From assembly GCF_963576615.1 (NCBI RefSeq), contig NC_088715.1, positions 3,364,001-3,428,000 of the forward strand: a stretch of DNA of 64,000 nucleotides, written 5' to 3'. The notes beneath the pieces were generated by a model. The model was not told the DNA's origin. It worked only from the letters and a program-made list of their open reading frames with translations, and did not search any database. Below, piece by piece: positions 1 to 64,000 of this stretch (positions are counted from its first letter, which is position 1; the number at the start of each line of letters is the position of its first letter). This DNA comes from Watersipora subatra. Taxonomy: Eukaryota; Bryozoa; Gymnolaemata; Cheilostomatida; Watersiporidae. A program made the translations under genes and the position numbers.

Positions 1-80
1 TATCAACCCTGTATAGTTATATCAAACCCTTTATAGTTATATCAAACTCTGTATGGTTATATCAAATCCTGTCTGTCAAG
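1..80. repeat. 20-bp minisatellite, copy A end
   Basis: About four copies of a 20-bp unit of the form atcaaaccctgtatagttat run in from the left edge. The array is followed by the same flank (ctgtcaagtggctgatgac) that follows the array at 45238-45570 next to copy B. It is therefore the paralogous intron array of TRIM copy A, lying just 3' of the coiled-coil exon. Confidence 0.85.
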
Positions 81-305
81 TGGCTGATGACAAGGCTACG
101 CATACTCCTTTCTTTTAAGTGGTTTTAATTCGCAAAAGCCTACTAAATTTTTGATCAAGTTTGACAAATTCACCCATTCCTAACACATCATTCGTGTCAA
201 AAAGCTTAAAAGATACTAAAAATAATACACTAATAAAAACCTACCAAGTTGGACTCCTACTTTATACTAAGTGGCGCTTTTTGTCTAAATTTTATAGGGA
301 GTTAC

Positions 306-505
306 CCTTTCACGGATGATTCTGCGTACGTGTGTCTTCATTCTTTTGTTATAGACATCAGCCTCATCAACAGCTTGCCAAAGCTGTTTCTCTGCTCTGC
401 AGATCTCTGTAGACTGATCAGAGAGGTTTTGGAGTTGTCTCCTTAACAGCTCATCTGCTTTGCTCAGCACATCAGCAACAGGCATGAATTTGTGGTGGCG
501 AGTGA
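306..505 (-). CDS. TRIM copy A, exon completing B-box 2 and starting the coiled coil (coil 1)
   Basis: The 200-nt exon starts after a pyrimidine-rich acceptor ending TTTGTTAG and stops before the donor GTAACT. It starts in phase 1 and ends in phase 0. The encoded 66 residues begin VTRHHKFMPVADVL, which resembles the end of a B-box 2 (final His region followed by a hydrophobic helix start). A helical stretch rich in Leu, Glu, Gln and Arg follows (about residues 15-66). The paralogous exon at 45829-46028 has the same length, splice sites and phases and about 80% identical residues. Joining to B-box 2 exon 19275-19467 is in frame. Confidence 0.8.
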
Positions 506-1652
506 CTAACAAACAGAAATCACGTTTTAAAGTTTTCATTACCAAAATCTTCTAAACTAACAATATTAACACATGTTAACATTGTTAACAATATTTGTAC
601 ACATGCTACATTTTTAGAGTGACATAGAGTAGCATAAAACTGGAGTTGATTTTAAATCTGCTATGGAAAACAAGCCTACTTTTAACCAAAGTGATCTTTT
701 GAACCAGTCTGCTTTAAATTTTTAGATTTTAAAAATAGGTTTCATGAAAATTTTTTATTATGGTGAGTCATTCCTGATTTGCCAGTTATATTATAATCTA
801 CATTCTTAGCTCAATCACAAGCAACTACATGTACATTCTTAGTTCAATCATCAGCGACTGTCTTCAGAACCGCGGGTAGTCTTCTCCTTACTGTAACAAG
901 CTAGAAGATAAAACTGCTCGAAAGTAGAATTTGTTTCGAAGCTTTGAGTAAAGAAACAAAAAAATTGAAGAAAAACAAACAGAAAAACGAAATGAACAGA
1001 ATTGCGACATTTAGAGAAATACCAAACAATGTTTTAAATAAAACCACTAAGAATGCTATCAAATGTGAATACAACCTTTGCTCGCAGATGGTTTGTCTTC
1101 GAATGTCAGTTTCTGGAAGGAAGCGAGACCAAAACTGGAAGAAGCTAATTGAAACCAAAGCGAACCCTTTCCATTAAGTTGATAGTCATCCAGTCTGAGC
1201 TCCTGTGAACAGATAAGTGCAAATGCAGTGATAGTGCTATAACACTTTCTCTAATAAACTTGTTACCATGAAAACAATCAATTGGTTAGAATTAGGAAGT
1301 TTTAAATCACCTAAGACTTGAAGTTCAGAGAGTAGGAAAGATTGTAAAAAGGTCTGAATAAAACACTGATCTCTCCTCATGAAAAATTAAATGGTCAAGA
1401 GAAATAGTCATGTCATAACTGGACATAACTTATATCTCTGAGCCAATTATCTCCTGTAAATAAATAATAGATATTTTCTGAATTTACATAAGTCAACAGC
1501 AATTATCTACTAAGTAATATTAGCTTGCAAAGTTACTATTATTTGGGTGTCTTATAAACTGTTAAAAATTTAAGCAGTAATCTCAGCAACCAGATCTTCC
1601 ACTATGTTTATTACAATAAAATACATGGTAGAGTACATTTCATTTAAATTAC
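506..1652. other. Intron of copy A, conserved with copy B
   Basis: No exon is seen. The stretch from about 640 to 1260 aligns by eye with 46130-46760 of copy B (shared blocks such as gagctcctgtgaacagataagtg), as expected for paralogous introns. The short open frames near 900-1180 are not conserved as open frames in copy B, so I treat them as chance. Confidence 0.55.
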
Positions 1653-1775
1653 ATCTACACTGTAAGTTTCATACTAACACATTCCAGTTATATTATAATG
1701 TTCGGTTTCAACTTGTATTGATACACCACTTTCAACCATATTATCTGTTCCATCAAATGCGACAAAGTTTACTGA
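1653..1775 (-). pseudogene. Decayed copy of exon X in TRIM copy A
   Basis: This aligns with the 144-nt exon X of copy B (47172-47315) and still encodes recognisable shared residues (VKFVA-like start, NITGM). It has lost the acceptor and first codons by a deletion. It carries an in-frame TAG at 1674-1676 (minus strand) where B has CAG, and the base before the donor GTAATT has changed. It is unlikely to be used as a coding exon. Confidence 0.6.
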
Positions 1776-1784
1776 CACAATTAT

Positions 1785-2950
1785 ATAGATAGACAAAGCG
1801 AGTAACATCAGATAAGAACTCATACAGTAACATAGACATAGTGAGTAACATCAGAAAAGAACTTATATAGTAATATAGACATAGTGACTAGCATCAGATA
1901 AGAACTCATATAGTAATATTATAGACATGGTGAGTAACATCAGATAAGAACTCATACAGTAATATAGGCACAGTGAGTAACATCAGATAAGAACTCATAT
2001 AGTAATATAGACACAGGGAGTAACATAAAATAAGAACTCATATAGTATTATAGACACAGAGAATAACATCAGATAAGAACTCATATAGTATTATAAACAT
2101 AGTGAGTAACATCAGATAAGAACTCATACAGTAATATAGACACAGTGAGTAACATCAAATAATAACTCATACAGTAGTATAGACACAGTGAGTAACATCA
2201 AATAAGAACTCATATAGTAATATTATAGACATGGTAAGTAACATCAGATAAGAACTCATACAGTAATATAGGCACAGTGAGTAACATCAGATAAGAACTC
2301 ATATAGTAATATAGACACAGGGAGTAACATAAAATAAGAACTCATATAGTATTATAGACACAGAGAATAACATCAGATAAGAACTCATATAGTATTATAA
2401 ACGTAGTGAGTAACATCAGATAAGAACTCATACAGTAATATAGACACAGTGAGTAACATCAAATGATAACTCATACAGTAGTATAGACACAGTGAGTAAC
2501 ATCAAATAAGAACTCGTATAGTAATATAAACACAGTGAGTAACATCAGATAAGAACTCATATAGTAATATAGACACAGTGAGTAACATCAGATAAGAACT
2601 CATATAGTAATATAGACACAGGGAGTAACATCAGATAAGAACTCATATAGTTATATAGACACAGTGAGTAACATCAGATAAGATCTCATATAGTAATATA
2701 GACACAGTGAGTAACATCAGATAAGAACTCATATAGTAATATAGACGCAGTGAGTAACATCAGATAAGAACTTATACAGTAATATAGGTGCAGTGAGTAA
2801 CATCAGATAAAAACTCATATAGTAATATAAACACAGTTAGTAACATTAGATAAGAACTATTATGGTAATATACAACATCGAATAAGAACTCATATGGTAA
2901 AATAGACATAGTGAGTAGTAACATCAAATAAAAACTCATATAGTACAATG
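1785..2950. repeat. 43-bp minisatellite in intron of copy A
   Basis: About 27 copies of a 43-bp unit (core gtgagtaacatcagataaga followed by actcatatagtaatatagac) occur here. Unit variants recur in blocks: the run beginning near 1921 repeats near 2225, which suggests a secondary duplication of about seven units. The same unit makes a larger array in the paralogous intron at 47330-49640. Confidence 0.92.
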
Positions 2951-3339
2951 AAAGTTTAATGTTATATTAACCTAACGATTATTTTATGGCATTCTACATA
3001 GAAATTAGGTGGAAAATTTCCTTCCCCTGAAAAACAACAAAATAATTTTAGTTATATATAAAGAGCTATACTTTTGTTTAACATTATTCATTTCAATGTA
3101 GGAAACTTGTACTTGTATCTTTGTTCTGTGGAATAGACATGAATAGCACTTGAATTATTGTTAATGAGTTATAGTAAAGTAAGATACAAAAAGAGTTTTA
3201 TTCATACTTAAAGAATACAAACATTGAGTCAAATACTATTTCGGGTTTTTCAGTGAAGCCCAAACAGCAAGGATATGTCTGATCATCATTTAGGTTTGCA
3301 TTTGACTTGTTGATATTTGTTAGACCACAATAAACTTAC
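2951..3339. other. Intron of copy A between minisatellite and FG exon
   Basis: This is AT-rich sequence with no recognisable gene or repeat. It joins the donor of the FG exon (GTAAGT on the minus strand, at 3334-3339) to the 43-bp array. The open frame of the FG exon runs 18 codons past the donor before a stop. Confidence 0.5.
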
Positions 3340-6287
3340 GCTTGATATGGGCAGTGCTGTTTCAGGTATGGCACCGAAGAGATCTGGAGCAGTTGTAGTG
3401 ACAGACAATGTATTGGAACTCGTTGTTCTGCCAAATAATCCTGTATTTAGTTTGGATGTTGCTGCTCCGAATAATGATGTAGTTTTGGTATCAGAAGAAG
3501 CTGTTGCAGCTGTGGTGGGGGATAAAAAATTAACACCTGTTGTGCTACCAAAGCGTCCTGTATTTGGTTTGGATATTGCTGCTCCAATTAACGATGTAGT
3601 TGTGGTACCAGAGGAAGCTGTTGCAGCTGAAGTGGGGAATAAAAGACCAGTGGTTGTTGTACTACTAAATAGTCCTGTGTGTGGTTTGGATGTTGCTGCT
3701 CCGAATAACGATGTAGTTTTGGTACGAGAGGAAGCTGTTGCAGCTGTAGTAGGGGATGAAAGATCAATACCTGTTGCACTGCCAAATAGTCCTGTGTTTG
3801 GTTTGGATGTAGCTGCTCCGAATAACGATGTAGTTTTGGTACCAGAGGGAACTGTTGCAGCTATAGTGGTTGATGAAAGATTAACAACTGTTGCACTGCC
3901 AAATAGTCCTGTGCTTGGCTTAGATGCAGCTGCTCCGAATAACGATGTAGTTTTGGTATCGCAGGGAACTGTTGCAGCTGTAGTGGTTGATGAAAGATTA
4001 ACACCTGTTGTACTGCCAAATAGTCCTGTGTTTGGTTTGGATGTTGCTGCTCCGAATAACGATGTAGTTGTGGTACCAGAGGAAGCTGTTGCAGCTGTAG
4101 TAGGGGATGAAAGATCAATGCCTGTTGCACTGCCAATTAGTCCTGTGTTTGGTTTGGATGTTGCTGCTCCGAATAACGATGTAGTTTTGGGACCAGAGGA
4201 AGCTGTTGCAGCTGTAGTGGTGGATGAAAGATTAACATCTGTTGTAGTACCAAATAGTCCTGTGCTTGGTTTGAATGTTGCTGCTCCAAATAACGATGTA
4301 GTTTTGGTACCAGAGGAAGCTGTTGCAGCTGTAGTGGGAGATGAAAGATCACTGCCTGTTGTACTGCCAAATAGTCCTGTGTTTGGTTTGGATGTAGCTG
4401 CTCCGAATAATGATGTAGTTTTGGGACCAGAGGACGCTGCTGCAGCTGTAGTGGGGAATGAAAAATTATCATCCATTGTAGTACCAAATAGTCCTGTGTT
4501 TGGTTTGGATGTAGCTGCTCCAAATAACGATGTAGTTTTGGTACCAGAGGAAGCTGTTGCAGCTGTAGAGGGGGATGAAAGATTAACATCTGTTGCACTG
4601 CCAAATAGTCCTGTGTTTGGTTTGGATGTAGCTGCTCCGAATAATGATGTAGTTTTGGGACCAGAAGAAGCAATTGCAGCTGTAGTGGTTGATGAAAGAT
4701 TAACATCTGTTGTAGTACCAAATAGTCCTGTGTTTGGTTTGGATGTAGCTGCTCCGAATAACGATGTAGTTTTGGTACCAGAGGGAACTGTTGCAGCTAT
4801 AGTGGTTGATGAAAGATTAACAACTGTTGCACTGCCAAATAGTCCTGTGCTTGGCTTAGATGCAGCTGCTCCGAATAACGATGTAGTTTTGGTATCGCAG
4901 GGAACTGTTGCAGCTGTAGTGGTTGATGAAAGATTAACACCTGTTGTACTGCCAAATAGTCCTGTGTTTGGTTTGGATGTTGCTGCTCCGAATAACGATG
5001 TAGTTGTGGTACCAGAGGAAGCTGTTGCAGCTGTAGTAGGGGATGAAAGATCAATGCCTGTTGCACTGCCAAATAGTCCTGTGTTTGGTTTGGATGTAGC
5101 TGCTCCGAATAATGATGTAGTTTTTGAACCAGAGGACGCTGTTGCAGCTGTAGTGGGGAATGAAAAGTTATCATCTGTTTTAGTACCAAATAGTTCTGTG
5201 TTTGGTTTGGATGTTGCTGCTCCGAATAACGATGTAGTTTTGGGACCAGAGGAAGCTGTTGCAGCTGTAGTGGTGGATGAAAGATTAACATCTGTTGTAG
5301 TACCAAATAGTCCTGTGTTTGGTTTGGATGTAGCTGCTCCAAATAACGATGTAGTTTTGGTACCAGAGGAAGCTGTTGCAGCTGTAGAGGGGGATGAAAG
5401 ATTAACATCTGCTGCACTGCCAAATAGTCCTGTGCTTGGTTTGGATGTAGCTGCTCCGAATAATGATGTAGTTTTGGGACCAGAAGAAGCAATTGCAGCT
5501 GTAGTGGGGGATGAAAGATCAATGCTTGTTGTACTACTAAATAGTCCTGTGTTTGGTTTGGATATTGCTGCTCCGAATAACGATGTAGTTTTAGGACCAG
5601 AGGAAGCAATTGCAGCTTTAGTAGGGGATAAAAAATTAACACCTGTTGTACTGCCAAAGCGTCCTGTGTTTGGTTTGGATGTAGCTGCTCTGAATAACGA
5701 TGTAGTTTTAGGACCAGAGGAAGCTGTTGCAGCTATAGTAGGGGATGAAAGATTAACACCTGTTGTAGTACCAAATAGTCCTGTGTTTGGTTTGGGTGTT
5801 GCTGCTCCGAATAGCGATGTAGTTTTGGGACCAGAGGAAGCTGTTGCAGCTGTAGTAGGGGATGAAAGATCAATGCTTGTTATACTACTAAATAGTCCTG
5901 TGTTTGGTTTGGATGTTGCTGCTCCAAATAACGATGTAGTTTTGGTATCACAGGAAACTGTTGCAGCTGTAGGGATTGATGAAAGATTAACACCTGTTGT
6001 GCTGCCAAGTAGTCCTGTGTTTGGTTTGGATGTTGCTGCTCCGGATAACGATGTAGTTTTGGTACCAGAGGAAGCTGTTGCAGCTGTAGTGGTAGATGAA
6101 AGATTAACATCCGTTGTAGTACCAAATAGTCCTGTGTTTGGTTTAAATGGTTGAGATGCATTTACTGAGGCAGGCTTGAACCCAGCGAAAAGTGACTTTG
6201 ATCCAGCATTAGTGTTGGGTGATATGTTAAAATCTTTCAGAATACCAATAGATTGTGTGGTTGACTTGGATATTGCAGTTTCAAATC
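3340..6287 (-). CDS. FG-repeat exon of TRIM copy A (proposed alternative exon)
   Basis: This 2948-nt minus-strand exon is open throughout. No ATG occurs in the frame until 4476, so translation must enter by splicing. The acceptor is CTTCTGTTTTAG just above 6287 and the donor is GTAAGT at 3334-3339. Start phase is 1 and end phase 0. It encodes about 982 residues: an N-terminal unique part of about 50, roughly 24 tandem 39-residue repeats with two FG motifs each (GLFG and SLFG) in a Ser/Thr-rich spacer, and a short unique tail. FG repeats are known from nucleoporins, where they bind transport receptors and cohere. Here the upstream exons encode RING and B-boxes. Copy B conserves the reading frame and both splice sites. 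The alternative is a nested independent gene or an untranslated repeat. Confidence 0.6.
3430..6150. repeat. 117-bp coding tandem repeat in FG exon A
   Basis: About 23-24 copies of a 117-bp unit (39 codons) occur here. The units are very similar at nucleotide level, and groups of neighbouring units recur as blocks (for example the set at 3820-4130 recurs at 4770-5080), which indicates recent unequal exchange. Because 117 is a multiple of three, open frames also persist on the opposite strand. Confidence 0.93.
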
Positions 6288-6883
6288 CTAAAACAGAAGT
6301 AAAGATACAAAATGAATTTGGTTCAGTTGTGATTCTACAAGACTGTTATACACCAGCAAGTCTATTTGATTATTGTGGATTCATAATGCAAAAATAAACT
6401 CACTTGAATATTGGTTGGTCTACCTAGCTTTTCTAAAAAGAAATACTGTAATGTTCTACAAGAAAAATTGCAGTGAGTATTTTTAGGCTTTCGTTTTCCT
6501 AGAAGCATGTAGAAGTTGCATTAGAATTATACATAGATTAACTGAATTCTCAGCAGGTAATAAAAAGTCTTTAGACAGAAAATTTATTTTTCTTTATTAT
6601 ATACAACTTTACCATTCTAGTTTTTAAACTTCATATTATGAGAAAAGATTTTTGTTGAGCTCAATTGAATTAAGAGAAAAAATAAAACAAATGTGAGGAT
6701 TGTCAACCTTTTCCAAACAACTCTAATTTTTATATCTATATGTTTAAATCTGAAAGTCTTCGTCGACGCCGTCATTTGTTCAGATGTCTGCCTTTCTATA
6801 TATAGCTATTAAAATCTTGGAACAAAAAGCTCTCCGCTCTGAGTTTGATTTTTCAGAGATTGCAACTGCAAGTTTTTGCCATT
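6288..6883. other. Intron of copy A upstream of the FG exon
   Basis: The part at 6420-6545 aligns with 53450-53570 of copy B, confirming paralogous introns. The rest holds AT-rich sequence and a repeat-family fragment (cttcatattatgagaaaag at 6629-6647) that recurs near 19110, 55650, 60410 and 60515. No coding exon is seen. Confidence 0.5.
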
Positions 6884-7290
6884 GCTAGCTGTGCTATCCA
6901 GCTTTGCCTTGGTATTAAAAATCAGCTTATAAACAATGAGAGGTAATGAGAGTTGCCTGCCACTTGCTATTAGCCTGACACGTTGCCAATGGGTATTTTG
7001 AGTGTCTTACTAATAAAACTTACTGCTTCTCATGACACTGTGTTGTGATGGAAACGGTAGCGTATTTGTTCCCATATAGTGACATATATTGCCTAGTGAT
7101 TCTATCAAGATCGTGTAGTTTAATTAGTCAGTTGTCGGACTGGCATGGCGAATGGGAGGCTTCGAGATCAAATCTTCTGCGATACGGATTCTATACTCCA
7201 AGATTTTAATAGCTATAGCCGGACAATCGCAATGGTGAAGAATACCCGAATACACACACGACCAACTTTGAGAAATATATATACATGTAA
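6884..7290 (+). mobile_element. tRNA-derived SINE
   Basis: The element starts with gctgtgctatccagctttgc and contains a tRNA-like stretch. Its A-box-like part is near 7115-7130 and its B-box-like part (ggcttcgagatcaaatc) is near 7160. It then continues gatacggattct and attttaatagctatagccgg. The same order is seen at 31480-31890 (plus), and in reverse at 18545-19005 and 53725-54073. It is non-coding; mobilisation would depend on a partner LINE not seen here. Confidence 0.6.
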
Positions 7291-7309
7291 ATATATATAC
7301 ATGTATATT

Positions 7310-7957
7310 AAGTTTATTAAAAACTACAGGTTAAAATCATTACTACTAATAGTTTCATGCAATCGCGTTGCAATCTTCAGGTAGAATGACTAAAATGTAT
7401 AATGTACAAGCTATAAAATTACTTTATAAAGCTGAGGGCTCAATACTGTTGTCTGATATATATAGTATACAGCAAAGATGTAGTCAAATTATGCTATCGA
7501 GCTAATTAAGTGTTTTCTAGCGTGCCGGCATGTGGATATCAGCTCACTTTTAGTGTTAAGGCTGACTAACTTTGGTTCGAATATGATGAAGTACTTTTCC
7601 CGTAGACATAACTGGCAAGATTTTGTTGATGTGTTGTATGACAGCGCTCTTTTGATGATCTTCCAGGTTATATTATAGTGAATGTTCTTGTCTTTTAAGT
7701 CCCATATGTATTTATTCAATCCTGTTTGTAGCCTTTTGGTAGGATATTTAAAAGATGTTTTGTGGTTGGCTAATCTTGTTTTAAAAGTTGTTTCAGTGAG
7801 GCCGACATACGTTTGTGTCTCTTGCGCATCGTGTTCTCCAGACTCTACGGTCGCCTGATATACTATGCAGTTTGAAAGGCATTCTCCATTTAGAGGGCAA
7901 TTTTCCCGATTTTTGCAGTTGCATTTTCTGTCGATGTTGGGTGGTTGCAATAGTGCT
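7310..7957 (-). mobile_element. Penelope-like element fragment: GIY-YIG domain and 3' end
   Basis: The minus-strand frame 7489-7950 encodes a cysteine-rich start (CKNRENCPLNGECL) followed by a GIY-YIG-type nuclease core (TYVGLTETTFKTRLANHKTSF, KYIWDLKDKN) and a conserved tail (SCQLCLREKYFII, ELISTCRHARKHL). This order is typical of the C-terminus of GIY-YIG-bearing Penelope-like retroelements. The 3' non-coding part (7310-7488) matches 17757-17935 in opposite orientation. The frame is intact, but the reverse transcriptase upstream is missing; the adjoining RT piece faces the other way. Confidence 0.75.
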
Positions 7958-7989
7958 TGTTTATTGTGCCAGCTAATTATGTGGTTGAT

Positions 7990-8650
7990 GTCTGAAGTAC
8001 AGCTATAACTTAGTTTAAAATGAAAATGATCTAAGCAAAAAACTTGAAGATAAAACCAAAGTTATTGTGGCTGCAGACAAAACAAACAATTACTATCGCA
8101 TGAATACTCAGACTTACCAGAGCCTCTTAACCAACAACACCACGAAGGACTACAAAAAGATAATTACAGCTACAGTAGATTCCATCAATTTAGAAACAAA
8201 GGCTATAGCAAACAAACTTAATATCACAGACCGAATATATAAAACTAGTGAGCAAGAAGCATTTATCACTATTAAAGATCACAAGGCAAACTTCCCGAGA
8301 AACCAACTTGTCGGCTCATTAATCCTAGCAAATCGGAGATAGGCATCATCAGTAAACAAATCACAGATCGCATCAACCAGGAAATACTCAACCAACTGAA
8401 CTTAAATAATTGGACAAACACAACATCGGTGCTAACATGGTTTAAAAACATCACTAACAAATCCCAGCACTCTTTCATTGTATTTGATATCATTGAATTT
8501 TATCCCTCAATAACGGAAGATCTACTTAAAGAATAGAAAAAGCATAATATTATTATGCTTTATTAGTTGACTTATGTTCTAAAAATAGAATCAAGGAGAT
8601 TGACCCACTAGAAGCTGAGATATAGCCAGCCAAACACAGGTCTAACTAAT
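7990..8650 (+). mobile_element. Penelope-like element fragment: N-terminal reverse transcriptase
   Basis: Plus-strand translation gives RT segments of the same element: VAADKTNNYYRMNT, EQEAFITIKDHKANF (8067-8342), then after a frame shift near 8335 IGIISKQITDRINQEI, and FDIIEFYPSITEDLL, the first catalytic-Asp motif of the palm. The coding sequence breaks near 8335 and again at a TAG after LLKE. The end (8500-8650) is homologous in reverse orientation to 16420-16560. It is a non-functional fragment. Confidence 0.75.
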
Positions 8651-9212
8651 AATGAATCAGAGGAAAACCCTTCGAAAATCCCGAAAACTGTGACGTATTA
8701 AATCGACTTAATGTTCATGTGCCGGAGTAGCGCACCCTTACCGCTGTTACGTACAATGATTGTTTTGGCTACGAGATGTGAAACGCTTCTCGCGATAGTA
8801 AATAATTTACAGACTAGCTCTGGTTTCTCAGAAAATCAAGCAAACATTGTGTGGTAAAGGCATTTGCCCACAACCCCTCGCCGTGATTTTTCAAAACAGA
8901 AGAGCAGATTTTGACTATTGTCCTTTAAATTTTAACTCGATCTCCACGGATATGCTCCGAAGATCCTCTGTTCAACGAACGGCACGTGTATAGTCTATAT
9001 GCGACATCCGCGATTGCAGTTCGTTTAGAATAAGAAATGAGAATGTGAATTTTTGTTCATTCATCATTTTTCTATTGTGTATTTACTGCAGCATTTAGTT
9101 TATTTTCATGATAATCGTCACTATTAACAGACTGTAAGTTCACCACAGCCATAATCTTAAAAAGAATAACTTGACCGTGCTGCTCTTGTTGTAAGAAAAG
9201 AAAACGATAACT
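8651..9212. other. Unassigned sequence before gypsy A
   Basis: I see no open frame of note, tandem repeat or recognised element. The last four bases (AACT, 9209-9212) are the left target-site duplication of the LTR element that follows. Confidence 0.5.
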
Positions 9213-9737
9213 TGTGGCAGATTTGTTACTACCCATATTATACAGTTCGGTTACAGTGCATGCTTACTCATATTCTTAGTCAACCCACGCGTCATTAATC
9301 CTTATATGGTCATTATTACCGTATATAGTCATTATGCCCTTACATGGGCGAGCTCCACGCTTGACATCACAACCTATATAAAGGAATGCACAGCTTGCAG
9401 TGGAGGCAGTTGTTTGTAAGATAGCCAATACAATTATACGCATATACACGCTCTCTCTTCATTTCATGCTTGAGCAATCAGTAAAAGAATTAATGCCTGA
9501 TAGACGACTAGTATAGGCATCATCGGTCATCTAGTTGACTACGGGGTCAGCAGCTGGTGTGCTCTGACGGGGACGACCTAATCATAAAAGAGAGGGCGGC
9601 CCAAGCTAATCAGACAGTGGACCTTAGGGTCGACGTAGTCTTCCATTATCACAGATAATTATAGTGCACGGCAAGGTTAATGTAAGCCGACCCGAGGGGT
9701 CGCCATTAGGTACGCTGGTAGACCAAAAACCAGTACA
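9213..9737 (+). repeat. 5' LTR of gypsy A
   Basis: It begins tgtggcagatttgttac and ends accagtaca, and is nearly identical to 15486-16010. It contains a TATA-like stretch (cctatataaagg near 9372), the likely promoter, with start sites expected just downstream. Confidence 0.93.
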
Positions 9738-9738
9738 C

Positions 9739-9758
9739 TGGTGGCAGCGGTGGGATCG
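9739..9758 (+). other. Primer-binding site of gypsy A (tRNA-Leu)
   Basis: The sequence tggtggcagcggtgggat begins one base after the LTR. It is complementary to the 3' end of a tRNA-Leu (…ATCCCACCGCTGCCA plus CCA), from my knowledge of animal tRNA-Leu sequences. Confidence 0.75.
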
Positions 9759-9765
9759 TCTGACC

Positions 9766-10620
9766 ATGCCTGGAAGACGGTCAACTAGGAGAGAGGCAGC
9801 TGAGGCTGATCTCCATCAAGCTGATCAGTATGGGCGGATGACTGACGCCATAACTGAGGCTTTACGGCAATCTCGACCAGAGAGGGACTTCAAGCCCCCT
9901 AAGTTTGATGGCAGTGATGATGTTGAACTGTTCATCAGTCAGTTTCAGGAAGTAGCTGAAGTTAATCAATGGTATACAGGGTCAGCACGTCTACACCTCA
10001 GAAAGGTACTGAAGGACAGTGCTAAAAGCTGTGGTAGGGGAGAAACTACAGATGCCATCTTTGCAGCCTTGAAAACTAAATTTGGTCTGACAGTTAGAGA
10101 GGCCAGGAGTCAATTAAAACTCAAGAAGGAAGTCAAGGTTAGCTTGCAAGATCATGCTGCGGAAATAGAAAGACTAGCCAATATAGCTTATGCTGATCTG
10201 CCTGAGCACCATTGTGCAAATATGGCATTAAATGCTTTCTCCTTGACATTGGGCAACACCTATCTACAGAGGCATCTGTTAGCGGTGGGAGCACAGACTT
10301 TGGGAGAGGCAGTGCAGGCTGGAAATGAGTTTCTGCAAATTCAGCCATTTAATCCTCGGTTGACCCAAAGGTCAACCATCATGGCTATAGAAGGGGAGGA
10401 AGAGGATGACCCCAAGGCAGCCCAGGTCGACCTCCCACAAGCTACAAAATCGGCTACGTTGGAAGATGTCCTTGTAGCCCTAAAGGAGCTGACCACCCTG
10501 ACGACAGGACTGGCGGTCAATGGTAGCCGACCCAGAAGCCAAGGTCGGACTACTCCAGAGCCGCAGCAGATCAGAAGGGCGACCAGCTGTCGGGAATGTA
10601 GAATAGTCAGACATGTCAGA
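9766..10620 (+). CDS. Gag of gypsy A (interrupted)
   Basis: The start chosen is the ATG just after the primer-binding site (MPGRRSTRREAAEAD). The open frame upstream of it is LTR sequence. The central part is a retrotransposon Gag capsid-like region (PPKFDGSDDVELFISQFQEV; HLRKVLKDSAKSC). The C-terminus enters a CCHC knuckle (CREC), but the Gly before the His is replaced and a TGA at 10621-10623 cuts it just before the last Cys. Gag packages element RNA. The frame upstream is otherwise intact, about 285 residues. Confidence 0.8.
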
Positions 10621-10864
10621 TGACAGTGTCCTCGGATGGCAGCTACCCAGCCAGCAAGAAACCAGCAGCAGGGAAACAGACATCGTCCACAGCAGTAGGG
10701 GGACATACTGACTGTGGACCCTCAAACCAGAGAAAGCCACCCTAACAGACTCCACGTCGGACAGGTCGACCTCAGACCCCCATAGGTCAACTTCAGTCCT
10801 ACTACAAAACTCTTTTGACTCACTAACTGAGCAGCAAACAGAGGAAATCCAAATCCCAAACCCA

Positions 10865-11710
10865 GTGGTTACAGAAAAGCCCCAGACAAGGAGACGGCGT
10901 AAGAGGTGGCAGCACACCGGTCGAACAACTCAGCAGGTCGGTCCTGAGAGAGTGGCTGCGGACACCCTTTGGAAACCGTACAGTAGTAGCTATTTCTTAC
11001 CTGGGAAGATTATGGGCCGATCTGTTCATTTCCTGATAGACAGTGGATGCACTTCCAGCCTACTCAGCCGTCATGTCTTTGACCGGCTTCCCGCGGGGTT
11101 GAAAGCTCAGTTGGTAGAGAGAACAGACTATGGTTTGATGGCTGACGGGTCTCGCCTAAACTTTCATAGCATGTTGACCGTACCCATCCGAGTCAGAAGT
11201 GTACAAGTGACTGTATCACTTCTTGTATGCCCCCTAAAAGAAGATGCCATCATCGGGATGCCATTCTTGACAGACCAATGCTGTGAGATGAATTTCCAAG
11301 AGTCCACATTGGTAGTGAATGGTCAGAAGCTGATCTGCACAGATCGGGACGGACGACCCTTGGTGAGCAAGGTGCAGGTTGTCCGTACCATGACACTTCA
11401 ACCTCGGTTGGAGATGGTGGTTACATGCCGCATCACGACCCACACATACCAACCCTTAGAAATGGTAGAGGGATCAGGAGATCGGTACATGGTGGCTGCC
11501 AGCCTCCACCTACCTGACGAGAAGGGAAAAGTAGCCCTGCGTTGTTTGAACCCGACAGATTCCTCTGTACAGGTAGCGTCAGGAACTGTGATTGGCAGCT
11601 ACACAGGAGTTGATGAAACTGAAATCGGCCAGCCCTGGACAGAGGGGGGCCAAAGGGAGCAAGACCAAGCCAGGATACCCGGCCTGACCCAAAGGTGGCT
11701 CCTCACGTGA
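10865..11710 (+). CDS. Protease region of gypsy A
   Basis: This frame differs from Gag. It contains the retropepsin active-site motif as LIDSGCTSSLL (DSG) and the flap-distal motif AIIGMPFL. A linker to RT follows and is cut by a frame change at about 11695-11710. The first codon given is the start of the open segment, not a proven initiation site; in Ty3 elements PR is made as part of Gag-Pol. Function: cleavage of Gag and Gag-Pol in particles. Confidence 0.75.
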   Translation: MVTEKPQTRRRRKRWQHTGRTTQQVGPERVAADTLWKPYSSSYFLPGKIMGRSVHFLIDSGCTSSLLSRHVFDRLPAGLKAQLVERTDYGLMADGSRLNFHSMLTVPIRVRSVQVTVSLLVCPLKEDAIIGMPFLTDQCCEMNFQESTLVVNGQKLICTDRDGRPLVSKVQVVRTMTLQPRLEMVVTCRITTHTYQPLEMVEGSGDRYMVAASLHLPDEKGKVALRCLNPTDSSVQVASGTVIGSYTGVDETEIGQPWTEGGQREQDQARIPGLTQRWLLT

Positions 11711-13035
11711 AAGAGCTGTATAGCCAAGCTATAGTGCACTGTAGGGGTGACTACGACAGACAACAAGTAGTTAGGCTCCTTGATCAGTATGCCGATGTCT
11801 TCAGTAAAGGGGATGGAGATGTGGGTCGGACTACATTGGTCCAACATGAGATACCCCCGATAACGAATGCTCAACCCATTCGGCAGACCCCATACAGGGT
11901 TGGCCCTGAGAAGGAAGCGGAAATAGATCGGCAGGTCTCTGAGCTGGCCAAACAAGGAATGATAGAGCAGGCATATGGAGCTTGGAGCTCTCCTGTGGTC
12001 CTGGTCAGGAAAAAGGATGGAACTTGGAGACTGTGCATTGATTATCGGAGGTTGAATGCGGTCACTAAACAGGACGCGTATCCACTTCCTCGGATCGATG
12101 ACAGTCTGGATGCTCTGTCAGGCAGCAAGTTGTTCAGCACTCTCGATTTGATGAGCGGCTATTGGCAGGTACCCCTGTCGCCGGGAGCGCAGGAGAAATC
12201 AGCTTTCATCATGAGAAGTGGGCTTTGGAGATGGAAAGTGCTGCCTTTCGGGCTGACGTCGGCCCCTGCCACGTTTCAGAGGCTTATGGAGCGAGTGCTG
12301 CAAGGGCTCCACTGGAAGACGCTCTAGCTGTATCTGGACGACATCATAGTCATGTCAGCCGACCTCCAGAGTCACCTGTTTAGGCTGTCAGAAGTACTAG
12401 ACAGGCTTCGACAAGCCGGCTTGAAACTAAAACCATCTAAATGTACCCTCATGCAGACAAAAGTGAAGTACCTTGGACATGTGGTGAGTTCAACTGGTGT
12501 AGCCACAGATCCGGAAAAAGTGGAAGCGATCCACAGGTGGTCAGAGCCAACTGATGTAACTCAGCTGAAGGCTTTTTTCGGCACTACCGGTTACTACCAT
12601 CGATACATGCCCGACTACGCTTCAGTTGCCAAGCTCTTGACACTACTCACGGCAGAAGGGTCTACCTGGAAGTGGGGTCAACCTGAACAAGAAGCTTTCA
12701 GTCATCTCAAGTGGCTCTTGACGCATGCCCCTGTACTAGGCTACCCAGATCCGACCTTAGAGTACATACTTGACACAGATGCCAGCAACGTCGGAACTGG
12801 GGCCGTATTGTCTCAGGTCCAGCAAGGACAGGAGCGAGTTATTGCCTATCACAGCAAGACACTCTCCCCTGCGGAGAGGAACTACTGTGTCACAAGGTGA
12901 GAACTCCTGGCTGTGGTATTAGCCATGAAACATTTCCGGCCCTATTTGTACGGTCGGGAGTTTGTCATCAGGACCGACCATGCTTCCCTAGTCTGGCTGC
13001 ACCGGAGGAAGGAACCCTCCAGTCAGATAGCCCGG
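11695..13035 (+). pseudogene. Reverse transcriptase and RNase H of gypsy A (with in-frame stops)
   Basis: One frame carries RT motifs in order: SSPVVLVRKKDGTWRLCIDYR, FSTLDLMSGYWQVPL (first catalytic Asp), LPFGLTSAPATFQ, and YLDDIIV (catalytic Asp pair), followed by the thumb and an RNase H domain (DTDASNVGTGAVLSQ; TDHASLVWLH). It is interrupted by TAG at 12325-12327 directly before YLDD, TGA at 12898-12900 and TAG at 13036-13038. Confidence 0.9.
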
Positions 13036-13038
13036 TAG

Positions 13039-15354
13039 TTGGAAAGCTTGTCGGAACACAGATACAAGATTGTGCACCAAAAGGGAAAGAAGCATGAAAA
13101 TGCTGATGGCTTGAGTAGGCAACAGTGTGAAGACTGCAAGCGATGTGCCTCAATAGATAGACGAGATGGTGGGCCTCCCAGCTCGGAGATCTGTAAAGAA
13201 TTACAGAAGGGGACGATTCCACCAAGTCAAGTACCCACGAGAAATCTGGATGAGATTGAGTGGCCACTTCTGCCCCGACAACCCCAGAGATGGAGGAACC
13301 AAGCAGTGGGCGTCCCGGCAGATGTAGAAATTGACCAGGTCGGACCCAACAGCAGGCCTTGGAAAGACAAGGAGGCCGGCCCCAGGCCAATCCAGGAGGG
13401 TAACCCTAGTGTAAACAAGAAGGTCGATCAAGGCTTAGGTCAGCATCCCCCTATTATAGAAAAACGGCCCCCCGCACAGAAGAAAGCTGGCGAAATTGTT
13501 GCACTACAAAAGAGAGCAGAGACGGCAATCGGAAAAATTTGCCAGGCAGTGTTGACTGGTAGACCCATAGATGCCCAAGTTTTACAACTTGGCGACCAAG
13601 AGTTGAAGAGGCTAGCCAACAGGTTTTTGCAGCTACGGATCGATCCCGACGGGGTCTTGACAGCGACAATCCCAGGAAATGGTAGAAGCAAAGCAGTCAC
13701 CGTCTGCCCTTTACCTGTGCGGCAAGACCTAATCTGGGAGACACATAGACAGGCCCACAGTGGCGTAGATCGGACACTAAAAAGGGTCCAGTTGGACTGG
13801 TATTGGCCAGGAATAACCAGTGACGTACGTCAGACGGTAATGTCCTGTGAAGTGTGCCAACAGGCCAAACATGGCACTGGTGCAACAACCTCCAATAGAC
13901 AGAGGCTCTACGCTGGTCGACCGTGGCAGAGATTGGCTGTAGACCTGGTCGGACCCCTACCCTTAACCACCCAAGGAAACATCTGGGCTCTTGTGATGAC
14001 CGACCCCTTCACTAGGTGGTCGGACGCTATCGCAATCCCAGATGCCACCGCGCCTACCGTGACCAGTACGCTGGAGGAAAGGGTTTTCAGTTATTTCGGA
14101 TTGCCAGAAATAATCCATACTGATTCGGGGACTCAATTCGAATCCGACCTATTCCAGGAGCTGTGTCGACTTTGGGGAGTCGAGAAGTCAAGGGCGACCC
14201 CATACAGGCCTGAAGGTAACGGTATAGTTGAACGGAATAACAGAATACTCGGAGACTCTCTGCGAGCCCTCCTTACTGGAAGAGGACAGGAGGAATGGGA
14301 TCTCGTGTTACCACATTTAATGAGAACAATGAGGGAGATTCCCCATTCAGCCACCAAAGAAACTCCAAACTACATGATGCTCGGTCGGGAGTTGTGCCTC
14401 CCTGACCAACTCCAACATGGGAGTTCAGTGGAATCTTTTCAGAGTACGAATGAGTACGCTATTGCAATCCAAGATCGGCTCTTACAAGCCCATGAGATTC
14501 TCAGGCACAGGCAGTTAGAAATCGTGGCTGAAGACACAACTGAACCACCACTGTTCAAGGCTGGCGACCTGGTCTGGATGACCCGCAGACGTCGACGGAA
14601 GGGGGAGAACTCCAAGTTGTCGGCCAAAAGAGTTGGGCCTTACCGGGTAATCCAAAGCTTTCCAAATCATACGTACACAATCGAACGCCGGGAACAGCGT
14701 TCTGTGCAGTCTGAACACCGGTTGAAAGCTTACAAACCCTGCAGTAATTATCATGGAAAAGCCCCAGTCTTGCTTGAGCCTAGTAGAAGGCCTAACATGC
14801 GTGGAGTAAGGAAAAACCACAGAAAAACTCAGGCAGAGCCCGTCTTAGAAGCTGAAAATGCAGAAAAGGCAAGTAGGAAAGACCACTCCGAAGGTGACGA
14901 TGGGACAACTCCTAAGGAAGCTTTTGACAATCCAGAGGGCCAGCCTTCCAGTGAACAAAGCCGAGATACAGAAAACTGCACTCCAGCAAGTGCAGAGGCA
15001 GGAGAGTCAACTGTCCACCGACAGCCAGACGATGTTAGCAGGCCTCAGAGGAGTAGAAATCTGCCTCCGCACCTACGCGAGTATGAATTGAACAGTATCC
15101 AATTAAAAAATTCGGGAGCGATTACGTCATTGGCAGCGGCTAGTTTAAAATGTGCTGCCATGCCCCAGTCATTCAGTCAACACCAGCCTCAGATTTCCGT
15201 TCGGACTGTGAGTGTACGTCCAGAGAGGTTGGAAATCTCGATGTCAAGGAAGTCAATGTCAGCCGCTGACCGATTGAGGTTAGAGGCTCAGCAATTGCGT
15301 AGGACGGCCGCATACTTAGAAAAGCTGGCCGACCAGCAAGAGGCCAGCCCGTAA
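13039..15354 (+). CDS. Integrase and C-terminal tail of gypsy A
   Basis: This 771-codon frame continues the RT frame after a stop. It starts in the end of RNase H (HENADGLSRQQC), then gives an HHCC zinc region (THRQAHSGVDRT; CEVCQQAK), the integrase core with the D,D,E pattern (AVDLVGPLPL; IIHTDSGTQFES; PYRPEGNGIVERNN) and a GDLVWM / VGPYRV C-terminal module. About 200 residues of charged, low-complexity tail ending in a Leu/Arg-rich helix follow, longer than in many Ty3 integrases. It is intact across its length. Confidence 0.88.
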   Translation: MESLSEHRYKIVHQKGKKHENADGLSRQQCEDCKRCASIDRRDGGPPSSEICKELQKGTIPPSQVPTRNLDEIEWPLLPRQPQRWRNQAVGVPADVEIDQVGPNSRPWKDKEAGPRPIQEGNPSVNKKVDQGLGQHPPIIEKRPPAQKKAGEIVALQKRAETAIGKICQAVLTGRPIDAQVLQLGDQELKRLANRFLQLRIDPDGVLTATIPGNGRSKAVTVCPLPVRQDLIWETHRQAHSGVDRTLKRVQLDWYWPGITSDVRQTVMSCEVCQQAKHGTGATTSNRQRLYAGRPWQRLAVDLVGPLPLTTQGNIWALVMTDPFTRWSDAIAIPDATAPTVTSTLEERVFSYFGLPEIIHTDSGTQFESDLFQELCRLWGVEKSRATPYRPEGNGIVERNNRILGDSLRALLTGRGQEEWDLVLPHLMRTMREIPHSATKETPNYMMLGRELCLPDQLQHGSSVESFQSTNEYAIAIQDRLLQAHEILRHRQLEIVAEDTTEPPLFKAGDLVWMTRRRRRKGENSKLSAKRVGPYRVIQSFPNHTYTIERREQRSVQSEHRLKAYKPCSNYHGKAPVLLEPSRRPNMRGVRKNHRKTQAEPVLEAENAEKASRKDHSEGDDGTTPKEAFDNPEGQPSSEQSRDTENCTPASAEAGESTVHRQPDDVSRPQRSRNLPPHLREYELNSIQLKNSGAITSLAAASLKCAAMPQSFSQHQPQISVRTVSVRPERLEISMSRKSMSAADRLRLEAQQLRRTAAYLEKLADQQEASP

Positions 15355-15485
15355 CTGTGACAGTAACAAGCGGTTTAGACTCATTTCCTTCTCTATTTTA
15401 TCACCTCATTACTATTCTTTTTTATTTTTAGTATTATTTTTATATATGTCTATATAGACGGATAGCCGTCTATAGGGGCGGCATA

Positions 15486-16010
15486 TGTGGCAGATTTGTT
15501 ACTACCCATATTATACAGTTCGGTTACAGTGCATGCTTACTCATATTCTTAGTCAACCCACGCGTCATTAATCCTTATATGGTCATTATTACCGTATATA
15601 GTCATTATGCCCTTACATGGGCGAGCTGCACGCTTGACATCACAACCTATATAAAGGAATGCACAGCCTGCAGTGGAGGCAGTTGTTTGTAAGATAGCCA
15701 ATACAATTATACGCATATACACGCTCTCTCTTCATTTCATGCTTGAGCAGTCAGTAAAAGAATTAATGCCTGATAGACGGCTAGTATAGGCATCATCGGT
15801 CATCTAGTTGACTACGGGGTCAGCAGCTGGTGTGCTCTGACGGGGACGACCCAATCATAGAAGAGAGGGCGGCCCAAGCTAATCAGATGGTGGACCTTAG
15901 GGTCGACGTAGTCTTCCATTATCACAGATAATTATAGTGCACGGCAAGATTAATGTAAGCCGACCCGAGGGGTCGCCATTAGGTACGCTGGTAGACCAAA
16001 AACCAGTACA
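15486..16010 (+). repeat. 3' LTR of gypsy A
   Basis: It is 525 bp, the same length as the 5' LTR, with about ten substitutions. It is preceded by a purine-rich stretch (agacggatagccgtctataggggcggcatatg), which includes a small palindrome, and is followed by the AACT target duplication. Confidence 0.93.
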
Positions 16011-16387
16011 AACTTTTGATTTGATTTTTCTATTGATCTATTATCTTATCTATGATTATTTTTTATGATTAATATAATAATCATAATGCATATTATACAA
16101 AATAATAATATAACTGCGTATAGAATAAATGATGTATATCTAACTAATATAATTTGTAGAAAGTGATAGCAGAATGTTGCGAAATAATAAATGCGAGTAA
16201 TTATTTTATGCTAAAACTAATCTACACGTCAAAGGGACTGGTTCGGAATTCTCAGAGCAATGATTGTTAGGCCCAATTTGATTGTTCTATACTTCCAGGA
16301 ATTAAACCAATTAAAACGAGGTGATTGTTATAGGAGAGCGCATTAGTTGGCTTAATTGACCAATGGCACACAAGTCGATTTCATAAG

Positions 16388-16610
16388 TCATATATTGATG
16401 ATTACCAAAACACTTATGTTTTTTGGTAGACCTGTGTTTGGCTGGCTATATCTCAGCCTCTGGTTGGTCAATCTCCTTGATTCTTTTTTTAGAACATCAG
16501 TCAACACCTCAAGATAAATAATAAAGCATAAAAATATTATGCTTTTTCTATTCTTTAACAAAGCTTTAACGTTTGCGTCTAAATACACAAATAAATCTGA
16601 CTTGGACAAG
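16388..16610 (-). mobile_element. Penelope-like element fragment, inverted RT piece
   Basis: The segment 16420-16560 is the reverse complement of 8500-8650 with small differences (shared stretch agacctgtgtttggctggct). It is thus an inverted copy of the same RT region seen on the other side of gypsy A. The minus-strand frame is not meaningful by itself. Confidence 0.65.
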
Positions 16611-17757
16611 TGTATAATACACCACGCAAAAAAATCTATACTCTACAGCGCTAATGAACCGTGAGGTAAGAGATCAACTGCAAACTTGTATGACATAACA
16701 ATGGGCTCTTAGGACAGAGCAAAAAGCTGCCAATTTGTCGGAATCTTCATGCTACACCTTATCACTGAGAAGCTTGGCAAAAACTTTGGCTTGTATTGGG
16801 ACGATGGTCTAGGACTACTGAAAGATACTGGGCGAAACATTGAGTGCACTAAGAAAGAACTAGGTGAAATGTTCTGTAAACACAGCTTACGTATCACCAT
16901 CGAAGCAATTAAGAAAGTAGTAAACTTCTTAGACGTAACTTTGGACCTTAACAACAACAGCTTCAAACCGTATAGTAAACCTAACAACGCAACCACATAT
17001 GTACACAAAGACTCAAATCATCCACCATCAATCATAAGAAACATACATGAATCCATCAACAAAAGACTCACCAACATTTCGTCAAACAAGCAACTCTTCG
17101 AGGAAACAAAAGCCCCATTTCAAAATGCACTTTCTAACAGTAAATGCAACTTCTCTTTAAAATACCAGAGCAACAACCCCAACAAAGAAACCAATCAACA
17201 CAGAAACAGGAAACGCCAAACAATATGGTACAAACCCCCATACAACAAACAAAGCTATTACCACCTAGATCGGTAAACAATTTTTCAAGATCCTGGAGAG
17301 TGAATTTTCACCAGAACACAAATTCCACAAAATCTTCAACAAAAACTCCATAAAACTAAGTTGTAGCTGTACTTCAAACATCAACCACATAATTAGCGGG
17401 TGCAATAAACAAGCACTATTGCAACCAACCAACATCAACAGAAAATGCATCTGCAAAAATTGCCCTCTAAATGGAGAATGCCTTTCAAATTGCATAGTAT
17501 ATCAGGCATTGAGTAAATACATATAGGACTTAAAAAACAAGAACATTCACTATAATAGAACCTGGATGATCATCAAAAGAGCGCGGTCATACAACACATC
17601 AACAAAATCTTGCCAGTTATGTCTATGGGAAAAGTACTTCATCCTATTCGAACCGAAGTTAGCCAGCCTTAACACTAGAAGTGAGCTGATATCCACATGC
17701 CGGCACGCTAGAAAACACCCAATTAGCTCAATAACATAATTTGACTACATATTTGCT
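16611..17757 (+). mobile_element. Penelope-like element fragment: C-terminal RT and GIY-YIG
   Basis: The open frame 16749-17276 shows the RT C-terminal part with a YWDDGLGLLKDTGR motif (the catalytic YxDD), VVNFLDVTLDLNNNSFKPY and SNHPPSIIRNIHESINKR. After a frame change near 17270 the element continues with FSPEHKFHKIFN, the cysteine-rich linker (ICKNCPLNGECL), part of the GIY-YIG region (a segment around YVGLTE is missing) and TKSCQLCLWEKYFILFEPK, ending near 17740. It contains a deletion and a TAG near 17525. It is an inactive copy of the element also present at 7310-8650. Confidence 0.8.
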
Positions 17758-17892
17758 GTATACTATATACATGTATATCACACAATAGTACTGAGTCCTC
17801 AGCTTTATAAAGTAATTTTATCGCTTGTGCATTATACATTTTAGTCATTCTACCTCAAGATTGCAACGCGATTGCATGAAACTAGTAGTAGT

Positions 17893-17984
17893 AATGATTT
17901 TAACCTCTAGTTTTTAATAAACTTCATACACAGCTCTAATTGACTCGATTATTGAGCACTTTATTTTAGAGTGTAAACCACATA

Positions 17985-18029
<45 letters not shown>

Positions 18030-18183
18030 GTATATATGTCATATATCATATATATATATGTATATATATATACGATATATGACATATATATATATATATA
18101 TATATGTCATATATCGTATATATATATATACATATATATATATGATATATGACATATATACTATAAATATATATATATATATA

Positions 18184-18226
<43 letters not shown>

Positions 18227-18470
18227 GTATATATGTCATATATCATATATATATATGTATATATATATACGATATATGACATATATATATATATATATGT
18301 CATATATCGTATATATATATATACATATATATATATGATATATGACATATATACTATAAATATATATATATATAGTATATGTGGTTTACACTCTAAAATA
18401 AAGTGCTCAATAATCGAGTCAATTAGAGCTGTGTATGAAGTTTATTAAAAACTACAGGTTAAAATCATAT
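17893..18470. repeat. Large palindrome with TA-rich core
   Basis: The left arm (17893-17990, tgattttaacctctagtttt through gtaaaccacatatactat) is repeated as its reverse complement at about 18366-18470. The 375 bp between are TA repeats that also contain nested inverted blocks around tatgtcatatatc. The arms are the 3' end of the Penelope-like element, which also appears at 7310-7350. The short open frames here are repeat artefacts. Confidence 0.85.
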
Positions 18471-18544
18471 ATATATATACATGTATATATATATATATAT
18501 ATATTTAGAGCAGAATTTATCACCCATACGGGGTATCTGGGGTG

Positions 18545-19005
18545 AGGAAACAATTTATATATATATTTCTCAAAGTCCGTGTGTCTGTTCGTCGGAAATC
18601 CGGCTATAGATCTTAAAATCTTGAGATAAATATTATGTACCAACAAGGATTCGAACTCACACCAAGCCGTTCACAGGTCTTACGTCTAACCCACTGAACT
18701 ATGGAAGTCGAAGTTGCTGGCAAACCAATATAAGGCATTATTTCAGACCTATACCTAACTGCTTTACGTATGACGCGGGTCATAGCATAACGTCAAGAGA
18801 AGCTGTTTGCTCACATTATTAAACTGCTTAATGGCCCTAATAGCAAAACTCTCACTACTTCTCATTGTTTATAAGACTAAAAACTTTTCCCACGATATGT
18901 AGTTTGAAAGTTAGAATGGCAAATGTTGTTATATGTTAAATACAAATCAATTTTCTGTCCAAATACTCTTCTATTACACGGGCAACGCCGGGTGGCACAG
19001 CTAGT
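18545..19005 (-). mobile_element. tRNA-derived SINE, reverse orientation
   Basis: On the minus strand the element starts with the CTGTGCCACCCGGCGTTGCC-type end (18980-19005) and continues through ATAAACAATGAGAAG. It has a good tRNA-like head at 18722-18637 (A-box-like TAGTTCAGTGGGTTAGACG, B-box-like GAGTTCGAATCC) and then GATTTTAAGATCTATAGCCGG. It is flanked by TA-rich sequence. The B-box is better preserved than in the other copies. Confidence 0.65.
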
Positions 19006-19274
19006 ATATAAATATATATATATTTATATATAAGTATATATATAAATATATATACATGTATATATATTTAACACATACCACATTTACCATTTACCATTCC
19101 AACGTTTAAACTTCATATCATGAGAAAAGTGTTTTTGTGCAGCTCAAACAAATTTAAAGTCCAAATAAACAATGAGTACATAGAAGTGTGTGTATACAAA
19201 TGTTACTGTTGCAGGGGAAGCTTACATGTATTGTATTCAAAGTTTAGAAGGGCCATATTGGTAAACAGCCTCAC

Positions 19275-19467
19275 CTTCTTCCTCTCCTTGGCATAGGGAG
19301 TCCATGTCACAGTTCGCACAGAACATCTGATAGCACAGGCCACAGGCTATAGTAATAACTTGGTTAGGGTGCTCCTTGCATAAAAGTCTCTGGTAACTCA
19401 CCCGAGAAGATGCATATGTTGATATACTCACTTTGTCATGCTCAAGGTCAAATAGCTCGTCATGATC
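19275..19467 (-). CDS. TRIM copy A, B-box 2 exon
   Basis: The 193-nt exon has acceptor TTTTTGATAG and donor GTGAGG, starting in phase 0 and ending in phase 1. After an acidic linker (DHDELFDLEHDK) it encodes the first zinc-binding residues of a B-box 2: CKEH, then CGLC and CANC. The last ligand region is not in this exon and is supplied by the coil-1 exon (HHKF). The copy B exon at 56903-57095 has the same length and phases. Translation past the donor reaches a stop 10 codons later. Confidence 0.85.
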
Positions 19468-19544
19468 CTATCAAAAAGTAAAATGCTATAAATGAATTAT
19501 CAACATGTCAGACCTTATGATCTGTCAATAAGTGCCACACTCAC

Positions 19545-19713
19545 CTGCTCATGCACTTCACAAAATGTCTTTGCACAGTTGACACAATATACACTGGCTG
19601 GACTTTCACTTGATTTGCAGGGGTCACAAATGATAGCATCTTCCTCCTGGCAGTTCGTTTCAGCTGCCAAGGAATATGATTGGAGAGAATCGGCCTCTCC
19701 TGTCCACTGCTGA
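19545..19713 (-). CDS. TRIM copy A, B-box 1 exon
   Basis: The 169-nt exon has acceptor TTATTATTACAG and donor GTGAGT, from phase 2 to phase 0. It encodes a linker (QQWTGEADSLQSY) and a B-box type 1 zinc pattern: CDPC, then YCVNC, then FCEVHEQ. It joins the RING exon in frame (CPIC followed by NQQW across the junction) and the B-box 2 exon in frame. The paralogue is at 57173-57341. Confidence 0.88.
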
Positions 19714-20013
19714 CTGTAATAATAAAATAAACTAACCATAGACAATGAAACCGGTGCACAGGTACTTTACACCAGGCGCTGTGTATGTACAAAATGTGTA
19801 ACCGGTGATTCCCAACCAAAGTTAGTTCAACTAAACAGGAAACAGAAAGGTTTTACCATGTGGCTTCAACCACTGAGTTAGTGATCAAGCACAATGCCAA
19901 AAAGACACATTTGAACTGCAGCATTTTATCACAAACATAAAATAATTTTCTGTTAGGCTCAGAGGAGTATTCTGAACTTGGTAGAAAAGATAAATACTTG
20001 GAGTTGTACTCAC

Positions 20014-20038
20014 TTGCATGTTGGACAAGTCTTTCTAT
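20014..20038 (-). pseudogene. Orphan duplicate of the RING exon 3' end
   Basis: About 25 bp matching the end of the RING exon, plus its GTGAGT donor, recurs inside intron 1 of copy A (KTCPTC instead of KTCPIC). It is part of a roughly 270-bp local tandem duplication covering about 19760-20030 and 20030-20300. There is no acceptor, so it cannot be a normal exon. Copy B lacks the duplication. Confidence 0.75.
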
Positions 20039-20283
20039 GTACAATATGTGTAACTGGTAATTCCTACCTAAAGTGGGTTCAAGTAATTTATCTAAGTTCA
20101 AGCTTTAATATTTAAGTTGTATTTAACATGTGGCTTAAACCACTGAGTTACTGATCGAACACAATACCAAAACGACACTTTTTAACTGCAGCATTTTATT
20201 AAAAGTAAAAACAATGTTTTGGTAGGCTCAGAAGAGTATTTCTAAAAGTGGTAAACAATATAAATACTTGGATTTGTACTCAC

Positions 20284-20448
20284 TTGCATATTGGACACGT
20301 CTTTTTATAATCAGCTGTAAGGCAAGACAAGCAGTAGACATGAGAACATGGTAGCTTTTTAGGGTCTGTACTAGTTATCAGTTTTTCCATACAGAATCCA
20401 CAGCGGGTATCCTCATGTTCTCCCATTCTAGTGTGCCTATGCTCAAAC
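20284..20448 (-). CDS. TRIM copy A, RING exon with start codon
   Basis: The exon begins after acceptor CCATTGCTTAG and ends at donor GTGAGT. The start codon is at 20426-20424 in a good context (A at -3, G at +4). Forty-seven codons plus two bases encode a C3HC4 RING: CGFC, then a 12-residue loop, CSHVYCLSC, and CPIC. RING domains recruit E2 enzymes for ubiquitin transfer. The exon ends in phase 2, matching the B-box 1 exon. Copy B at 57642-57806 is nearly identical, with one visible Lys to Glu change in the loop. Confidence 0.9.
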
Positions 20449-20660
20449 CTAAGCAATGGAGCACAGGCTGTAATACATACTGAAATGAATACTGTAACTG
20501 TTATCCACTACAAGTGAATCTCAGAGGTTTGAAGCCAGCTTGTTGTACATATTCAAGTTTGTAATATATTTTCAACATTTAAAACCATAGTTTTAAATCC
20601 AAAGAATTACTACAAGTAAGATATGACTTTAGACTGACCTTATACTGATCTTGCACTAAC

Positions 20661-20740
20661 CTGTGATGCCAGTCAGACAGATGTCTGCAGTGTGAAACTT
20701 AGCTGTGCGCCTTCTGCGCTGCCAAATTATGTGTTGCTAG
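20661..20740 (-). other. 5' untranslated exon of TRIM copy A (5' end approximate)
   Basis: A strong donor (CACAG then GTTAGTGCAAG) ends the exon at 20661. The sequence is conserved with copy B (donor at 58741). There is no in-frame start before the RING exon ATG. The upper boundary is a guess from the start of the conserved promoter-like block. Confidence 0.55.
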
Positions 20741-20819
20741 CCAGACGGCTCCCGTAATGAGTTCATTTGTGTTTAACTAATCAAGCATATCTAGTCGAAT
20801 AGCGCAATAGGCGGTATTA

Positions 20820-20830
20820 GGGGATTTCCC
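20820..20830. promoter_or_regulatory. kappaB-like site upstream of TRIM copy A
   Basis: ggggatttccc is a perfect match to the Rel/NF-kappaB consensus GGGRNNYYCC. It sits about 160 bp upstream of the first-exon donor in a block of about 330 bp conserved with copy B, which has ggggatttcct at 58900-58910. No TATA box is evident. Immune-inducible expression is an inference. Confidence 0.5.
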
Positions 20831-21822
20831 GGCATTGGCCCACCTTTTTGTATAGACAAGCCGCTAAAGCATTTAAGATCAAAAAAGGCTAACCGGCTTC
20901 AACTGAATGTCATGTGTGTGAATGCTGATACTAGAGCTCACCAGAGCACATTAATTCAATAGATTTATTAGCAACTAGTAACGATTATTAGATGAATTTA
21001 AGGTGCTAACTGTAGCACTGATTCACATAATAACTCTGCTCTTGTTACTGTTATCATTGTAAAAGGTGGGATAAGTGCTTTACGGGATCTCTAGATGATG
21101 TTCCATACCTTTGGGACACACAGGTGTATCTCAAGCATTTCCTGACTGATTAGCAGTAATTATCTCAAACTTTCCTTATCCTGCTAAAGGGGAGGTAACT
21201 CTGACTACTATTCATGCATCAGTGCTGCCTCCGAGTAGGTTTGTACACAACTTTATACTTACAGCTTGGAGAATAAATGAATCACTGCTACTAGCATTAG
21301 GATACTAATACTGTACTTCATACAGCGGACCCCTCAACAGTAGCCAACTCTTATTGGAATTCTGCACACAATAAATGACAGTTTGCTAGCCGCAGTGTTA
21401 ACCAAACTGTGGTTACATGAAGGAGAAACAGATTGGTGTATACCAGTGTGTTTACCGTGTGAATTAGCGTATGAACAGTCATTTTTATTTAGAATCACTA
21501 GTGAAAGGCGACATTCTGGTATATAGTGAAGGCAATCATGGTTTGTTGACGGAGGAAAGCCTGAGATTTACAGCAAAAATAGCTCTATGACATTCACATA
21601 AAGCTATAATTTAATGATGTGTATTATTTTGTTAATTAGCAGCTCTGCCAAGAACCTTCTCAAGCATTCTAGAGAGTTCCTTGCTTTGGCAGTATGTACA
21701 CAGCTACAACAGATGCCTTGATACATTATATCATTGAGGATTCTAGCAAAAAAACATAGACAGCACACACTAGTCTCATTCTGCATAAGCATCTTCATCA
21801 CCAACTCATTTCATTATTTTTA

Positions 21823-21859
<37 letters not shown>

Positions 21860-22051
21860 CTCATGCTACAGACAGTACTGTTTCGACTATTGAAGCCTCA
21901 TCAGTGCAGCTCAGAGCTTAGGCAAGAGACACAAATCCCATTACCAATGAGAGTTGACTTCCTGCCACGAAACAACTAAGTTGCCTCGCAGACTTTAAGA
22001 AAGTCAATGTGCTGGCACCAGAGTGCTCAAATCACAAAAGTGATGAGCTTG

Positions 22052-22055
<4 letters not shown>
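20831..22055. other. Upstream region of copy A, no gene seen
   Basis: Sequence to about 20995 is conserved with copy B (58911-59075) and then diverges. A single unit of the 39-bp sequence that forms the array at 59085-60310 lies near 21705-21745 (agatgccttgatacattata). A short TA microsatellite is at 21823-21860. No supported coding region. Confidence 0.5.

Positions 22056-22095
<40 letters not shown>
22056..22095. repeat. TA microsatellite
   Basis: Uninterrupted TA dinucleotides end in acatg. A short open frame through it is an artefact. Confidence 0.9.
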
Positions 22096-22096
<1 letters not shown>

Positions 22097-22239
22097 GTCT
22101 GCTCCACATGGTTATATTTACTCTCTGAGTTTTACCTGTACCTTGAACTCTGCTATATAGCTAAATACAAGTTGATGTTATTTATTCTGCTATATAGCTA
22201 GACACAAGTTAACTATTATTTACTACTTTCTCCTCCTTT

Positions 22240-23790
22240 TCTTTGCTAGAGTTATTTAGCAGAGAACTATAGTATTCACATATATTCTCATATATTCACA
22301 TATTTTTGTACACATACAATGTAAAATTATCATCATATGCATGCATGATATCGCGAATAAAACACTTGGCTCCTCGCTTCCTACTTGCAGTCGTTGCATA
22401 ATTTATCTTCTAAATTTGCAATCTTTAGCAATAAGTCATGTAAAGCTAAGTAACAGTACATGGTGGCAGCAATTGTCTTTCTCACACATTTTTAGTGATT
22501 GGGGATGAAGATGAACCAGCCCAACTTCCACGTTTTTAAGCTCCAAGATTAAACCCACTGGATAAATTCGACTTTACAGATCCAGGCAATTAGTCCAGTT
22601 AGAAAACCAGATGGATGCAATATAGAGATACCAGCCATTTAGCTGAACAACCTGAGATTGAACAAATAAATACTCTTGCATATACCTTTGACGAACAAGC
22701 TAAAAACATTATTTTAGCTCGAGGTATTAGGGAAGATACCAAAATTTTATCGCGGAATTCAATGACTACCTGGCATTCAAACAAACACCATTGTAGAACC
22801 CGCCAAATTTAACAAATTAGTGCAAGGCTAAGATGGCATGGATACTTACATATATATACATAAACTATATTGCCAGGCAGAATACTGAAAATATGGAACG
22901 TTGAGAGAGCAACTAATAGGAGATAGACTAGTTGTGGGAGTAAATGATGATTGCTAGAGTGAAAAGTTGCAATCTGACAAGTAGCAGACTTGACATTGGC
23001 AAACGCCATTGCAATGTGCAGATGTTTTGATGCAGCCAAGCAAGCGCAATCAGTAGTGAGTTCAGGCCCAAAATGTACAGGAAGTACACTAGGCATAGTG
23101 AAGTCTAGTAGTAGAGGCCAATACACTAAATACAAACACCGTAGTAACACTGCGTACAAGCCTAAAGCCACAGCATATAAACCTCAAACACACACTTTAT
23201 CCAAACAGCATCAGTCTGAACCCACCACTATCTCCAAATGTCACAGATGCGGTAGATGCGCACAGCAAAGTAAGCAGCCTAGCCCAGCCATCAAATCTAA
23301 GTGTGACTTTTGTAAATGTGTTGGCCACTGACAAATAGCATGCCGTAAAGTTAATCCCAATGTGACAGAGGTAACCACAATTGACAATACAGCCGACTTC
23401 CTGGGAGAAGGAAAGAACCTTAGTCAATCAAGTAAACCATGGACTTCAACACTAGAGATTACAGTAGACAATGGTCAGGTAATAAAATGAACCTTCAAAC
23501 TTGACACTGGTGCTGATGCTTCAGTTTGCAGTGAAATTGGTTGGTATGGTATATTGGAATGCCATCTCATAGGCCCTGATAACTTACCCGTTGTTGAGAA
23601 AGTAGGTGCTAAATTGAGTGTCGGCAATAAATATGCTAATGAGGTCATTTATATAGTTGAGAATCAAACTGCCAATCTTTTAATTAGATCTGCATGTATT
23701 TCCTTAGGTTTAGTGCATCGTGATGCCGATCATGTAATGAATGTCTCATGTGGTAGATCAATTTTGGATTCTAATTGCAGACTACTAGCA
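22240..23790 (+). mobile_element. Ty3/gypsy fragment D: partial LTR, gag and protease
   Basis: A partial LTR ends at 22460 (acagtaca; possible polyadenylation signal aataaa near 22358) and is followed directly by a primer-binding site tggtggcagc. Downstream is a broken gag: YRDTSHLAEQPEIEQINTLAYTF (22615-22812), several stops, LANAIAMCRCFDAAKQA, and two cysteine knuckles (CHRCGRC; CDFCKCVGH followed by a stop and C). A protease follows with FKLDTGADASVC (DTGA active site). The 5' LTR limit is uncertain. Everything after the protease is lost to the 14-bp minisatellite. Non-functional. Confidence 0.75.
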
Positions 23791-23995
23791 GGAGACTACT
23801 AGCAGGAGACTACTAGCAGGAGACTATTAGCAGGAGACTACTAACAGGTGACTACTAGCAGGAAACTACTAGCAGAAGACTACTAGCAGGAGACCACTAG
23901 CAGGAGACCACTAGCAGGAGATTACTAGCAGGTGACTACTAGCAGGAGACTACTAGCAAGAGACTACTAGCAGGAGACTACTATCTACTCTATCT
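23775..23995. repeat. 14-bp minisatellite, left block
   Basis: About 15 copies of ctactagcaggaga start at the end of the gypsy D open frame (…attgcagactactagcagg). The same unit resumes at 25021. The first copies overlap the last codons of the protease frame, so the array appears to have grown out of retroelement sequence. Confidence 0.92.
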
Positions 23996-25020
23996 CTACT
24001 ATTTGCTATATATCTAGAGACATGCCTCTTCCTGCTATCGTCTCTATACTTCCTAGTGTCACTGTCCTTGTTTTACTCCCGGCCTCTTGTCCCATATCTA
24101 CTAGTATCATGCTCCTCACTACCATAATACCTTCTACTACTCCTCGGGCTACCTCTAGGGGAAGATCTACCCACTGAATCATAGCTTATATCTCTATCGT
24201 TACTCCTGTACTGCGCTCAGCTATCAAACTCTGATACCTTTGCTACTTCTCTCTTAACCTCACTTTTTAAATCGGTACTTCTAGCCTCAGTTCTCAAAAA
24301 TCTATCTGAGTTGTTGGCCATTTCACGAGCCCTCAATGCCTCATGTAATAACCCCCAAGTAAGATTAGCGTTCTTCATCAAATCTCTGCTTGCTTCTTTA
24401 TCTCTCAACCCGTTAACCGCTACTATAAGGGCAAACCTTACCCTATCATTATTATTAGCCACCTCTGCATATCGGCTCAAACTCTCTACCCGTTGTAAAT
24501 ATTCTCTATCACTTTCTCCAAGTGCCTGCCTAGCCGTAAGAAACTTATGACCCTTCACAAACATGCTCTTTTGTCTACCATAATATTCCTACAAAAAATC
24601 TACTTCCTCTTCATAAGTTGAATTTGCACCATCCACGTTAAACCCTGCCACCCTCAATACTTCTCTACCACTTTGCCCGACAGCTCTCAATAGTGGCACT
24701 AATCTAGCTCTACCTATCATAATACCCATGAGAGTGTCTAATCAACCGTTAAACTTAACCCTTAACCAGAAAAATTATCGCTAATGATAACGCACAAGAA
24801 AAAAAATCAGAGCTTCGTCAACTGCACCATGTTATATAAATATGACACTTACGTGTGATTGAAGCGAAGAAACACCCGTCTCATTCTCCCCACGGTTATA
24901 TACTCGCTTTGAGACTACCGCGTCCTTGACCACTCGTAACTTCTCGTAACCTCTCGCAACTACCTGTAACTATCATGGCTTTGGACATTAGCGTAGCCCG
25001 CAGCCCACCAACGCGATTAT
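23996..25020 (-). mobile_element. Retroelement Gag fragment inserted in the minisatellite
   Basis: On the minus strand a broken frame from about 24780 down to 24000 gives a Gag-like helical region (RARLVPLLRAVGQSGREVL; LGESDREYLQRVESLSRYAEV; RFALIVAVNGLRDKEASRDL at 24217-24564) followed after a TGA by an Arg/Ser-rich basic tail, as in many LTR-element Gags. One TAG interrupts the N-terminal part near 24592. There is no pol or LTR. It separates the two halves of one minisatellite array. Confidence 0.55.
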
Positions 25021-26310
25021 ACAACAGTGACCACTAGCAGAAAACTACTAGCAGGTGTTCACTAGCAGGAGACTACTAGTAGGAGACTACTAACAGGAGA
25101 CTACTAGCAGGAGACTACTATCAGGAGACTACTAGCAAGTGACTACTAGCAGAAGACTACTAGCAGGAGACTACTAGCAGGAGACTACTAGCAAGAGACC
25201 ACTAACAGGAGACTACTACCAGGAGACTACTAGCAGGTGACTACTAGCAGGAGACTACTAGCAAGAGATTACTAGCAGAGGACTACTAGCAGGAGACTAC
25301 TAGCAAGAGATTACTAGCACGAGACTACTAGCAAGAGACTACTAGCAGGTGATTACTAGCAGGAGACTACCAGCAAGAGACTACAAGCATGTGACTATTA
25401 GCAGAAGACTACTAGCAGGTAATTACTAGCAGGAGACTACTAGCAGGAGACTACTCGCAGGTGACTACTAGCAAAAGACTACTAGCAGAAGACTCCTAGA
25501 AGGAGACTACTAGCAAGAGATTACTAGCAGGAGACTACTAGCAAGAGACTACTAGCAGGAGACTACTAGCAGAAGACTACTAGCAGGAGACTACTAGCCG
25601 GAGACTACTAGCAGGAGACTACTAGCAGGTGATTACTAGCAAGAGACTACCAGCCGGAGACTACTAGCATGTGACTACTAGCATAAGAATACTAGCAGGA
25701 GACTACTAGCAGGAAACTACTAGCAGGAGACTACTAGCAGGTGACTATTAGCAGGAGACTACTAGCAAAGGACTCCTAGAAGGAGGCTACTAGCAAGAGA
25801 TTACTAGCAAGAGACTACTAGCAAGAGACTACTAGCAGGAGACTACCAGCAGGAGACTACTAGCAGAAAACTACTAGCAGGAGACTACTGGCCGGAGACT
25901 ACTAGCAGGTGATTACTAGCAAGAGACTACTAGCAGGTGACTACTATAAGGAGACTACTAGCAGAAGACTCCTAGAAGGAGACTACTAGCAAGAGATTAC
26001 TAGCAGGAGACTATTAGCAGGAGACTACTAGCAAGATACTACTAGCGGATGACTACTAGCAGGAGACTACTAGCAGGAGACTACTAGCAGGAGACTACTA
26101 GCAGGAGACTACTAGCAGGAGACTACTAGCAGGAGACTACTAGCAGAAGACTACTAGCAAGAGACTACTAACAGGAGACCACTAACAGAAGACTACTGGC
26201 AGAAGACTATTAGCAGGTGACTACTAGCAGGAGACTACTAGCAGGAAACTACTAGCAGGTGGCTTCTAGCAGAAGATTACTAGCAGAAGACTACTACCAA
26301 GAGACTACTA
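25021..26310. repeat. 14-bp minisatellite, right block
   Basis: About 90 imperfect copies of ctactagcaggaga, with frequent variants (aagaga, aggtga, agaaga) and occasional degenerate units. It continues the array of 23775-23995. Confidence 0.95.
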
Positions 26311-27272
26311 ACACTCTCTCTGTCTATTAGCAAGGCTGTCCTTCTTTTCACCCATCTTTACTTTTAACATAAAATAAAAACCTCTTTTTATTGCTTATTT
26401 ATTTAGTGTCTCATAAATAATAAAGCTTTCACATAGTTTTCTTCTATAATGAATTGGGTTCCTTGTTACTTCTGAATATCTGAAGGATTCATCAGAGCAT
26501 TTACTCTAAAGTACAATTGTTTTTTACACAATAAAATGAACATCAGAACAAACTGACTTTGTATGTCAAGAGATTTGATTGTAATAGTAACGATAATAGA
26601 AACAATAGCAACAAAGAGTAACAGTAACAAGCTTTAGCGTTAGAACATTTGTCACAAGTTTAACAATAATTCAGCTTGAATTGTTTTTGAGGAACTTGTG
26701 TTCATTTACAGAGTCTAACTTGCCTCAAACTGCAGCAGTATCTAACTTAGTCACATGAGTTGACTGATAACTCACCTATCTGATATAGCGTTTCTGATTA
26801 TCTTTTGTACTGCGGTTTTGTTTATGATGCATTTTAGGCTGAAGGCAAAAAGGCGTGAGGGCAAGAGAGCAAGAGGGCATGAGGGCAAGAGCAAATGACA
26901 GTATTTTAAAAAGGTCCATGTAACGATGCATTTCTTTTACCAGAAACACTTTTGTCAGTTGTGAAGCAGGCTGATGAAAGGTTATCTGTCCAGTTTTGCT
27001 ACAGAGGGAGAAGTTGTAGTATTGGCCAACACTATTTTTGAACATCTATTGACAAGTTGTATGAGAGACAGCCTGTTCTCATTCTTGTAAAAGACAGTTC
27101 ATATTCTTGTACTGAGCCAACTGGAAGAGTTTACATACAAACAATCACATGCTTTCAAAGTTCAACCCTCGCTAGAAGACTGATCTGCAGTTTTCTAACT
27201 TCTAAAAATTCTAATCACATCTATTAACAGATAAATCGACTGCCATGAATAGCCATAAGAAATTCCAACTTG
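26311..27272. other. Unassigned sequence
   Basis: AT-rich with no supported gene. The minus-strand frame 26776-27045 is not recognised. Another minus frame ending in a TAA near 27000 could hold the missing terminal exon of TRIM copy B (acceptor TAG just above GTGTTGGCC, phase 1, about 19 residues), but the acceptor is weak and I do not rely on it. Confidence 0.35.
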
Positions 27273-27330
27273 ATGGAGGACATACTAACAGGCAGGGATG
27301 AATGCATAGACATAGATGATGTCTTCAACA
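27273..27330 (+). CDS. Orphan plus-strand exon 1 (unknown gene)
   Basis: An ATG at 27273 opens an acidic peptide (MEDILTGRDECIDIDDVFN) that runs into a consensus donor (ACA then GTAAGTATT) in phase 1. I do not recognise the family. The case rests on the consistent splice to 27436. Confidence 0.35.
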
Positions 27331-27435
27331 GTAAGTATTGTCAACTTTGTTATTCTTTGGCAACTGTTATGTTTTTATACCAGTTATTGTCTCATAAATA
27401 AACTAGCTACATGAAAATATATTTTGCATGTCTAG

Positions 27436-27512
27436 GTCCAATGGAGTTTCCAGAGCAAGCCAGTGATCCATGCACTTATGGAGCAATGACTCGGCATTTT
27501 CTAGCAAATTGA
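27436..27512 (+). CDS. Orphan plus-strand exon 2 (unknown gene)
   Basis: The acceptor (TTTTGCATGTCTAG) leads into a phase-1 start that continues the frame of 27273-27330 as SPMEFPEQASDPCTYGAM and ends at a TGA (27510-27512). The spliced product is only 45 residues. It may be a gene remnant or the start of a gene whose later exons were lost to the insertions downstream. Confidence 0.35.
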
Positions 27513-27689
27513 TGGTCTGAGTTCATCATCGAAGTTGTATTTTTATTGTACCTTCTATGTAAAGTATATCTAAATTACTATGGAAAGTATATCCATCTAT
27601 TAATAGGCATTTGTACATTCTCAAAATTATTCGAAGCGTTATTTCGCACGGCATGTCTCATCGAATCATCAGCTATCAATGATGTTTGT

Positions 27690-27940
27690 CTTCAGACCTG
27701 TTATATGTCAGGATATATATGTCATATATCAGACAATCTGTCACATGTTAACATGCTTGATATATGATAGGAGACCTGCTATATGACAAAAAAGTCTGTA
27801 AAGAGGACATTTTTCATATGACAAGACACAAGTTGTATGATCGGGCATATGTCATATGAAAAAACACCTGTTGTGTGATAGGACACCTGTTGTATGATCG
27901 GGTACCTCTTATATAGCAGAACACTTGCTATATGACAATA
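27690..27940. repeat. Degenerate tandem repeat of TATATGACA type
   Basis: Irregular repeats of about 16-20 bp (acctgttatatgacaggaca and variants such as ttgtatgatcgggca) run through this segment. Copies are too diverged to give an exact unit. Confidence 0.6.
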
Positions 27941-28287
27941 GTATGAAACAATATATTAAGGTATCTTGGTAAAAACAAGTTATGTATTTAATAAGACTCT
28001 CCATGCAACAAAATATGTAGTCATGCTAACATTTTTAAACTTTACGGTACAACACGTATTTATTGGCTGCAAACATTAATAACAGATGTGCAAAAAGGGA
28101 GGTAACTAATATAATTGTGTCTATGGTTGGATCTAAATACCACAGAAGTGTCTCTTGATTATAATCTTGCAAGTTGTCTTCTCTCGTCTTCTAACTTGTG
28201 CTATGCTTTTGCGCTGTTGAAAATCAAGTGTTTAACATGACTGCATTATTACTCTAAAAATATTTCAGTAAGTTTATAGAATTACAG

Positions 28288-28465
28288 TGTAAATGTCCAC
28301 AGCATAATAGCTCTCTTATGGTCACATGGAAGATGTGACAATAAGGGGTCGGTGGATATTAGTGTCTATAAGATAGGGAAAGTTAAATACAAAAGGCTCA
28401 AGCAGAGAGATCCCATGTCAGAGTATGTTGAACAACATCAATTCTGGTCCACAGGCTACAACCAG
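28288..28465 (+). CDS. Orphan plus-strand exon (unknown gene)
   Basis: This 178-nt segment lies between an acceptor (TATAGAATTACAG) and a donor (AACCAG then GTTAGT) with an open frame of 59 codons, phase 2 in and phase 0 out. It encodes a basic, tyrosine-rich stretch (KIGKVKYKRLKQRDPMSEYV, EQHQFWSTGYNQ). The composition looks coding. I cannot name it, and its phase does not fit the exon at 27436, so they may not belong together. Confidence 0.35.
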
Positions 28466-28880
28466 GTTAGTTCCGCACACAGCTAGATCAGTGATGTGCT
28501 GGTCTACAGGTAGCTTTGGGTTAGATAAGAAATTATGTCCCAATCCTGAAATATTTTTCAAAAAATATTGTAAGTATCAAATTTAGTACATTTTCAGACA
28601 TTAGTTAGGTCAAGGTTTGGTAGCATTCTTAAATAAATACACATTTGATATGTACAGTGTTAAAATGATTCAAGAACTTTATAAAAAGACAAAATTTTAG
28701 TTTTTTGTGTAAAAAAATGTGTAGAAAAAACTCTTCCTATCTAAAATAAAAGCTCTGTTTTAAAAGCAAACTTGTAAATTTTATTTGTCGTTGGTATGTT
28801 AATTTTTGAAATGATTTTTCATTTACAAGTGTTACTAGAAATTAAGAGTTGTCTTTCCTGTGAAACTAGTTAATTCATAA
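28466..28880. other. Unassigned AT-rich sequence
   Basis: I see no gene or repeat here. It borders the 3'-truncated gypsy B. Confidence 0.45.
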
Positions 28881-30735
28881 GATTTATTGAATTATTGTGA
28901 AGGACCTCTTCACCGTCTTGTGTATTCCCGCATGGGCCAATCTATGCGTCTCCCAGGTTACCCGGTTCCGGTCAGCCTTGGGGCATATGGTACACCACCT
29001 AGCATGACCATTCGTGGATAGCCTGATCTCCACTACACCGTTTACCGACAGTCTCATTGCCTCTCGTCTCCTGTACAAGATCCTGAGTTCGTGGCTCTCC
29101 AGACTTAACTCTCCGACAGGTCCTGGTCGTTCTACACCTCTCAATACATCTTAGCCACTGCTTGGGTGCCTTCCACTCGGCTCTGTACTAATTGCCGGCA
29201 GTTCTGATCCCCAGGTAGCTTAACGACCGCTACTGTGTCAGGCTCCTCTTTCAACAATGCTTGTCTGCTAGGAACCCCATCTCGTTCCTCTATCCTTGTA
29301 CATTGCCGACAGTCGTTCAAGCAGACCTGTCTACTCAGTCCGTCGGCATTTCCATGCTTAGCCCCTGGCTGGTGCTCCCATTGGTATGTAAATTCTGACA
29401 AAGTCTCCAGCCATCGGGCCACCTGAGCCGACGGCCCCCTTCTTCAATACAGCCACCTCAGGGATGCATGGTCTGTGCGGAGCACGAACTGCTGCTCGTA
29501 CAAGTAAAGCCGGAAATGTTTGACTGCCTTCACCACAGCCAGGAGTTCCTTGCGCGTCACGCAATAATTCTGTTCTGCTGGACTAAGTGTTTTGCTGTAA
29601 TAGGCCACCACCATCTCCCCACCTTTCTCGTTCTGAGACAGGACAGTTCCTATTCTCACATTGCTGGCATCGGTATCCAGAATGTGTTTACTTTGTCAGA
29701 GAGGCTTGAATGCTAGTTGTTCTGCTTTGCCCCACTTCCATGGCTTCCCTTTTCTAGTCAAGAGAGTGAGTGGTTTGGCGTTAGTGGCATAGTCTTTCAG
29801 GTATTGTCTGTAATACCCCCTGGTCCCCAGGAAGGCCTGTAGTTCTTTTACATTCTGGGGATTTTGCCATTTCGCCACTGCCTTTACCTTATCCGGGTCT
29901 GTGGATACTCCCTCTGGGCTCACCACATGACCGAGGTATCTCACTTTTTCTTGGAGGAGCTCGCATTTAGAGGGTTTCAATTTCAGTCGGGCGGCTGCTA
30001 GTCTCTGAAAGACTTCCTCCAAACGGGCCAGGTGAGTCTCGAAGTCGGGGGCGATGACTATGATGTCATCTAAATATAGTAGGAGAGTTTTCCAATGGAG
30101 CCTCTGTAGCACCGATTCCATCAGTCTCTGGAAAGTGGCAAGGGCCGAAGTCAGGCCAAACGGCAGCACCCTCCGCTTCCATAGCCCTCTCTGCATTGCG
30201 AAAACAGACTTTTCCTGCATCTCTTGATCCAATGGTACTTGCCAGTACCCACTGGTCAGGTCCAGCGTGCTAAAGAATCGACTCCCCACCAGGGCATCTA
30301 GGCTCTCGTCAATCTTTGGAATCGGGTATGCATCTTGTTGGGTTATGGCATTCAGTTGTCTATAGTCGACGCAGAATCTCCATCCGCCGGCTTTTTTTTC
30401 TTACCATGACGACTGGAGAACTCCTTGCCCCATTGGCAGGCTCGATCAGGCCCTTTTCTAGTAATTCCTTCACTTCCTTGTCTGCTTCCGCCTCCTTGAG
30501 AGGCCCCAACCTGTGAGAAGGTTGTCTAACCGGTTTAGCTCCTTCTATCAGTAGTATGCTATGTTCCACTAGATTGGTCCTCCCTACGTCACCATCGTAT
30601 TTGCTAAATACATTCTGGTATTTGGTCAACAGGCCCGCTAATCTTCGCTTCTCCTGGTCGTGTAGACAACCCTGGATGGCCTGATCGTACAGTTCGACCA
30701 GATGTTCTGGGACTGCCCTTCCTGTTTTTGCGGCC
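28881..30735 (-). mobile_element. Truncated Ty3/gypsy element B (RT, RNase H, start of integrase)
   Basis: Minus-strand motifs in order: RT N-terminal part (LVEHSILLIEGAKPVRQPSHR, 30360-30629), a frame break at a homopolymer near 30395, FFSTLDLTSGYWQVPL, LPFGLTSALATFQ, LLLYLDDIIVIAP with an intact YLDD (29696-30289), RNase H (TVLSQNEKGGEMVVAYYSK; RTDHASLRWLY) and the HHCC start of integrase (THRLAHAGIHKTVKR, 28884-29144). Gag, protease, most of integrase and both flanking LTRs are absent. It is closer in sequence to gypsy C than to A by eye. Confidence 0.88.
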
Positions 30736-30739
30736 GCAC

Positions 30740-31271
30740 ACCCAACTCCGGGCGCTAATGCAACTTGTGCATAAAGTTATCAATCCCGCCAGTGCAATTC
30801 GTGCACTGGCGGAATTGATAACTTCATGTTGTTGTATGTACATATTCACGGTTATAAATAATAAACAGACTAAACTCTATTCACAAGGACTGATTGCAAT
30901 TACGCCTGCCCGGGTGGCTTAAAGGTGGTAGAAGGCAAGGATTGATTTGTCTCTAGACCGAACTGCCTCGGTGGATCTTAGGAAGACTAGGGGTTGGTCT
31001 ACGCTTTAACTAGATCTGATTGGATATGCAATAGCATAAGGGATCAGGCTCTAGAGCGAGCTACTTTGGGACCTAGACTAGCCAACGATAGAGACACAGG
31101 GGGCAGGCTACATTGGGTTTGGAGTAGGCCTGACTATTGGGTAGTTGCCACGGACTGATCTGACCATCGAGTGTGTCAGGCAGGCCCAGCAAAGGAGACA
31201 CCCAAAATTCAGGCTGCGTTCACCTGTTAGTGCAGCAAATCTGGCTCAGCTACTGGGGCCAGACCTTTACA
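30740..31271 (+). repeat. LTR-like segment
   Basis: It contains a polyadenylation-type stretch (tataaataataaacag near 30855) and ends cagacctttaca, the same ending as the gypsy C LTR (acctttaca). No primer-binding site or target duplication could be confirmed, so a solo or partial LTR is only likely. The left end is uncertain and carries the hairpin at 30774-30824. Confidence 0.4.
30774..30824. repeat. Near-perfect hairpin, 23-bp arms
   Basis: The arms 30774-30796 and 30802-30824 are reverse complements with one mismatch, around the loop attcg. It lies at the junction of gypsy B and the LTR-like segment. Confidence 0.85.
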
Positions 31272-31479
31272 TTATTTTGATTAAACCCGGTAAGCGTAAA
31301 ACGTTGTATAAACATGACAGATAATTTTATTAAAACAATTTTTAACAAATGCTAAAACAAAGGAAAGTGAAACCTGAAACCGGAAAGCGATTACCTGAAA
31401 ACATAAATAATTGTCAGGTGTGAGATAAATCATCATTAAACAATTACAAGCTTATATTGTTTCTAGGATTGGCAATATA
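31272..31479. other. Unassigned sequence
   Basis: A short AT-rich stretch between the LTR-like segment and a SINE. No gene is seen. Confidence 0.45.
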
Positions 31480-31890
31480 ACTAGCAGAATGTCTGGTGAT
31501 GCAAAGGTATTTGTAATCAGCATATAAGCAATGAGAGGTAATGTAGTTGCCTGCTACTTGCTATTAGCCTGATACATTGCCAATGGATAATATGAGTAAG
31601 CTCACCAATAAGAGCTTACTACTTGCTTTCACAATTGAGCATGCCTAAAATTACGCTAGAGCTCTCCATGATGCTGCACCATCACGTCGTAACAGAAATC
31701 AGCAGCGTATTTCTACCCATATAGTGACATATATCACCTAATGAATCTATAAAGTTGTGTGGCTTAATTGGTGAAGAATTGGACTGGGGAATGGGAGGGT
31801 CTGAGATCAAACCTTTTGCGATACGGATTCTTTGTTCCAAAATTTTAATAGCTACGGCTGGACAAACACATACCAACTTTGAGAATTATA
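31480..31890 (+). mobile_element. tRNA-derived SINE
   Basis: Same order of blocks as 6884-7290: ataagcaatgagaggtaatg, ttgctattagcctgata, a tRNA-like part (A-box-like tggcttaattggtg, then gggtctgagatcaaacc) and gatacggattctttgttcc followed by atttaatagct-type sequence. Its left end is degenerate. It ends about 100 bp from the propeller exon of TRIM copy B. Confidence 0.6.
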
Positions 31891-31992
31891 TATTGAATTG
31901 AAATATATATGAATCATTTACCTTCAAAATCACCCCTAACAATTAAATCACCAATTAAATCAAAAAGCTTTATTCACAACGTATAAACTTAC

Positions 31993-32673
31993 CTCTAAGA
32001 GAAAATGACAGAATCTGGTTTCCTTTGCTTGCATAGAAGAATCCATCCGCATCTGAAGTTTTACAGAGCCTAACAGGTAGCAGAGGTTTTTTTGGCAACA
32101 AATCAGTTCTCCACAGCGCATCGCTACAGCCAAAACTCACATTTAAATTAGTGTCGATTCCCCGAATAGTCGTAGAGTCGGCAGCCCAGAAGCAGTTTTT
32201 ATCAATGGGGCATATTGAGTCAGGTTTACTATCTAATATCTCTTCTTCAATTGTCCAATCATCTGTACGGACACGTGTTATCTTCTTAGCAAGCACTTCT
32301 AATACTACCAGTTCATCCTCCAATGCTGCCAGATCATACGACTCGAGCTCAAAGCTATTCCACTCAATGACCTTTCTACCCTCTGAGAGATTGTAGTTGT
32401 ATAGATAAAGTGCTACATTTTCTCCATCATGTGTCAAGGCTACAGCTTTATTGTTGAGCGTAGACACTGCTTTAAGGGTGCCTGCACTTGTCCGTCGATG
32501 TCGAATGTTCAGTTGATGGTCTCTAATTTCTAGAATGTTCTTCTCGGTGGCCACAAGAACAGAACCGTTTTTCAAGAAGGTCAAAGAGAGAATTCGTTCA
32601 TCTATACTTTTCTTAGTGGTCAGCTGCAGGTGAGAAGGAATATATGGTTTCCACTGCCATTTGATGAATTGAC
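31993..32673 (-). CDS. TRIM copy B, C-terminal beta-propeller-like exon
   Basis: The 681-nt exon follows acceptor TTTTGTTAATGAATAG and ends at donor GTAAGT (phase 1 in, phase 1 out). The 227 residues begin FIKWQWKPYIPSHL, continue with short repeated beta-strand segments (ILSLTFLKNGSVLVATEKNI, KAVSTLNNKAVALTHDG, LAALEDELVVLEVLAKKI, ICPIDKNCFWAADSTTIRGI) and end near NQILSFSLR. The spacing of hydrophobic strands and 'N-x-x-A/V' turns suggests a six-bladed propeller like the NHL/WD type that ends many TRIMs, with perhaps one blade missing. Such domains bind RNA or protein targets. Strict NHL motifs are not obvious, so the family is tentative. Confidence 0.75.
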
Positions 32674-33694
32674 CTATTCATTAACAAAATAAGAGCAAAT
32701 GTTTGCGACAAAGAACCCAGGCTATAACTGGTTAACAAGCTGAAAAGCTGTCATGAAAAGGTGACTTATGCTCTCCAAGATGTGTTATAGTCTGATTTAG
32801 GGGCAACATAATCAATCTGTTTTTTTCATTTATTTTTTTTGATATTTACATTTAATTTAATGATTCATATTCAAATAATAAAATAAGTTTAAATTGATAT
32901 TCAATAAATTGAAATAAGTTTTATAGTAAAGGTTATTTTTACCAAACTCAACCTGTTTTATTACTAGTATATAGTTATTACTAGCAACAGGCAAGATATA
33001 TACGCAGCCCTTTTCATAGAGAAGAGCATATTTAAGTCAGCTTTTCACTTTAATGATTCTCTCTATTCATACTAATAAACAGAATGTAAAGAAATATTCT
33101 ATTTAGAGGCAGGAGAAGCAAACTCCTACTCAGTAGTAGTATTAGCTATATGTCATGTGGTTATCAAAGGTATTATGTGTAAGGTAAGGTAAGTGTAAGG
33201 TATTTAGTGTAGTTGTTATATGTTACAGATGACTTCATATCTTTCCTATAGCCCTTATATATCTACCTAAAGTTTCTATGTCAACTTCTAACTACCTATT
33301 ATAAACTTATTTACCCTATTTATGTTTACATTGTGCATATTAACCAATCATATTTAGAGTAACACAGCTAAAGACAGTCTGATTGGTCATTTTCTTACAT
33401 ACACAGTTTAGTTAAACTTTCAGAACTTATAACACTATTACTAACACTGCTATCACCTTCTACGGCTTAGAGCATCCCACTTCAATTTAACATTTAATTC
33501 CATCTGGAAATAAACTGCAAATGGTTAAATTTTCTATCACGGTTTAGATTCCAAAACAACGTGTAACGTCGCTTATCAGAAAATGATCATGCTAATAATA
33601 ATATTATGAACTTAAACAAAACCAGAAACCCTCCTACTACTGACATGTGACAGAAAGAGTACAGGTTGTATATAAACCTGCTCCTTGTTTACAG
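32674..33694. other. Intron of copy B
   Basis: Very AT-rich, with no exon or recognised repeat. Intron between coil 2 (36840) and the propeller exon (32673). Confidence 0.5.
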
Positions 33695-33855
33695 ACTTTA
33701 AGTAAGTCGTTGAATACTAGGTAAGCCGCTATATGCAAAGTAAATAACTGCATGCTGAGCAAGTCACTGTATGCTAGATATGTTATTGTACACTGAGTAA
33801 GTCACTGTATGATGGGTAAGTCATCGTACGCTAGGTAAGTCATTGTACTCTGATA
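33695..33855. repeat. Degenerate 18-bp minisatellite
   Basis: About eight diverged copies of a unit like gtaagtcactgtatgctag. No coding meaning. Confidence 0.7.
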
Positions 33856-34682
33856 CAATATTTAAATAGCTATTTATGTATGTGTACATGATTTGGCAGT
33901 ATGTATTAAGATTGTGAAGGTAACATTCTTACACAGTTTGTGATTGAATGTCTGAGAACATTTATAGTCCAGATTTTAGAAAAAGAGGAACGTGTGACAA
34001 CGTCGAACTATAATTTAGTCTAATAATCAAAACTTATCAGCAATACGAGTTGCTTATGATGTCTACAAGGATATAACTCACACTTTGCCCAACTAGCCAG
34101 GCTTCGCAACTAAATTAAAAATAGAGATCATTGTTCAAATCATTTGTTTTATATTAAAACTAGGAAGTAAGGAAAGCGAAAGGTCTGACTCAACCTAATG
34201 ACTAGAGTGTGGCTAAAGGCACTATAGGTAATTCTCTTGCGAGTCTCATGAAGAGTTTGGAGATATCGCCCAAGTGTGCCCAAACACACTTGGGCGATTC
34301 ACCAGCGAGCGAGAAACCGGACTCAGAATCAGATAATGAAAGTGCATCCACGGTTTCTTTAGAGTCTTTAGTAAATTTAAGTAAATGAGGCGTCTTCTAG
34401 ACAACTGTGTTAACAAGTTTTGTTTTTTAAGGCCTGTCTTACTTTTATGAATTGCACACTGCTAGAAGACATTAGAATGACGATTCTTATATGTATAACT
34501 TTTAAATATTTTATGATTTTTTTATAAATTACTTTATAGTAGCTTTCAATATGATCAATAAACATTTGCCAATGTCAAAATAGTCAGCCTGTGCCATGAT
34601 TGGCTCTCAAATGGCAGTTTTTAACAAAATATATTTGTAGTTCTTGTGTCGTACTAGGTATAAGGCAGGCTCTTATTAAATA
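33856..34682. other. Intron of copy B with a hairpin
   Basis: No gene is seen. A perfect hairpin lies at 34265-34298 (14-bp arms atcgcccaagtgtg and cacacttgggcgat, loop cccaaa). It is GC-rich compared with its surroundings. Nothing else of note. Confidence 0.6.
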
Positions 34683-36492
34683 CCCTACAGGATGAATTTA
34701 TTCGCGGAGTTATATTTCGCGAAAATTGTCTTTTCATGCATATTCGCGGTTGAATTTATTCGCGGCTGAAACATGCCACTCTCTAGGAAAAGTTAACTCT
34801 ATTACATCTAGCAATAGAGTTAACCTTACGCATGAACGGCTGCGCGCATTGCACGTTTCGTTTTCTATTTAGCTTACAACTACAGGTGGATCGTGCTAAG
34901 CTATAAATTCTTTCATGCGTTCAGAGGTTTTCACGAATATTTATAGATTTGAAGGCCTTTGATGAACGGTAAACCAAAAATTTGTGGTAAGTAATGAGCC
35001 TTTCACATTTACTAAATTAGTTGAATTTTACTTTGGTTTTTCGGTAAAACGCAATATTTATTTTTTCCATCCTTACCGCTTCATTATTTGTTTTAGTGTG
35101 AGAGAGCGATTTTTCATCATACACGGAAGAACAACAATTGCAAGGGTGGTAGATGTCATTCTTAGAAGATCACCAATCATTCAGGGAGGTCTTGAAATTG
35201 AAATAGATGTGGCCGCAGCTGTTAACGAGGAGAATATATCTGTTTTAAAAAAGGAACAAAAACGCCTTTACGAGTACAAATCTTTGGCCAACCGGCAGAA
35301 CTTTACAATAGTAAGCCACGAGGAGAGTTCTGATGATAACTTCCTTACCAGTCATGTAGTAGCGAGAGAATCGCCTTTAACATCTACCCAAGACAGTGAC
35401 AGAGCTGCTATTACCAAAATAACTAGTCAGAGAGCACCATTACACGCTAGTATTCACTTATCAAGAGTACCAGTTTAATTTTACTGCTAGATAACCGCCA
35501 TAATGACTAGACTGTTTATATTTACTCCATTCATCGTTTGTAAAATTTTATTTGTATTTGAAATATTTTATTGGTACACTCAAGCTTGTAATAAATTATA
35601 ATGTATCATCTATACATGAAATAAAATATATAATTTAATCATGTTTGCTGCAGCGATATCAAGGAGTTGTCGATGAAGGGGTCTAAGTTGACTGGTTGCT
35701 TCTCTGCCAATATTCCTGCCTTGATGAATATTACTACTTGTCTCTAGTTTTCGTAATCGGAGGAGGTTGTTTCATTCTCAATCTGCAGTAAACACAAAAA
35801 AAAAAAAAATATTAACAAGTGTCAAGGAAGTACAAAGACAATAGCTGAAGTATTTAATGAAAGCGATCAGTTTTTAAACAAAAGAATTAACTAATGCAGT
35901 TAATTATGGAAAAACGTATCTGCACTGCAAATCAAATACATACCGTAATGTCCAGATCAGAATCATGATCGTCATCAACTTCGGTATTAGATATTGATAG
36001 AGTTGATTTCAATGTAAAAAGACTAAGAGAGATTTTTGCGATGATGAAGCCATGCCGAACAACATGTAAAAACCTTGAATAATTTTGTAAAGTTTGCTGC
36101 GATGGCAATAAAACCCGAAGCCTGGCGAGGATTTTAAAGAAGTTTTGGAACTCGGCTACGTTAAGTACTTCTGCCTAGTGGCTATTTTCGCTCTGACGCC
36201 ATTGTGCATATCTTGTGACAACCTTGAATAATTTTGTAAATAAATGTGATGCATTGGCAATGGTGTTAGCTCAAAACCCAGATGATGATTTTGAAAGTGT
36301 TTTGGAACTCAACTACGTTTAGTATTTATATTAAAAACTAGCCTAGCGACTAGTCTTCAATTTGATGCAGTAGTTATTCTCCCTTGTGATTAAAAATAGA
36401 ACTAACTATTCACGGAATTTAATAATTCGCGGAATTGACTGTTCACGAAATCGCGAATTTCTATGACCAACGAATATTTTCATCCTGTAGGG
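34683..36492. mobile_element. TIR DNA transposon, about 1.8 kb, TA target duplication
   Basis: The ends are inverted copies of ccctacaggatgaa (34683-34696 and 36479-36492), each flanked by TA. The inverted similarity extends to about 25 bp, and the subterminal regions on both sides carry several ttcgcgg motifs, which look like transposase-binding repeats. TA target duplication fits Tc1/mariner-type integration, but no DDE transposase is visible. The element holds one open frame (34984-35478) and an internal near-repeat (accttgaataattttgtaaa at about 36070 and 36222). Confidence 0.8.
34984..35478 (+). CDS. Open frame inside the TIR transposon (unknown)
   Basis: The frame is open for 164 codons. 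The credible part starts after a strong acceptor-like sequence (TTATTTGTTTTAG, ending at 35097) and encodes about 126 residues (RERFFIIHGRTTIARVVDVI; EIEIDVAAAVNEENISVLKK; SLANRQNFTIVSHEESSDDN) with a Ser/Thr-rich tail and a TAA at its end. An upstream short ATG frame meets a GTAAGT donor at 34987. I do not recognise the family. It could be a captured host exon or a remnant of an element-encoded protein. Confidence 0.4.
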   Translation: MVSNEPFTFTKLVEFYFGFSVKRNIYFFHPYRFIICFSVRERFFIIHGRTTIARVVDVILRRSPIIQGGLEIEIDVAAAVNEENISVLKKEQKRLYEYKSLANRQNFTIVSHEESSDDNFLTSHVVARESPLTSTQDSDRAAITKITSQRAPLHASIHLSRVPV

Positions 36493-36839
36493 TATATGAA
36501 CAACTCATTGTTCATTTTGATGATGTTTCAATTGTAACTAAATAGCAAAATGTTGTTACTATACAATAGTAAACATTAACACAAAAAATTAGCAGCCAGA
36601 GCATCGCAATCTCATTAGATCCATGAGATTGATTGATCTCAATCTCATGGATCTCACTAGCGATAAAGTTCCAATTGAACAAGTCTAGTGTTATCGCTCA
36701 GCATAAACTCGTTCAGCGGAATCTAGTGCAGATTAGCACCACACAGCACAATATCATACTATACTTTGACTGGTGTGTTTGCGTTTTTAGAAGTGATAGC
36801 TTAGTGCATATCAGGTTTTAACAAGACTCAAATACTAAC
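36493..36839. other. Intron with palindrome
   Basis: A perfect inverted repeat (15-bp arms 36618-36632 and 36639-36653, arm gatccatgagattga, loop ttgatc) lies in otherwise unremarkable intron sequence of copy B. No exon is seen before the coil-2 donor. Confidence 0.7.
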
Positions 36840-37110
36840 TTTTTAGCTGTAAAGTTTCCTTCTCAATACTAAAATTCTTCAAGGGCTGGAGGCTGGTGTT
36901 GTACAAGTTTGATTTGTTTTCATGCATAAAGTCCAGAAGGCTGGCTCTATCACCATCTATGATTGAGGCAATCTCTTTTTCTAATGCCTGCAGATGTTCA
37001 CTTTCTGATTTCAGTTCATCCGTACGTAGAGCAGCTCTTGCAACTGCACTTTTGAACTTCCTCTCGAGCTCTCCCACTATCTTTTTGCCATTCTCATACA
37101 AGACCTTGCA
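36840..37110 (-). CDS. TRIM copy B, second coiled-coil exon (coil 2)
   Basis: The 271-nt exon follows acceptor ATAAATTTCAG and ends at donor GTTAGT, phase 0 in and phase 1 out. It encodes 90 residues of predicted helix (CKVLYENGKKIVGELERKF, ALRTDELKSESEHLQALEKE) with heptad-like Leu/Ile/Val spacing, then a loop (NKSNLYNTSLQPL). It joins coil 1 (phase 0) or exon X/FG exon (phase 0) upstream and the propeller exon downstream, all in frame. No counterpart of copy A falls within the window. Confidence 0.8.
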
Positions 37111-37224
37111 CTGAAATTTATATTTCATTTGACCTCAATGAATAATTTTTGTTAACGCTGACATGACAAACAGAGCTGAGACTCAACTGTAACAGGTAGA
37201 TCTTTTATTCTATTCAATCTTTTA

Positions 37225-37247
37225 TTCTATATATATATATATATATT
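37225..37247. repeat. TA microsatellite
   Basis: Short TA run in intron sequence just upstream (on the minus strand) of the coil-2 exon. Confidence 0.85.
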
Positions 37248-37324
37248 GGTTTTCAGTTATATGCAACTTTAGAAGGGTGTTGGTTTTCATTCACACACAA
37301 ATTATGAAGAGTGTAGAAACCTCG

Positions 37325-38045
37325 GTCACTATGTTAAACCCTGTATAGTTATATCAAACTTTGTATAATTATATCAAACCCTGTATAGTTAAACCAAACT
37401 CTGCATGGTTATATCAAACCCTGTATTAATATATAATAGCTATATCAAACCCTGTATGGTTATATCAAACCCTGTATAATTAACTCAAACCCTGTATAAT
37501 TAGATCAAAACTCTGTATAGTTACATTAAACCCTGTATAGATATATTAAACCCTGTACAGTTATATCAAATCGTGTATGGTTATAACAAACCTTGTATGG
37601 TTATATTAAACCCTGCATAATTATATCAAACCCTGCATAGTTACATCACAAATTGAAAGGTTACATCAGAACCTGTATGGTTACATCAAACCCTGTATGG
37701 TTATATCAAACCTTTATAGTTACATCAAACCTTATATAGTGATATCAAATCCTGTGTAGTTATATCAAATCCTGTATAGTTATATAGAACCCCGTATAGT
37801 TACATCAAATCCTGTATGGCTATATCAAACCTTATATAGTGATATCAAACCCTGTATAGTTATATAAAACCCTGTATAGTTATATCAAACCCTGTATAGT
37901 TAAACCAAACTCTGTATGGTTATAAAAAACTCTGTATAGCTATATCAAACCATGTATATTTATATCAAACCCTGTATGGTTATATCAAATCCTGTATGGT
38001 TATATCAAACCTTGTATGATTATATCAAATCCTGTATGGTTATAT
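37325..38045. repeat. 20-bp minisatellite, left part
   Basis: About 35 imperfect copies of atcaaaccctgtatagttat. The array is split by gypsy C and continues at 45238. The same unit forms the array at 1-80 in copy A. Confidence 0.95.
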
Positions 38046-38418
38046 TGTTGTGGAATGTGATCCACTGAGACCTGAGCTTATGGCTGAGCTAAGCCGAGCT
38101 GGTCTGTGCTCAGCCATGCGGAATAACGAGGTGGAGAGAGTTAAGCCGGTCAGAGCCAAGTCAAGCCGAGTCGAGTCCCGTCCCGTCCAGTTCAGTCAAG
38201 TCCAATCAAGTTGAACAAGGGGCTAGGGTCAAGTAGGCAAGGCTACCCGCTATATAAGCTTGAACATTTGTGTTAGAGAGCAGAGCTGTTCTGGGCCTGT
38301 TCATTGAATGTGCTTGATTACTCTTATACTCTTATCAACAAAGCAGAAGCACATGTATAAACTTATACATTGAGTCTTATACTGGTGGAGTAAGTAAAGG
38401 TGGCACAAAACCTTCACA
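38046..38418 (+). repeat. 5' LTR of gypsy C
   Basis: tgttgtggaatgtgatcca ... ccttcaca. It contains a TATA-like gctatataagctt near 38250. It is followed by the primer-binding-like tggtggcatcagtggga at 38420. Confidence 0.9.
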
Positions 38419-38869
38419 TTGGTGGCATCAGTGGGAATTGTTATGACCCCAAAAGCACTCCACCATGGGACTCATAGTTGATCACTGGATTCTGGATGTA
38501 CTTTTTGCTGCCTTTAAAGTAGCAGTAGGGAAAAAACCCAGACGACACTGGATAGAGCTTGCCTGAAAAAAACGGCAGAATGCCCCTACTAGAAGAACTT
38601 CCCAGCAACAGGAAGAAACCCACAGAGAGCTGTGTAAACCCCTACAACTACGGACTCGGTAGATGAACTGCTCAAGGGAAGGAGCAGAAACCTACCAGAA
38701 AAAATCTGACAGGGTCTGCTTGAAAAACGGCAGCACTACTCATACTGATCATACTTCCTGGAAACAGGAAGAAACCTAAAAAGAGCTGTGTAAAACCCTG
38801 CGGCAACAGACTCAGTAGATGAACTGCCCTAAGACAGCAGCAGAAACCTACTAAAAGTCCCGAGACATG

Positions 38870-39500
38870 GCCAATAGAAAGGCACGGAGCGCCAACCCGA
38901 GACCCGGCCGGCTAGTGGAAGCACTAGAGCGAGTACTATTGATGCCAAGAGTCCAAGAGCCGGCACCAAGATTCAAGACTCTCCAGTACACAAAAAAATG
39001 AGACGTAGAATACTTTATGCCCGCTTTCTGGAGGTGGCCAACGCTAATCAATGGGCAGAAAAGGCAACACCGTTGCACATCCGAGAAGCATTGGGAGAAC
39101 AGGCCAAGGACTGCAAACGAGCCAAGGACCCGGAGGCTGTATTCAATGCCCTTCGGGCAAGATTCAGGCTGTCCGCCAGACAAGCACTAAACCGGCTCAA
39201 TGCCCTCAGACGGGACAAAAAGACGTCGCTCCGGGAGCATGCCATGGAAATAGAGAGGCTGGTTCGCATAGTGTATGGAGACCTCCCGAACTCTCACCGG
39301 AACAACATGGCCATGGAGACGTTTTTCAGTATCACCTGTTGGCTGTGCATACGCCCACACTAGCTGACGCTGTACGGGCCAAGAATGACCACCTCCAGAT
39401 TCAAGGAGGGAAACGCAAACTTGCTGGATCATCAGTGTGAGCCCTGGAAGGGGAACCCCTGGTCAGGTAAACTCGGTCAAAACTGATGTCATTGGTCAAC
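38870..39500 (+). pseudogene. Gag remnant of gypsy C
   Basis: The frame 38998-39363 encodes a Gag capsid-like region (RFLEVANANQWAEKATPLHI, FRLSARQALNRLNALRRDKK, EHAMEIERLVRIVYGDLP), similar in layout to the Gag of gypsy A (EVNQWYTGSARLHL...). It loses frame near 39350. A cysteine knuckle remnant may lie near 39600 (GCDQPGHVRKNCPRYAK-like after frame changes). Confidence 0.7.
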
Positions 39501-40488
39501 TGGCCCGGCTAGTCCAATCTCTCATAGAGAAAGTGGAATGACTCCAGAAACGAGTCTACACTCAGACCGACAAAGCAAACCAGCCAGCCACCCTTCACTG
39601 AGGTTGTGACCAACCGGGGCACGTTCGGAAGAACTGCCCCCGCTACGCAAAACCGGCTTTGGGAAACGAAGGGAGGCCACATCAGTAGCTCTGGTTACTG
39701 GCTGTTTCAAGGCCAAACAACTCCGGAGACGTACCAAAGCCCTTTGGAATTTGACGAACGCTGACAGAAGGTTTCAACCAGCAAGGAATAGACCAAGGAG
39801 ATTCTGTGTACAGGAAAGGCCTGTGGAGACATGAAATTATCATCAGTCCTTGAGCGAGACCAGCTCCGATGTTTTTCCAGTCCCGGATGCCGTCTACGCC
39901 GTCTACGTGACTACCAAGTCTCCCCCCACTCAAGATACCAAAGACCCTCCTCATAGGATGGGACTGCCGGAAGTCTGCCTTAAAAGCGGCAGAGCCAGCA
40001 CCTTCTCCACCTCAGGAGCGGTGACCTCAGGAGCAGCGACCTCAGGAGCCACAGGCCAACCTTGGGCACACTACGTCCAAAGAGCCGGCTGTTAAAACAT
40101 GAATTCAGTGCGCTGTGTTGTTGCTGCTTGCATATATTCTGAACAACTGACTGACTAGCATAACATAAGGCATAACGTAACGTCACAAAGGGAACTCAGA
40201 CAGTAAGGCCTAACTCATAGGTCAATAAGTACAGGCAAAGGATAAACAGGACAAGGACATAAAAGGACAAATGAAATCACATGTCATTACAAATTATTAT
40301 AACAACACCGGATGTAACCCTGCACGAGGAATGGATACTTCCAAAGATCACCCAAAAAATGCCATTATGGCCCAAGCTCTCAGCCGAAATCACTCCACCA
40401 GCTAGTTTCTTCCCGGTAGAGTGGAGGGTGGCCCATCCAGTTTCTTCTGAACACAGGGTGTACTACAAACCTGCTAAATAAGCAGGTT

Positions 40489-41118
40489 TTGGACCGGCTA
40501 CCTGGAGCCATGCGAAACTGGCTTGAGGTGAGCGACAGCCACGGTCTACTGGCTGACGGGACACGGCTATCTTTCTATGAAATAATCCGGTTGCCGATTC
40601 GGCTGAAAGACGTAAAGATAGAGGAAGTCTTTGTGGTCAGTCGCCTGAGTGAAGATGCTATCTTGGGTATGCCATCCTTCGTGGCCCAACAATGCTCCCT
40701 CGAATTTGAAAGGCCGTTGTTTCGAGTGGATGGCAGACAGCTGGTCTGCACCGACTGGCATAGACGCCTCCGACAGAGCAAAGTGCAGGTGGTCAGGGAA
40801 GTGGTAGTGCCCGCCCAGACAAAAAGGGCAATACATTGTTGTATCACTACAAGGAACTACTGTATCATGGGACTGATTAAAGGGTTCCCAGATAGACACC
40901 CCATGGCAAGTAGCCTGAGTCAGCTGAGAAACAAGAGACATGTCATCACCTGGTGTATGAATACGACAGAGCGACTATTGGCCTTTCTGTTCAGAGCCAC
41001 TATCGGCGTTTACATGAAAGTAGACACCCCACAGGTCGAGAAGAATGACCCCTTATTATTAGAAGCTGGTTCGACTTCAACCAATGAAGTGCCGGCTCGT
41101 GTTGAGGAGTTATTTTAA
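40489..41118 (+). pseudogene. Protease-region remnant of gypsy C
   Basis: The open frame encodes the C-terminal part of the retropepsin region (SHGLLADGTRLSFYEIIRLP, AILGMPSFVAQQCSLEF), corresponding to the part after the DSG loop in gypsy A. The active-site loop itself is not visible in frame; the sequence just upstream (40100-40480) looks unrelated and may be an insertion. Confidence 0.7.
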
Positions 41119-41142
41119 GCAGCCTGACCAAACTGTGAGTAT

Positions 41143-42400
41143 ATGAACCAGACGGTGAGATTGGCCTCCCTGCTGAGTCAGTACGCCACCGTGTTTAGTA
41201 CTGGCACTAACGACATAGAGAGGACCTCCAAAGTGGAACATTCTATACCACTCAAAGAAAGCATTTGGCCGATTCGACAACCCCCTCACAGGCTTGGGCC
41301 GAAAAAAGTGGTGGAGGCCGAAAGGCAGGTCCAAGACCTACTCCAGAAACGACTTATCGAGCCAGCTAAAGAGGCCTGGAGCTCCCCCGTAGTAGTGGTC
41401 CAAAAAAAGGATGGGAAGTGGCGCTTCTGTATTGACTATTAGCGTCTGAACGCCGTCACGGAGCAAAACGCCCACCTCCTGCCCAGGATTCACGATAGCC
41501 TGGGCGCGCTGTCTGGCAGCCGCTATTTCAGCTTGCTCGACCTGGCAAGTGCCCTTGGATGCGGAAGCACAAGAAAAGTTGACTTTTTCCACTTGATCGA
41601 GGATGTGGAAGTGGAAGGTGCTATCCTTTGGGCTGACTTCTGCCCCAGCCACTTTCCAAAGGTTCATGGAACGCGTCTTGCTTGACTTCCATTGGAGAAC
41701 GTTGTTATTATACCGCGACGACATCATAGTCATTGCACCGGATTTTAACACACACCGGCACCGACTGGAGGAGGTCTTCCAGAGACTCCACCTTACTGAA
41801 TTAAAGCTGAAGCCATTCAAATACGAGCTATTACAACCCCAGGTCCGCTATCTGGGTCATATAGTAAGCAAGGATGGAGTATCCACGGACCTCAAGAAGG
41901 TCAAGGCGGTCACAGAATGGCCAAATCCGCTGGGAATTAAGGAAGTCCAAATGTTTCTCGGGACAGTTGGCTACTACCGACAACACATTCTGGAGTTTTC
42001 CACTATAGCCAACCCTTTGCACCGGTTGACGGCAAAGGGAAAGTACTGGAAATGGATGGAAGAGGAACAGATTGCCTTCAACAAACTGAAGAGCTGCATC
42101 AGCACCGCTCCGGTCTTGGGCTACCCAGACCTCCGGCGGCAGTATATTTTGGATACAGATGCCAGTAAATACAGGGTGAAGGCCATGCTGTCCCAAGTGC
42201 AGGAGGTTTGCAAGAGAGTTATTGCCTACTACAGCAAAAGCTTACCCCCTCGGAACGCAATTACTGTGTCACTCGACGGGAATTGCTCGCGGTAGACAAG
42301 GCGGTGAAACAGGTTCAGCCCTACCTGTAAAGACAGGAGTTCCTTCTATGAACAGATCACGCATCTCTCCAGTAGTTGAGTAGGAAGAGGGAACTCTCGA
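41143..42400 (+). pseudogene. Reverse transcriptase and RNase H remnant of gypsy C
   Basis: RT motifs are present in pieces: SSPVVVVQKKDGKWRFCIDY then a TAG at 41440, a damaged LLDLASALGCG region, LSFGLTSAPATFQRF, and a catalytic box reading YRDDIIVIAP instead of YLDD (the two Asp remain). Thumb and RNase H follow (ILDTDASKYRVKAMLSQ) with further stops after 42295. Non-functional. Confidence 0.85.
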
Positions 42401-43980
42401 ACTAGGTGGCACGGTGGCTCGAAATCCTGGCGGAGTTCCGATATACCCTGAAACACCGGTCAGGAACCCGACACGAGAACCCAGAAGGGCTGAGCAGGCA
42501 AACCTGCAAAGACTGCCGACAATGCGCAAGCATTGAGCAGAGGGATGGAAGACCCTCATGGAAGGAGTTGGCTCGAGAGCAGGAGCCATTAGCCGCGTGA
42601 GTACCGACCAGTTGTCTGGAAAGAACTCTCGCCCTCGACAGAGCTGGATTGACCCTGGGCAACGTCGCATACCCCAGGGTGCAGACCGGCAGCTCACACA
42701 GGACTCTCACCCCAACAGTGGCGAGATTAAACCTGAATGGCGGTGGTAACCCCGAAGGGCTACCAACCAAACCAGGAAAGTCAGGACCAAAGGGTGAGCT
42801 AGCAAGGCTACAGGCCACCGAACAGAGACAAGTGGCCATCATGTACCATGCAATAGCTACAAGAGAGAGGTGTTGGCAGAGCACCTGGAAGTGGGAAGCA
42901 GAGAGCTGGATATACTGCATCACATGCAGGGTTCTTTGCGCATACAACAGGATGGCGTGCTGGAGGCACGTGTGGCCCTACAGGGCTGCGCTAGACGGTG
43001 CGCCATCTGCCCGCCGGCCAAGCAAGAAACCCTGGCCCATTCTGTAGTGGGAAGGGCGACAAGCCGCTTCCAGCTGACTTGGTACTGGCCCGGACTGATG
43101 TTCACAGTCAGACGGCTCATCAAGAGTTGCAAGGTGTGCCAGGCCGCCAAGCATAGAGGGACCAAAGCGGCCAGAGGGAAACGGAGGCTTTACGCTAGAA
43201 GACTCTGGCAGAAGGTGGCCATGGATCTAGTCGTTCCATTTCTGGTCACTCTAAGAGGATATAAGTGGGTGCTGGTTCTCACCAACGACTTCACTCAATA
43301 GCAGGATGTGCTGGCACTGCCTGATGCCACGGCACCAGTAGTCGCGAACGCACAGGACGAGCGAGTGTTCTGCTACCTGGAGATGCCTGAGCAAAACCAC
43401 ACGAACCAGGGGGCGCAGTTTGAGAGCTAACTGATGGCCAAACTGTGCCAACTCTAAAACGTGGAAAAGACACACACCACTCCTTACCACCCACAGGCTA
43501 ATGAAACCATGGAACGAACCAACTCAGAACTCGGGGATTTCTTGAAGGCATTACTCCTGGTCCAAAGACAAGACGAGTGGAATCTGTTGTTTTCCCAACT
43601 GATGAGGGCATACCGAGGCACTCCACAACCGGAGAAACAGCCAACATGCTGATGTTGAGACGGGAACTGAGGTTGCCAAACCAGCTGAGAGCCACCCCCA
43701 ACGATTGAGTTCTTTCTGCCCTATAGCATGCCCTCAAGGTGCAGCAAAGGCTGCAAACAGTGCATGAGACACTACGACAGAACCAGATAAAAGTGAAGTA
43801 GGAGGGTCAAGAGGAACCACCACTGTACGCCCCAGGCGACAGGGTTTGGCTCACAAACAAATGCCAGAGACGGGGAGAAAATCCCAAGTTGAGAGCAGAG
43901 TTCGTGGGACCATACCAAGTCCTAAAGGCCTGGGGCAACCACTCCTATTTGGCAGAGAGATAGGGTCAGTCTTCGATTCA
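42401..43980 (+). pseudogene. Integrase remnant of gypsy C
   Basis: Fragments in several frames: WLEILAEFRYTLKHRSGTRH and CKDCRQCASI (end of RNase H linker), WYWPGLMFTVRRLIKSCKVC with QAAKHRG, AMDLVVPFLVTLRGYKWVLV, and YHPQANETMERTNSELGDFL (the region of the last catalytic Glu). Stops at 43300, 43428 and elsewhere. Confidence 0.8.
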
Positions 43981-44863
43981 GAGTGAAAGGAAGCTGAAGC
44001 TCTACCACGCTTGTCCAGAAAAGGTGAGACAAGCCCTGGCCACTCTGGAGCAAAGAAGGGGCCCTAACATGAAGGGGGCTCGACACAACAAGCCAAAGAA
44101 AAAGCTTGAGGATGCCAGAGACAGCCCCTTGCCGGCAATGCTACCCTCCAGCTGAAAAAAATTGCTGATGGAGGCCAAAAAATTCGAGGATAGAAGACAA
44201 CTTTTGTAGAAAACCTGGCTGGACCAGTAGGAAGGGATCAGCAAAGACCGAGCTCGGTAATAATTGATCCGGTCTCACTCAAAGAAGTTCCAGGAAAAGT
44301 GGAATTAAACTCGGAGGAGGCCCGACCAAGGGCGACACCAGTAATCCCATCAGCTCTGGTCCGGCACAATCCGAGGCTGGTCCAGACTACTAAGAAGCCG
44401 GAACGATACACAGATGGAGTGTGTTACTCCATGGAATTGCCGGAAAATGGTTCAGAGGTCGAAAGAGAAAGTAGTAAACCGGCCTTTCCGGCCGCTACCA
44501 GAGCTTTCCTTTAAAGCACTCGTTTACTCTGGACGACGTTAGTATGCTTGAGAACATGGACAATGCATTTAATACCTCTCTGCAGGATCTACTGGCTTCG
44601 GTCACCAGGAGCTTGAAAGAAGCTGAGGAAGCACTGAGTGCACCGAAGCCAGTGGTTGTTGCAGCAAACAAAAGAGATCAGGAATGGGAAAAGGCGACAA
44701 CCGAGGCCGACACGAGCTGCCCTGGGGCAGCTGCCTCAGAGGTGAATAATGAGGACCTGGACAGAACTCTGACAAAAAAAGAGAAGGTCTGCCAGGTAGC
44801 TGCCATAAGCTCTCCTCCAAACTCTAGATGGTGGTCCATCGTGGTCACCAATGGAGGGGAATG
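43981..44863 (+). other. 3' region of gypsy C
   Basis: Pol tail remnants in two frames (44299-44514 and 44544-45089), resembling the extended C-terminal tail of gypsy A including a helical LEDVLVAL-like segment (QDLLASVTRSLKEAEEAL). The second frame runs into the 3' LTR. Not a separate gene. Confidence 0.55.
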
Positions 44864-45237
44864 TGTTGTGGAATGTGATCCATCGAGAGCTGAGCCGAGG
44901 GCTGAGCTAAGCCGAGCTGGGCTGTGCTCAGTCATGTGGAATAACGAGGTGGAGAGAGTTAAGCCGGTCAGAGACAAGCCAAGCAGAGCCAAGCCGAGTC
45001 CCGTCCAGTCATGTCCAATCAAGTTGAACAAGGGGCTAGGGTCAAGTAGGCGAGGCTACCCGCTATATAAGCTTGAACGTTTGTGTTAGAGAGCAGAGTT
45101 GTTTTGGGCCTGTTTATTGCATGTGCTTGATTACTCTTGTACTCTTATGAACAAAGCAGAAATACATGTACATGTATAAACTTATACATTGAGTCTTATA
45201 CTGGTGGAGTAAGTAAAGGTAGCACAAAACCTTTACA
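44864..45237 (+). repeat. 3' LTR of gypsy C
   Basis: 374 bp ending acctttaca, followed by the ATAT duplication and the resumed minisatellite. Confidence 0.9.
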
Positions 45238-45570
45238 ATATCAAACTCTGTATCGTTATATCAAACTCTGTATAGTTATATCAAACCCTGTATAGTTATA
45301 TCAAACCCTGTATAGTTATATCAAACCCTGTATAGTTATATCAAACTCTGTATAGTTATATCAAACCCTGTATAGTTATATCAAACCCTGTATAGTTATA
45401 TCAAACCCTGTATGGTTATATCAAACCCTGTATGGTTATATCAAACTCTGTGTAGTTATATCAAACCCTGTATAGTTATATCAAACTCTGTATGGTTATA
45501 TCAAACCCTGTATGGTTATATCAAATCCTGTATTGTTACATCAAACTCTGTATGGTTATATCAAATCCTG
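45238..45570. repeat. 20-bp minisatellite, right part
   Basis: About 16 copies of atcaaaccctgtatagttat, more regular than the left part. Ends at the flank conserved with copy A (ctgtcaagtggctgatgac). The short open frame through it is an artefact. Confidence 0.95.
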
Positions 45571-45828
45571 CCTGTCAAGTGGCTGATGACAAGGTTTTGT
45601 ATACTCCTTTCCTTTAAATGGTTTTAATCCGCAAAAGTCTGCCAACTTTCTGATCTAATTTGATAACATAACTCATTTTTTTGTCATCTACCCATGTGCC
45701 ATTTCGAACACATCATGTCAAAGCGCTGAAGAAATGCTAAGAATAATACGCTAATAAAAACCTATCAAGTCGGTTCTAACTAACTTTATACTAAGCAGTG
45801 CTTTGTGTTAAATTTTATAGGGAGTTAC

Positions 45829-46028
45829 CCTTTCACGGATGATTCTGTGTACTTGTGTCTTCATTCTTTTGTTATAGATATCAGCCTCATCAACAGCTTG
45901 CCAAAGCTGTTTCTCTGCTCTGCAGATATTTGTAGACTGCTCAGACAGGCTTTGGAGTCGTCTCCTTAGCAACTCATCTGCTTTGCTCAGCACATCAGCG
46001 ACAGGCATGAATTTATGGAGGCGCGTGT
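45829..46028 (-). CDS. TRIM copy B, exon completing B-box 2 and starting the coiled coil (coil 1)
   Basis: 200 nt, acceptor TTTATTTGTTAG, donor GTAACT, phase 1 to 0, exactly as in copy A (306-505). It encodes DTRLHKFMPVADVL (one His of the pair in copy A is Leu here) and the helix SKADELLRRRLQSLSEQS and CRAEKQLWQAVDEADIYNKR. In frame with the B-box 2 exon and coil 2. It is needed to complete the B-box 2 zinc site, so the isoform using it is the standard TRIM form. Confidence 0.82.
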
Positions 46029-47171
46029 CTAACAAATAAAAATTATGCTTTGAAATTTTTATTACCAAAATTTTCCAAATTGATATACTGTTAACAATAT
46101 TTCTACCAATGTTGAATTTTTAGAGTGACAATAGCATAAAACTGGACTTGAGTTTAAATCTGCTATTGAAAACATTCCTACTGTTTACAAAAGTGACTTT
46201 TTTTAATTTTTAAATTAGTCTGTTTTATATTTTTAGATCTTAAAAATAAGCTTCGTGAAAAAGTTTTATTATGAGTCATTGCTGATTTGCGAATTACGTG
46301 ATACTCTACCTTATTAGTTCAATTTCGAGCAACTATATTCAAAACTACGGGAAGCCTTCTGAGAGCTGTAACAAGCTAAGTTGAAACTGCTTGAAAGTTT
46401 TGCTTTGAAAAAAGATGCTTCGAAACTTTGAGTTTGATTGTAAAGAACTAAAACAATCAAACAAAATAAAACTAAAAACAATATAAACAGGATCGCCACA
46501 TTCAGAGAGAGCTACCAAATGGCGTTATAAATAAAATCAGTACAAATTCTCTTGAATGTGAATGCAGCTGAACCTTTTTCCACAGGCGGCTTGTCTTCAA
46601 GTGTCAGTTTCTGAAAGGAGGCGCAACCAAAACTTGCAGAGGCTGATCGAAACACAAATGGACGCTTTCCATTCAGTTGATAGTCATACAATCTGAGCTC
46701 CTGTGAACAGATAAGTGTAAGGATAGTGCTATAACACTTTCCCTAATAAACTTGTTACACTGAAAACACACAACTGGGCAAAATTATAAAGTCTCAAAAA
46801 CACTTGAGACTTTAAGTTCAGGAGGATACTGAAAGGGTCCAAATAAAACACCGATGTTTACTCATGAAAAAGTGAATGGTCAAAAGAATTTGGGTTTGTA
46901 ATAGTCATTTCATAACTGGAAATAACTTGTATCTCCTGAGAAAATCTTCTCTTGTAAGTAAACCAAAAAAGATTGGCTCAAAAGATATACGTATGTCATG
47001 AATTTACATAAGTCTCCAGCAATCATCTATTAGGGATGTTAGTTGGCAAAGTTAATATTATTTGGGTTTCTTATAAACTGTTAGAATTTTAAACCGTAAG
47101 ATCACCAGCCAGATGTTCTACCATGTTGAGTACAATGAAATACATAGTAGAATACATTTCATTTAAATTAC
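46029..47171. other. Intron of copy B, conserved with copy A
   Basis: Aligns with 506-1652 of copy A by eye. No additional exon with conserved frame and splice sites was found. Confidence 0.5.
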
Positions 47172-47315
47172 CTCTACACTGTATGCTTCATACTGATGCA
47201 TTCCAGTTATATTATAATGTTTGGTTTTGACTCGCATGGATACACCATTTTTAACCAAATTATCTGTTCCATTAACTGCAACAAACTTTACTGATGTTGT
47301 TCCTTTCTGCGACGC
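47172..47315 (-). CDS. TRIM copy B, exon X (48 codons)
   Basis: 144 nt between acceptor AATTGCAG and donor GTAATT, open only in the phase 0 frame; the other two frames stop early. The peptide (QKGTTSVKFVAVNGTDNLV, NGVSMRVKTKHYNITGMHQY) has an alternating hydrophobic pattern like a beta-sandwich segment. It is symmetric (phase 0 to 0), so it fits after the FG exon and before coil 2. It cannot lead into coil 1 in frame. The copy A version is decayed (1653-1775). Family unknown. Confidence 0.5.
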
Positions 47316-47329
47316 CTGCAATTATATTG

Positions 47330-49640
47330 ATAGACACAGTGAGTAACATCATATAAGAACTCATATAATAACGTAGACACAGTAAGTAACATCGGATAAG
47401 AACTCATATAGTAATATAGACACAGTGAGTAACATCAGATAAGAACTCATATAGTAATATAGACATAGTGAGTAACATCTGTTGAGAACTCATATAATAA
47501 CATAGACACAGTAAGTAACATCGGATAAGAACTCATATAGTAATATAGACACAGTGAGTAACATCAGATAAGAACTCATATAGTAGTATAGACATTGTGA
47601 GTAACATCACATAAGAACTCATATAGTAGTATAGACACAGTGAGTAACATCAGATAAGAACTCATATAGTAATATAGACGTAGTGAGTAACATCAGATAA
47701 GAACTCATATAGTAATATAGACATTGTGAGTAACATCAGATAAGAACTCATATAGTAATATAGACATAGTGAGTAACATCTGATGAGAACTCATATAGTA
47801 ATATAGACACAGTGAGTAACATTAGATAAGAACTCACATAGTAATATAGACACAGTGAGTAACATCAGATAAGAACTCATATAGTAATATAGACACTGTG
47901 ATTAACATCAAATAAGAACTCATGTAGAAATATAAACACAGTGAGTAACATCAGATAAGAACTCATATAGTAATATAGACATAGTGAGTAACATCAGATA
48001 AGAACTCATATAGTAATATAGACATAGTGAGTAACATCACATAAGAACTCATATAGTAGTATAGACACAGTGAATAACATCAGATAAGAACTCATATAGT
48101 AATATAGACATAGTGAGTAACATCAGATAAGAACTCATATAGTAGTATAGACATTGTGAGTAACATCACATAAGAACTCATATAGTAGTATAGACACAGT
48201 GAGTAACATCAGATAAGAACTCATATAGTAATATAGACGTAGTGAGTAACATCAGATAAGAACTCATATAGTAATATAGACATTGTGAGTAACATCAGAT
48301 AAGAACTCATATAGTAATATAGACATAGTGAGTAACATCTGATGAGAACTCATATAGTAATATAGACACAGTGAGTAACATTAGATAAGAACTCACATAG
48401 TAATATAGACACAGTGAGTAACATCAGATAAGAACTCATATAGTAATATAGACACTGTGATTAACATCAAATAAGAACTCATGTAGAAATATAAACACAG
48501 TGAGTAACATCAGATAAGAACTCATATAGTAATATAGACATAGTGAGTAACATCAGATAAGAACTCATATAGTAATATAGACATAGTGAGTAACATCACA
48601 TAAGAACTCATATAGTAGTATAGACACAGTGAATAACATCAGATAAGAACTCATATAGTAATATTATATTACTATTTACTACATATATTACTATATTATA
48701 TTTACTACATATATTACTATATTATGTCTATAATAGACATAGTGAGTAACATCACATAAGAGCTCCTATAGTAGTATAGACACAGTGAGTAACATCAGAT
48801 AAGAACTCATATAGTAATATAGACATAGTGAGTAACATCAGATAAGAACTCATATAGTAATATAGACATAGTGAGTAACATCACATAAGAGCTCCTATAG
48901 TAGTATAGACACAGTGAGTAACATCAGATAAGAACTCATATAGTATTATAGACATAGTGAGTAACATCAGATAAGAACTCATATAGTAATATAGACATAG
49001 TGAGTAACATTAGATAAGAACTCACATAGTAATATAGACACAGTGAGTAGCATCAGATAAGAACTCATATGGTAATACAGCCACAGTGAGTAACATCACA
49101 TAAGAACTCATTTAGTAATATAAACTCAGTGAATAACATCAGATAAGAATTCATATAGTAATATAGACATAGTGAGTAACATCAGATAAGAACTCATATA
49201 GTAATATAGACATAGTGAGTAACATTAGATAAGAACTCACATAGTAATATAGACACAGTGAGTAGCATCAGATAAGAACTCATATGGTAATACAGCCACA
49301 GTGAGTAACATCACATAAGAACTCATTTAGTAATATAAACTCAATGAATAACATCAGATAAGAACTCATATAGTAATATAGACATAGTGAGTAACATCAG
49401 ATAAGAACTCATATAGTAATATAGACACAATGAGTAACATCAGATAAGAACTCATATAGTAATATAGACATAGTGAGTAACATCAGATAAGAACTCATAT
49501 AGTAATATAGACACAGTGAAAAACATCAGATAAGAACTCATATGGTAATATAGACACAGTGAGTAACATCAGATAAAAACTCATATAGTAATATAAACCC
49601 AGTGAGTAATATCGGATGACAACTCATATAGATTAAATAT
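47330..49640. repeat. 43-bp minisatellite in intron of copy B
   Basis: About 53 copies of the same 43-bp unit as 1785-2950. A block of 13 units is duplicated: 47591 onward and 48150 onward are the same variant series, 559 bp apart (13 x 43). A small ATATTACTA-rich disruption lies at 48662-48735. Confidence 0.95.
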
Positions 49641-49895
49641 GAAAAGATTCAATTAACCATCATATTATATCTCTTATATTAGAGTGTGCAAATGCGATAA
49701 GAATTATGAGGAATTCTAAAGGTTAAAGAGTTTTGTTTAAATTTTCGAAATGAAAACCCTGAGTCAAATGTTAGATTTGTTTTTTCAGTAGATGATAAAC
49801 AGAAATGATCAGTGGACCGTAAAATAGATTTCCAATTGATTTGAAAGATTGATGCCAGATGACATATTCGTATTTTAACACCACAATAAACTTAC
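49641..49895. other. Intron between minisatellite and FG exon of copy B
   Basis: Short AT-rich stretch. Ends at the FG exon donor (GTAAGT, minus strand, 49890-49895). Confidence 0.5.
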
Positions 49896-51889
49896 ATTTA
49901 ATACCGGCATTACAGCTCTAGATTTGTCACCAAAGGGAGCTCGCGCAGTTGTAGTGGCAGATAATGTATTGGAATCTGTCATACTACCAAATAGTCCTGT
50001 GTTTAATTTGGTTGATGCAATGGCCAGTCTTGAGAAAGGCTTCAAATCCAAGTGAAGTGGTGCAGTTGTATTGTCAGATAATGTATTGGAATCTGTCGTA
50101 CTATCAAGCAGTTTTGTGTTTGATTTAGATGCTGAAAATTTGATTCTTGACAAAGGTTTTAAAATCAAGCGAGTTGGCGCACTTGTAGTGCCAGATGATA
50201 TATCGGAGTCTGATGTACTACCAAACAGTCCTGTGTTTGAGTTTGATGCTACAAATCCGAATTCTGAATAAGGCTTTGAAACCAAAGGAGCTGGTGTCGT
50301 TGTAGTGACAGACGATATGTTGGAGTCTGTTGTTCTATAAAATAGTCCTGTGTTCGATTTTGATTGTGGAACTCCGAATCCTGACATTGGCTTTGAACCA
50401 AAAGGCGCTGGTGCAACCGTAGTGACAGACACAGTATTTGAATCTGCCGTACTACCAAATAACACTGTGCTTAATTGAGACGTTGCAAGTCCAAATTGTG
50501 ACAAAGGCTTTGAAACCAGTGCATTCGGTGCAGTTGAAGTAACTGACGAAATACTGGAATCTGTCATACCACCTAATAGTCTGGTGCTTGATTTTTCTTG
50601 TGGCATTCCAAATCTTGACATCGGCTTTGCACCAAAGGGAGCTGGTGCAGTTGTAGTGACAGACAATGTATTGGAATCTGTCGTACTATCAAATAGTCCT
50701 GTGTTTGATTTGGATGTTGCAAATTTGAATTCTAACATCGGCTTTGAAACCAAGGGAGCTGGTGTCGATATAGTGACAGACGATATGCTGGAATCTGTTG
50801 TGCTATGAAATAGTCTTGAGTTTGAATTCGATTGTGGAACTTCAAGTCCCGACATCGGCTTTGTACCAAAGGGAGCTGGTGCAGTCGTAGTGGCAGACAC
50901 TGTAATGGAATCTGTGTTTGATTTGGATGTTGCAAATTTGAATTCTGACGTCAGCTTTGAAGCAAAGGGGGTTGAAGCAGTTGTAGTGATGAATGATATA
51001 TTAGAGAAATCTGTTGTAATATCAAATAACTCTGTGTTTGATTGAGACATTGCAAGTCCAAATTGTGACAAAAGCTTTGAACTCAAGGGAGCTGGTGTCA
51101 TTGTGGTGACAGACGATATGTTAGAGTTTGTTGTTCTATAAAATAGTCCTGTGTTGGATTTTGATTGTGGAACTCCGAATCCTAACATCGGCTTTGAACC
51201 AAACGAAACCAGTGCAGTTGTAGTGACAGACCCTGTATTGGAATCTGTCGTACTACTAAATGGTCCTGTGTTTGATTTGGATGGTGCAAATCCGGATCCT
51301 GACATCGGCTTTGAAGCAAAGGGAGTTGCAGCAGTTGTAATGATGGATGATATATTGGAATCTGTTGTACTGCCAAATAACTCTGCGTTTGACTGTGACG
51401 TTGCAAGTCCAAATTGTGACGATGGCTTTACAACCAATGCATTCGGTGTAGTTGAACTGACAGATGAAATATTGCTATATGTCGCACCACCAAACACTCC
51501 GGTGCTTGATTTAAATTGTGACACTACGGATCTTGACATGTCCTTTGCAAAAAAGAGTGATGGTGCAGTTGTAGTGACAGACAATGTGTTGGAATCTGTT
51601 GTACTACTAAATGGTCCTGTGTTTGACTTTGATTGTAGAACTCCGAATCCTGACATCGGCTTTGAACCAAACAGAACCGGTGCAGCTGTAGTGACAGACA
51701 CAGTATTGGAATCTGCTGTATTACCAAATAGTTCTGTGTTTGATTTGGATGTTGCAAAGTTGAATTTTGACATCGGCTTTGAAGCAAAGATAGATGAGTT
51801 TGATGCAGTGATGGCGTTGGGAGGTATATTGGAAACTTTCAGAACATCAAAGACTTTTGTGGTTGGCTTGGATGTTGCAGTTTCAAATC
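49896..51889 (-). CDS. FG-repeat exon of TRIM copy B (proposed alternative exon)
   Basis: The 1994-nt exon has an excellent acceptor (a run of T then CCTTCACCTCTGATTTAG) and donor GTAAGT, phase 1 to 0, as in copy A. It encodes 664 residues: an N-terminal part of about 40, some 16 tandem 39-residue repeats (SNTGLFGSTTDSN, then APAPFGSKPMSGFG) carrying GLFG, PFG and GFG motifs, and a short tail. The repeats are much more diverged from each other than in copy A, yet the frame has no stops over 2 kb while the other frames are broken. That is the best evidence that this frame is the selected one. Role unknown; FG repeats in nucleoporins bind karyopherins and form cohesive phases. Confidence 0.65.
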
Positions 51890-53724
51890 CTAAATCAGAG
51901 GTGAAGGTAAAAAAATTAAATGGATTCAGCTAAAATTCTACTACACTGTTGTACACTGTTGTACCTGTTTGATTATTGCAGATTTATTTTACAAAGCAAG
52001 TTTATAATCTCACGACTAAACACGAGCGAAGCGAATGTTTGGAAGTTTTATGATAAATGCATATGTGCACACAACTCACAAAATTATTAATCAACGGCCA
52101 TCCCAAACCCTTGTACCGAAATCTCATCAACAAATTTAACCATTTTTATATGGAGTCGTTTAAGTGTCATAACAATACAAAACACATATAAACCTATTTA
52201 AATATGTTACCAAGTCTTTGAAAAGTGTAGACAATATCCTAAACGTTACTCATCTGATCGGATAATACATAACTAGACAGATTAATTTGACCTAAAATTG
52301 CCATTAAAACCTGACAAGCCTTTTTTAATCAAAATTTAGACCGGCCAACGAAACACCGATAAAGCCATGCAACAGAGAGTAGAACCATTAAGTTGTGCGC
52401 ATTTCATGACAAAAACGTGCACATTTCACAAGTCTATAGCATTGTCCAATTGCCAAATATTTCTGTAATCAACGTAGTACTGAAACGTAATCGTTTCGGT
52501 AATGAAAAGTAATGCTGTTTTTAATATTATGCAAAAATATTTTATTCTAAGAATAATTATTCAATTTTACAAGATCAAAGTATATAGTGACCAATGGTGT
52601 GCAATATGTTACTGTTGTTACTTTTCTAAAGATTTTGCTGATGATACTTCGGCTGTGCCCAATATCGCGATACTGCCAAGCCGTTTTTAATATCTGCAAA
52701 ATTAAGTTATAGGTCTACACTTTCTTATAGATTTACAGCAATTTCTATGACAACCAATTAAAATCTAATTACATTTTTAAATTCAGCATAATTTTTTGCA
52801 TATAAATACAAAAATCTAGATAAATATCACAACTTCTTGATATTGGTTGCTATGACGTTTTGAAATGTAAACAAAATTGTGCATTGGTTTTCGTTTCTCA
52901 AACTTTAACACCAGTTTTCTCAGAACTATGTTTTGGCACTAATGGTAAACATGCATTTAGTTTATTGACTATAAAATCTGCTGTAATTAAGATGGAATCA
53001 AATTTATTTTGCAAAATAATTGAGAATTCTTTCCTCCTGCTAGTGTAGATAACTCTAAATCTCACACACCCCACTTAACCATGGTTTCTGTGATCATGAC
53101 CCATTTTTTATTTAGGTAACAGATCACTGTCAAAACCATTCTACATTCAACATAACCAACTTTCAAGCTGTGTATATTACACAGCAGCTTGCCATTTTAC
53201 TTCTAATATTGCATATCTCCCATTGCAGGGGAGAGATATGAACATATAATATTTTCATTTCATTATTGCTGTTTGTTGTACATAATAACACCCACACCCA
53301 GTACATTACAGCTACCATTGCAGTTCTCCTATTGCACTGCAGTGCCATTTGACTATATTGCATTTCTCAACCAGCAGTACCCTTTCTTTTTACCAATATT
53401 ACTTTGGCCGTGGGGTGTATGACAGGGGAATGCCTAGTCACTATGATGACATACCTAGCGTTTCTGAAAGGAAATATTGAAATGTTCGATATAAGAAAAA
53501 ATGCAGTGATATTTCTAAGGCTTTGTTTTACCAAAAACTTTAGAAAAGGTTCAGAACTATACAAAGATTAACCATGCGCTTACAAGTAATCTCACAAACT
53601 ACAAACTGAAGTGGTTTGTAGTTTCATGGCAGTGAAATGAGCTGTTGGAGCTGGAATTGACTGACTCAATCTGTTTCTTCGCTTCCAACAATTCTTCTGT
53701 TTCAAATCTATATATACTTTTCAA
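51890..53724. other. Intron of copy B upstream of the FG exon
   Basis: AT-rich. 53450-53570 is conserved with 6420-6545 of copy A. Several short open frames have no conservation or splice support. Nothing else is recognised. Confidence 0.5.
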
Positions 53725-54073
53725 ATTTTGTGTATTTGTCTGCCGTTGTATATGTCCAGCTATAGCTATTCAAATCTTGGAATAAATAACCAGTACCAAA
53801 AACGGTTTGATCTTGGACACTTCAATTCGCCAGTCCAGATAGATTCACTAAGCGATATATGTCACTATATAAAAGCAAATACGCTACCGATTGCCGTTAT
53901 GAGGCAGCGTCATGAAAATCGGTAGTTCCTATTAGCAAGATTACTCAAATTATCTATTGGCATAATGCCAGGCTCTCATTACACCTCTCCATCTCAAGCA
54001 CCTCTCATTACTTCTCTCTGTTTATATGCTAATTTTTTTATTACTCGAGCAACACCGGGTAGCACAACTAGTG
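53725..54073 (-). mobile_element. tRNA-derived SINE, reverse orientation
   Basis: The minus-strand start (TAGTTGTGCTACCCGGTGTT) is at 54073, then ATAAACAGAGAGAAGTAATG, ATTAGCC-like sequence, the tRNA-like part near 53850-53800, and AAGATTTGAATAGCTATAGC at its end. It sits in the paralogous intron of the SINE at 6884-7290 but in the other orientation, so the two are independent insertions. Confidence 0.55.
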
Positions 54074-56902
54074 TATATATAAATCGCAAAGATTGTCTGT
54101 TTTTCTATACTACCGTTTTTCCAGCTTTGAAATTGTTGGAATTAAAAGCTCGCATTCTGCTGGATTTCAACTGACAAAGATCGCAACTGAAGGTTGACAA
54201 TCTAACTGTCTAATCACGCATCTGCAAAAGCTCCTACGATGTACAGCTCTTACTATATACACTTTATACACTCTTTTCTCGGTTTTACGTGCTAAATGAC
54301 ATTTTAATCGAAGCTTTATTAACTCTATGCAACACAATGCTTTTCGTATTTCCAGAAGAGCTTTTATTTCCGATTTTTTGTCAAGTTCGATTGCTAAATT
54401 GCAGTCAAGGCCAATTTTTTTCACGCGGAAAATTGTATTATTTTGGGTAAAATGAGCCTCTACATTCTCTTTTCATTTGGCCAGACAAAGACGGTACGAT
54501 ATCCTATTTTTACATTTGTACCAGTATCATCGCGTTTAAAGTTTTGATAGGTAACTTCTGCTGAAACAGTAACATTTCTTATACGCACTTATACATACTT
54601 CTATGCACAAATTGTTATTATTAATTCGACATATTCAGGATTTTTATTTTGTTTTCTCAGTTTGTTTGAATTGTATCATTACCAAATCATCTTTTATTGC
54701 AATCATAGCGAAACAGGCTTAATTTAGCTTTTACTTGCTAATTATTTCACATTTACATTTAACTCTTTCCCTACTGCAAGCCAATGTATCGGCTCGGGTT
54801 ATCTTCTCTTTGTGGCCGGAAGCCGATACGTCGGCTTTTCGACAGTTCATTAGTATATTTATAATTACTCAGCTTTCCCTTCAGATAGATCAATAAGATC
54901 TGGTCTCCATGAAAACAAGCTTGTTGCTAACGATATAGGCAGATCAGCAGGCCTCTCACTAGTGGTTCACTGATTATCAAACAAAAAGTTCACCGCGGAC
55001 AACTCACGACAAAAAATAATACCGTGATTGTTTAAGCTGTAGAAGCTTCTAACATTCTTAGCCATTGAAACTTCAGTAACTCTATATCAAATGGTTCGGG
55101 CTTTTCTAGCTCATGTATTTTATGTGAAAATTGTAATAGTAACCGAATATTAATGCGACAGTAGAAATACAACTATCGAAATCGCTGGCAAAATATTGTT
55201 AGTAAGGTTTGTAAAATTTTCTACCGTTTTTAAATGAAGTTAATTTAGGATTTTTAAATTTCCTAATAAAGTATCTTCTTTTCAACAATTCTTTAAATTT
55301 TAAATTTAACTTAAATTAAATTTTAAATTCTTTAAAATTAAATTTAAATCAATAACGGCTCTTTAAATTAAGTGGATATCTCTTTTCTTTTTCAAGTTAT
55401 CATAAAATTAGTGACGTTATGTCAAAATTTGTGTGAATGGAAATAATAAATTCGGGCAGAGAAATAAATTTGGTAGCGAAAGAGTTACACCCATTTATAG
55501 TGTTTTATTTTGTTTTTTAATATTTTTGACCTGCAAAAAACATGTTCCTTATGATATGACGTTCGAAAGTTACAGTTGTTTGACAAAGTTTGAAAACCTT
55601 TACAGTTGTTTTTATTTTTTCTTATAGTTTATTTAAACTGCACAAAATACTTTTCTCATGATATGAAGTTTGAAAGAAAGAATGGTAACTTTTGTTATAC
55701 TTTGTATGTTAAATAATAATAATAAATAGACTTTTATTACTCGGCCAATGCCAGACATTTATCTAGTAGCTATTATGAAACAATAAGATGCACTTTGCTT
55801 AATTTCACAGCTGGCAAAATCGGTTTACTCATAGTTTAGGCTATATTAACTTTATTAATACAAAAAGGAGTTGTCTGTTCATGGCAAGTCCAACCAGCAT
55901 GTAAATTGAACAGATCCACAAATATCTATTTCGATAGATTTTGAGTGAAAATGATAAATATTCACTGTTTAAATTTCTTCACTCCATTCTTGCTTCATTT
56001 TATGTTTGAGACGCAAACTTGAGAATTGCCAGCATATTGTTGATATTAACAATCAAACTAGTTGAATCTTTATGTAGAGATAAACAAATGATGCTGACAT
56101 TTATAAGCAGGTCAATATTACAGCGCCTGCATGCAAATAACTATTTTACTTAATGTTACCTAATGTTATCTAACACAGTTAGTGTTATCAAATGTTCTAC
56201 GTATTTGTAAAAGCGCAAAAACTATTGACATAAAAATTGTAATTGTGGTATTAAATAATTGAAAGATTGAACAATTTAACAGATGTCTATGCAGGCCTTG
56301 TATTGAACATGAGGTTTCTAACGTCACTTCTTTATGTTGTAGAAGTACATACCAGCTCTGTAGTTGTCTTTTCTTTGTTGCATGTGTAGACAACTTTGCA
56401 TATTTTTTGACAACATTGATGAAACGCTATTGCATAATGGAACAAAAATGGACTGCCTCTGTGAGACATCTACAATCTTATTAGCATTTAACCAACTTTA
56501 TTATAAATGCGTAATACTAATATCCATTGTTATTCTCAAGGTAAAACAATAGAGAGAACACTTTCTGATTGTTCTGAATAGAAGTATTGACTGGAAATTA
56601 TCAATTTATTTTTGATGTTTTATTTACTGATTTTCCAGAATTTACTAAAGAAAAAACATTTCGACTAAAAATAAAGATCCCAGATTTTTTGTGTTTTACG
56701 ATTCTCTAAACCAGTGTTTTGTCATCCATAGGGGAGGTAACTCCAAGTCAAAATGGGTAATTTGGTAATGGGTCGTATCTTACTAAGGTTTAGTTGCATA
56801 ATTAGCATAGACTAGTCATAGACACAGACATGGACACAGTAACAAGCTTCATCTGTTATTGTGTTATCAACAACTCAGCTGAGGGACTTGAAATGGTCTC
56901 AC
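54074..56902. other. Intron of copy B, mostly unassigned
   Basis: A minus-strand frame of 85 codons at 54167-54424 (KKSEIKALLEIRKALCCIEL) is not supported by splice sites or a family. At 55260-55370 there is a TTTAAATT-rich inverted stretch. At 55620-55775 there is a fragment of the repeat family that starts the SINEs (atgatatgaagtttgaaag, ending near ttatctagtagc). Otherwise AT-rich with no gene seen. Confidence 0.45.
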
Positions 56903-57095
56903 CTTTTTTCTCTCCTTGGCATAGGGAGCCCATGTCACAGTTCGCACAGAACATCTGATAGCATAAACCACAGGCTATAGTAATAACTTGATTAGGGTGC
57001 TCCTTGCATAAAAGTTTTTGGTAACTCGCCCGAGAAGATGCGTATGTTGATATACTCACTTTGTCGTGCTCAAGGTCAAATAGCTCGTCATGACC
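56903..57095 (-). CDS. TRIM copy B, B-box 2 exon
   Basis: 193 nt, acceptor TTTTTGATAG, donor GTGAGA, phase 0 to 1. Same zinc residues as copy A (CKEH, CGLC, CANC). Differences include a Gly for Asp at the first codon and a more basic end (GEKKG). It feeds either the coil-1 exon or the FG exon in frame. Confidence 0.85.
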
Positions 57096-57172
57096 CTATC
57101 AAAAAGTAAAATGCTATAAATGAATTATCAACATGTCCGACCTTATGATCTGTCAATGAGTGTGACACTCAC

Positions 57173-57341
57173 CTGTTCATGCGCTTCACAAAATTTCTTC
57201 TCACAGTTGATACAGTAGACACTGGCTGAACTTTCACTTGATTTGCAGGGGTCACAAATGATAGTATCTTCGTCCTGGCAGTTCGTATCAGCTGCCAAGG
57301 AATATGATTGGAGGGAACCGGCCTCCCCTGTCCACTGCTGA
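57173..57341 (-). CDS. TRIM copy B, B-box 1 exon
   Basis: 169 nt with the same splice sites and phases as copy A. Zinc pattern CDPC, YCINC, FCEAHEQ. A few substitutions from copy A, all outside the zinc ligands. Confidence 0.88.
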
Positions 57342-57641
57342 CTGTAATAATAAGATAAACTAACCATAGACAATGAAACCGGTGCACAGGTACTTTACAC
57401 TAGGTGCTGTGTATGTACAAAATGTGTAACCGGTGATTCCCAACCAAAGTTGGTTCAAGTAAATTGGAAACAGAAAGGTTTTACCATGTGGCTTAAACCA
57501 CTGAGTTAGTGATCGAACACAATACCAAAACGGCACTCTTTAACTGCAGCATTTTATTAAAAGTAAAAACAATGTTTTGGTTGGCTCAGAAGAGTATTTC
57601 TAAATGTGGTAAACAATATAAATACTTGGAGTTGTACTCAC

Positions 57642-57806
57642 TTGCATATTGGACATGTCTTTTTATAATCAGCTGTAAGGCAAGACAAGCAGTAGACATG
57701 AGAACATGGTAATTCTTTAGGGTCTGTACTAGTTATCAGTTTTTCCATACAGAATCCACAGCGGGTATCCTCATGTTCTCCCATTCTGGAGTGCCTATGC
57801 CCAAAC
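57642..57806 (-). CDS. TRIM copy B, RING exon with start codon
   Basis: The start codon is at 57784-57782. C3HC4 RING: CGFC, CSHVYCLSC, CPIC, all ligands present. Ends in phase 2 at GTGAGT. It differs from copy A by one loop residue that I can see. Such closeness at the RING, compared with the strong divergence of the FG exons, points to selection or gene conversion at the 5' end. Confidence 0.9.
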
Positions 57807-58740
57807 CTAAGCAATGGAGCACAGGCTATAATACATACTGAAATGAATACTGTAACTATTATCCACTACAAGTGAATCTCAGAGGTTTGAAGCCAGCTTG
57901 AAGCCAGCTATTTATCCGTAAAAGCATATCGGCAAATGGTTATACGGATATCCGGAGAGATTTTTAAAACGCTTCGTGACGAACATGCTAATCTCAGCAC
58001 GCATTGGCGAACAAATTCAACGAAAATTTCCACGCTTACTCTATCTACTATTATATTACGTTACATTGATAATGCCACCGGCCTTGAAGGTTTGGGAGTT
58101 CTCCACAGATGGGAAGATGTATAAAAACTCTAACGGGACTGGACTCTAATTGGATTGCGTATAATTATGTAATTACATTAGCTGATTACAATATGTGATA
58201 GTAAGATTTCTGTAAACTGTTTCAGTATATTTAACAAAGAGAGCCTCTTGCCATTATCTATCTGTTCTCTATTATACATAACGTTTGTATCAATAACTAT
58301 ATTTTTAATAGAATAAACAATAAAAATATCTATCATGAAAATTATATTTCCATCTTTCTTTTCTTTTTTGGCTTTCTAAAACAAGTCTCTTTGCCGTAAC
58401 AATATACTGCTGACTAAAGAATGTTTTTTGCACAGGCTACTGTTGCACAACGATAAAAATTGTTCGAGACAGTTATGATGTAAAGTTTAAACCATTTAAA
58501 GACACTGATAACCACATACCGAACAATAGTACAGACAATACCGAACTTTCTTAGTTGGCAAAGGATACCGAAGATGGTGAATACCGAGGATACCGATACC
58601 GTAAAAACCGATAAAAATGAGCAAGGATATCAGATCCGGCACTAAATTAGATACCGGCCCAACACTAACCTAAACACACATGAGTCATTCACAACTTTCA
58701 TTCACTACTTTAGACTGCCTTATACTAATCTTGCACTAAC
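57807..58740. other. First intron of copy B with an insertion
   Basis: The intron is 934 bp here but 212 bp in copy A. The extra DNA (about 57890-58690) begins within a short duplicated word (gaagccagctt). It includes an unrecognised 62-codon frame (57936-58124) and a run of imperfect ataccga repeats near 58505-58600. Probably a mobile insertion of unknown type. Confidence 0.55.
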
Positions 58741-58830
58741 CTGTGATGCCAGTCAGACAGAAGTCTGCAGTGTGAAACTTAGCTGTGCGCCTTCTGCGCT
58801 GCCAAATTATGTGTTGCTAGCCAGACGGCT
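58741..58830 (-). other. 5' untranslated exon of TRIM copy B (5' end approximate)
   Basis: Same CACAG/GTTAGTGCAAG donor as copy A, embedded in a conserved block. The upper limit is not determined. Confidence 0.55.
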
Positions 58831-58899
58831 CCCGTAATGAGTTCATTTGTGTTTAACTATTCAAGCATATCTAGCCGAACAGCGCAATAGGCGGTATTA

Positions 58900-58910
58900 G
58901 GGGATTTCCT
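58900..58910. promoter_or_regulatory. kappaB-like site upstream of TRIM copy B
   Basis: ggggatttcct matches GGGRNNYYCC over its first ten bases, at the same distance from the first-exon donor as in copy A. Conserved despite one change at the edge. Confidence 0.5.
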
Positions 58911-59084
58911 GGCATTGGCCCACCTTTTTGTATAGACCAGCCGCTAAAGTATTCAAGATCAAAAAAACTAACCGGCTTCAATTGACTGTCATGTGAGTGA
59001 ATGTTGACATTAGAGCTCACCGGAGCACATTAAATCAATATATTTATTACCAGCTACTAACGATTATTAGATGAATTTAAGATG

Positions 59085-60310
59085 AACTCTGATTACCAAT
59101 AACGCTGCTGAAACAGATGCCTGGATATATTATATCATTAACACTGCTGCAACAGATGCCTGGATATATTATATCATTAAAACAGCTGCAACAGATGCCT
59201 TGATATATTATATCATTAACACCCCTGCAACAGATGCCTTGATATATTATATCATTAACACTGCTGCAACAGATGCCTGGATATATTATATCGTTAACAC
59301 AGCTGCAACAGATGTTTTGATATATTATATCATTAACACCGGTGCAACAGATGCCTTGATATATTATACCATTAACACAGCAGCAACAGATACCTTGATA
59401 TATTATATTATTAACACAGCTGCAACAGATGCCTTGATATATTATATCATTAATACAGCTACAACAGATGCTTTGATATATTATATCATTAACACTGCTG
59501 CAACAGATGCTTTGATGTATTATATCTTTAACACAGCTGTAACATATACCTTGATATATTATACCATTAACACTGCTGCAACAGATGCCTTGATATATTA
59601 TATCAGTAACACAGCTGCAACAGATGCCTTGATATATTATATTATTAACACCACTGCAACAGATGCCTTGATATATTATATCATTAACACTGCTGCAACA
59701 GTTGCCTTGATATATTATACCATTAACACCGGTGCAACAGATGCCTCGATATATTATACCATTAACACAGCAGCAACAGATACCTTGATATATTATATTA
59801 TTAACACAGCTGCAACAGATGCCTTGATATATTACATCATTAACACAGCTGCAACAGATGCCTTGATATATTATATTATTAACACCACTGCAACAGATGC
59901 CTTGATATATTATATCATTAACACTGCTGCAACAGTTGCCTTGATATATTATACCATTAACACCGGTGCAACAGATGCCTCGATATATTATACCATTAAC
60001 ACAGCAGCAACAGATACCTTGATATATTATATTATTAACACAGCTGCAACAGATGCCTTGATATATTACATCATTAACACAGCTGCAACAGATACCGTAA
60101 TATATTATAATATTAACACTGCTACTACAGATCCCTGGATATATTATATTATTAACACTGTTGCAACAGATGCCTTGCTATATTATATCATTAACATTGC
60201 TACTACAGATCCCTGGATATATTATATCATTAACACCACTGCAAAAGATGCCTTGATATATTATATTATTAACACAGCTACAACAGATACTTGGATACCT
60301 TATATCACAA
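59085..60310. repeat. 39-bp minisatellite
   Basis: About 31 copies of a 39-bp unit (acagatgccttgatatatta then tatcattaacactgctgca). Since 39 is a multiple of three, one plus-strand frame stays open for 414 codons (59200-60444, repeating IYYIINTAATDAL). That frame has no start context or splice evidence, and the array lies upstream of TRIM copy B. A larger block near 59640 recurs near 59880. Confidence 0.93.
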
Positions 60311-60620
60311 GCTGTGCTACCCGGCGTTGCCATAGAATTAAAAAGGTTTTCGGACAGAAAAGTGATTTGTATTTAACATATAACAACATTTGCCATTCTA
60401 ACTTTCAAACTACATATCATGAGAGAAGTGTTTTGTGTAATTGAAATAAGTTAAGAGAGAAAATGAAAACAACTGTAAAGGTTTTCTAACTTTTTCGAAC
60501 AACTGTAACTTTCAAACTTCATATCATGAGGAAAAGGTTTTGTGCAGGACAACTAAATTAAAAATAAATGAAACAACTGTAAACGTTTTCAAACCAGTGT
60601 AAAATTAAAGGTTCATAACT
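60306..60620 (+). mobile_element. 5' part of the SINE-associated repeat family
   Basis: Starts gctgtgctacccggcgttgc and contains atttgtatttaacatataac and two copies of ttcaaacttcatatcatgag-like sequence. It is truncated before the tRNA-like part. Same family as the ends of the SINEs at 18545-19005 and 53725-54073. Confidence 0.55.
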
Positions 60621-61499
60621 TTCAGTCACGTATAGCTTTTAATAACGTACGGTAGAACTTCGGTTCTCGAATATAATCCGTTCCAAAAGGTTGTTATGTG
60701 TTACCAGTTAGGTTAGGTTATCTGTTAGGTTGTTCTAGCATTGATAGTCGAGTTTTTTGTTATCCGAAACAATTTTGCCCATTAAAATAAAAATAAGTAG
60801 ATTTTAACCCGTTCCAAGATGAGGAAAACTTGGGTAAATTCGGAGATACAATTCCGTGAAGTATTTTTTTCAACATTTCACACCATAAGCTGTACTGTGT
60901 ACTGCATACTATAAATGGAAATGGGTATATATAGATCGTCTTCAATTTTAATAAAATCTTTTATATTTATGATGATGGAAAAAGAAAGCAAAAGTAAACA
61001 TTTTGTACGTATTTAATTATTCCAGCATTTGCCCTCGTATTTCATTCAGCATCTCCGAAGAAAACCCTCACTCTACAGAGAGTCATGAGAGAATACTATT
61101 CTCACCGTGGTTAGTAAAGGCACCTTAACATTTGAGAATGTTTTTGTAAAGGCTTTTGTTTGAGTAACACTTACATACATAAAACAATTTCAAATTACTC
61201 ATATGTACCTTTGAAGGGTACAAAATAAAAAAAGTCTCTCGTGATATTTTGGTATTTATTTAGACGTCTCTTTAATTATGAAGTTATCTTATTTTAGGCT
61301 TTTGAAGAAGATAACTCCATGACCTTCTCCAGAATGAGTGAATATTACTCTCCATGATCTTATGTTTTAGTAACAGACCCACTCATAACATATTTTAAAT
61401 TCTCTATGTGTAATCTCAAAGGGTACATGGGACATGTTGTTGTTAGTTGTTTAGTCCATTTAGTTGTTTTTGTAACATTGAGGTTATCTTTTCCGGTAT
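60621..61499. other. Unassigned sequence
   Basis: AT-rich, no supported gene. A tandem ggttatgtgttaccagttaggttaggttatctgttaggttg-type stretch near 60690-60735 contains ttaggttagg, which is too short to call telomeric. Confidence 0.45.
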
Positions 61500-63385
61500 T
61501 TTATTATTATTTTATTATTGTATTATTATTATTTTATAATTGTATTATTATTATTTTATTATTGTATTATTATTATTATATTATTGTATTATTATTATTT
61601 TATTATTGTATTATTATTATTTTATTATTCTATTATTATTATTATATTATTGTATTATTGTTATTTTATTATTGTATTATTATTATTTTATTATTGTATT
61701 ATTATTATTTTATTATTGTATTATTATTATTTTATTATTGTATTATTATTATTATATTATTGTATTATTATTATTTTATTATTGTATTATTATTATATTA
61801 TTGTATTATTATTATTATATTATTGTATTATTATTATTTTATTATTGTATTATTATTATATTATTGTATTATTCTTATTTTATTATTGTATTATTATTAT
61901 TTTATTATTGTATTATTATTATATTATTGTATTATTATTATTTTATTATTGTATTATTATTATTTTATTATTCTATTATTATTATTATATTATTGTATTA
62001 TTGTTATTTTATTATTGTATTATTATTATTTTATTATTGTATTGTTATTATTTTATTATTGTATTATTATTATTTTATTATTGTATTATTATTATTATAT
62101 TATTGTATTATTATTATTTTATTATTGTATTATTATTATTATATTATTGTATTATTATTATTATATTATTGTATTATTATTATTATATTATTGTATTATT
62201 ATTATTTTATTATTGTATTATTATTATTTTATTATTGTATTATTATTATTTTATTATTGTATTATTATTATTTTATTATTGTATTATTATTATTATATTA
62301 TTGTATTATTATTATTTTATTATTGTATTATTATTATTTTATTATTGTATTGTTATTATTTTATTATTGTATTATTATTATTTTATTATTGTATTATTAT
62401 TATTTTATTATTGTATTATTATTATTATATTATTGTATTATTATTATTTTATTATTGTATTATTATTATTATATTATTGTATTATTATTATTATATTATT
62501 GTATTATTATTATTTTATTATTGTATTATTATTATTTTATTACTGTATTATTATTATTTTATTATTGTATTATTATTTTATTATTGTATTATTATTTTAT
62601 TATTGTATTATTATTATTTTATTATTGTATTATTATTATTATATTATTGTATTATTATTATTTTATTATTGCATTATTATTATTTTATTATTGTATTATT
62701 ATTATATTATTGTATTATTATTATTATATTATTGTATTATTATTATTATATTATTGTATTATTATTATTATATTATTGTATTATTATTATTATATTATTG
62801 TATTATTATTATTTTATTATTGTATTATTATTATTTTATTATTGTATTATTATTATTTTATTATTGTATTATTATTATTTTATTATTGTATTATTATTAT
62901 TTTATTATTGTATTATTATTATTATATTATTGTATTATTATTATATTATTGTATTATTATTATTATATTATTGTATTATTATTATTTTATTATTGTATTA
63001 TTATTATTTTATTATTGTATTATTATTATTTTTTTATTGTATTATTATTTTATTTTTGTATTATTATTTTATTATTGTATTATTATTATTTTATTATTGT
63101 ATTATTATTATTATATTATTGTATTATTATTATTTTATTATTGCATTATTATTATTTTATTATTGTATTATTATTATATTATTGTATTATTATTATTATA
63201 TTATTGTATTATTATTATTATATTATTGTATTATTATTATTTTATTATTGTATTATTATTATTTTATTATTGTATTATTATTATTTTATTATTGTATTAT
63301 TATTTTATTATTGTATTATTATTATTTTATTAATGTATTATTATTATTTTATTATTGTATTATTATTATTTTATTATTATTTTAT
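61500..63385. repeat. 22-bp ATT-rich satellite
   Basis: About 85 copies of a unit like tattattattttattattgta. The unit length is not a multiple of three and no stop codon occurs in the plus strand, so all three plus frames are open for about 600 codons each, giving Tyr/Ile/Leu/Phe-only proteins. These are artefacts. Confidence 0.95.
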
Positions 63386-63545
63386 CTCGAAGATCTGCAA
63401 GTGAATACAACAAACCATTTTAGCATATACTGAATTGCTGTAATAGCTATCATTTGCAATCATAGCCTAAAAAAATTAAAATAATTATTAAAATCTCAGG
63501 CTACACTTTTGCTGACACATTACCACATATGTGTTGTCAGCGCAT
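63386..63545. other. Short spacer between two arrays
   Basis: No gene. Includes small palindromic words (ccacatatgtg). Confidence 0.45.
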
Positions 63546-64000
63546 ATGTGATGATGTGTCACCACGCTGAATTGGTTAGTGACATATCTGAGTTGGTTGG
63601 TGACACATCCGAGTTGGTTAGTGACACATCTGAGTTGGTTAGTGACATATCTGAGTTGGTTGGTGACACATCTGAGTTGGTTAGTGACACATCTGAGTTG
63701 GTTAGTGACACATCTGAGTTGGTTAGTGACACATCTGAGTTGGTTGGTGACACATCTGAGTTGGTTAGTGACACATCTGAGTTGGTTGGTGACACATCCG
63801 AGTTGGTTGGTGACACATCTAAGTTGGTTAGTGACACATCTGAGTTGGTTAGTTACACATCTGAGTTGGTTGGTGACACATCTGAGTTGGTTGGTGACAC
63901 ATCTGAGTTGGTTAGTGACACATCTGAGTTGGTTGGTGACACATCTGAGTTGGTTAGTGACACATCTGAGTTGGTTGGTGACACATCTGAGTTGGTTAGT
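63546..64000. repeat. 21-bp minisatellite running off the window
   Basis: About 21 copies of gagttggttagtgacacatct. The unit equals seven codons, so a minus-strand frame (SLTNSDV repeats) stays open; no gene support. The array continues past the right edge. Confidence 0.95.

Follow-up and report, generated by a model that had tools for sequence, protein, structure and literature searches.

In TRIMCyp, the fusion of TRIM5 with cyclophilin, a new module replaces the C-terminal domain of the TRIM protein and binds capsid, as known from experiment, and some retroviral capsids bind FG peptides. Here we describe genes of the bryozoan Watersipora subatra that resemble known systems in part. They share with TRIM/RBCC E3 ligases (TRIM28-like) a RING followed in order by two B-box-like fingers, but add an exon of FG repeats, and their C-terminal part belongs to no Pfam family. 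With FG nucleoporins (PF13634) they share FG density and S/T-rich, low-charge repeats, although here the FG array sits in a RING/B-box gene. The likeness to TRIMCyp would lie in the entry of a new binding module into a TRIM gene through splicing; in W. subatra, however, the FG module would replace an exon of the coiled-coil region (CC1) and not the C-terminal domain. Protein searches for a combination of RING and FG found none in 8,000 scored candidates (the only match, the annotated protein P0001, is a model starting inside CC1), and a further protein search found none of 67. An alignment of both FG exons as query recovered 0 of 8,000 candidates, with the discounting of low-complexity bias perhaps the cause. 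In a library with few subscription papers, the titles and opening parts of abstracts listed on TRIM proteins with FG repeats and on bryozoan TRIM proteins describe no such protein, and a term search of the main text of a paper on TRIM evolution (PMC3503706) returned neither 'nucleoporin' nor 'FG repeat'.

The window, a stretch of 64,000 nucleotides (positions 3364001–3428000 of chromosome 8, C8), contains two tandem TRIM-like genes, copies A and B, both on the minus strand and both with the exon order RING, B-box 1 (B1), B-box 2 (B2), FG, CC1, CC2, propeller-like and last exon. The names CC1 and CC2 were assigned by position in the gene, as its coiled-coil region. In window positions, the features are:

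57642..57784, minus strand: copy A, RING exon, from the ATG, phase 2 out (Pfam zf-RING_2, 28.2 bits, cut-off 27.3)
57173..57341, minus strand: copy A, B-box 1 exon, phase 0 out
56903..57095, minus strand: copy A, B-box 2 exon, phase 1 out (Pfam zf-B_box, 16.6 bits, below the cut-off of 24.1)
49896..51889, minus strand: copy A, FG-repeat exon, phase 1 in, phase 0 out, 39-residue units
45829..46028, minus strand: copy A, CC1 exon, phase 1 in, phase 0 out, coiled-coil region by position
36840..37110, minus strand: copy A, CC2 exon, phase 0 in, phase 1 out, 79.5% to P0001
31993..32673, minus strand: copy A, propeller-like C-terminal exon, 74.6% to P0001
28418..28545, minus strand: copy A, last coding exon with stop
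20284..20426, minus strand: copy B, RING exon
19545..19713, minus strand: copy B, B-box 1 exon
19275..19467, minus strand: copy B, B-box 2 exon, phase 1 out
3340..6287, minus strand: copy B, FG-repeat exon, phase 1 in, phase 0 out (Pfam Nucleoporin_FG)
306..505, minus strand: copy B, CC1 exon

The CC2, propeller-like and last exons of copy B lie to the left of the window, from C8:3359067 downwards, and P0001, an annotated W. subatra protein that matches this genome at 99%, supports the CC1–CC2 and CC2–propeller joins. An earlier note on this DNA had called the genes TRIM-type and had placed an FG exon inside each of them, on the same strand and with a matching acceptor phase. That placement is correct, and the positions and minus strand that it gave for both arrays are borne out. 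The TRIM name is fair by architecture, given that RING-B1-B2 (residues 8–160) aligned with TRIM28 (6h3a) in phmmer (E 1.2e-7, with a high bias term) and that the RING domain scores above its Pfam cut-off, but the B-boxes stay below theirs. The propeller-like C-terminal part had no Pfam match, and thus none to NHL; a PDB profile search with it returned only designed TIM barrels, over ~40 residues.

The FG exon measures 2–3 kb in both window copies. FG dipeptides number 20 in copy A and 40 in copy B, against 2.9 and 5.8 expected from shuffling. The claim that both copies carry FG repeats is clear for B; A is enriched for FG, but its units are degenerate, with FG at both main sites in 3 of 13 units as against 16 of 23 in B. 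Pfam Nucleoporin_FG (PF13634) matched copy B with 106.3 bits (cut-off 32.2, E 1.5e-30), and the FG exon of copy A had 0 Pfam matches. In composition, copy B (4.1 FG per 100 residues, S/T 0.40) is similar to an FG-nucleoporin-like frame on C7 of the same genome (L035; 37 FG in 701 residues, 5.3 per 100, S/T 0.41), though BLAST gave no match to that frame. A genome search with Nucleoporin_FG had this C7 frame (at 715 residues) and another at C8:54.7 Mb among the matches listed; the latter (L036) was set aside as probably satellite, its longest frame holding a short repeat without FG. The window's own arrays are absent among the matches listed, which counts against reading them as coding exons.

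In a comparison with random change of the repeat unit (13 of the 15 units of A and 23 units of B), copy A has 0 stops in 665 codons where 4.6 are expected (P ~0.009) and copy B has 0 in 983 where 1.4 are expected (P ~0.24). The other frames contain at least 7 stops each in A and at least 1 each in B. An open frame alone is weak proof, however, because that of a third copy, C (the gene of P0001, L037), is open despite the broken state of its gene. Copy C retains RING and B1, an insert splits its B-box 2 exon, and its FG exon is without the acceptor and the first ~48 residues; the remaining frame is open over 455 residues, with 23 FG against 4.8 expected. The 5′ half of this copy is degenerate, which may be why the annotated P0001 starts inside CC1.

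Searches of the genome placed these genes in a family. The search with P0001, in which 58 of 58 candidates were scored, yielded 37 matches, including 12 CC2 exons, all on C8; counted by CC2 there are 12 copies, ten at 2.37–2.76 Mb in addition to A and B. The RING-B1-B2 query detected at least 11 modules in the cluster (150 of 1,339 candidates scored), the CC1 query gave 11 matches (54 of 54) and the FG-A query 28 (67 of 240), 27 of which belong to 11 FG exons within the cluster; the sole match outside it among those scored lies at C8:63.75 Mb (29%, 8 stops). An FG exon occurs upstream of CC2 on the coding strand in 11 of the 12 copies, 10 of them having it after B-box 2. B2 and CC1 are each present in 11 of 12, and 9 copies have B2, FG and CC1 in this order. 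FG is present without a CC1 match at 2.62 Mb and, among the matches listed, without a RING module at 2.64 Mb; the copy at 2.37 Mb has RING, CC1 and CC2 and no match to the FG-A query (67 of 240 candidates scored). No additional copy was found in C8:3124001–3448000, with FG rows of 100 residues or more considered. In line with the expectation that relatives would have the FG exon in the same intron, within this genome 10 of the 11 B2 exons of the cluster are followed by FG on the same strand, ahead of CC1/CC2. Three features of the family count against a coding exon, namely the short FG frames of two copies (150 and 130 residues), 3 TGA codons in one stretch of one FG copy and the one copy in 12 that gave no FG match.

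The splice sites indicate how the FG exon could be used. Its acceptor is in phase 1, the phase in which the B-box 2 exon ends (56903 in A, 19275 in B), and a consensus GTAAGT donor follows it in both copies (AAT/GTAAGT in A, AGC/GTAAGT in B); on both points the earlier note was right. The simple order that it proposed, RING, B-box, FG and coiled coil joined in series, fails at the next junction: the FG donor is in phase 0 and the CC1 acceptor in phase 1, so FG cannot join CC1 in frame, whereas CC2 is entered in phase 0. In copy A, B2-CC1-CC2 and B2-FG-CC2 are open in frame, and FG-CC1 and B2-CC2 are not; in copy B, the frame from FG to CC1 is broken and that from FG to CC2 is kept. FG and CC1, each entered in phase 1 and left in phase 0, therefore look like mutually exclusive exons, a relation missed in the earlier note, which had checked the acceptor. 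From these shared phases we infer that FG would be spliced between B2 and CC2 in place of CC1. The acceptor YAG/GATTT, in phase 1, is found in six of the seven copies read (A, B and those at 2574, 2620, 2729 and 2751 kb), the seventh being copy C, which is without it. A donor GTAAG(T/G), in phase 0, is found in all six copies read, as GTAAGG in the copies at 2621 and 2752 kb and as GTAAGT in the other four (A, B, C and that at 2533 kb), the phase in the 2533, 2621 and 2752 kb copies being derived by hand from the reading frames. Two additional small exons were considered and rejected. One, a micro-exon of 9 nt ahead of FG (A ~53461–53453, B ~6432–6424), falls within a block that A and B both conserve and has lost its AG acceptor in C. 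The other, of 19 nt, would enable an in-frame FG-CC1 join and was the sole conserved candidate across the two aligned stretches compared; its acceptor tract and donor are weak.

The FG exon could instead be an alternative 3′-terminal exon, with read-through past its donor yielding RING-B1-B2-FG without the propeller. Read-through would soon reach a stop (counted by eye, after 3 codons in C and the 2533 kb copy, 6 in A, and 18 in B and the copies at 2621 and 2752 kb), but the GTAAG donor is kept in all six copies read while the length of the read-through tail varies, and we consider this use of the exon unlikely.

Comparison of copies A and B revealed identities of 68–73% at the ends of the FG exon and 58–65% in its flanks, against 77–80% in the CC1 flanks, 91–97% in the other exons and 95–96% in the RING-B2 introns. 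These values point to an FG exon that has diverged about as fast as the flanking introns, with its ORF still open, and to a RING-B2 block that was copied or converted more recently. Within the arrays, the synonymous share of changes (561 of 1,653 in A, 822 of 2,319 in B) is slightly above expectation, the codon positions vary almost equally and changes are near neutral overall. The N/S ratio of the four FG columns, compared with that of the other 35, is ~0.95–0.96 against 0.77 in A, 0.23 against 1.04 in B and 0.0 against 0.57 in C; between B and C it is 0.09 against 1.21. Out of 5,000 random sets of four columns, 3,015 (A), 337 (B) and 653 (C) were as low in N/S, and between copies 1,420 (A–B), 1,018 (A–C) and 365 (B–C), in statistics for which the repeats are not independent. 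The amino acid difference between B and C is 0.129 in the FG columns versus 0.509 in the others (128 of 5,000 random sets as low). Conservation of the FG columns is suggestive for B and B–C, weak elsewhere and absent in A.

Much of this would also be expected if the array were a non-coding or decaying intronic tandem repeat, spread by gene duplication and with the FG pattern as a relic: the intron-like divergence, the unconstrained FG columns of copy A, the near-equal variation across codon positions and the open frame of the broken copy C all fit. Such decay seems improbable to us given that the 665 and 983 codons are free of stops in the coding frame alone and that most copies keep the splice sites and phases. 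It is very improbable that FG forms a gene of its own inside the TRIM intron, on the strand of its host: the first Met of FG-A (residue 40) could start a protein, but the FG-B ORF has a single Met, at residue 604 of 983, and so requires an upstream exon, and FG exons were found only in the TRIM cluster, bar the one weak match with 8 stops (67 of 240 candidates scored). No separate start exon for FG stood out in the alignment.

On balance, we favour a reading in which the array serves these genes, a lineage-specific family of TRIM-like RING/B-box loci on C8, as an alternative coding exon that would replace CC1; judged from sequence, the array is probably coding and probably an exon of these genes. 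One gene would then make two proteins through the choice of CC1 or FG. The first would be a RING–B-box–coiled-coil–propeller ligase, and the second would have the CC1 part of its coiled coil swapped for 130 to ~980 disordered FG residues, a predicted disordered and cohesive arm gained at some cost to coiled-coil dimerisation. Less certainly, the FG segment could make weak, multivalent FG contacts with nuclear transport receptors, pores, FG condensates or FG-peptide-binding particles, with the propeller-like end binding other targets. The rapid divergence and the expansion in copies would suit a defence role, and the FG domain may conceivably act at pores or on capsids. More speculatively, and with considerable doubt on our part, the splice switch may exchange a dimerising part of the coiled coil for a fast-changing FG domain as a lineage-unique, pore-mimic restriction system that, by entering or mimicking FG phases, may trap FG-binding invaders.

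If transcripts confirm the FG exon, these genes would encode a new kind of TRIM protein. If expressed, it would bring the FG chemistry of the nuclear pore inside a ubiquitin ligase and provide a natural test of FG repeats outside the pore. The exclusive exon pair predicts B2-FG-CC2 or B2-CC1-CC2 and never an in-frame FG-CC1, and the family of 12 copies, with FG segments of ~130 to ~980 residues, would offer a built-in series on FG divergence and binding partners.

The long array of 39-residue FG repeats in copy B, the second of the two tandem minus-strand TRIM-like genes, is likewise open on the plus strand, over 946 codons (window 3314–6154), and the best plus-strand frame of the copy A array contains seven stops. 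The open plus-strand frame of the copy B array is a by-product of the repeat. In both copies the FG exon is followed by a 43-bp satellite (window 1789–2872 and 47330–49631), and similar sequence also follows the FG exon in the paralogues at 2621 and 2752 kb on chromosome 8.

Several further insertions, element-like stretches and frames were located in the window and in copy C, the paralogue locus of the annotated protein P0001 (L037, own numbering):

9213–16010, plus strand: Gypsy/Ty3-like element with gag-pol-like frames at 9628–15354
38878–43301, plus strand: second Gypsy-like stretch, broken
7489–8061 and 17353–17932: a frame and its inverted partial copy
L037:3212–6410: insert that interrupts copy C's B-box 2 exon

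The first element, inserted in the intron between the B-box 2 and FG exons of copy B, ends in 525-bp direct repeats (9213–9737 and 15486–16010) that are 98.3% alike. The frame with an inverted partial copy resembles GIY-YIG/Penelope-type elements, and the copy C insert contains a 256-amino-acid frame (L037:4941–5708). Copy B also carries the end of its RING exon and the adjoining intron twice (window 19852–20038 and 20122–20308; 84% alike), the duplication lying inside the RING–B-box 1 intron.

Among the matches listed for the copy A RING–B-box 1–B-box 2 query, another RING/B-box group occupies 8.38–8.60 Mb of chromosome 3, mostly with 31–34% identity to copy A and with several matches in intronless frames of >600 amino acids.
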